This document shows, in pieces, positions 1 through 27,569 of a DNA stretch of 27,569 nucleotides (positions are counted from its first letter, which is position 1; every line of letters starts with the position of its first letter). The position numbers and the translations under genes were made by a program. Origin of the DNA: a virus; IMG/VR virus record IMGVR_UViG_3300025646_000262, positions 1 through 27,569 of that record. One strand, given 5' to 3'. The notes under the pieces were generated by a model. It ran no database searches. It was given only the letters and a program-made list of their open reading frames with translations, and had not been told where the DNA came from.

Positions 1-3000
1 CAGCGATAGATTGATAGCCGGGAATTTGCTGATTAGGGCGATTGACCACGGGGTCAGGTTGCTGATAGAACCTGGAAGTTGTAGCCTGGAACTGAGGGCC
101 AAACTGGAAGAACTCCCCGTTCTCGTCAACCCCGGATACCGCCAGACGTCCGCTCCATAGAGTGTAGCATTGGTAGTCCGCTGTTAGCTTTCTCGGCAAT
201 ACAGCATTCTGGTAAATCGGCAAACCAATGGAATAGTTGTAGTAGCCGGCGTAAGCCCAGGTGTGGGTATTGGCCACAACGGAAGATGGTGTGTTGAACT
301 CGCACGGCCAACGGGCGGTGGTCAGGGCGTAGCCGTTCACATTAGGGGCCACAGGGATAGCTTCGACCGGCACGAATCTTTCACCCCAGTACTTGGGCTG
401 AAGGAGAGTAAAGATGTCCTCCACAGGGTAACCCATAACATCCAGGAACCGAAGAACGGATCTCTTTGTTACACCCCACAGCGGGTCATAGGCACGACCT
501 ACGGGAGTCTCATTGAGGGACATGATTTGAACTGTGGTGCCAGAGGGCCAATTGGGTTGGAGCTCCGTTGGGTTTGGGTAGAAGCTGTTCTCGGCATTGA
601 GCCCGATGGCATCCAGAGTTGTACCGTTGATGGCAATAACTCGCATGTACTGGATCTTGCTTCCTGTGGCGTCGGAGAGCCGGATGATGCTAAGCTCTTG
701 CTTAGGGTTAGGAATATCTACGGTGGATAGAACATCAAACCGGAAAATGTTGGGCTTATAACGGTAAAGATCGCCAGGAAGTTGCTGGTTCTGAATTCGA
801 GACAGGCGATCAACAATTTGGGTTGTCTGCGTGAAATTACCGCTGTACACGTCGTGGATACACAGGCCCATCGACGGGGTTCCGTCATCCCCGTTCAAGA
901 TGTTGGTGGGTTTTGATGCCGTGTAAGGAATTGTGTAGCCTCGCAGATACGTAGAGTTATCCGGGTAGATGGGGGTATCCGGGTCAGCACCGTACGCACC
1001 TTGGTAGGATGATGTTACCGGCTCCTGTCGAATCAGGGTCGCTGCGGGAACGAACGGAGAATTTGTGTCTACCGGGGGCACCTTAAGAGGACCCGTATCA
1101 TTCTCAAATATGACGTCATAGTAAACATTGTACCAGTAGTTATTTTCAGCTGCGTACCAGTTCTTATAACTGTATGTAGTAGCCTGACCGGTCGAGTTGT
1201 TGATTACCTGGTTCCAGGGACGGGAAACATCGGTCTCGTGGATGTTGATGTAGTAACGATTGTCTTGCTGCGAGTCGAAGATGGAGTAGTTAAATTGGGG
1301 GGACTCAGCCAAGATGGCAGGAGTACACTTTGCCACTGAGAAAATTCGACCCCAGCCACCGGTTTCGCCAGGGTCAAACTGAACGTTAGGGCGAATTGTG
1401 TTGGCATTAACGGCATCGCTGTTCTGGTTCAGACGGAGAACCGAATACAACTCCGGCGCTACACCGATTGGGGAGGAGTTTTGAAATACAAAACTGTAGG
1501 AGCTTTCCAGCTCATCACGAGGGTCTATAAATCTGCGAATAAATGGAACACCCAGATAAGGGAAGGTGGCGGGATCGGTGGGGATGTTGCTATCGCCGAT
1601 CCGCACCCTCAAACTAGCGTAAATAGTGGGATCAGTAGGGTTGAGTATGACGGTAGGGCCTCCATCGTTAGCAAAAAACGCCCGGTAGGTGTTAGTTCCG
1701 TCTGTAACCCACACTGCGGAACCGCCTGCCAGAGAGTACGGCAGAATGTAACGGGGGGAGAATTTTGCGTTCAGGTTGATTCTCTGGATAGTGTCGTTAT
1801 CTGGGTCTGGCGTTATTGAGACAATCCTGCCACCGAGCGAGAGAATTTGCTTGTTTGCGTCATCTGTCGCCTGGGAGTAAAGAAGGGCCAAAGGAACCTG
1901 GAAACCCTCCAGCAGGAAGCCTTTCTGGTTGTTCTGTGCTCCACCGAGAGAGTTGATCCCGGCAAAACCTTCGGACAAAAAGGAGATTGAACCGAAATTG
2001 CTTGTACTGTTCGTCAGTGCGATTTGACCGCCATTTAGAGCCCATACTCCAACGGCGCACCCAATGGTGTACACTGACTGGAGTTGTCCAAACGAGGGGT
2101 TCCTGAAGCGGAAGCCAAAATTGCGAAAGTCACTTTCAATGTTTGTGAGACCTGTGCTGAATCCTGTGGGAGTTACTTCTGTCTCGTAGAAGTACCTCAC
2201 GTTATCAACTTGGGTAGAGTTGAGCAGGTCAAGTTGCTCTTGCCGGGTGATTGCAAATTTAGCCGCAGGGCGCCTAGTAATAGGGCGGGAATAGTAAGCG
2301 GCATCTAGGAGTTTCCACCACTTTTGCTCAACATTTCCGGTGTCGGTATTGTATATTGTGGTGTAAATCTCGTAGGCAGCCGGGTCGTTTTGAAGGGAAA
2401 TAACGGTGCTAGCGTTAATGATGACAGACCGAAAACCTTCTACGACCGACCCATCAAAATCTCCACCGCACATGCCGTACTGAGACCGGACATTTACCTG
2501 GTTGAGGTAAGCAGAAGAGTTGCGAGTGGTGTTAGACGAGGTCGTATCTGGCCTGCGGTCATCCGTAGGGCCAACAATAACATATTCGCCAGAGCTAACA
2601 ATGTCAATACCCTGGGTAATGGCGTCGCCGAAGTAAGTCGGGAAAGCGGCCTGTACCTTTGTGTAGTAGTCCGACAATTCCGCTTCGCTAGCATTCGTAA
2701 ATGCGGAGAGACGGTGAGCGGAATAGAGTTCGTTTGTAACGATGAACTTAATGCCAGAATATGCTACATTGGGTACATCTTCGTATTCAATAAACTTGGT
2801 GAGGGCTAGGGTGTTGCTCTGGTCTTGGGTGGTCAGGTAGAACGTGAAAGTGTCAATTGGGGCTACGTAGTACTGTCCGCTGGGCAGTTTAGAAGATTGC
2901 GGAACATTGGGGGCCAAGGTAACTGTAACCACGTCGTTGTACTGTAGACCGTGGGGTCGGCTGCTACGGAAAACGGCACTCGGGTTTTCTTCAGAGGCTT

Positions 3001-3841
3001 TTGAGATATCGACAATATCTCGAATGTCCACCTTGTCCGAGATGGAGAAATTACTGACGTATGTATTACCGGACCATTTGAAGATGCTGCTCAAGGGCTC
3101 ATTAGCGCCGGCAGCTGCGGGGGACAGGGCAGGGTGTTTGTAGGTGGGGATGTAGGTGGGCTTTACTTCACACTTCTTCAGGTCCATCGCCACGATGGAA
3201 ATACCCGCTGGGACGATAATGCCACCGTCAATCGCATTGAACTTCTGAAGCTGATCGATAGACGGGTTGGTGGTACCTTGGTCGGAGAAGTCTACATCAA
3301 AGTTAGACAGCGCTACTCCGGGACCATTGTTGGCTGTGATTCGAGAGGGAGCAACAAAAATGGTGTATCGGTTAGTTTCCCCAGCATCCGAAGCACCGGC
3401 AATTGCTCGCTGGATGCGAATTTTCGTGAGTTCCAGGATAGCTCTTGTGAGCGTTTGGTACGGCAATGTGCGGCCATCGTTGGTGATGGAGTCATTGGAA
3501 CCAGGAAACTCAGGAGCAACGAATACCACGTTAGGGCTGCCGCCAAGGTAAGGCGAGCTGATTTGTTGCCAAGTTTTTTCGCTATCTTTTACTAAGCCAA
3601 TGTTGACCGTGCCGGACTCGGTATTGTACCACAGCTCCCCCTTCTCGGGAAATGCCGTAGGCGCAACAGGCAGGACAGATGTGGGGCCAACCTTGACGAC
3701 ATTACCATCGGTGGTCTCAAAGAACAGACCGGGGTTGACAGCATTGGTATTCAGGCCGATTTCCCCAGGGTCAAGGTTCGCTGTAGTGGGTCTCTTTCCC
3801 AGTACGGAAGAACGCTTGAAAATTAGTTTAACGGCACTCAT
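1..3841 (-). CDS. Giant virion structural protein, partial (C-terminus outside window)
   Basis: An uninterrupted minus-strand reading frame runs from ATG at 3841 to the left edge, at least 1280 codons with no stop. An in-frame TAG lies two codons upstream, so the start is firm. Residues 1-30 have the K-x-x-F-K-R-S...LxxGExGLNT pattern typical of phage fibre or structural N-termini. A GELWYNTESGTVN module (about 68-80) recurs in other tail genes here, and NDGRTLPYQTLTRAI (about 121-135) resembles the entry to beta-helix-like phage structural domains. The rest is rich in Asn, Thr, Tyr, Pro and Gly, as in beta-rich appendages. A GGGTAAAA site lies 54 nt upstream with a stem-loop between. It is probably a tail fibre or baseplate-attached appendage. 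The exact role is unknown, and the protein is much larger than its neighbours. Confidence 0.85.
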   Translation of the reverse strand, partial: MSAVKLIFKRSSVLGKRPTTANLDPGEIGLNTNAVNPGLFFETTDGNVVKVGPTSVLPVAPTAFPEKGELWYNTESGTVNIGLVKDSEKTWQQISSPYLGGSPNVVFVAPEFPGSNDSITNDGRTLPYQTLTRAILELTKIRIQRAIAGASDAGETNRYTIFVAPSRITANNGPGVALSNFDVDFSDQGTTNPSIDQLQKFNAIDGGIIVPAGISIVAMDLKKCEVKPTYIPTYKHPALSPAAAGANEPLSSIFKWSGNTYVSNFSISDKVDIRDIVDISKASEENPSAVFRSSRPHGLQYNDVVTVTLAPNVPQSSKLPSGQYYVAPIDTFTFYLTTQDQSNTLALTKFIEYEDVPNVAYSGIKFIVTNELYSAHRLSAFTNASEAELSDYYTKVQAAFPTYFGDAITQGIDIVSSGEYVIVGPTDDRRPDTTSSNTTRNSSAYLNQVNVRSQYGMCGGDFDGSVVEGFRSVIINASTVISLQNDPAAYEIYTTIYNTDTGNVEQKWWKLLDAAYYSRPITRRPAAKFAITRQEQLDLLNSTQVDNVRYFYETEVTPTGFSTGLTNIESDFRNFGFRFRNPSFGQLQSVYTIGCAVGVWALNGGQIALTNSTSNFGSISFLSEGFAGINSLGGAQNNQKGFLLEGFQVPLALLYSQATDDANKQILSLGGRIVSITPDPDNDTIQRINLNAKFSPRYILPYSLAGGSAVWVTDGTNTYRAFFANDGGPTVILNPTDPTIYASLRVRIGDSNIPTDPATFPYLGVPFIRRFIDPRDELESSYSFVFQNSSPIGVAPELYSVLRLNQNSDAVNANTIRPNVQFDPGETGGWGRIFSVAKCTPAILAESPQFNYSIFDSQQDNRYYINIHETDVSRPWNQVINNSTGQATTYSYKNWYAAENNYWYNVYYDVIFENDTGPLKVPPVDTNSPFVPAATLIRQEPVTSSYQGAYGADPDTPIYPDNSTYLRGYTIPYTASKPTNILNGDDGTPSMGLCIHDVYSGNFTQTTQIVDRLSRIQNQQLPGDLYRYKPNIFRFDVLSTVDIPNPKQELSIIRLSDATGSKIQYMRVIAINGTTLDAIGLNAENSFYPNPTELQPNWPSGTTVQIMSLNETPVGRAYDPLWGVTKRSVLRFLDVMGYPVEDIFTLLQPKYWGERFVPVEAIPVAPNVNGYALTTARWPCEFNTPSSVVANTHTWAYAGYYNYSIGLPIYQNAVLPRKLTADYQCYTLWSGRLAVSGVDENGEFFQFGPQFQATTSRFYQQPDPVVNRPNQQIPGYQSIA

Positions 3842-3855
3842 GAGCTAAAGAGCAA

Positions 3856-3887
3856 GTTGACGACGTGTAAGGACACGCTTTTTCAAC
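3856..3887 (-). other. Leader stem-loop ahead of the giant structural gene
   Basis: In the minus-strand leader between the GGGTAAAA site and the ATG at 3841, an inner hairpin CGTGT-CCTT-ACACG (plus 3864-3877) is flanked by a matching outer pair GTTGA/TCAAC (3883-3887 and 3856-3860). The complementarity is visible directly. A function, such as leader stability or control of translation, is inference. This leader is longer than those after most other copies of the motif. Confidence 0.45.
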
Positions 3888-3895
3888 TTTTACCC
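3888..3895 (-). promoter_or_regulatory. GGGTAAAA motif, putative late promoter for the giant structural gene
   Basis: Minus-strand GGGTAAAAG begins 4 nt after the TGA of the upstream gene and 54 nt before the ATG at 3841, the longest spacing in the set. It is one of eleven copies in the window. Promoter function is inferred from position and recurrence. Confidence 0.6.
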
Positions 3896-3899
3896 GATG

Positions 3900-4397
3900 T
3901 CACTCTTCCAGGTAGGCAGCCAGAGTTGCTTCCAGTTCAGCAATGCGGTCGGTCAGATTACTCAGCTCGGAAAACTCGCTGTGGTCCATCGTGCTGTTGT
4001 AGGTCTTCATCTGAGCAGCTCCCAGGTCCTTGACCGCCATCTGAGCATCCAGGCGCTCTTTCTCTTTGATTTTTTGAGCCACTTGCTTCATCTGATTCTG
4101 AAGCAATTGGAAGTTGCCCATCCGACGGGACTGAACCATTGCGGCCTGGAGGTTTTCAATTTCCTTACAAACCTGCTCGCAACGCTCGGCAACGGCCTCA
4201 AACTCCGACTTCTTGGCGCCAGAGGGCAGTAGCTCATTGTAGCTATCACGGAGCTTGGAGTTATGCTCGGGCTCTTCCACGGTGTTCCGCTTGTAGTCAG
4301 TCGGATCGTGGCTATAGTCTAAGATTTTATGCCCGTGCTCGGCATAAATTAGCAGAGCTTTTTCTACAGCTTCCTGTGAGATGGAGTCCTTTCTCAT
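3900..4397 (-). CDS. Hypothetical coiled-coil protein (165 aa)
   Basis: I do not recognise this protein. It is highly charged and mostly helical. Residues from about 55 to the C-terminus are rich in E, K, Q, A and L and contain two heptad-like stretches, around ENLQAAMVQSRR...MKQVAQKIKEKE and in the last 25 residues, so it probably forms a coiled coil. The N-terminus has a Tyr/His/Asp-rich segment near residues 18-40. No membrane segment or signal peptide is seen. The start at 4397 lies 33 nt after a GGGTAAAA site and has no clear Shine-Dalgarno sequence. It appears to be a one-gene unit, since another GGGTAAAA copy follows its stop. It could be a scaffold, tape-like or fibre-chaperone component, but nothing in the sequence decides this. 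Confidence 0.75.
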   Translation of the reverse strand: MRKDSISQEAVEKALLIYAEHGHKILDYSHDPTDYKRNTVEEPEHNSKLRDSYNELLPSGAKKSEFEAVAERCEQVCKEIENLQAAMVQSRRMGNFQLLQNQMKQVAQKIKEKERLDAQMAVKDLGAAQMKTYNSTMDHSEFSELSNLTDRIAELEATLAAYLEE

Positions 4398-4422
4398 TGC
4401 CGGACGAAGACATTATAGAGGG

Positions 4423-4430
4423 TTTTACCC
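4423..4430 (-). promoter_or_regulatory. GGGTAAAA motif upstream of the 4397 start
   Basis: The minus-strand motif shares its first G with the TAG stop of the gene at 4430-4762, and starts 33 nt before the ATG at 4397. It is followed 5 nt later by TATAAT, a sigma70-like -10 hexamer. The 15926 copy is followed by TATAAA at the same distance. Confidence 0.65.
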
Positions 4431-4762
4431 TACCAAGCTTTACAGCTCCAGTAGCCTGCTGATAGTTTGCTTTTCTTCTCGTCGCAGCTATGACGAGCAC
4501 GGAAGTTTTTACGGCGACCTGGCTCATTCTTCCGGATCTTCATGTGCTGGTCGCCAAACCGCACGAGCTTTTCTTTCCCGTTTTCGCAGGCCTTTACGAT
4601 GGACTTCTTGGTTGGGTGGTCCGGAGTGCGCTGGGGCTTATTGCAAGGCATAGAGTCCTTGTCCGCAAACTCAGGCATCGGATAACCAAGCGCCATTGCT
4701 TGACGCTCTGCGTAGTCTTCGAGAAAAGTTTTCAAAACTTTTTCGCTAAACGATCCCCACAT
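4430..4762 (-). CDS. Small conserved cyanophage-type protein (NKPxRTPxHPTKK / KACENGKEKLVRFG)
   Basis: A 110-residue basic protein. Its C-terminal two thirds carry MPCNKPQRTPDHPTKK (38-53), KACENGKEKLVRFG (57-70), a KNFRARHSC element (85-93) and a final SAGYWSCKAW. From memory this order matches a small domain of unknown function common in cyanophages and other phages (possibly DUF6321), where the usual ending is close to KMSAAYWADKVKW. A family search would settle it. The conserved Cys and His residues suggest a metal-binding or nucleic-acid-binding fold, but that is inference. GAGG lies 6 nt before the ATG. The gene follows the 44-residue ORF by 2 nt, so translation is probably coupled. Confidence 0.8.
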   Translation of the reverse strand: MWGSFSEKVLKTFLEDYAERQAMALGYPMPEFADKDSMPCNKPQRTPDHPTKKSIVKACENGKEKLVRFGDQHMKIRKNEPGRRKNFRARHSCDEKKSKLSAGYWSCKAW

Positions 4763-4764
4763 GG

Positions 4765-4899
4765 CTACCTCGGCTTGTTCTGTTTGAGGAGAACCTTATG
4801 CTGAGGCACTGATGCCTGGGGGTCTTTATGTGCGGGCTGGTTACTACCACGGTCTTTGTCCCGTGCGTCAAAGCCCATCAGGTGAAGGCGGTCGTTCAT
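4765..4899 (-). CDS. Short hypothetical protein (44 aa), ATGA-coupled
   Basis: A 44-residue hydrophilic ORF. Its ATG overlaps the TGA of the gene at 4896-5462 in an ATGA junction. Its own stop lies 2 nt before the next ATG, and its last codons contain the GAGG that serves that gene. The frame stays open upstream to 4977, but the coupled start at 4899 fits the packing of the operon better. The residues are mostly polar with many K, Q, N and D, and no domain is recognisable. It is supported by its position rather than by homology, and it may serve mainly to pass ribosomes on. Confidence 0.5.
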   Translation of the reverse strand: MNDRLHLMGFDARDKDRGSNQPAHKDPQASVPQHKVLLKQNKPR

Positions 4900-5462
4900 G
4901 TTTCTGCTCCAAAGCGAAGGTAATCGCCAACACTCGCCAGGGAGGTGCCGGCAGTAGCAATCTTGGTTGCTGCCCACGGGGGCAGGTTGTCGTCGGGATA
5001 GAGTTGCCCGAGCATAATATCAATCTTCTCTCGCATCACACGAAGCTGTGTGATAACCATCGAGCCATTGGGCTCACCGGAGTGGAAACCTTCGAAAAAC
5101 TCTTCTTCGGAATAGTTCGGGGCAGCAGCCATCGCCAGGTGGCCGTTACGATTGGATGCCTTCTCAATTTCCTCCATCCGGGGCATGCGGATGCCAGCTT
5201 CCTTCATTTGAGGGTTCTTAGCTGGACCTGTGCCTGGCTCTTTCGGCAGGGCATTGCCCATTGCCATCGAGTTCAGAGGGTTCTCAGCGTGCTCGGCATC
5301 CTTCTTCACCGGGACACAGTTGGGGACCTTTTTACCGTTCTTATTCTTCTTACCGACCATCTCATAACCCTTCCAGCAAGGGTCATTCTTCATTTTCTCG
5401 GCGAATTCGGCATCCCACCCCAGAGCTTGGAGGCGATTCCAGTCATAATCATTCACGTTCAT
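4896..5462 (-). CDS. Phage protein with DPCWKGYEMVGKK motif (188 aa)
   Basis: A 188-residue soluble protein. Residues 27-49 hold DPCWKGYEMVGKK followed by a KxGKxVPNC element, a short motif that recurs, from memory, in structural or head-region proteins of cyanophages and other large phages. The final 29 residues (LPPWAATKIATAG...VGDYL) resemble a second recurring phage element of the type 'LPxWxxxKIxxAxxxxxxVxDY'. The middle is low in complexity and rich in Met, Pro and Asn. The start at 5462 overlaps the upstream gene by 14 nt. The biochemical role is unknown. A capsid-assembly or virion role would fit such motifs but is inference. Confidence 0.75.
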   Translation of the reverse strand: MNVNDYDWNRLQALGWDAEFAEKMKNDPCWKGYEMVGKKNKNGKKVPNCVPVKKDAEHAENPLNSMAMGNALPKEPGTGPAKNPQMKEAGIRMPRMEEIEKASNRNGHLAMAAAPNYSEEEFFEGFHSGEPNGSMVITQLRVMREKIDIMLGQLYPDDNLPPWAATKIATAGTSLASVGDYLRFGAET

Positions 5463-5739
5463 GGGGAAACCTTTGGCAGTGGAATTCGAGTTGCGAGACT
5501 CGCTCGGATAGGCGAAGGTGGTCTTCGCGGAGGGTGTAGCGGAGGGGTAAGTCCGACCGCATGTCTGTTATGGTTGTTTCAACTTTTTGAATGTGAGTAA
5601 GAACGACTTCAATGCGCTTATCATTCTTCTCAAGCATTTGGTCGATGCGTTTGTTGCTTCGCTCGCTGATCCAGGCTAGGCCACCCACGGAGGGAATGAT
5701 TATGCCTGCGATTATTCCCAGGAACGCCTCCAAACCCAT
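5449..5739 (-). CDS. Small membrane protein with coiled coil (holin-like candidate)
   Basis: A 96-residue protein with one N-terminal hydrophobic segment (about residues 4-24, Gly/Ile-rich and ending at LAWI). A charged helix follows, probably a coiled coil (about 26-60), and then a conserved-looking LPLRYTLREDHLRL stretch. One membrane helix plus a coiled coil is the architecture of several small phage membrane proteins, including some holin or lysis accessory proteins, but no lysis enzyme is visible nearby, so the lysis role is only a possibility. Its ATG shares the A of the upstream TAA (TAATG), with GGAG 7 nt upstream, so translation is likely coupled to the 234-residue protein. Confidence 0.75.
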   Translation of the reverse strand: MGLEAFLGIIAGIIIPSVGGLAWISERSNKRIDQMLEKNDKRIEVVLTHIQKVETTITDMRSDLPLRYTLREDHLRLSERVSQLEFHCQRFPHERE

Positions 5740-6443
5740 TACTTATCTCCGCTAGGTAGACCGGACTCACCAGCAGCGAGTCGTTTTTTGACGGACTCGG
5801 GGAGACCCGACTCCCACCCATGCTTTTTAGCGATGGAGATAATCTTGCTCATAATGGAGCGGGGGTTGGCTGCTCGGCCAACAGAAGACCAGGCAGCGGC
5901 CACATCCACGGGGCCAGCGATGGGGAAGGACATGTCGGGACCGGCAAACTCGCCTTTCACCTTACCTTCTTTGAGAGCCTTGCGCTTCTCGGTGCTCCAC
6001 TCACGGTACTCTGCGTCCTTTTGCTTAGCATTGGCGCAGATGGGGCAGCCAGCTCCTTTGCAAACGTGGTCCCTATAGGCCGGAAGCGGCATGCTCAGGA
6101 GCTCAGTGTCTTGTGAGTCTCCTTCGGAGAAACCGTACTCGGCTTTCTTCTTGTTCTTGAAGTCAGCGCTACGGGCCTTCTTACGAGCAAAGATCTCATT
6201 CATTGCGTCTTTACCGTCGGCATTCTCGTTGTAATCACGGTTGACGAGATTGGCCCGACGCTCCCGATGCGCTGCATTCATTTTGAGGATGTCCTCATTA
6301 TGGTCGGCTGCGCCCGATGTCCACTTGGGGCCTGACTTGTTTTGCTTCTTGAGCTGCTCACCGGAGACAGCGTTGCTTGCGTTAATGCCGCCCCCTACTC
6401 CCGGAAGCGAAACACCGCTAAAATCAAATGAGGACCCAAACAT
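5739..6443 (-). CDS. Phage protein with FAGPDMSFPI motif and Cys cluster (234 aa)
   Basis: A 234-residue, strongly basic protein. The C-terminal part carries FAGPDMSFPI (166-175), then DVAAAW, an IISIAKKHGW helix and a LPESVKK end. From memory this matches a short module found in many phage head or portal-region proteins with the pattern 'FAGPxxSFPI...VxxAWxxxGxA...IIxIAxxxG...LP'. C128, C133 and C136 form a possible small zinc site. The middle is Lys/Arg-rich with coiled-coil character. The start at 6443 lies 29 nt after a GGGTAAAA site and lacks a Shine-Dalgarno sequence. It leads a group of five tightly packed genes down to 4430. A structural or scaffolding role is plausible but unproven. 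Confidence 0.75.
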   Translation of the reverse strand: MFGSSFDFSGVSLPGVGGGINASNAVSGEQLKKQNKSGPKWTSGAADHNEDILKMNAAHRERRANLVNRDYNENADGKDAMNEIFARKKARSADFKNKKKAEYGFSEGDSQDTELLSMPLPAYRDHVCKGAGCPICANAKQKDAEYREWSTEKRKALKEGKVKGEFAGPDMSFPIAGPVDVAAAWSSVGRAANPRSIMSKIISIAKKHGWESGLPESVKKRLAAGESGLPSGDK

Positions 6444-6464
6444 AACTGGACACCGTTTGAAAGG

Positions 6465-6472
6465 TTTTACCC
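6465..6472 (-). promoter_or_regulatory. GGGTAAAA motif upstream of the 6443 start
   Basis: The motif contains the TAA stop of the upstream gene (codons GGG TAA) and starts 29 nt before the ATG at 6443. No Shine-Dalgarno sequence separates it from the start. Confidence 0.65.
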
Positions 6473-6826
6473 GTTGTCTTCCTCGTCCTCTCCCTCGAAG
6501 ATTTCGTCAACTACTTCGTTAAGCAGAGCATTGACTTCATCTTCACTCATTCCCTCAATCTCCCCGGCACCGTCCATCACTTCACCGGATAGGTAGGCGT
6601 TGGGGTCGAAGGCGGTTTTGAGGTCCTGGTCGGGACCTTTGCCGGAGGGATATTTCCAGAGGCCCGTATGCTCAATCCAGGGCGACGTGTTGGTTACGAC
6701 GTTGGTAGGCAAGCCAGAATTGTTTGCAACATTTTCTTGATCAGGAGAAGCAAGCTGTTGAGCGTAAGCAGCCCGGAATGCTTCAATAGCGTCCTGATCA
6801 AAGTCGCCGCCGATGCGATTGGTCAT
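6467..6826 (-). CDS. Acidic hypothetical protein (119 aa)
   Basis: I do not recognise this protein. The N-terminal third is helical with an Ala/Gln-rich segment, the middle has Trp, Pro and Gly, and the last 35 residues are very acidic (runs of E and D). The final codons GGG TAA are themselves part of a GGGTAAAA site. The start at 6826 is 31 nt after another copy, so this gene seems to form its own short unit. Acidic small phage proteins can be chaperones, scaffold parts or DNA mimics, but there is no evidence here for any of these. Confidence 0.7.
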   Translation of the reverse strand: MTNRIGGDFDQDAIEAFRAAYAQQLASPDQENVANNSGLPTNVVTNTSPWIEHTGLWKYPSGKGPDQDLKTAFDPNAYLSGEVMDGAGEIEGMSEDEVNALLNEVVDEIFEGEDEEDNG

Positions 6827-6835
6827 GATAGTTGA

Positions 6836-7189
6836 TTATCTTTTGCTGATTTTACCCGTCCGGTCTTGGAGCATTTTGCTATTTCCCATTAGCTTATTCT
6901 TGTACTTCTCAACCTCGTGCTTCACCTCAGCTTTGAGTTTTCCTTCTGAGATCAGACGCTTCTTCTTTTCTTTATCGGTTTCCTCAGGTTCGTTTTCCTC
7001 AGGGATCTCCACCTTTTCTTCCAGGCCCAGAATCTCATCATCGATACCACCAGGGTGAACATCCTTGGTAAGTTGATCTAGGAGGGAGTCCAGGTGATCG
7101 TGCAAGCGCCTACGGCACATTCCATCTACCCCTACGGATAGGGGGCCACAAGGGATCTTATGGTTCTTTATAAGTTCTTTGGCTTTCAT
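6836..7189 (-). CDS. Hypothetical charged protein (117 aa)
   Basis: A 117-residue protein with a Cys/His-containing N-terminal half (KIPCGPL, then MCRRRLHDHLDSLLDQL) and a highly charged C-terminal half of Glu and Lys repeats that is probably helical. I do not recognise a family. AAGGAG lies 8 nt before the ATG at 7189, and the preceding gene stops 2 nt upstream, so the two are in one operon. The 3' end of the coding sequence contains a GGGTAAAA copy that appears to serve the next gene. Confidence 0.7.
   Translation of the reverse strand: MKAKELIKNHKIPCGPLSVGVDGMCRRRLHDHLDSLLDQLTKDVHPGGIDDEILGLEEKVEIPEENEPEETDKEKKKRLISEGKLKAEVKHEVEKYKNKLMGNSKMLQDRTGKISKR
6850..6857 (-). promoter_or_regulatory. 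GGGTAAAA motif inside a gene end, upstream of the 6826 start
   Basis: The motif lies within the last codons of the 117-residue gene and starts 31 nt before the ATG at 6826. Its constant distance from the next start, despite lying in coding sequence, argues for a signal that serves the downstream gene. Confidence 0.6.
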
Positions 7190-7191
7190 AG

Positions 7192-7524
7192 TCAGGCTCC
7201 TTTACGGCGAGGCATCCAGCCATCTGGCATGGTGCTGTAATGAACTCCTTTCTTACGCTCTTTGCGTGGTTTCGGATCTTGACTGTTGGCTTCCCGCATG
7301 GCCATGATCATTGTGTCTCTCATGGTGCGGAGATCCCCCCGAGGAACACTACAATACTTGCTGTCCCGGAAAGAGCGATAAGTGTGAGAAACGTCCGAAG
7401 GGTCATCGTTTTGAAGCATCATGTTCCAGACGCCGAGTGCTTGTGGGTCTTTGAGAATGCCCTGGGGGAGCCTGCTCTCGATTTCGGAGCGGTCAGGGCG
7501 ATTGAAGCGGGTGTCTTTTCTCAT
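7192..7524 (-). CDS. Hypothetical protein (110 aa), TAATG-coupled
   Basis: The frame is open upstream to 7629, but the ATG at 7524 overlaps the TAA of the HNH-domain gene as TAATG, the junction used repeatedly in this genome. I take that as the start, giving 110 residues (MRKDTRFNRPDR...). It has a PQALGVWNMML segment, an SFRDSKYCSVPRGDL stretch, a helix rich in Met and a very basic tail. No family is recognised. The position between the HNH gene and further small unknowns suggests a head or packaging accessory role, but that is weak inference. Confidence 0.7.
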   Translation of the reverse strand: MRKDTRFNRPDRSEIESRLPQGILKDPQALGVWNMMLQNDDPSDVSHTYRSFRDSKYCSVPRGDLRTMRDTMIMAMREANSQDPKPRKERKKGVHYSTMPDGWMPRRKGA

Positions 7525-9038
7525 TATCGGAACTTGGCAAGGTGTGCTTCCAAGGCATTCATTTTCTTGGGTGCTTCGCCAGATCCCACATCGGCTGAGA
7601 ATCCATACTTGCCATTTGTTTTGACCCATTTCTCCAGTTCTCCCTGAACCGCTTGGTTTTGGGAGGCCGTCAGGTGGGGGGTTAGAGCAGCCATCATCTT
7701 GTTGAGGGCCTGTTGAGGGGTAACGGTTCCGCCCTGCATTAGCTCTTTATTCCAGGTGTCCTTTATGCTCTGCGCAATTCTATCCGCCCCCGGCACATCA
7801 TTTTTGAATAGGAAGTTAATCCCCGCCCGGAACATTGGGGGAGCACCTGACTGAAGGCGAATGCCGGGGTCTCCTCCCCTAGCTGCGTCAGCAACTTTAC
7901 CCCAGTCACGAAGTTTGCCGTATGAACCAAGCACCTTAGATAGTGTCTTATCGTTTAGGCCCAGATTTTTTGGATTGAGGATGTCGTTGTCGTTGAAATT
8001 CTTTGGATTAACATTCTCCATCGCTTTATCTTTAATCTTCTTCAGGGTGTCCTTTTTACGAACGTCCCTTAGGTAGGCTATTTGCTCTTCCCTTGTCTTT
8101 GGAAGACGGTTGATAAAGGACTCCAACTCCTGGTCTACCCGTTTACGGTTAAGGCCAGCCCGAATCAAAACCCAGTTAGAGGGGGCGTCTTTACCCCCTT
8201 GCCCAAAGGGTTTAATATGCTCCACGTCCATGTCTTGCGGAGCAAATCGCTTACCGCCTCTGCCCATGTAGGCGTCGGTTCCCCCCTGCCTCATCCACAT
8301 ATCAAAAACAGCCAATCCCCTCTCTCGGGACCCGTTGTCGCCGGTCTTAAATTTGTCATTCCCGTTTTCATCTTTACCGTCATACCACCGTCCCGTAGCT
8401 TTGCCTGAGTTCTGAAGAGATGTCCTTGTACTTGCAGGCAACAGATCGTACATTGCCTCAAGCTCATTTCGAGGGAGCTTGATGCCCCTACTCATTGCGT
8501 CCAACTGCACGATGCGTTTAGCCATCTCGTCCCTGTCTGCACCTCTCAGGGTAGGTAGCCTCCTAATGAGTTCCAGGTTTTCCTCAAGCGTGGTCCTAGG
8601 TCTCTCTGCCCGCTTTTGATCTCGGTCGAACTCCAGCCGTGGTTTGGTAACTTTCTTTCCTGCCACTGTCTCTTGTCTCTTCTCTCCTTCCGAAACCTTC
8701 ATACCAGGAGCCATGCTTTGGAGGGCTGCGCCTTGACGAATGTCCGAAGCCGAGCCGGCGGTTAGTCCTTGCTTTCTTGCGATGTAGATCGCAGCACGTC
8801 TGACCTCTCGTTGCATAGGGATGGGCAAATGTACTAAGCAGTCCTTATTAAAGGCAATGCAAGTAGCACTACAAATTTTGCCTTGGCGACATCTCTTTCG
8901 GTAGCCACCAACAGCTTCATCTTTTGCCCTTATTATTTCCCTGCGGGTTGGGCCCTGACCCGTTTTCGCAGCCGCCACCCCCGTGTAGCCGGTAGGTGCT
9001 TTTGCAGCGAAATCAAAATTCAGGGCCCTGTTATCCAT
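7524..9038 (-). CDS. HNH-domain protein with N-terminal Cys motif (504 aa)
   Basis: A 504-residue basic protein with two recognisable parts. Residues 50-67 hold a four-cysteine element (C50, C56, C60, C67; KICSATCIAFNKDC), of a kind I recall from large-phage and cyanobacterial proteins. Residues about 255-300 form an HNH nuclease core: DVEHIKPFGQGG (E273-H274), N288 and N297 in NWVLIRAGLNRKR. The region after about 300 is helical and of unknown function. Such length is unusual for a free-standing homing HNH enzyme, so a virion-associated or packaging-associated nuclease is possible. It starts 5 nt after the phoH stop and is coupled by TAATG to the next gene. The HNH residues are intact, so activity is plausible. 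Confidence 0.8.
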   Translation of the reverse strand: MDNRALNFDFAAKAPTGYTGVAAAKTGQGPTRREIIRAKDEAVGGYRKRCRQGKICSATCIAFNKDCLVHLPIPMQREVRRAAIYIARKQGLTAGSASDIRQGAALQSMAPGMKVSEGEKRQETVAGKKVTKPRLEFDRDQKRAERPRTTLEENLELIRRLPTLRGADRDEMAKRIVQLDAMSRGIKLPRNELEAMYDLLPASTRTSLQNSGKATGRWYDGKDENGNDKFKTGDNGSRERGLAVFDMWMRQGGTDAYMGRGGKRFAPQDMDVEHIKPFGQGGKDAPSNWVLIRAGLNRKRVDQELESFINRLPKTREEQIAYLRDVRKKDTLKKIKDKAMENVNPKNFNDNDILNPKNLGLNDKTLSKVLGSYGKLRDWGKVADAARGGDPGIRLQSGAPPMFRAGINFLFKNDVPGADRIAQSIKDTWNKELMQGGTVTPQQALNKMMAALTPHLTASQNQAVQGELEKWVKTNGKYGFSADVGSGEAPKKMNALEAHLAKFR

Positions 9039-9043
9039 GTGGG

Positions 9044-9868
9044 TCAGTCGTCGTAGCGGTCTAGGATGTGTGCGATAACGGAGTTACGGACAATGTCTTC
9101 TTTTTGGAATTCCACAACACCAACCTCCATCAGATTACGAAGGCGATGAATAGCATCGACAAGTCCATTCTCACGGCGGAAGACCTCAAGGTCTGTCTGC
9201 TTAGTGTCCCCGATGAGGCAGATTTTTGAATCTTTGCCGACACGGGAGAGGCAAGTTTTGATGTGCGAAGGCAGGAAGTTCTGCGATTCGTCCACGATAA
9301 TGAAAGCTTCATTGAGGGAGCGTCCACGGATGTCTTCCAGCAGGACTGGCTCAATGATTTTCTTGTTGAGCAGATACTCTGCGGCGCCTTGTGAGCGCAT
9401 AATGCAAGGCAGGTTATCTAGCACCGGGGCAATCAGCGGAGCAATCTTCTCCGAAAGGTCCCCAGGCAAAGCGCCCCGTCCCCGTTGAAACTCTACGCCT
9501 ACGTCGCTACGGACATAGAAGACTTTATCAAACTGCCCTTGGGCAATTCCAAACAGTCCGTAATGGAGTGCGATGAGAGTTTTTCCGGTCCCCGCACAAC
9601 CGTGTGCGAGAGTTACAGTGTTTTTATTGAAGCAATTCCAGAGTTCCTCCTGTCGCCAGGTCAGGAACTTGGGTGGTTGAACATCCATCCCCTTGGAATA
9701 GGAGTTCTCTAGCATCTGGGCAGCTTCAGCGCGACGGTTCTTGCGCTTTTCCTTACTTGTGAGCATAATTGAAAGGTGGTGAGCAACGGTGGGTATCTGA
9801 AAAACATACGCTTTGTGCCTAAAAGGACTTACACTTTCACCACCCCCTTGGAAAGTAAGATCGGGCAT
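9044..9868 (-). CDS. phoH: PhoH-like P-loop ATPase
   Basis: A 274-residue PhoH-family ATPase. The Walker A motif GCAGTGKT is at 90-97, the PhoH signature IRGRSLNEAFIIVDE at 180-194 contains the Walker B acidic pair, and a sensor-like IGDTKQ follows. PhoH is very common in cyanophages. Its role in infection is unsettled (phosphate-stress or RNA-metabolism functions have been proposed). The start at MPDLTF (9868) is supported by a GGGTAAAA site 32 nt upstream. An internal ATG at 9766 would give a shorter, more typical N-terminus, so the first 34 residues may be an extension or may not be translated. It heads a unit with the HNH protein and two small proteins. Confidence 0.93.
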   Translation of the reverse strand: MPDLTFQGGGESVSPFRHKAYVFQIPTVAHHLSIMLTSKEKRKNRRAEAAQMLENSYSKGMDVQPPKFLTWRQEELWNCFNKNTVTLAHGCAGTGKTLIALHYGLFGIAQGQFDKVFYVRSDVGVEFQRGRGALPGDLSEKIAPLIAPVLDNLPCIMRSQGAAEYLLNKKIIEPVLLEDIRGRSLNEAFIIVDESQNFLPSHIKTCLSRVGKDSKICLIGDTKQTDLEVFRRENGLVDAIHRLRNLMEVGVVEFQKEDIVRNSVIAHILDRYDD

Positions 9869-9892
9869 TGGAGGTCTGCATCCGACCCCTGG

Positions 9893-9900
9893 TTTTACCC
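9893..9900 (-). promoter_or_regulatory. GGGTAAAA motif upstream of phoH
   Basis: The motif starts 32 nt before the ATG at 9868, just after the homing-endonuclease TAA at 9903-9905. An imperfect copy (GGTAAAG) lies immediately upstream across that stop codon. Confidence 0.65.
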
Positions 9901-9902
9901 CT

Positions 9903-10429
9903 TTACCACTTTTTCTTTTCTCTGGCCTTCCTCATGCCCTCGGCTATCTTTTGCCTGACCTCCGGTGGGCACGGCCTTGTTTTCTTGCCTCTCTTGGAGG
10001 CAGCTATCTTTTGCCTAGTTTCTTCCGAAACCGGTTTACCGAACCGAGGATTACCTGGACCTTTCCGAGTTTCAGACATTTTAGCTTTGGTTTCTTCAGA
10101 GAGTTTCTTCCCCCTATTTGCTTCGGACAGCCTTTTCCGGAAAGCGTCTGTGCGAACGACACCCGAGGGTCCATCTCCACCTTCGGTGAAGTTTACCAAA
10201 ATACCGGTGTTTATGTCTTTGCGTCCAAATATGAAGATCATGTAGACCTCATGCTTGAACGCTTCTTCTTCGGTGAGACCTTTCTTCAGGAATAGGATGC
10301 GCTCCCGGGGGGGACTTTGACCTTGGCGTGTTTATTGAACGCCCTGTTGCCTTTTCCTTTTCCAATGTAGTAAGGGGTACCGTCTTCCCTGAGGTAGGCA
10401 TAGGTGTAGAACATCAAAGCATCCACCAT
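9903..10429 (-). CDS. GIY-YIG/NUMOD3 homing endonuclease, split by a -1 frameshift
   Basis: Two minus-strand frames together make a complete mobile endonuclease of about 175 residues. The first (10429 to the TGA at 10286) has the GIY-YIG start: FYTYAYL then [14 protein letters not shown]. The second resumes with [17 protein letters not shown], the catalytic-Glu element [13 protein letters not shown] and GILVN, followed by three NUMOD3-type DNA-binding repeats ([42 protein letters not shown]). The shift falls exactly at a seven-C tract (plus 10307-10313). In the zero frame this reads C CCC CCC, so a -1 slip joins the frames. It could be programmed frameshifting, a real inactivating indel or a homopolymer sequencing error. 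It lies between the terminase group and phoH, a typical homing-element location. Confidence 0.8.
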
Positions 10430-10450
10430 TCGTCTTTCTCTAGCAGCCAC

Positions 10451-10639
10451 TCAATGTAGCCGCTCTGCGTAGTCATCCCATCCGTCTTTTCCGCCGCACC
10501 ATTTACGGTAGCGCTCAGTGCCATGCTTGGACGCTTTTTCCAGCAGCTTGTCTGCGGCCAGATCTGTGATAAGGACTCTTGCGCCCGTGGTTTCGTGCAT
10601 CAAGGATTCGTTACGGTCGGGGTTAGGGTGAGTAGCCAT
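10451..10639 (-). CDS. Small hypothetical protein after terL (62 aa)
   Basis: The frame is open from 10771, inside terL, but the ATG at 10639 lies just after the terL stop and gives a sensible 62-residue protein (MATHPNPDRNES...). It has a helical ITDLAADKLLEKASKHG segment followed by RYRKWCGGKDGWDDYAERL. I do not recognise it. No strong Shine-Dalgarno sequence is visible. It sits between terL and the homing endonuclease and may be a packaging accessory or a remnant of the insertion. Confidence 0.55.
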   Translation of the reverse strand: MATHPNPDRNESLMHETTGARVLITDLAADKLLEKASKHGTERYRKWCGGKDGWDDYAERLH

Positions 10640-10688
10640 TTGCTGTCTATGCGAGAATACATAGAACTTTTTACGGGGTTCTATCCCG

Positions 10689-12440
10689 TCAAATGTCGAG
10701 GTCCCAGCCAATGTTTCTTCGGCCACTGCGAACACCGCGAGCAAAGGAAGACCGAGGATCGGCTTCGCCACTTACGGCGTCGTAGTCAGGGTCGTTGATG
10801 GCGTTGTCAGCGGGAAACATTCGTAGACGACCGCTAGTTAGGTTCGGGAATACATTTTGATTTCCGAAGCCGGGTCGAGTAAGCTCCCCAAAGAACCTCT
10901 TATTCTGTATGATAGAATCCTGAAGTCCCTTGTCCACCGTGTCCAACTTCATCGAGAAGTAAGTCAGAGCCCACGTGAAAGCATCCGTCCGGTCATCGTG
11001 CTTCACGAAAGGGAAAGCCGTAAGTTCCTTCAAGAATGGGTCAATCCACTCGCCCTCGATAAACTGAACTCGGTTGAATTCGAGTAGGGGCGCAACAGCC
11101 TGGAGTCTCACGGTTTTAGACTTCAGGGGCTTCATCTCCTCGATGGGGATTTTAGCCTCTCTCCGCAGCATCTGAATCAACGACTGACCTGAGGCTGCCT
11201 TTTCAATACACAGCACCCGAGCATCGAAGAAAGAGTATAAATGTTTTACCTTAGCGATGAGGTCAGGAAAGTTTAGACGCCCTGTGATGATGTCCCTGAT
11301 AAACACTTTGCCGGGGTATCTGTGAGAGATGGAGGCCACACAAATAGCCGTTTCGTCAGCCATCTCCTTCTCAGAGAAAGCACAGTCAACGGAAAGCCAG
11401 GTGAAATCAAACTCAGGACAGTTATCTGAGTCCATCCGGCAGATCCAGCTGTCTTTGATAATCTGACCTTCGGCGGCAACTGGATTCCCCTGGTAAAGCG
11501 CAGAGAAAGCCAGAGAGCCCATGGTCTTCTTCTGGGCCATCAACATGTCGACGCTGAACGCAGTGTTGCTGGGCCAGTGGCTCTCGCCGATGTCCCTTTC
11601 CAAGGGGTCCTGCTCTTTCTGCTCTGCAGTTTCAATCAAGCCAGCAATGTTCACCCATCGCCAGCCACCAGGATTCTCCTCCTCGTCATAAACCCCGTCG
11701 GCCTCCATCAGCACACCGTGAAGGTCGTGGGAGTGGAAACGAGTAGCAATAACCATCTGACACCAGTTGTTGGTGCGTCGGGTAGATGCCTGCTCACCCC
11801 ACCATGACTCAAGAGCCTCAAGCGCAGCGGTTGATGTAGAATCCTTCAACGGATCGTCCACAATCATGGCGCCAACGCCAGGACTGGTAATGTTTGTTGT
11901 GCCTGCCGTGAAGCCCGTCAGCACACCGCCGACAGAAGTAGGAAGAATGTATCCACCACCGAGCATATCGTATTTGGAATCCCGAGAGAAACCTTTCCAT
12001 TCGGGAAAGATCTTGGTGAACTCGGGGTGTTTCAAATAGCCGATAGCATCTTTGTGGAATTTACCAGAGAGCTGCTGACCGTAAGACGCAATAATGTGCT
12101 GAGTTTGCTGGTCCCTACCAAGCAACCACGCCACAAACATGGACGCCATCATAGACTTGCCCGAGCGAGGTGGGCACGACACAATAAGACGTTTATAACG
12201 CTTTGTAGCAAGGTCTTCAAAAGCCGAGGCGATGACCTCGTGAAACGCCACGACTTTCAGGTCTCCTTGCTTCATCACGTCGCAGAAGGCCAGGAAGCAA
12301 TCTCTTGCCGCACGGTATTTGTATTCCTGAATAACGGAGGCAGGGGCCTCCATTACCACGAGCTCCTGAATTCCTCGAATGTATTTTCGCCAGCTGCTAT
12401 GCTCATCTAGCAAGCTGGCTTTGGTGATTACTGGTCTCAT
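10689..12440 (-). CDS. terL: Terminase large subunit
   Basis: A 583-residue DNA-packaging motor: an N-terminal ATPase and a C-terminal RNase H-fold nuclease that cuts genome concatemers. Walker A CPPRSGKS is at 89-96, and Walker B AMIVDDPLKD at 191-200. The coupling region IATRFHSHDLHG follows at about 231-242. Nuclease acidic residues are D352 in LSVDCAFS, E413 in CIEKAASGQS, and D482/D483/D486 in HDDRTDAF. Length and order match T4 gp17-like/Terminase_6-type subunits. The start at 12440 lies 1 nt after the stop of a small helical gene that may be the small subunit. The last 80 residues, rich in Arg, Gly and Asn, extend beyond the nuclease core. Confidence 0.95.
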   Translation of the reverse strand: MRPVITKASLLDEHSSWRKYIRGIQELVVMEAPASVIQEYKYRAARDCFLAFCDVMKQGDLKVVAFHEVIASAFEDLATKRYKRLIVSCPPRSGKSMMASMFVAWLLGRDQQTQHIIASYGQQLSGKFHKDAIGYLKHPEFTKIFPEWKGFSRDSKYDMLGGGYILPTSVGGVLTGFTAGTTNITSPGVGAMIVDDPLKDSTSTAALEALESWWGEQASTRRTNNWCQMVIATRFHSHDLHGVLMEADGVYDEEENPGGWRWVNIAGLIETAEQKEQDPLERDIGESHWPSNTAFSVDMLMAQKKTMGSLAFSALYQGNPVAAEGQIIKDSWICRMDSDNCPEFDFTWLSVDCAFSEKEMADETAICVASISHRYPGKVFIRDIITGRLNFPDLIAKVKHLYSFFDARVLCIEKAASGQSLIQMLRREAKIPIEEMKPLKSKTVRLQAVAPLLEFNRVQFIEGEWIDPFLKELTAFPFVKHDDRTDAFTWALTYFSMKLDTVDKGLQDSIIQNKRFFGELTRPGFGNQNVFPNLTSGRLRMFPADNAINDPDYDAVSGEADPRSSFARGVRSGRRNIGWDLDI

Positions 12441-12441
12441 G

Positions 12442-12720
12442 TCAGAAGTTTGAGATTCGCTTCAGAAGCTCTTCGACCTTTCCGTCATACTCCTTAGCCA
12501 GTTCCTGTTCGGAAGGTGCTTCCTTGGCTGTAAGGAGAACAATGTCTTCCGTGATTTCTCTGTGAGCCTTCACGGAGGCGGTGAAGATTTGCACGAGGTC
12601 CCGAGTGGAACATTCAGACATTTGGTCTTGAAGCAGTCCGATGGCCTCATTGGCCACTTTCAGGGCTTCCTCAGCGAGGAATTCTTTCTGCTTGACGACC
12701 TCGTCTTTACGGTCTTCCAT
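12442..12720 (-). CDS. Small helical protein, candidate terminase small subunit (92 aa)
   Basis: A 92-residue, almost entirely helical and charged protein with coiled-coil character (LAEEALKVANEAIGLLQDQM; then AHREITEDIVLLTAKEA). It lies immediately upstream of terL and overlaps the preceding gene by TAATG, with GGAG 7 nt before its start. Small terminase subunits are small helical oligomers encoded just before terL, and this is the best positional candidate. It is shorter than T4 gp16 and no DNA-binding helix-turn-helix is obvious, so the assignment is inference from context. Confidence 0.75.
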   Translation of the reverse strand: MEDRKDEVVKQKEFLAEEALKVANEAIGLLQDQMSECSTRDLVQIFTASVKAHREITEDIVLLTAKEAPSEQELAKEYDGKVEELLKRISNF

Positions 12721-12872
12721 TAGAGTCTCCTTTTACATTTGGCGCATCCCCCAGGGGAGGGAGCGGGATTTGATTTGTAGGAATGTAACCTACGTAAGAT
12801 ACTTTGAGCGGCTTGTTTATCCCCTGAACTTACCGCTTTATGGTAGAGAGTCCAAAGCTGTTGAGCGGTCAT
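12720..12872 (-). CDS. Small basic protein with C-terminal CxxC (50 aa)
   Basis: The frame is open from 12929, but the ATG at 12872 overlaps the previous stop as TAATG, matching the junctions around it. The resulting 50-residue protein has a helical start (MTAQQLWTLYHKAVSS), a basic middle and a CAKCKRR tail. The CxxC alone is too little for a zinc-finger claim. It stands in the packaging unit two genes before terL. It could be a DNA-binding accessory or the true small terminase partner, but no family is recognised. Confidence 0.6.
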   Translation of the reverse strand: MTAQQLWTLYHKAVSSGDKQAAQSILRRLHSYKSNPAPSPGGCAKCKRRL

Positions 12873-14095
12873 TAGCAAACTGGCGACGGTCCTGAGTTGC
12901 CTGTACAAGGCAGACAACCCAGTTTCCACAAGGAGTTTATGACCGCCAACTCAAAGGTATCCTCTAACATCCAACCCTTACCCACGGGCGACTGGCCGAC
13001 GAAGTAGAACCGGCCTTTGGGCGTCTGGATAAAGGTTTCCATATTTACGCCAACGAGTGCCCCACCGTCTACCGATATTTGCTTGCCGTCCGGGTTTGTC
13101 GGGTCAGTATACACGTAGCTGTATCCACCTTTAACCACAGCGAATTCCCCAGTGTTAATTCCCGACATCCATGAGCTATCTTTTGAAGCGTTGAACGCAA
13201 TACCGCCATTAGCGGAACCAGCTATAGTGTTTCTCCACAGCTCAATGGCATAACGTGCGAGCTTTCTACCTGTGTCACAATAGAAAACTTCCTTGATGGG
13301 TTCACGAGTTATGGCGTCAAAGACGGTAACAACCAATTTACCGTCGCTCGTGTAACTGTTATTACTAAGGAGGTAGATGGGTTGACTCAGAGGGTCTTCC
13401 ATGAATACACAGTCAGGGTCACAGATGAATACCCAGTCTCCGCTCTGTGTAACCTCATTACTCCAGCGAACTCCCGAGCAAAGGTCATAGTCCTCTGCCG
13501 GCTCACCCTCACAGGAATACGCCGGTACGTAGATACTTCCAGTAGCGTCATCTAGCACACCCCCCAGGGGCAATTTTGTATCAACATTTCTGCCGGGGAA
13601 TATTTGCCTACAGTCCCCCCTCTGGACGCAAGGATCCAAGGCCACATACGGCAACTGGTTCTCAATGGTTACTACGTATGTCTGCGTGTAGGTGTATTGA
13701 GACTCCGGGGTAATCCCGGTAAACTGTTCGTTTTGACAGGTGAAAGGTTCAATGGTTTGAACGTAGGCTCCCGAGGGTACCGAGCCGTTCAAAGTCATAA
13801 ACGCACCTGCCAACAACTGCGTGGCGAAGTCGTGTCCAGAGGAGGTTAGATAGTTTTGAGCCGAGAAATTAAGTTCAAACGACATTTGTCGCTCAAACAC
13901 CATAGGAACCCTGTTCTTTACGTTGTCAGTGGATCCCACGTACCGGACAACAATGTTAGTCGATTGCTGGACCACACCCTCATTCTCAATGGCATCCGCC
14001 AGACGGAGAACGTTCACGCTAACGGGAATCAATGGAGATGCGATGAGAGCATCTACCATGAACTGCTCTATTCGTGAAATGGTTGAGAGATCCAA
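12872..14095 (-). CDS. Virion protein with tail-terminator-like N-terminus (407 aa, TTG start)
   Basis: A 407-residue protein. Residues 1-150 (ISRIEQFMVDAL..., FERQMSFELNFSAQNYL, FATQLLAGAF, YVVTIEN) resemble phage tail-completion proteins of the gpU/Mu gp37 kind, in which a helix-strand unit caps the tail tube. The rest is beta-rich with cysteine pairs (CDPDC, CLPC) and a PDGKQISVDGG turn region, unlike a simple terminator, so it may be a fusion. There is no ATG near the start: TTG at 14095 is preceded by an in-frame TAG seven codons upstream and lies 30 nt after a GGGTAAAA site. It leads the packaging unit. The terminator-like reading is tentative. Confidence 0.8.
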   Translation of the reverse strand: MDLSTISRIEQFMVDALIASPLIPVSVNVLRLADAIENEGVVQQSTNIVVRYVGSTDNVKNRVPMVFERQMSFELNFSAQNYLTSSGHDFATQLLAGAFMTLNGSVPSGAYVQTIEPFTCQNEQFTGITPESQYTYTQTYVVTIENQLPYVALDPCVQRGDCRQIFPGRNVDTKLPLGGVLDDATGSIYVPAYSCEGEPAEDYDLCSGVRWSNEVTQSGDWVFICDPDCVFMEDPLSQPIYLLSNNSYTSDGKLVVTVFDAITREPIKEVFYCDTGRKLARYAIELWRNTIAGSANGGIAFNASKDSSWMSGINTGEFAVVKGGYSYVYTDPTNPDGKQISVDGGALVGVNMETFIQTPKGRFYFVGQSPVGKGWMLEDTFELAVINSLWKLGCLPCTGNSGPSPVC

Positions 14096-14117
14096 GTTGC
14101 TTTCTGTAGATAGCTAG

Positions 14118-14125
14118 TTTTACCC
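14118..14125 (-). promoter_or_regulatory. GGGTAAAA motif restarting transcription after a terminator
   Basis: The motif lies 6 nt beyond the T-run of an intrinsic terminator and starts 30 nt before the TTG start at 14095. Terminator followed at once by the motif is the clearest argument that the motif is a promoter. Confidence 0.7.
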
Positions 14126-14131
14126 GCCAAC

Positions 14132-14156
14132 AAAAAAGCCCCCCTTACGGGAGGCT
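14132..14156 (-). terminator. Intrinsic terminator after the coiled-coil fibre gene
   Basis: On the minus strand an 8-bp stem AGCCTCCC/GGGGGGCT (one G-T pair) with loop GTAA is followed by six T. It lies 20 nt after the stop of the fibre gene. Confidence 0.9.
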
Positions 14157-14175
14157 GTAAAACGTAGGGCAATAA

Positions 14176-15105
14176 TCAGAAGGTGCCGAGGTCGATGCCA
14201 GCCTCAATAGCACTCAGGCGAGTGTCAAGACCGGAGATGTCGGAGGCGTTGGTGGCGATGTCTGCGGTGTTGGTAGCAATGTCGCTTGCGTTAGAAGCGA
14301 TAGCCGCAGCATTTGTTGCGATGTCGGCAGCGTTGGTGGCGATGTCAGCGGCGTTAGCAGCAATCGCAGTGGCGTTGGTGCCTTCCGCAGCGGTTGCACG
14401 AGCAACTTCGTTGGTGATTGCGTTGGCGTTAGCAGTCTCCGCAGCAGTGGCACGAGCGATCTCGCTAGCCAGGTCAGCGGCTACGGTTGCAATGTCGCTG
14501 GTGTTGGTTCCGCTGTCGGTTTGAAGGGTAGCAATGTCCGAAGCGTTGCTTGCGATTGCGGCAGCATTGGTAGCAATGTCCGCAGTGTTGGTCGCAATAT
14601 CCGCAGCGTTGGCGGCGATAGCAGCCGCATTGGTGGCAATGTCGGATGCGTTAGTCGCAATGTCGGCAGTGTTAGCCGAGATGGCGCTAGCGTTGGCAGA
14701 TTCAGCAGCGGTGGCACGAGAAATCTCGTTAGTCAGGTTGGTTTGAACGCTGCTGACGCTGTTGGCGATTGTGGTGGCGAAGTTGGGATCGTCACCGAGA
14801 GCGGCAGCCAGCTCATTCAGGGTGTCGAGAACGCCAGGAGCACTCGCAATCAGGTTGGAGATTGCGGTGTCGGTGTAGGAGTTAGCAGAAGCTACGGCAG
14901 TAGCAATGTCCAGGTCGGTGGTGAAGAAACCTTGGCCAGTGGTGCCAGCCGTAGTATTACCGTCTACATCGGTAATAACGTTGCTACCATCACCAACAAA
15001 CAGCAGCTTGTCGGCAAGGTTGAAAGCGATCTGGGCAGGAGACAGAGCGGTGGGAACGCGACCTGCGACAGATGTGCGCAGGAACTGAATGCTATTTACA
15101 GCCAT
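14176..15105 (-). CDS. Trimeric coiled-coil tail fibre protein with IxxN heptads (309 aa)
   Basis: Residues 1-60 form a head domain (MAVNSIQFLRTSVAGRVP, LLFVGDGSNVITDVDGN) like other phage fibre attachment regions. VLDTLNELAAALGDDPNF (92-109) is a motif I recall from many phage fibres. Two blocks of heptads follow, I142 to about 197 and I248 to about 293. Each heptad begins with Ile and most have Asn three residues later (IATNAAD, IATNTAD). That is the IxxN or IxxNT pattern of anion-binding N-at-d layers in trimeric adhesin coiled coils. RATAAE breaks separate the blocks. No receptor-binding tip is present, so this is likely a shaft or linker fibre. It lies 21 nt after the previous stop and is followed by a strong terminator. 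Confidence 0.85.
   Translation of the reverse strand: MAVNSIQFLRTSVAGRVPTALSPAQIAFNLADKLLFVGDGSNVITDVDGNTTAGTTGQGFFTTDLDIATAVASANSYTDTAISNLIASAPGVLDTLNELAAALGDDPNFATTIANSVSSVQTNLTNEISRATAAESANASAISANTADIATNASDIATNAAAIAANAADIATNTADIATNAAAIASNASDIATLQTDSGTNTSDIATVAADLASEIARATAAETANANAITNEVARATAAEGTNATAIAANAADIATNAADIATNAAAIASNASDIATNTADIATNASDISGLDTRLSAIEAGIDLGTF
14227..14682 (-). repeat. Near-tandem 21-nt repeat arrays encoding heptads
   Basis: Two arrays (14515-14682 and 14227-14364) repeat a 21-nt unit encoding I-A-x-N-x-x-D/A. On plus it appears as variants of gcaatgtcggcagcgttggt. The copies differ mainly at third positions. Such arrays can expand or contract by recombination. Confidence 0.85.
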
Positions 15106-15126
15106 TGGAGAGTCCAGAAAAAACTA

Positions 15127-15375
15127 TTAGAATTCCCCATAGTTGGGGGCATAGTTGTTTAGGATGTCATCAGCAAGTTCCTCCGCCAAGTCACCAACAA
15201 TGGTGCCTACGACATCCGGCACGTCCAACACAAGTTTACCATTGACGACTTTGATGTCGCCGTAGTCGGTATTTGGAGGCAGCAAAGCAGGGTCAAACGG
15301 TAGTGCTGGTACAGCAGTGAGCGGTTGACTTTCGCCATACCCTCGCCGCATAGACATTAGTCGCAGAAGAGACAT
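15127..15375 (-). CDS. Small hypothetical protein before the fibre gene (82 aa)
   Basis: An 82-residue protein. The N-terminus MSLLRLMSMRRGYGES is basic, the middle is Pro-rich (PALPFDPALLPPNTDYGD), and a helical acidic end follows (VVGTIVGDLAEELADDIL). I do not recognise it. The start at 15375 lies 49 nt after a GGGTAAAA site. The frame is open through that leader, so a non-ATG start further upstream cannot be excluded. It is co-transcribed with the coiled-coil fibre and could be a fibre attachment or assembly factor. Confidence 0.7.
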   Translation of the reverse strand: MSLLRLMSMRRGYGESQPLTAVPALPFDPALLPPNTDYGDIKVVNGKLVLDVPDVVGTIVGDLAEELADDILNNYAPNYGEF

Positions 15376-15416
15376 TGCGCAACGGGGGAGATATTCTTCT
15401 TTTGTCGTTTCCTTGC

Positions 15417-15424
15417 TTTTACCC
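15417..15424 (-). promoter_or_regulatory. GGGTAAAA motif upstream of the 15375 start
   Basis: The motif follows the TAA of the 157-residue gene directly and starts 49 nt before the ATG at 15375. This is one of two long-spaced copies. Confidence 0.6.
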
Positions 15425-15898
15425 TTAGACGATTAGGTTAGAGGGGATAGAAGTGATGTAGCCTGTGTTGGAGTCGATGGTCACACCGTCGCCAGCTTTA
15501 ATGTAGCCATTCTCGGACAGGTAGGTGGTAAGAAGGCTCTCAACCCAACCCTTCGTCACGAACGCAGCAGCATTATTGGGGACTTCATATTGAGCGTAGA
15601 TGGGGCTCTGAAACACTCCACCATTGGTAGTGAGGGTGCCGTCAGGGTTTGCTACGACGCCGATCCACTGACCGCCATTCAAGTCAACATAGTAAATGTT
15701 GAGGCTGGCGTTAGTACTGTCGTACCAGAGTGAGCCAGAAACAGGATTTGCCGGGGGAGCAACACTAATGTAGACAGGGGAGCCTTTCGGAGTTGGTGCT
15801 GCGTAAGAGACCCACTGAACGCCATTCCACTTCCAAGTTTGGCCGTTGTTTGAGTAGACTTGGTCAAGAGTTGGGTTGGGTGGAAATGAGAAAGCCAT
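15425..15898 (-). CDS. Fibre-associated protein with WNG and LWYD modules (157 aa)
   Basis: A 157-residue protein of phage-fibre type. Residues 5-30 (FPPNPTLDQVYSNNGQTWKW, then NGVQWV) and 55-70 (GSLWYDSTNASLNIYY), followed by GGQWIGV, are short beta modules I recall from many phage tail appendages. The second resembles GELWYNTESG in the giant protein and GEMWWDFANP in the 971-residue protein. The C-terminal part has a NGYIKAGDGVTIDSNTGYIT turn motif. AAGGAG lies 12 nt before the ATG, which is 35 nt after a GGGTAAAA site. It probably forms part of a fibre or its collar. The exact position is unknown. Confidence 0.8.
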   Translation of the reverse strand: MAFSFPPNPTLDQVYSNNGQTWKWNGVQWVSYAAPTPKGSPVYISVAPPANPVSGSLWYDSTNASLNIYYVDLNGGQWIGVVANPDGTLTTNGGVFQSPIYAQYEVPNNAAAFVTKGWVESLLTTYLSENGYIKAGDGVTIDSNTGYITSIPSNLIV

Positions 15899-15925
15899 TG
15901 ATACCGTTTACTCCTTTATAGCTGG

Positions 15926-15933
15926 TTTTACCC
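15926..15933 (-). promoter_or_regulatory. GGGTAAAA motif upstream of the 15898 start
   Basis: The motif starts 35 nt before the ATG at 15898, and TATAAA follows after the same 5-nt gap as TATAAT at the 4423 copy. Unusually for motif-led genes, an AAGGAG is also present. Confidence 0.65.
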
Positions 15934-15936
15934 CGA

Positions 15937-17016
15937 TCAGGGTCCCCAACCCTGGTTCGGGAACATGTAGCCGCCCGCATCCGAGGGTTCCGTGAGGTTT
16001 GCTGTGTTGCCGGCAAGATCCTGAAAGTTGTCAGGCGTAATCCAGTTAGGGTCAATGTCGTTTTGCCCAATTGCGCCCCATCCGATTCTATAATCGGGAG
16101 CCAGATCTCCGGCAGTGTCAGTGGCCCAACCACTCAGACCTTTACCGGAAACCATGTTGTAACGTTGCGGAATGCGCCAAGACCGCATTATTCCTTGCGG
16201 TGTGTCAATAGCAGAATCGCCGTTACCTGCTCGAATGGCGGTCATCTGCATCTCGGCAGCCAGTTGCTTCAGGGCTGACTCATAGTCTTGCTTTACATCG
16301 TCACGGCGGCGCACCGTGTCCAGATAGTATCGGGCGATGATAAGTGCTGTGCGGCGACGGTTACTGGTGATAAGCACCATCCCCGCCTTACCAGACTGCT
16401 CAATGTAACTATCAATGAGCGAGTTGGCATCCTGGATAGCCATGCGAAGCTTCGCCACGTTAACCGTGGTGGCGGCAGCATCGTCAATGTTTGTGAGCTG
16501 GATGGCCTCTTTCAGGCCATAGGCAACAATGAAATCGTCGGGGCTCGCAGAGCGAGGGTCCGACTTATGCTCGGTTAGAACCCCAGAACGGTTCTGATAA
16601 GGAAAGCCATATCCCCCGATGGTTTGACCCAGGTTGGACTGACTCTTTGACCCATCTGTTTGCTCATCAGGAGCCAACAGGTTGCGCCCAGGCACTCTGT
16701 AAAACGCCCTTACAGCATTACGCTTTAAGACAACATCGTTAGCACTAGGGGGAACTGGCCCCCGTAGGCACTGCTTCAAGTCGAGAGGCGGTTCGTAGCT
16801 TACGAATACTTGGTCCCAGGGGGAGAGGGATGAGTCCAACTCCAGGGTGATCATGGTGTCCGAGGAGTAATTTACGCTCGATACGCCATACTGGCCGTAG
16901 GATACCGTGAAACATCCCACAGGGACCGGAACTGTTGTGGCCAGAGGGGCGTCAAACCACAGAATTACCGAAGACGGAGAGGGGACGGTTACTTCTTTAA
17001 TTTTCGGCGTCGCCAC
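15937..17016 (-). CDS. Neck/head-tail adaptor-like protein (359 aa, GTG start)
   Basis: The N-terminal part (MATPKIKEVTVPSPSSVILW...) looks like a small beta-sandwich domain. The C-terminal part, around residues 155-260, has the pattern of Mu gp36-like (DUF1320) head-completion proteins: DDFIVAYGLKEAIQLTN, a MAIQDANSLIDSYIEQSG helix, RRTALIIARYYLD, and YESALKQLAAEM. Such proteins join head to tail. Two GTG codons could start it. 17028 lies only 21 nt after the GGGTAAAA site, while 17016 lies 33 nt after it, within the usual range, and gives a natural MATPK start, so I use 17016. The tail after residue 260 (ending FPNQGWGP) is not recognised. Confidence 0.8.
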   Translation of the reverse strand: MATPKIKEVTVPSPSSVILWFDAPLATTVPVPVGCFTVSYGQYGVSSVNYSSDTMITLELDSSLSPWDQVFVSYEPPLDLKQCLRGPVPPSANDVVLKRNAVRAFYRVPGRNLLAPDEQTDGSKSQSNLGQTIGGYGFPYQNRSGVLTEHKSDPRSASPDDFIVAYGLKEAIQLTNIDDAAATTVNVAKLRMAIQDANSLIDSYIEQSGKAGMVLITSNRRRTALIIARYYLDTVRRRDDVKQDYESALKQLAAEMQMTAIRAGNGDSAIDTPQGIMRSWRIPQRYNMVSGKGLSGWATDTAGDLAPDYRIGWGAIGQNDIDPNWITPDNFQDLAGNTANLTEPSDAGGYMFPNQGWGP

Positions 17017-17041
17017 AAGCAAAACCACAACCTTATGAAGG

Positions 17042-17049
17042 TTTTACCC
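17042..17049 (-). promoter_or_regulatory. GGGTAAAA motif upstream of the 17016 start
   Basis: The motif lies 8 nt beyond the end of the upstream gene and starts 33 nt before the GTG at 17016 (21 nt before the alternative GTG at 17028). Confidence 0.65.
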
Positions 17050-17057
17050 GCTCTGGT

Positions 17058-17531
17058 TTACAGGCGATACAAGTAGTCGTCAGGTCTATTAGTGAGGGGT
17101 TGGAACCGCTCTGAAACCCAGAAAGCATGGGGTTCCCCACTTGCTACGGGAACGGGAGTTCCGTCAGGTTTGTACTCTTCTCCTCCGGCTACGACTGCCA
17201 CATACCCCTGAGTATACGGATAAAGGCACTCCATCAGGTAATTCACGGCCAGTCGAAGGGGAAACTCATCTTGCCAGTTAATACTCCAGTCGGTAATTGT
17301 TACAACTTTCCCGGAAAGGCTATAGTCTAGCTGAGCAACGATGTCGCCCCCTCGCTGGCTACCCCGAGGGTAGGGAGGATTACTGTAATCAAAAGTCTGA
17401 GAAACCCTCGTGTAAGGTTCCCCCGACCACTTCACCTGTACATAGCGGAACTGAGTTTCGGCATCCTCCGAATAAAGAAAATCCTGAAAGTACCACTCGG
17501 GCGATGAGATACTGGGGCGACGGATAGCCAT
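17058..17531 (-). CDS. GNAT-like domain protein of the tail cluster (157 aa)
   Basis: A 157-residue protein whose second half follows the strand-helix order of a GNAT acyltransferase: IVAQLDY (64-70), VVTITDWSINW (76-86), helix LRLAVNYLM (92-100), GYVAVVAGGE (109-118) and AFWVSERFQPL (136-146) with a YLYRL end. The usual acetyl-CoA loop (Q/R-x-x-G-x-G/A) is missing, since DEFPLRLA stands there, so it may be inactive or bind something else. The fold assignment is my pattern recognition and needs a profile search. It is TAATG-coupled to the previous gene and sits among baseplate and neck genes. Confidence 0.75.
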   Translation of the reverse strand: MAIRRPSISSPEWYFQDFLYSEDAETQFRYVQVKWSGEPYTRVSQTFDYSNPPYPRGSQRGGDIVAQLDYSLSGKVVTITDWSINWQDEFPLRLAVNYLMECLYPYTQGYVAVVAGGEEYKPDGTPVPVASGEPHAFWVSERFQPLTNRPDDYLYRL

Positions 17532-17890
17532 TAGTAAGCTGCGAGGACCAAGTGTACGCCGGAGTCCGCTTTAATGGTTCTGGGTCTGAACATAACGCCA
17601 CCCACATAGAACCTGTTTCTCGTTATACTGAATCTACCGTTCACGGTAAGCCGCCTAAGTACATCACAGTTTCTCTCGATGGTAACATTTTTACAGAAAG
17701 TTTGCTCCCTTGCATTTTGCTTGACCTGCCCTAGGCAGGGACCATCCCCGCAGCTCGACTCATCCTCACACTGATCCGTGTACTCAAGTTCGTAGTCTGT
17801 CGGTGTCGACTCATATTTAGCTTCCTTGGGAGCTTCCTCAACTGTGGGTGGTGTTTCCGGTGTTGTGGGTGTTGCGGTTGTTGCTGGCAT
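17531..17890 (-). CDS. Hypothetical protein with Pro/Thr-rich N-terminus and Cys cluster (119 aa)
   Basis: A 119-residue protein. The first 30 residues are Ala/Thr/Pro/Glu-rich and probably disordered. A four-Cys region follows (CEDESSCGDGPC, later FCKN and NCDVL). The C-terminal 45 residues look beta-rich (RRLTVNGRFSITRN, YVGGVMFRPRTI, HLVLAAY). No family is recognised. The start lies 17 nt after the hub gene stop and shows no Shine-Dalgarno sequence. A small virion or baseplate decoration protein is possible given the neighbours, but this is inference. Confidence 0.7.
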   Translation of the reverse strand: MPATTATPTTPETPPTVEEAPKEAKYESTPTDYELEYTDQCEDESSCGDGPCLGQVKQNAREQTFCKNVTIERNCDVLRRLTVNGRFSITRNRFYVGGVMFRPRTIKADSGVHLVLAAY

Positions 17891-17907
17891 AACAGTAAAA
17901 ACAAAGA

Positions 17908-18981
17908 TTAAACGATGGGGTTGTCCGGATCCACAAGGTTGTCGGGATCGAAGTCTGCAACAATCTCAGAAGCGACTTGTTCAAGTTCCTCCAGAGACGG
18001 GAGGTTATTAGGGTCCAGCTCGAATCCTCCAGAAATTTCCTCCAAGTCAACGTCCAAGTCAAAGGCAAGTGTTTCAAGGTCGGCCAGATTTTGAATCTCA
18101 GCTCCTTCAACAACCTGCTCAAACTCAGTCGCCTCAAGCTCTTCTTGGGACACTGGAACTTCTTCCTCGTCCGGTTCTTCCGACTTCGGAGGTTCATACC
18201 ACTTGGCATCTTCCCCAAACGGGTTTGCCCGAGGTTTGGTCCCGTAATCCGAGTATTTTTGCATTTCTCCACCGGTGGTAGGGAACACAAAGTCCCATAC
18301 AGCTTGCTGATCGACAGGGGCTTCCCCGTCCCCATTGCTGTCCACAGGCTGCTTACCGTCGTTTTCACCGGCATGGCCGTGGGCCATGTCAATGTGGCGA
18401 ACCCAGTAATAACTGCCTTGACGCTTGAGGCACACACAGAGCCAATCGGACTCCATGGGGCCACCCTCCTCAATCACCATACATCCGTGGTTCTCCTCGA
18501 CTGCCGGGGGTAGTTTATCTGTGGGGTAAACGGGGAGCCTGGTCATCGGGCTGTTGTTCGGCATCGTAACCTTTTCCCTTGCGGAGCTGGCCAAGGTCTC
18601 CGGGTCATACAGTACATCCTGGAGTACGGCGTACTGAAACTGCCCGTTGGATACCACAATGTTAACCCGTTTCCCAACCAAAGTCTCTGGCTGCCTGCCC
18701 TTAAAGGCGGGGGAAACATCGATCCAGTGAGATTCGTCCGGGTCCCCGCCAGTTCTCTTCTCTGAGTACTCACCACCCCCTGTAGTTTGAGGAACTTCAG
18801 GGTTTACCGCATCAAATACTACTTTGACTCTGCCCCTGTACTCAGGGTCTTTGGTCGAAGTTACCGTACCTCTGACTGTCCCCATAGGAAGACCAGCAAA
18901 CCTGGCCGTTGTTTCCGCCGCCTGGAAGGCTAGGGCCAGTTGCCTAACTAGAGGGTCTTGCTCAACTCTACTGTATCTCAC
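17908..18981 (-). CDS. Baseplate hub/spike protein with OB-fold domain (357 aa)
   Basis: Residues 34-126 show the strand pattern of the OB-fold of gp5/gpV-type baseplate hub proteins: GTVRGTVTSTKDPEYRGRVK, VVFDAV, HWIDVSPAF, GKRVNIVV and YAVLQDVLYD. This domain sits at the tail tip at the tube-spike junction. The middle (about 150-215) has Gly/His-rich turns (HGCMVIEEGG, HIDMAHGHAGEND). The last 90 residues are extremely acidic (ELEATEFEQ, LDVDLEE, DFDPDNLVDPDN) and no lysozyme or spike beta-helix is visible. The GTG start at 18981 lies 2 nt after the preceding stop. The acidic tail may be a chaperone-like or processed segment. The hub role is well supported by the OB pattern and the neighbours, less so in detail. 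Confidence 0.8.
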   Translation of the reverse strand: MRYSRVEQDPLVRQLALAFQAAETTARFAGLPMGTVRGTVTSTKDPEYRGRVKVVFDAVNPEVPQTTGGGEYSEKRTGGDPDESHWIDVSPAFKGRQPETLVGKRVNIVVSNGQFQYAVLQDVLYDPETLASSAREKVTMPNNSPMTRLPVYPTDKLPPAVEENHGCMVIEEGGPMESDWLCVCLKRQGSYYWVRHIDMAHGHAGENDGKQPVDSNGDGEAPVDQQAVWDFVFPTTGGEMQKYSDYGTKPRANPFGEDAKWYEPPKSEEPDEEEVPVSQEELEATEFEQVVEGAEIQNLADLETLAFDLDVDLEEISGGFELDPNNLPSLEELEQVASEIVADFDPDNLVDPDNPIV

Positions 18982-18983
18982 GT

Positions 18984-19292
18984 TCAGTGACCCCTAAGCA
19001 TAGAGAACTTGGGAACGTTTCTGGACCGGCGAATTCTCTCAGCACGCTTAGGAGGCTTTTCCTTTTCCGGAGCAGTTGACTCAACCTTGGGAACTGGGGG
19101 TTTTTTTAACTCAGGCGTGGGTTCGGGAATTGAGACCGTAATTGAGATAGCCTCATCTATCGAAGCCTCAAGTTCCGACACTCCTTCAACGGTAAAGGTA
19201 TCTTCTCCTTTACCTGGCTCTGGGAGAGCGACGTTGCCGTTATCCTCGGACTCGGGCTTTCTGGGCGGTTGATTTCTACGTCGAGAAGTCAT
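18984..19292 (-). CDS. Pro-rich, probably disordered small protein (102 aa)
   Basis: A 102-residue low-complexity protein: basic N-terminus (MTSRRRNQPPRKPESE), an acidic and hydrophobic middle (VSELEASIDEAISITVSI), a Pro/Lys-rich segment, and a basic end (RAERIRRSRNVPKFSML). It is probably disordered, and no family is recognised. It is the first gene after a GGGTAAAA site (29 nt) and lies directly before the hub gene, so it may assist hub or spike assembly, which is inference from position. Confidence 0.7.
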   Translation of the reverse strand: MTSRRRNQPPRKPESEDNGNVALPEPGKGEDTFTVEGVSELEASIDEAISITVSIPEPTPELKKPPVPKVESTAPEKEKPPKRAERIRRSRNVPKFSMLRGH

Positions 19293-19305
19293 ATGAAGTG
19301 GTCAT

Positions 19306-22221
19306 CTAAAAGTTTTTACCCGGCAGCACGTAACCCGTTCGAGCACTGACTTCAGGGCTCCTCCAAGCTACTTCTTGTTGTACATCAAAGAAGCAGTCCT
19401 CCGCTGCTGACATGTCCGACGCAAAATAAGCGTAACCCACCTTGAATTGGTTTACATCAACCGTGTAGGAGGGTTCTGGAGCCTCACACGTAGGGGGACA
19501 CCTATAGATACTAGAGTCCCATACCGGGGGGAAGATGGGTATGAGAGAACCTTTAGCCAGATCATCATCGAAGTTTCCGGAGAGGCTTTTACACTCAACG
19601 CCAACTGTGTAGGTTCCCACCCACTCCCCGTACCCGTCCCCTGGGGGAGAATCGGTATCGGCAATCCGTTCATGGAGAGGCTGATAATCTGTTAGAACGC
19701 CAGGGGTAAAGTCATCTCCAACCTGAGAGGGAGTAGGATAAACGGCCGAATTAGAAAAGTCGCCGTCGTCGGGTTGATTGTAGTAAGTTCCTACAGTAGA
19801 AAAGAGGTAAGGCTCATCGTAAATTACGCCGTCATAAGGGACTGTCGGGGGATACAGAACTAACTCTCCGTACAGTTTAGGGGGTCGAGCACTCGGAGGA
19901 CAATCCAGTTTTTCCGCTTCGACTGTCGTCCCGTAATAGGTAAAGTCCTGAGCAATCATTTCCGTTTTCGACCATTTGTCTCCATTCCTTTCGTATGACG
20001 GAGGAAGGCGAAAAATCAAACGGCTCCAGTTCCCCGCAGGGCCTGAGTTTTGATCTGCTATCAGTGCGTTGGGATACAAACCTCTTTCCAGTTGACCCGG
20101 GTAGTCGACAGCTTGCAGGAAGGTTGATTTCCAGATTCGAAGGGGTGTCTCACAGTCTAAAACATTTGGGCTCATGTAGTACCTGAGACCACTAAAAAGG
20201 TAGTCGGAAATGTCCGCCCGGTAGGCAGAGGTGAGCGCATCGGCCACCAGAACTGCGGGGAATTGGGTTTTTCCTTTGAGGGTGTAGGGGGTGTAGGAAA
20301 AATTGAACATTCCCGTCGAACCGTCAATATCGAACTTGAACGTGAAGTCTTCCGTATCGATTTTTTCTCCCGGCGAGACTAGCTTACCGTCTACATAAAT
20401 ACCGACGGCATCGAAGGAGACAACCCCGGGATCTGTACCCAGTGGCGGGAAATAATTGATAGACACCCAGGCATTGCCGTACCAGATAGCCGCCATTCGG
20501 GTAGTGGGGTCAGGATTGGCAAAATCCCACCACATCTCCCCCTGCTCCGGCTCCCCCGAGCCATCGTAAAGCCGGGTATTTCCGATAAATCGCAAAATAG
20601 AACTGGGCGAAAGCAACCAGCTGTCCATAGTATACTCTTTCGTCAAGAGTAGTGCATACGACTGGAGTAAAGTAAGCTCGTACTCCAAGTTAATCACATT
20701 GTAGACTCCCGGTTCTTCCGGTTTCAGGCCTTCAGAGTCAAGGAGGCGAACCTCCGTACCAATGGGGAGGTAGGGGGCATTTGCGGAGAATTCCGCCACA
20801 TTAGCAAAGCCAAACTGATAAACCTCGTACAGAATGCCCTCCTTCTGGTTATAGAGAATAACCTCACCCGAACCCGGCAAAGGTGCGGTTATCCCTTTGA
20901 CCCAGTAGGTTCCACCGTCTGCTTGAAGGCCGGTGACGTCAAGAATTCTGATTGTTCCCCCTAAGGCAATATTCGGTGCGTCCGCAGCAAACTCAGCCAC
21001 AGTGTTATAGGTGTAGGTAGCTCGGGGTATTGGTTCTGGGTTTTGACGATAGTTCACTTCCAACCACGCACCGCAGCTAACATCCCTGGGCGGGTTAACG
21101 GAGAAGGCCCCGTTAGCGGGGTTCCACCACGCTGCCCATTCCCCAAGGTTGTCGGGATTCTCCATCCTTTGGGAGGTTTTCTGGTAGTAAGCCAGATTAA
21201 GGAGTGTGTTAAACTCTATACTTTTCTGGATGGGGTCCAGGTAGAGGGAATTTGCCTCATCAAACCCGTTGATGCTTAGAGCATCGAAACAGAGGTTGAA
21301 AGGTAGCACACCTCCCTTGTTCCCCCAAGCCCCAGTGTAATTTGACAAAACTTCGTAGTTGTTCCAGTCCGAAGGGTCAACCCAGTTGTACAACGTTACT
21401 TCGCAGACGACATCAGTCTGTACGCTACGATTTGAGTAGGGCCATACCAGGTAGCCAGTGGATCCAGATCTCCCTCCGGCAACGTCGTTAGGTAAATCTA
21501 TGTACCACCTTAACTCAATCGGGTCGTACTGGGTTTCTACAAAAGGTTCTAAGGGGGCGTTAGAAGCCGAAAAATAAACCGGCTGGTCGAAGAAATATCG
21601 AGAACCGGGGATAAGTATGTTGTACTTATAGGGTACGGTGTGTTGTCTGTCCCAGTAGGGGTACAGAACCAGGGTTCCGTTCTCAGCAGCACATGAGAAG
21701 GCCGTATCTGCCGATACTCCGGGCTCAGGACGGACGAACGGGGCGGGTCTATTTTCTCGGCTATCTATCTTGAGCTGTGCGTTCTCCTGAAACCCGTCAT
21801 AAAAACCCGAGTCGGTGTTAGTCAGGTGAAGAACCAGGGTATCACCTTGCTCCTCTATCTGTTCGATTGTCGCTGTTTTATCGCCCAGGTAGCAGGTTTG
21901 CCCTTCCCTTAGCCCCTCTACGTACTTTACGAGTAAATAGTCGTCTGTGCTGTCCGCACCCAGTACTTGCGGGATCGTAAAGCTGTTGAACACCCCGTAG
22001 CTTCCCGCCAGTAGTTGACGCTTCTCGCTTACTGTGCGAGCCAGGTTTTTCCAGTAGTTATCTCCACTCCACCCTAAAAGTTGAGCAACCCAATCAAGTT
22101 GGCCATTTACACGCCTCCTGACCTCCGTTACAGCCCGAGACTGCTCGTTACTAAGGTAGGGATCGAGCTGAGATCTGAGCTCAAACTCCTCGATGTTGAA
22201 GCTGGGGGTTTCAAAAGTCAT
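19306..22221 (-). CDS. Large tail/baseplate structural protein with duplicated module (971 aa)
   Basis: A 971-residue, beta-rich virion protein. The N-terminal 80 residues are helical (SNEQSRAVTEVRRRVNGQ, NYWKNLARTVSEKRQLL) and may dock to the baseplate. The middle contains a duplication: WWNPANGAFSV to VNY (366-391) and VAEFAADAP...RILD (408-427) are matched by VAEFSANAP...RLLD (475-495) and MWWDFANP to INY (563-590). The C-terminal region has Cys pairs (CPPTC). The length and position after the Baseplate_J gene suggest a large wedge-type component or fibre connector, but no T4 homologue is recognised. TAA and ATG are adjacent at the junction with the 409-residue gene. Its last codons contain a GGGTAAAA site. 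Confidence 0.8.
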   Translation of the reverse strand: MTFETPSFNIEEFELRSQLDPYLSNEQSRAVTEVRRRVNGQLDWVAQLLGWSGDNYWKNLARTVSEKRQLLAGSYGVFNSFTIPQVLGADSTDDYLLVKYVEGLREGQTCYLGDKTATIEQIEEQGDTLVLHLTNTDSGFYDGFQENAQLKIDSRENRPAPFVRPEPGVSADTAFSCAAENGTLVLYPYWDRQHTVPYKYNILIPGSRYFFDQPVYFSASNAPLEPFVETQYDPIELRWYIDLPNDVAGGRSGSTGYLVWPYSNRSVQTDVVCEVTLYNWVDPSDWNNYEVLSNYTGAWGNKGGVLPFNLCFDALSINGFDEANSLYLDPIQKSIEFNTLLNLAYYQKTSQRMENPDNLGEWAAWWNPANGAFSVNPPRDVSCGAWLEVNYRQNPEPIPRATYTYNTVAEFAADAPNIALGGTIRILDVTGLQADGGTYWVKGITAPLPGSGEVILYNQKEGILYEVYQFGFANVAEFSANAPYLPIGTEVRLLDSEGLKPEEPGVYNVINLEYELTLLQSYALLLTKEYTMDSWLLSPSSILRFIGNTRLYDGSGEPEQGEMWWDFANPDPTTRMAAIWYGNAWVSINYFPPLGTDPGVVSFDAVGIYVDGKLVSPGEKIDTEDFTFKFDIDGSTGMFNFSYTPYTLKGKTQFPAVLVADALTSAYRADISDYLFSGLRYYMSPNVLDCETPLRIWKSTFLQAVDYPGQLERGLYPNALIADQNSGPAGNWSRLIFRLPPSYERNGDKWSKTEMIAQDFTYYGTTVEAEKLDCPPSARPPKLYGELVLYPPTVPYDGVIYDEPYLFSTVGTYYNQPDDGDFSNSAVYPTPSQVGDDFTPGVLTDYQPLHERIADTDSPPGDGYGEWVGTYTVGVECKSLSGNFDDDLAKGSLIPIFPPVWDSSIYRCPPTCEAPEPSYTVDVNQFKVGYAYFASDMSAAEDCFFDVQQEVAWRSPEVSARTGYVLPGKNF
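19314..19321 (-). promoter_or_regulatory. GGGTAAAA motif inside a gene end, upstream of the 19292 start
   Basis: The motif lies in the last codons of the 971-residue gene (encoding GK) and starts 29 nt before the ATG at 19292. Like the 6850 copy it is embedded in coding sequence yet keeps its distance to the next start. Confidence 0.6.
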
Positions 22222-23451
22222 TTAGGTCACCTGTATACCGTATTTCGTGAGGTTTTCGTACTCAAAGTTCATACAACTGGGGGCAGACATCCACAAGTTA
22301 GCATAGTCAGACACTTGCTCATACAGATTGGTTAAGTTGTCGTCCCAGGGCTTAGTCAGCCAGTCTGCCACTGGAGTGTAGTCTCGGTGGATAATATTAC
22401 GCTCATCTTGTATATCAGTAACTTCAAAAGAAGAGTTGATATCGACCATTGCCAGATGACAGTAGGTTTTTCCGGAAGGCACCGTGTTCTCAGGGTAGAT
22501 AACGAGGGATGTATTTATAGAGGGAGTGACAGGTTTTCTAGACAAAGTTATCACCCCGGAAACTTCAATACTCTCCACTGAAACTTCGAGATAAGGTGAA
22601 CCGTCCTCTGATGCCCAAGACACCTGCCACGAGTCCTGAAATGTGGGGGCATCTACTTCAAAGAGGAAGAAGTTCTGCCCCTCACCCATAGTGAGTTTTG
22701 CTGAAGCTGCGGGAACCCATTTCGAGCCTGCACCGTATGATAAAGTAGCCTCTACCGTAGGGGGCATTACGGTCTGGGGTGGCAGGTTAACTCGAATGGC
22801 CGAAAGAGCACTTGGTTTCTCTGACTGCCACCTCAAGTACGACTCCGCTGGCTGAGCATAATCTGGAAGTAAAGTATCAAAATTTTTCCAGAATAGATCA
22901 GTCTCCGGTACAAAGGCGTTCTTAGGGGGGAATCTCCACCCAAAATCAGAACCCGTACTAGCAGTCAAGGTAAGGGGTACTCCGTCTAGGGAGTAGTCTG
23001 AAACAGAGTATTGAAGATCCCTAGGTGAGTCATCGTAAACTAACTCATAGCCCAGAAAATACTTACCGCTCCCCAGATCAATATCCTTGATATTTAAGAT
23101 GGCAGCGTCCATTTCGGACCTACCTTTTTCCCACACTATAATACCACTCTTTATGATTAAGCTCTCTCGATTGTCAGAGCTAACTACCTCAAGGGAGGTT
23201 GGGCCAAACATGCCTTCGCCGAAGGGTAGATAAACATACCCCACTTCACCGTCCGCGAAAAAGTCAACCTGGTATGTTTGACAAGATGAAGGTAAGCGAC
23301 GGTAAATGGGTCGGCCCCCTGGAACCCACTCCGTGGGTCTTAATTCCAGGTCTTTAACCTTTATGTACTGAGGTGAGTACAGGGTCCCAGAAGCAAGGAC
23401 CCCTCGGGAGGATTTGATGTCAACGACTCCTCCATTCAGTGGAGTAATCAT
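22222..23451 (-). CDS. Baseplate-region structural protein (409 aa)
   Basis: A 409-residue protein, beta-rich with few Cys. The N-terminus has MITPLNGGVVDIKSS and a PTEWVPGGRPIYRR stretch. The middle shows repeated sandwich-like strands (YLPFGEGMFGP, SAIRVNLPPQTVMPP, SVESIEVSGVITLS). The C-terminus is helical and aromatic (WDDNLTNLYEQVSDYANLWM). No family is recognised. Its ATG overlaps the TGA of the Baseplate_J gene (ATGA), and an AAGGAGG lies 12 nt upstream, so translation is coupled and equal amounts are likely. A baseplate wedge or connector role is inferred from position. Confidence 0.8.
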   Translation of the reverse strand: MITPLNGGVVDIKSSRGVLASGTLYSPQYIKVKDLELRPTEWVPGGRPIYRRLPSSCQTYQVDFFADGEVGYVYLPFGEGMFGPTSLEVVSSDNRESLIIKSGIIVWEKGRSEMDAAILNIKDIDLGSGKYFLGYELVYDDSPRDLQYSVSDYSLDGVPLTLTASTGSDFGWRFPPKNAFVPETDLFWKNFDTLLPDYAQPAESYLRWQSEKPSALSAIRVNLPPQTVMPPTVEATLSYGAGSKWVPAASAKLTMGEGQNFFLFEVDAPTFQDSWQVSWASEDGSPYLEVSVESIEVSGVITLSRKPVTPSINTSLVIYPENTVPSGKTYCHLAMVDINSSFEVTDIQDERNIIHRDYTPVADWLTKPWDDNLTNLYEQVSDYANLWMSAPSCMNFEYENLTKYGIQVT

Positions 23452-26270
23452 AGATTGAGTGTTCCTCCTTCATAGTTAGGGGGAGAGTACTGGTAAGTTG
23501 TTCCCGTGAACCACGAGAGTTGGGGAACTTCATTAAACGAAGTTGTGTTTTCCCATACAAACTTGCTGCGGGGGAAAGCATTGGTAAGTTGACCGGTGCT
23601 CTTCGTGATTAGGGTAATGTCGGCGACCCCTAGCTTAGTGGCTGAGGTTACTCGACCAAGTTGAGGGAGAATATCCTCATCACAAGTATACTCTCGAACG
23701 TAGCGAAGCAAGTTACCTGCATATTCTTGGATGCGGGAGGTATTTACCACCTGGGTACCGGTCCAGTCTACCACTGTAGGGGAAGGAGTAAAAGCCCTCA
23801 TGACTCGGTACATGTTTCTATCACTCACCGCCAAGACGGTGTCCTCAGCATACTGGGCATAAGCAGGGCTGAAGTAGGGTACGTAAGACTGTCGGTAGTA
23901 TTGAGAAGGAGTCGACTTGGAAGTTTCCACGAAAGTTCCGTTCTCCAAGTAAATGGAAAACTCGAAGAGAGGCGTAACGTTGGTAGTAGCCGTGTAGGAG
24001 ACAACGGTGGTATTTTGCCGGAAGAACGTTCTATCTCCCCTGAAAAAGGTAAACATTCTGACCGGACTCTTAACGGTCCCTCGGTTAACTTCCAAAGACA
24101 ACCGGTCCCTTTCTGATGGGCTTGTAGCCAACTCAATTACCAACTTTTGGTCAATGAGATCCTGAAGGATGGTACTGGTAGGCGTAAAGTAGGTAGCGGC
24201 TATAACGTAAGTGGGCGCTTCCTCTGTGTTTTCACGGTACTCCAAGTACTGCCCCACGGGGAAACGGGGTTTATAGAGCACGATGGGCAAACCGTTGTCC
24301 GATACCTGAACATCAATCTCCTTGAGGATTCCCTCTTCCACGAGTTGATCAAAGTACTCACTAACGGTCTTGTTATTCAGGGTGTAAGTGAAGTCTTTTT
24401 CCACATAGGCATACTTCACAATGGCCCCTTTGGAGATGTCTACATAGTAGTAGTAAGGGTCAGCCACCGGGTTGGGGCCCGAGCCAACTTGGAGGGTTTG
24501 AACCCAGGTCCCGGCAGTGTAAGAAGTTTGAGGAGATAAGGGCTGAGGGGTTATTGGGGCAGAGTCAATTAGCCCGGCCGTGGAAGCTCCCGTCAGGTCA
24601 TTTGTTGACTCCCGGAGAACAAAGTCCTGGTTCACGATCCAGGCGAGTGCTCCTGGCCGCTTGTTGAGAGCTACAGTGGGATACTCTTGTGGAACAAACT
24701 CATCGGCCTCATAGTCGTATTCGACAATATCTGGGTTATAGACTTGACCTACGGACTGAACGTAAGTATCCCCTACAACCCAGTTTCTGTAGGCTTTGGC
24801 TGCTGAAATCTGGCCCAGAGTGTAGGCCCGGGTGATGTCACTCGGGGTTGTTAGGGAAACGTTCTGAAGTACCACGTGAAGTTCGTTATCTCCCCCGTAT
24901 TCAGCGCTCCAGAAAACTAAGTCACCCTGGTAGAATTGACCGGGCGATAACAACTTAATCTGAGTGAGCTGAAGGTTTTCGTAAATCGGTTGGTCCCTCT
25001 TAGCCGAAGAAGTCGGCGTGAATGACGCCAGAACCGGGAAGAACTGAGGAAGGGGGAGAGTTGTACTTACAAGGTCATCCTTATTTAGCAGGAACTCCTT
25101 AGGCTCAAACTGATAAACCTGGGTATACGTGGCTCCACGGGGGGCTAGTTGCGGGGGAGTGTTGTATGCGACAGCATTCTCAACAATTGGATCGTTGAAC
25201 CGGATAGACTCCGGGAAAGTTGAATAGAATGCGGCATTTACATCCCCCACCGAAGGGTTGAGGGAAGCAGGGAATACCGTACCTGGCTGAAGGACTTGGT
25301 AAAGGCGATCTCTAAAATCCAGCGAGCTGTTACGAAGGTTTTCTCCAAATGTACCGTTGGCGTTCACAGTCAGGGTGATGTTGTACTGAACTTGACTCAC
25401 CGTGGTGGGGTAGAGGTGTCCCTGTCCTTGAACAGGTACGGAGAAGTTCACAACATTTTGTCCACGTCTCAGTTGTTCCGTCGTGAGTTCTACTCCCCCG
25501 GGACCCAAAACAAAGAAAGCTACTTGACCGTTAGGTAGAAGATAGTCAGTCAGGTAGTTATAGTCTACGTCTGTTGCTCGGTTGGGTTGAACAGAGGTTT
25601 GCGTGCCCACCCCGTATAGATCTACAAAGAGATCCTTCCAGTCTTGGGCGCTGACTGGGTTTCGACGCCTAATTAGAGTGAAAAATCTTTCTTGAACTTC
25701 GTCGTAAGTCTCCACATCGCTTCCACCAACCGCAGGCCGAGGATTAGTGGCGGCATTGATTCTAACGTTGACTGCGGAAATCCCTGTTATCGAATTTTGG
25801 GGTACATTGTACAGAGAGCCAACATATTGAGAGACAACATTCAAAAACGCTGTTGTTTCACCGGCAGGGATAATTGCGTCAGACTCAGTTACAAAGGTAT
25901 AGGACTGACCATCTGTCTTATTAGGGTCAGTTGTAAACGCAGTTCCCGCAGGAATAGTGGTGGCTAAGGCGTTGGCTGGCACCTCGATGAAGACCCTTGC
26001 AATAGCGGGGCTACCGAGGCGGCGCATAGCGCCAAGAAAGGGACCAATCCACTCCAGCAGAATTTTTTGCGGGAGCTTATTTGCCCAGTAGAGGAACTCC
26101 CCCTGAGCGAACGCTTGCCCCTCCAGCAGAGCTGCTAGGGGGTTACCGGCACTGAAATCGTTGAGTGTTTGACCCGAAGCATTATAGACAACTTGAGAGG
26201 CATCCTGAACTAGCTGAGCCTCATTTCTAGGGTCAATTGATACGGAAGGTAGGGGGGAGTATCTAGGCAC
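23448..26270 (-). CDS. Baseplate_J-family wedge protein (gp6-like, 940 aa)
   Basis: Residues 1-80 are helical. Residues 86-170 show the Baseplate_J beta domain (GSPAIARVFIEVPANAL, TTIPAGTAFTT, YTFVTESDAIIPAGETTAFL, GSLYNVPQNSITGI). The GGSDVETYDEVQERFFTLIR segment (182-201) is the helical arm typical of gp6/gpJ proteins, which form the inner ring of the contractile-tail baseplate. The protein is longer than Mu or P2 J proteins, with a long beta-rich C-terminal half (from about 400). GTG at 26270 has GAGG 7 nt upstream and lies 12 nt after the previous stop. It is strong evidence for a contractile-tail phage. Confidence 0.88.
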   Translation of the reverse strand: MPRYSPLPSVSIDPRNEAQLVQDASQVVYNASGQTLNDFSAGNPLAALLEGQAFAQGEFLYWANKLPQKILLEWIGPFLGAMRRLGSPAIARVFIEVPANALATTIPAGTAFTTDPNKTDGQSYTFVTESDAIIPAGETTAFLNVVSQYVGSLYNVPQNSITGISAVNVRINAATNPRPAVGGSDVETYDEVQERFFTLIRRRNPVSAQDWKDLFVDLYGVGTQTSVQPNRATDVDYNYLTDYLLPNGQVAFFVLGPGGVELTTEQLRRGQNVVNFSVPVQGQGHLYPTTVSQVQYNITLTVNANGTFGENLRNSSLDFRDRLYQVLQPGTVFPASLNPSVGDVNAAFYSTFPESIRFNDPIVENAVAYNTPPQLAPRGATYTQVYQFEPKEFLLNKDDLVSTTLPLPQFFPVLASFTPTSSAKRDQPIYENLQLTQIKLLSPGQFYQGDLVFWSAEYGGDNELHVVLQNVSLTTPSDITRAYTLGQISAAKAYRNWVVGDTYVQSVGQVYNPDIVEYDYEADEFVPQEYPTVALNKRPGALAWIVNQDFVLRESTNDLTGASTAGLIDSAPITPQPLSPQTSYTAGTWVQTLQVGSGPNPVADPYYYYVDISKGAIVKYAYVEKDFTYTLNNKTVSEYFDQLVEEGILKEIDVQVSDNGLPIVLYKPRFPVGQYLEYRENTEEAPTYVIAATYFTPTSTILQDLIDQKLVIELATSPSERDRLSLEVNRGTVKSPVRMFTFFRGDRTFFRQNTTVVSYTATTNVTPLFEFSIYLENGTFVETSKSTPSQYYRQSYVPYFSPAYAQYAEDTVLAVSDRNMYRVMRAFTPSPTVVDWTGTQVVNTSRIQEYAGNLLRYVREYTCDEDILPQLGRVTSATKLGVADITLITKSTGQLTNAFPRSKFVWENTTSFNEVPQLSWFTGTTYQYSPPNYEGGTLNL

Positions 26271-26282
26271 GATAAGACCTCA

Positions 26283-26840
26283 TCACAGCGGGCATACCTG
26301 GTCGGAGCCACCTGTTACGGAGTAGTTGTAGCAGCCAGGGTCGGTAGTTGAGTAGTAAACACCGTCATCTACGTACAGAAGGGCCTGAATACGGTCAAGT
26401 TGTTCTTGCAGGATCTCTTTAGTGATGAGGTCCGCATCGTCCATTGCCTGGAGCTTCTGGGGGAGAGTGGGAGTAGGGATCCCGGAAGCGTACTGATATT
26501 TTTCGTTAGTGGTATAGCTTTTTGGGGCCGTAGTAATATCGTTGGCAGGGTTTTCAACTATGACAGGGTCATAGCCGAAGTTCCAATAGCCGGTTACAAC
26601 CTTTCCACCGCTGATGGGGTTACCAGAGACGTATAGACCACTAACACTCATGGTCGGTTGGTTGGAGCCCAACGTAATATACCTTGAGTCGATTCCGTCT
26701 GGGCCAGCGGTAATTAAGGAGCTTAGCCCCAGGGGGTCATAGTGCCAGTCAAGGTCCTGCCCATCGAAGTAGATTTGCTGAGCTCCGTTCAACCATTGGC
26801 TAGTAACAATAACGCCTGAACTAAAGGTCGTTTTACTCAT
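26283..26840 (-). CDS. Tail-region structural protein (185 aa)
   Basis: A 185-residue protein. The N-terminal 100 residues look beta-rich with an opening similar to other phage structural proteins (FSSGVIVTSQWLNGAQQIYF). A loop with Pro, Thr and Tyr follows, then a helix (LQAMDDADLITKEILQEQLD) and a C-terminal Tyr/Cys segment. No family is recognised. The start lies 35 nt after a GGGTAAAA site that follows a terminator, so it heads the baseplate block. A tail or baseplate accessory role is inferred from that position. Confidence 0.75.
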   Translation of the reverse strand: MSKTTFSSGVIVTSQWLNGAQQIYFDGQDLDWHYDPLGLSSLITAGPDGIDSRYITLGSNQPTMSVSGLYVSGNPISGGKVVTGYWNFGYDPVIVENPANDITTAPKSYTTNEKYQYASGIPTPTLPQKLQAMDDADLITKEILQEQLDRIQALLYVDDGVYYSTTDPGCYNYSVTGGSDQVCPL

Positions 26841-26867
26841 GCCGCGACTTAAATACTGTTATTAGGC

Positions 26868-26875
26868 TTTTACCC
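26868..26875 (-). promoter_or_regulatory. GGGTAAAA motif at the head of the baseplate block
   Basis: The motif lies 11 nt beyond the T-run of an intrinsic terminator and starts 35 nt before the ATG at 26840. It has the same terminator-then-motif arrangement as at 14118. Confidence 0.7.
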
Positions 26876-26886
26876 TACTTACCAAT

Positions 26887-26910
26887 AAAAAACCCCGGCC
26901 GAAGCCGGGG
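26887..26910 (-). terminator. Intrinsic terminator after the tail-tube-like gene
   Basis: On the minus strand a perfect 7-bp stem CCCCGGC/GCCGGGG with loop TTCG (the stable UUCG tetraloop in RNA) is followed by TTTTTTATT. It lies 17 nt after the stop of the tube-like gene. Confidence 0.95.
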
Positions 26911-26927
26911 CGTGAGTTTGAACCGAA

Positions 26928-27371
26928 TCAGGTTCTCTCCCAGTAGTTAACCGTTAGCTCTACCTCGATCTCCTGAACGTCGCCGCTTTCGCGATCCACG
27001 TCAGCAGTGGTGATAGAGACAAACTGGCACTCATACATGACATACTGTCCACCGGTAGGTGCTGAACCAGCACCAATACAATCCCGGGGAGTTACGGTCA
27101 CTGTGATCGGATTACAGTTGTAAGTCAGCCAGAATTGCTCAAGCTGCTTAAAGATAATCGGATCGTAAGGGGCAGTGATGGTTACGTTGTCTGCGGTCCG
27201 TGGACCCACAACGTGATAGAGGCGGTTGCCTGTACCATTAGCGTAGGTGCTGCTATCTGAGGAATCATTGACCCCACTGAATTTTGTAAAGACCGATGTG
27301 AAGGTCGGTCCACCCAGCGCAGAGAAGGAAACTTCGTACTGCGCCTTAGTGATTGGTCTTAGAATAGCCAT
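26928..27371 (-). CDS. Tail tube protein-like (147 aa)
   Basis: A 147-residue protein of the size and strand order of gp19-like tail tube subunits: a MAILRPITKAQYEVSFSAL start, a loop (VNDSSDSSTYANGTG), RLYHVVGPRT, NVTITAPYDP, a helix-strand (FKQLEQFWLTYNC, NPITVTV), and a strong C-terminal strand pair (YECQFVSITTADVD, VQEIEVELTVNYWE). The tube conducts DNA through the contractile tail. The strong Shine-Dalgarno AAGGAGG lies 8 nt before the ATG, and a terminator follows, fitting a highly expressed structural gene. The assignment is from pattern and context rather than a search. Confidence 0.8.
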   Translation of the reverse strand: MAILRPITKAQYEVSFSALGGPTFTSVFTKFSGVNDSSDSSTYANGTGNRLYHVVGPRTADNVTITAPYDPIIFKQLEQFWLTYNCNPITVTVTPRDCIGAGSAPTGGQYVMYECQFVSITTADVDRESGDVQEIEVELTVNYWERT

Positions 27372-27402
27372 GGTGATTACCTCCTTGAGTTCCTATTCCT
27401 AA

Positions 27403-27569
27403 TCAGGACAGGATGTCGGTAACCATAGCTCCCGAACCGATCAGACCGGTGGATCCCAGGCCCACCAGGTTAACAACACGCTCAACGGTGATTTCAGCAC
27501 GAACCACACGACGCTCACGGATGTAGTACTCAGGACGCACGGCAGGGGTGCCGGTCAGCTGGTAGGTGT
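27403..27569 (-). CDS. Unidentified tail or virion gene, C-terminal part only
   Basis: Only the last 55 codons or so are in the window, ending at TGA 27403-27405. They are rich in Val, Arg and Glu (VRPEYYIRERR, VVRAEITVERVVNLVG, then GLGSTGLIGSGAMVTDILS). The position directly before the tube-like gene suggests a tail sheath, a second tube subunit or another major virion protein, but the visible end does not decide this. Confidence 0.65.
   Translation of the reverse strand, partial: TYQLTGTPAVRPEYYIRERRVVRAEITVERVVNLVGLGSTGLIGSGAMVTDILS

Follow-up and report, generated by a model that had tools for sequence, protein, structure and literature searches.

GGGTAAAA, a candidate single-element late promoter of cyanomyoviruses related to Synechococcus phage S-CBWM1

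Genes and octamer copies in the window

The stretch of DNA analysed here, referred to as the window, spans an entire virus record of 27,569 bases. The genes identified in it lie on the minus strand, including an open frame of 1280 aa (3841..2), and their content is that of packaging, neck, tail and baseplate, together with PhoH. A PHROG scan recognised the large terminase, a head-tail adaptor, tail-fibre-like proteins, the tail tube and a baseplate wedge protein, with 12 of the 20 proteins scanned having no PHROG match. The octamer GGGTAAAA occurs as eleven exact copies, every one on the minus strand and with no plus strand counterpart, in agreement with the number, orientation and positions given in a preliminary description of this DNA; 100 dinucleotide shuffles of the window, counted on both strands, contained a mean of 1.19 copies and a maximum of five. 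The copies are given below, with distances measured between the first G and the start codon and with the proportion of orthologues of the downstream gene that are also led by the octamer.

26868..26875, minus strand: GGGTAAAA, 35 nt before gene 26840..26283; adjoins a terminator-like hairpin; orthologues led 8/8, including S-CBWM1
19314..19321, minus strand: GGGTAAAA, 29 nt before gene 19292..18984; within the 3' end of frame 22221..19306; none of the relatives yielded an orthologue of the downstream gene
17042..17049, minus strand: GGGTAAAA, 21 nt (GTG) or 33 nt (second, in-frame GTG) before head-tail adaptor gene 17028..15937 (PHROG); orthologues led 9/12, S-CBWM1 not
15926..15933, minus strand: GGGTAAAA, 35 nt before tail-fibre-like gene 15898..15425; orthologues led 11/11
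15417..15424, minus strand: GGGTAAAA, 49 nt before gene 15375..15127; orthologues led 2/2
14118..14125, minus strand: GGGTAAAA, 30 nt before gene 14095..12872 (TTG start); adjoins a terminator-like hairpin and precedes the genes that lead up to the large terminase; orthologues led 12/15, including S-CBWM1
9893..9900, minus strand: GGGTAAAA, 32 nt before PhoH-like gene 9868..9044; orthologues led 12/15
6850..6857, minus strand: GGGTAAAA, 31 nt before gene 6826..6467; within frame 7189..6836; orthologues led 8/12, S-CBWM1 not
6465..6472, minus strand: GGGTAAAA, 29 nt before gene 6443..5739; overlaps the stop codon of 6826..6467; orthologues led 3/10, the weakest of the set
4423..4430, minus strand: GGGTAAAA, 33 nt before gene 4397..3900; orthologues led 8/8
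3888..3895, minus strand: GGGTAAAA, 54 nt before the large open frame 3841..2, which runs off the contig

Several details of the preliminary description were borne out by this list: two copies lie within coding sequence (6850 and 19314), one overlaps a stop codon (6465), and two (14118 and 26868) follow hairpins that, by eye, resemble terminators. Its spacing of 29-35 nt for nine copies, with 49 and 54 nt for the remaining two, holds only if the second GTG is taken as the start of the gene at 17028, and the C said usually to come next after the motif is found at 6 of the 11 sites.

Two further features of the window were observed. A tail-fibre-like protein encoded at 14176-15105 on the minus strand is built of runs of NASDIATNAA-type repeats, and two adjacent minus strand frames at 9903-10450, between PhoH and the terminase, have orthologues in only three relatives each. 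The latter resemble the start of a GIY-YIG domain and NUMOD-like repeats, and are perhaps a homing endonuclease gene split over two frames.

Distribution, position and conservation of the octamer

The window is part of the genome of an uncultured virus related to S-CBWM1, the latter being the nearest named relative by the large terminase (51% identity over 98%), followed by the S-TIM5 group (33%). S-CBWM1 has a 139 kb genome, infects Synechococcus sp. CBW1002 and belongs to the genus Aokuangvirus; it has been termed a non-T4 cyanomyovirus (PMC10665884). In total, 80 IMG/VR loci with related terminases were fetched, and the motif scan was applied to the contigs of the 14 longest. The preliminary description had proposed scanning the genome and its relatives for the octamer relative to gene starts, and such scans revealed a motif that is both oriented and placed: GGGTAAAA is the commonest octamer in S-CBWM1, with 33 sense copies against one antisense, and the 14 related contigs contain 188 sense copies against one antisense, the octamer again being the commonest in G002 (29:0) and G005 (31:0). 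Among 20 contigs reached through their sigma factor genes, several of which overlap or are near copies of one another, the ratio on the majority strand was 277:13. Copies on the minority strand were more numerous in G022 (277 kb; six copies), G033 (201 kb; three) and G020 (34 kb; two) than in other relatives. Judged against the expectation of a Markov model built on neighbouring words, GGGTAAAA was not singled out as over-represented, whereas raw counts, strand bias and position did single it out; in our view this is because the octamer itself inflates its sub-words.

No enrichment was evident in eight other cyanophages, four of them with Synechococcus hosts, in which the counts were near those of reversed-pattern controls: the forward to reverse ratios were 8:4 in S-TIM5, 1:0 in S-CBS2, 1:0 in S-CRES3, 11:10 in MaAM05, 3:4 in Cr-LKS4, 0:2 in S-H34, 1:1 in Ma-LMM01 and 0:0 in Mae-Yong1326-1. 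The reversed-pattern control in S-CBWM1 gave 4:1. No description of GGGTAAAA was found among the matches listed by a full-text literature search, the reach of which did not extend to the first description of S-CBWM1 (Xu et al. 2018, cited in PMC10665884).

The motif is closely tied to gene starts. In S-CBWM1, 20 of the 33 sense copies are found 25-45 nt before an annotated plus strand start, a range covering 2.6% of positions by expectation (P = 8e-24), with the other 13 falling outside it; this makes GGGTAAAA the best positioned of the 4847 octamers having at least six copies in that genome. Across the 14 contigs and the window, an ATG frame begins 22-48 nt downstream of 137 of the 199 copies, as opposed to 955 of 6000 random positions, and the distance has its mode at 33 nt; 30 of the 199 have no ATG frame at 15-80 nt. 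The sequence is nearly invariant, as of the 24 single substitutions in S-CBWM1 it is AGGTAAAA that stands out (nine sense copies, six in place), followed by GGGTAAAT (four and two).

Conservation follows individual genes. The octamer was present in 73 of 93 orthologue comparisons for ten motif-led window genes, and hence absent before 20, but in only 5 of 196 for 20 other window genes, when the region between 130 nt upstream and 30 nt downstream of the projected start was considered in relatives that are not independent of one another. The eleventh motif-led gene, 3841..2, was omitted since its frame runs off the contig. S-CBWM1 has the motif at the orthologues of 26840, 14095 and PhoH, the proteins being 43-55% identical, but not at its orthologues of 6826 and 17028. 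Genes internal to runs do not have it (the large terminase, for example, in none of 15 orthologues), as would be expected if the motif starts transcription units. The preliminary description had also drawn on the lack of Shine-Dalgarno sequences at motif-led genes. A core is indeed present in only 11 of 110 such genes, but the lack is not specific to them, as in S-CBWM1 a core is found at 7 of 27 led genes and 45 of 145 not led (P = 0.66), and the observation was discarded as support.

The type of gene that is led also appears to be restricted. With gene classes assigned by us from annotated names, and the motif allowed R as its first base within 110 nt, the motif leads 10 of 20 structural genes in S-CBWM1, leaving the other ten without it, against none of 13 replication or nucleotide genes (P = 0.002); the figure for the others is 26 of 139. 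In the 190 kb relative G018, all 21 copies of GGGTAAAA lie beyond 101 kb (P = 1.5e-7), and there are none in the first 100 kb, though most genes called there share that strand. The structural proteins of S-CBWM1 and of the window have all their G018 matches at 109-169 kb; its DNA polymerase, primase and nrdAB genes are in the same half as the motif, and its topoisomerase, thymidylate kinase and SNF2 genes are at 76-101 kb. This gene content and regional confinement suggest that the genes led by GGGTAAAA are likely to be of the late class.

Sequence context, sigma factors and interpretation

As some of the related contigs look like near copies, sites were de-duplicated to less than 60% context identity, retaining 163 of 232, with those of S-CBWM1 and the window included. 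The base ahead of the octamer is C or A, and the base after it is C in the relatives and T or C in S-CBWM1, where the octamer's own first base is seldom A. Counting from the first G, a pyrimidine occupies offset 13 at 116 of the 163 sites (P = 7e-9) and A occupies offset 14 at 101 (local A content 29%; P = 4e-18); offsets 14-16 are A-rich. The start codon most often follows 27-40 nt after the first G, and the A at offset 14 is kept whether this distance is 31 nt or less (76% of 33 sites), 32-34 nt (60% of 40) or at least 35 nt (62% of 37). Hence the pyrimidine-A step occupies a fixed distance from the motif, where a transcription start would lie.

Neither a logo of 144 sites nor a test of words 11-38 nt upstream of all 163 identified a -35 or activator site. 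TAGGC was found at one site (0.7 expected), GTTT at 19 (15.8 expected) and TTGAC, representing the TTGACA -35 of the housekeeping sigma70, at seven (6.0 expected). The strongest upstream hexamers, CTTCGG (14 sites; 1.6 expected) and GCTTCG (eight; 1.0 expected), are words of terminator hairpins, and a terminator-like hairpin with a T run is present within 60 nt upstream of 17 of the 163 sites, as opposed to 34 of 1630 random places. No such enrichment is evident in S-CBWM1 alone (1 of 35 led against 4 of 137 not led).

Two genes of S-CBWM1 are annotated as sigma factors, the preliminary description having suggested a search for a gp55-like sigma or transcription factor gene. P0001 (gp055, 204 aa) comprises region 2 and, on the evidence of both alignment and a structural model, a region 4 with an intact helix-turn-helix; its best NCBIfam matches are to the sigma70-ECF superfamily and SigK, with SigB/SigF/SigG only fourth. 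Its gene follows early-class promoters, as judged by eye, in 13 of 13 loci, and one copy of AGGTAAAA falls in the apparent -10 of such a promoter. P0002 (gp045, 241 aa) has region 2 followed by a helix-turn-helix segment. It matches sigma families in general, the best in NCBIfam being SigB/SigF/SigG (E = 3e-14) and SigF (3e-12), both of which end near residue 154 and score far below their cut-offs; the former reaches 53.4 bits over residues 17-154 only, against a full-length cut-off of 234.35. No gp55 entry was among the 50 fold matches listed. Aligned with sigma proteins of Synechocystis and a Cyanobium genome, the C-terminal domain of P0002 retains the beginning of region 4 but not its helix-turn-helix, four rows of the P0002 family having a gap at this point; Pfam region 4 matches only residues 119-136, and a model of low confidence (mean pLDDT 67, pTM 0.39) predicts three C-terminal helices where P0001 has four.

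P0002-like genes with 51-57% identity were found in 13 of 16 contigs searched. Of the other three, G005 shows no more than a weak cross-match, located at its P0001 gene, and stops approximately 4.7 kb past the start of that gene; in 11 other loci P0002 is 5.5-8.4 kb further along. G033 stops shortly beyond P0001, and in G002 neither gene was found. The frame that precedes P0002 ends similarly in all 13 loci read and carries the annotation nrdA in S-CBWM1. A copy of GGGTAAAA is located between the P0001 and P0002 genes in 10 (L125, L126, L135-L137, L139, L140 and L143-L145) of the 11 loci holding both, S-CBWM1 being without it; through this copy, late transcription might act back on the nrd-P0002 genes. 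In sigma70, Q437 and T440 of region 2.4 read the -12 pair. At these positions the SigF-like protein of Synechocystis has G and Q, the P0002 family G with Q or N, P0001 G and Q, two Cyanobium proteins G and L, and the S-TIM5 sigma F and L.

Taken together, these data make it very likely that GGGTAAAA is a promoter, and the balance of the sequence evidence favours P0002 as its reader; we regard it as probable overall that S-CBWM1-like cyanomyoviruses use single-element late promoters built around this octamer and recognised by this phage sigma factor. The sigma-like late promoter envisaged in the preliminary description fits most of the tests, namely orientation, distance to the start codon, conservation, start signature, structural bias and the presence of two sigma genes, as well as terminators at part of the sites. 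P0002, encoded behind nrdA, would direct the host core polymerase to GGGTAAAA, where the DNA would be melted at TAAAA and transcription would begin at the A of offset 14, giving a 5' leader of roughly 15-25 nt. Early-class promoters would serve P0001, P0002 would be made along with the nucleotide-reduction genes, and the structural genes would then be transcribed from GGGTAAAA. A SigB/SigF-like factor lacking the helix-turn-helix of region 4, and hence a reader of the -35, would need only a -10, and this would explain promoters of a GGGTA type with no -35; the missing domain of this small phage sigma thus predicts the shape of its promoter. The motif would provide a readable late-gene code, from which late operons could be called by sequence, for a group of cyanophages seen in many metagenome contigs but with one close named relative in the phage collection.

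The late promoter consensus of phage T4 is TATAAATA, from which the almost invariant GGGTAAAA departs, having GGG in its upstream half where T4 has TA. The contrast with T4 promoters that was originally emphasised is smaller than it seemed, as both elements hold TAAA: with a T4 element of this sequence beginning at -13, as described for positions -13/-12 (PMC2988020), the distance from TAAA to +1 would equal that from TAAA to A14 in the phages studied here. The T4 late system (gp55/gp33/gp45) likewise uses one 8 bp element about a helical turn before the start, with no -35, and gp55 is described as a sigma-like protein with a region 2 domain and a helix-loop-helix that works with no equivalent of region 4 (PMC2988020, PMC7892883). 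P0002, in contrast, resembles SigB/SigF, keeps a region 3-like stretch and a remnant of region 4, and has no gp55 among the family and structure matches listed for it. Similar -10 sequences are described for Bacillus subtilis SigB (GTTTAA-N12-14-GGGWAW, with a -10 of GGGTAT; PMC8346170) and Synechocystis SigF (TAGGC / GGTAA; PMC2758279). The GGGTAAAA logo contains this GGGTA/GGTAA signature, the start-like signature suggesting its placement as a -10; however, both of these systems also have a -35, of which none was found in the phages, whilst the phage element has a further invariant A and the phage sigma aligns with no region 4 helix-turn-helix. The cyanophage Ma-LMM01 similarly has temporal classes, but is described as having promoters of all classes that resemble those of host SigA, and as encoding no gp55-type sigma (PMC5780444).

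A late promoter read instead by P0001 is unlikely, although this sigma is encoded on the same contigs as P0002 and shares with the relatives of the latter an RG-x-x-Q sequence in region 2.4: its intact helix-turn-helix leads one to expect a -35 element, of which there is no sign, its own genes follow early-class promoters, and its family matches do not favour SigB/SigF/SigG. A host SigF-type factor borrowed by the phage seems distinctly improbable. Synechocystis SigF needs GGTAA at -12 (PMC2758279), and a Cyanobium genome, from an organism not known to be a host, encodes a SigF-like protein scoring 160.8 bits, below the cut-off of 261; however, SigF also needs TAGGC at -32, which is no commoner upstream of GGGTAAAA than expected, and the motif is not enriched in the other cyanophages, including those of Synechococcus.

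The fixed distance to the start codon, and the copies located inside upstream genes, could alternatively reflect a signal in the RNA 5' leader, such as a processing site or translation enhancer. This is more improbable again, as the pyrimidine-A signature tracks the motif rather than the start codon, orthologues of other window genes are almost always devoid of the motif, and it is absent from the first 100 kb of G018; furthermore, a motif lying between a terminator and the next start, as at an above-chance number of the 163 sites though not in S-CBWM1 alone, is difficult to reconcile with a signal for RNA processing or translation. Least probable of all is that GGGTAAAA is the site of a phage activator before a weak promoter, the real -10 being a TATAA-like word 3' of the motif at offsets 12-16. 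Two window sites have TATAAT or TATAAA approximately 13 nt after the first G, and the A-richness at offsets 14-16 would agree with this, but the remaining window sites have no such word and the strong positions, a pyrimidine at 13 and A at 14, are a better fit to a start site than to a -10.

Other octamers and an early promoter class

An equivalent element may be present in S-TIM5 (NC_019516.2; L164-L172). The octamer GTTTAAAG is found 20-45 nt before called starts in 20 of its 36 copies, as is the variant GATTAAAG in 8 of 16, giving a consensus of G[TA]TTAAAG; some copies come directly after terminators by eye. This is a candidate late promoter of Aurunvirus, which resembles GGGTAAAA in the kind of position it occupies, its TAAA core and the lack of any visible second element, but differs in the bases of the upstream half and at position 8, as do the respective sigma factors in their region 2.4 residues. 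The SigF-like sigma gene of S-TIM5 lies near the terminase gene, and its product aligns in hhalign with the P0002 family at 93%, with 26% identity across 110 columns; the loss of G in region 2.4 alongside the loss of GG from the octamer is suggestive but short of proof, as P0001 too has G and Q at these places. Since this SigF-like sigma accompanies G[TA]TTAAAG, likeness to SigF alone does not predict GGG. A general rule equating SigF-like phage sigmas with GGGTA was rejected on this basis, and because S-CBS2 and S-CRES3, the sigmas of which are annotated as SigF or match it, have one copy of GGGTAAAA each. The best octamer in S-CBS2 was GCATCCTA (6 of 8 copies), none reached the threshold in S-CRES3, only weak AT-rich words were detected in 100 of the 101 kb of Cr-LKS4, and 180 of the 274 kb of MaAM05 gave none.

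These comparisons leave about an even chance that a cyanobacterial myovirus lineage made its own late transcription system, capturing a sigma of the SigB/SigF type, deleting from it the helix-turn-helix that reads the -35 and thereby arriving at single-element promoters like those of T4 by another route, and that the more distant S-TIM5 lineage drifted to another octamer together with its sigma. S-CBWM1 and S-TIM5 form a natural pair for finding the residues that choose the upstream half of a -10 element.

A second class of promoter was found in positions 1-100000 of G018 (L195-L199), the region free of GGGTAAAA. It consists of GGCGGTTT or GGGCGGTTT, then CTTGY, an inverted repeat and SGSTATA; a single pattern identifies 18 copies, all in the first 100 kb, with none antisense. 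This looks like a two-box promoter of the host sigma70 type with a palindromic spacer, and the palindrome itself looks like an operator. A related early-type sequence occurs in S-CBWM1 (NC_048106.1, e.g. at 8917, 23046, 38767 and 101576), in which GGCGGTAAACCGCCCTTTAC is followed approximately 20 nt on by CTAAGCTGAC or CTAAAGT, the palindrome here directly preceding the -35-like word; by eye, about a dozen of the 19 places with CGCCCTTT in this genome are of the early type.

Follow-up and report, generated by a model that had tools for sequence, protein, structure and literature searches.

The late promoters of phage T4 consist of an 8-bp TATAAATA box one helical turn upstream of the start, with no −35 element, and they are read with the help of the gp55 sigma factor, gp33, and the gp45 clamp (PMC2988020). 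SigB-type promoters have the consensus GTTTAA-N15-GGGTAT (PMC9847131). In the Microcystis phage Ma-LMM01, all promoter classes resemble those of the host sigma70, and there is no phage gp55-like sigma (PMC5780444). Here, we describe an octamer, GGGTAAAA, that recurs in a 27,569-nucleotide stretch of viral DNA (positions 1 to 27,569 of IMG/VR record IMGVR_UViG_3300025646_000262, hereafter the window) and that, judging from sequence, we take with a probability of roughly 0.88 to be the late promoter of a cyanobacterial-virus lineage related to Synechococcus phage S-CBWM1. We found no prior description of this element in the cyanophage promoter literature at the level of titles and abstracts.

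The site that drew attention to the octamer lies entirely on the minus strand (Table 1); the initial annotation named no strand. As the initial annotation had claimed, an 8-bp stem with six T closes the fiber unit, GGGTAAAA follows 6 nt later, and the next start codon is 30 nt away. The hairpin has eight pairs, including one G-U, a GUAA loop, and a folding energy of −15.8 kcal/mol (z = −3.7), which none of 200 shuffled sequences equaled. The first of the six T (14137-14132) closes the stem, and the whole, a G+C-rich hairpin and then a T-run at 14156-14132, has the makeup of an intrinsic terminator and is predicted to be one. It is separated by GTTGGC (14131-14126) from the box (14125-14118), whose start is 30 nt and whose end is 22 nt upstream of the TTG at 14095. 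This TTG is credible as a start codon because orthologues of the 407-aa gene start, with ATG or TTG, at the identical aligned position. Since the downstream unit comprises the 407-aa gene, two small genes, and terL, the label of fiber/packaging boundary was also apt. A scan for the host sigma70 promoter (TTGACA-16/18-TATAAT) gave no promoter-like match near 14118-14160. The fiber-like protein upstream is largely composed of short ATNAADIA-type repeats and has no Pfam match.

Table 1. Boxes, terminators, and adjoining genes in the window
Feature	Position	Strand	Remark
GGGTAAAA box	26868-26875	minus	Before 185-aa gene
Second intrinsic terminator stem-loop (predicted)	26892-26911	minus	Box 26868-26875 directly after; the window's other strong terminator
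GGGTAAAA box	19314-19321	minus	Before 102-aa ORF, within end of 971-aa gene
GGGTAAAA box	17042-17049	minus	Before 363-aa gene (Mu gp36-like domain)
GGGTAAAA box	15926-15933	minus	Before 157-aa gene 15425-15898
GGGTAAAA box	15417-15424	minus	Before 82-aa ORF
Fiber-like repetitive gene	14176-15105	minus	Stop at 14176; terminator downstream
Intrinsic terminator stem-loop (predicted), AGCCUCCC-GUAA-GGGGGGCU	14156-14137	minus	Ends fiber-like unit
GGGTAAAA box	14118-14125	minus	Predicted late promoter, about −14 to −7, of 407-aa gene/terL unit
Predicted transcription start A (T before)	14111	minus	Seventh base past box; from 160-site profile
407-aa gene, TTG start	12872-14095	minus	Function not assigned; then two small genes and terL
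GGGTAAAA box	9893-9900	minus	Before phoH-like gene
GGGTAAAA box	6850-6857	minus	Before 119-aa gene, within end of preceding gene
GGGTAAAA box	6465-6472	minus	Before 234-aa gene; box TAA is preceding gene's stop codon
GGGTAAAA box	4423-4430	minus	Before 165-aa gene
GGGTAAAA box	3888-3895	minus	Before 1280-aa structural gene

The window contains 11 exact copies of GGGTAAAA, all on the minus, coding strand, where 1.19 ± 1.12 are expected; none of 100 shuffles of the window reached this number, and one-mismatch forms showed no excess. Two minus-strand reading frames are recorded here as side observations. Between terL and phoH, at 9903-10241 and directly before a box, lies a 112-aa ORF that contains NUMOD3, a motif associated with homing endonucleases. 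A 504-aa protein (7524-9038) has no Pfam match, contains by eye an HNH-like stretch (VEHIKPFGQGGKDAPSNWVLI), and can be aligned, weakly, with a protein of S-CBWM1 that carries the annotation virion structural.

The terL product of the window is 51% identical to that of S-CBWM1 and 33% identical to that of S-TIM5. Across 80 loci with terL relatives, which overlap in descent, the strand ratio of GGGTAAAA is 267:0. In whole records, it is 33:1 in S-CBWM1, 31:0 in a 112-kb contig, and 29:0 in a 92-kb contig, but only 8:4 in S-TIM5. Moreover, no 8-mer is more over-represented than GGGTAAAA in the window or in any of the seven relatives tested, two of which (G002 and G003) are close to each other. 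Some orthologues of the window's genes have no box.

Placement is best seen in S-CBWM1, where 28 of 33 boxes have their end no more than 60 nt before the start of an annotated feature, in positions that make up 9% of the genome. Two of them precede tRNA genes, and in seven copies the TAA of the box doubles as the stop codon of the preceding gene; indeed, many boxes are located inside the end of the gene before them. Distances from box to start are variable (4-95 nt, with one at 227). Genes with a box have a median gap of 46 nt before them, vs. 23 nt for those without, and 3 of 32 overlap with the feature before them or start at most 10 nt past it, compared with 79 of 176 others. Both in the window and in its relatives, operon-internal genes, such as those for the baseplate J-like protein and terL, almost never have a box.

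The box is mostly GGGTAAAA and sometimes AGGTAAAA, and its core is strict: only replacement of the first G by A is clearly tolerated, and other single changes stay near background. In 160 non-redundant sites, it is flanked by A or C before and C or T after. Positions 13 to 16 read T, A, A/T, A, with A at position 14, the seventh base past the box, in 93 of the 160 sites. If this A is +1, the box occupies −14 to −7, which is the place of a −10 element. We thus picture a promoter made of a single 8-bp box at about −14 to −7, without a −35 element, from which RNA would start at the A seven bases past the last A of the box; at our site, the predicted start would give a 16-nt leader. No coherent upstream signal was seen in the 160 sites: a single isolated column exceeds a loose threshold, and the words enriched there (CTTCGG and others) look like pieces of terminator hairpin loops. 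On these grounds, we rejected a hidden −35 element. In a separate observation, which holds for S-CBWM1 only, about 30 nt of conserved sequence (CTACAGATGTGAAAGATTATTCACTGTCCCAT) directly precede several boxes of the GGGTAAAA or AGGTAAAA form (at 26633, 65857, 96451, 126611, 132314, and 135656); this sequence is possibly an upstream activating element or a mobile promoter cassette.

The initial annotation had reasoned that a motif placed just after a terminator is most simply a promoter, and the relatives support this. Each of eight genomes contains one to three T-run hairpins with a box within the next 60 nt, where 0.13-0.23 are expected. The orthologous sites ahead of the 407-aa gene keep the box constant while their hairpins differ in sequence. 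Among 45 distinct orthologous sites, 29 have terminator and box, 7 the box only, and 9 neither, and none has a terminator alone. Terminators thus occur at 29 of 36 loci with a box vs. 0 of 9 without (Fisher p = 1.3e-5, uncorrected for the shared ancestry of the 45 loci). That terminators are found only where a box follows is what would be expected if the box is a promoter that makes the terminator tolerable. Independent support comes from the strand bias, the placement before genes, including tRNA genes, and the initiator at a fixed distance, and further support from the phage-encoded sigma factors and the restriction of the box to the part of the genome with structural genes, both described below. 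At 14118, transcription would restart for the packaging unit right after termination of the fiber unit.

One relative, the 190-kb contig G021, has no box in its first 100 kb; its last 90 kb have 21 and hold all the detected orthologues of the window's structural genes. The box is a repeated element just upstream of structural-gene transcription units, the pattern by which a phage late promoter is recognized, and it is from this gene content that we infer its late timing. In the first 100 kb of G021, GGGCGGTT occurs instead 38 times, with −35/−10-like hexamers after most copies. The box thus stands for one class, and the sigma70-like promoters form another. We also observed that a second repeated element, a GC palindrome that reads GGGCGGTAAACCGCCC in S-CBWM1 and GGGCGGTTTCCC in G021 (1-100 kb, the 38 GGGCGGTT copies), adjoins sigma70-like −35/−10 hexamers. 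In S-CBWM1 (NC_048106), it is found at about 11170, 17543, 23035, 28409, 38756, 40197, and 101565, and TTTACA-N17-TAAGCT-like hexamers come after it ahead of many small genes and of the sigma gene gp055. From its sequence, this combination looks like an early-promoter cassette, possibly with a built-in operator or terminator.

S-CBWM1 encodes two sigma-like proteins, gp045 and gp055; no sigma gene is present in the window, a 27.6-kb fragment. Searching viral contigs with the sigma proteins yielded eleven further contigs that were found by this route only. All of them are rich in boxes and, for the most part, one-stranded, and ten of the eleven encode two such sigmas. gp055 combines a region 2 with an end that resembles region 4. 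The matches of gp045 cover regions 2 to 3 of SigB, FliA, and SigA, and by profile search the solved chains closest to gp045 are Staphylococcus aureus SigB and E. coli-type FliA. No region 4 was detected in gp045, including in its structure model (low confidence, mean pLDDT 64), as would suit a promoter that has no −35 element. The structure models of the sigmas confirm sigma-type folds and are too weak for detail. Most gp055-type genes have their own sigma70-like promoter (sigma loci L123, L126, L127, L129, L133, and L098), and gp045-type genes directly follow the preceding reading frame, which in S-CBWM1 encodes the large subunit of ribonucleotide reductase. This arrangement suggests an order of expression.

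S-TIM5 (NC_019516) offers a counterpart. Its single sigma matches gp045, not gp055, and no gp055-type sigma was detected in it. Its most over-represented octamer is GTTTAAAG, which lies upstream of 19 of 52 tested genes, mostly structural, at 18-43 nt and in a few cases at 80 nt or more. Examples precede the genes at 49592, 83346, 130630, and, on the minus strand, 41584. We consider GTTTAAAG the probable late promoter of S-TIM5-like phages.

GGGTAAAA is a strand-specific, start-proximal, and initiator-linked element that the lineage has conserved and that keeps to the part of the genome with structural genes. An over-represented and one-stranded octamer could also be a Chi-like, replication, or packaging sequence whose strand skew has nothing to do with transcription. 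However, the boxes are just upstream of genes, occur in one part only of the largest relative, and are tied to the initiator and to terminators; given this distribution, we rejected a Chi-like octamer, and we regard the whole idea as extremely improbable. Alternatively, the box might act at the RNA level, as a processing site or translation enhancer in the leader of read-through transcripts, in keeping with its closeness to start codons and with the conserved T-A past it, which could also be a cleavage point. Boxes that precede tRNA genes and variable distances to starts argue against this and led us to reject a translation element, a processing element would not confine terminators to sites followed by a box, many boxes lie inside a preceding gene, and no known RNA family was matched in the window. 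A leader element is therefore improbable, and we infer that RNA starts at the boxes.

If the box is a late promoter, who reads it is a separate question. The reader would most likely be the host RNA polymerase with a phage-encoded sigma, for which the gp045 type is the somewhat more probable candidate; this preference draws on one comparison, that with S-TIM5, where a gp045-like sigma only is found with an analogous box, and on the region 4 that went undetected in the low-confidence model of gp045. The main alternative is a gp055-type sigma, which has regions 2 and 4; that it reads the box, or that host polymerase does so with the help of another activator, is less likely. Although gp055 is also present in the box-rich contigs and is predicted to be expressed in most relatives from sigma70-like promoters, as a switch to late genes would need, a sigma with region 4 is expected to need a −35 element, of which none is seen, and S-TIM5 has its box without a detectable gp055-type sigma.

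Read as a late promoter, the box provides a simple, testable rule for recognizing transcription units in a widespread and little-studied group of cyanobacterial viruses, in which it marks the coding strand and the late modules even in short metagenome fragments. More broadly, it is an even bet that a widespread non-T4 lineage has a late system of its own, in which a SigB/FliA-like sigma without region 4 would read a single extended −10 box, box and sigma would change together (GGGTAAAA in S-CBWM1 relatives, GTTTAAAG in S-TIM5), and another phage sigma, made from early promoters, would stand between host and late control. The two pairs of box and sigma, S-CBWM1-like and S-TIM5-like, would suit a study of how a sigma and its promoter change together.

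How does this compare with the known systems? In Ma-LMM01, likewise a freshwater cyanomyovirus, early, middle, and late classes are distinguished (PMC5780444), but its promoters are sigma70-like throughout, in contrast to the GGGTAAAA box. The −10 GGGTAT of SigB-type promoters resembles the GGGTAA of the box, and the profile of gp045 is closest to SigB/FliA; however, there is no −35 GTTT element 12-17 nt before the −10, and gp045 has no detectable region 4. The likeness is suggestive, and it may be a coincidence. The GTTTAAAG box of S-TIM5 is likewise a strict octamer before mostly structural genes, several copies being directly past T-runs, with a T-A/R initiator about eight bases on, and the two octamers share the frame GKKTAAAR. 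S-TIM5 differs in its box sequence, its AT-rich genome, its genes on both strands, and its one sigma.

As for T4, both systems have a single, tightly conserved 8-bp box that precedes the start, here a predicted one, by about one helical turn, and neither has a −35 element; they also share dozens of copies before late genes and the availability of a phage-encoded sigma. On the other hand, TATAAATA has only 0-1 copies per strand per genome here, its place being taken by GGGTAAAA, and gp55 belongs to phrog_234, whereas the S-CBWM1 sigmas belong to phrog_351, with no profile match between them. The T4-type clamp, searched for as PF02916, had no match in five records. While box sequence and sigma family thus do not fit the T4 late promoters, the functional layout is alike, which suggests that the T4 solution, an 8-bp box with no −35 element and a phage sigma, was arrived at a second time by way of a different sigma factor.
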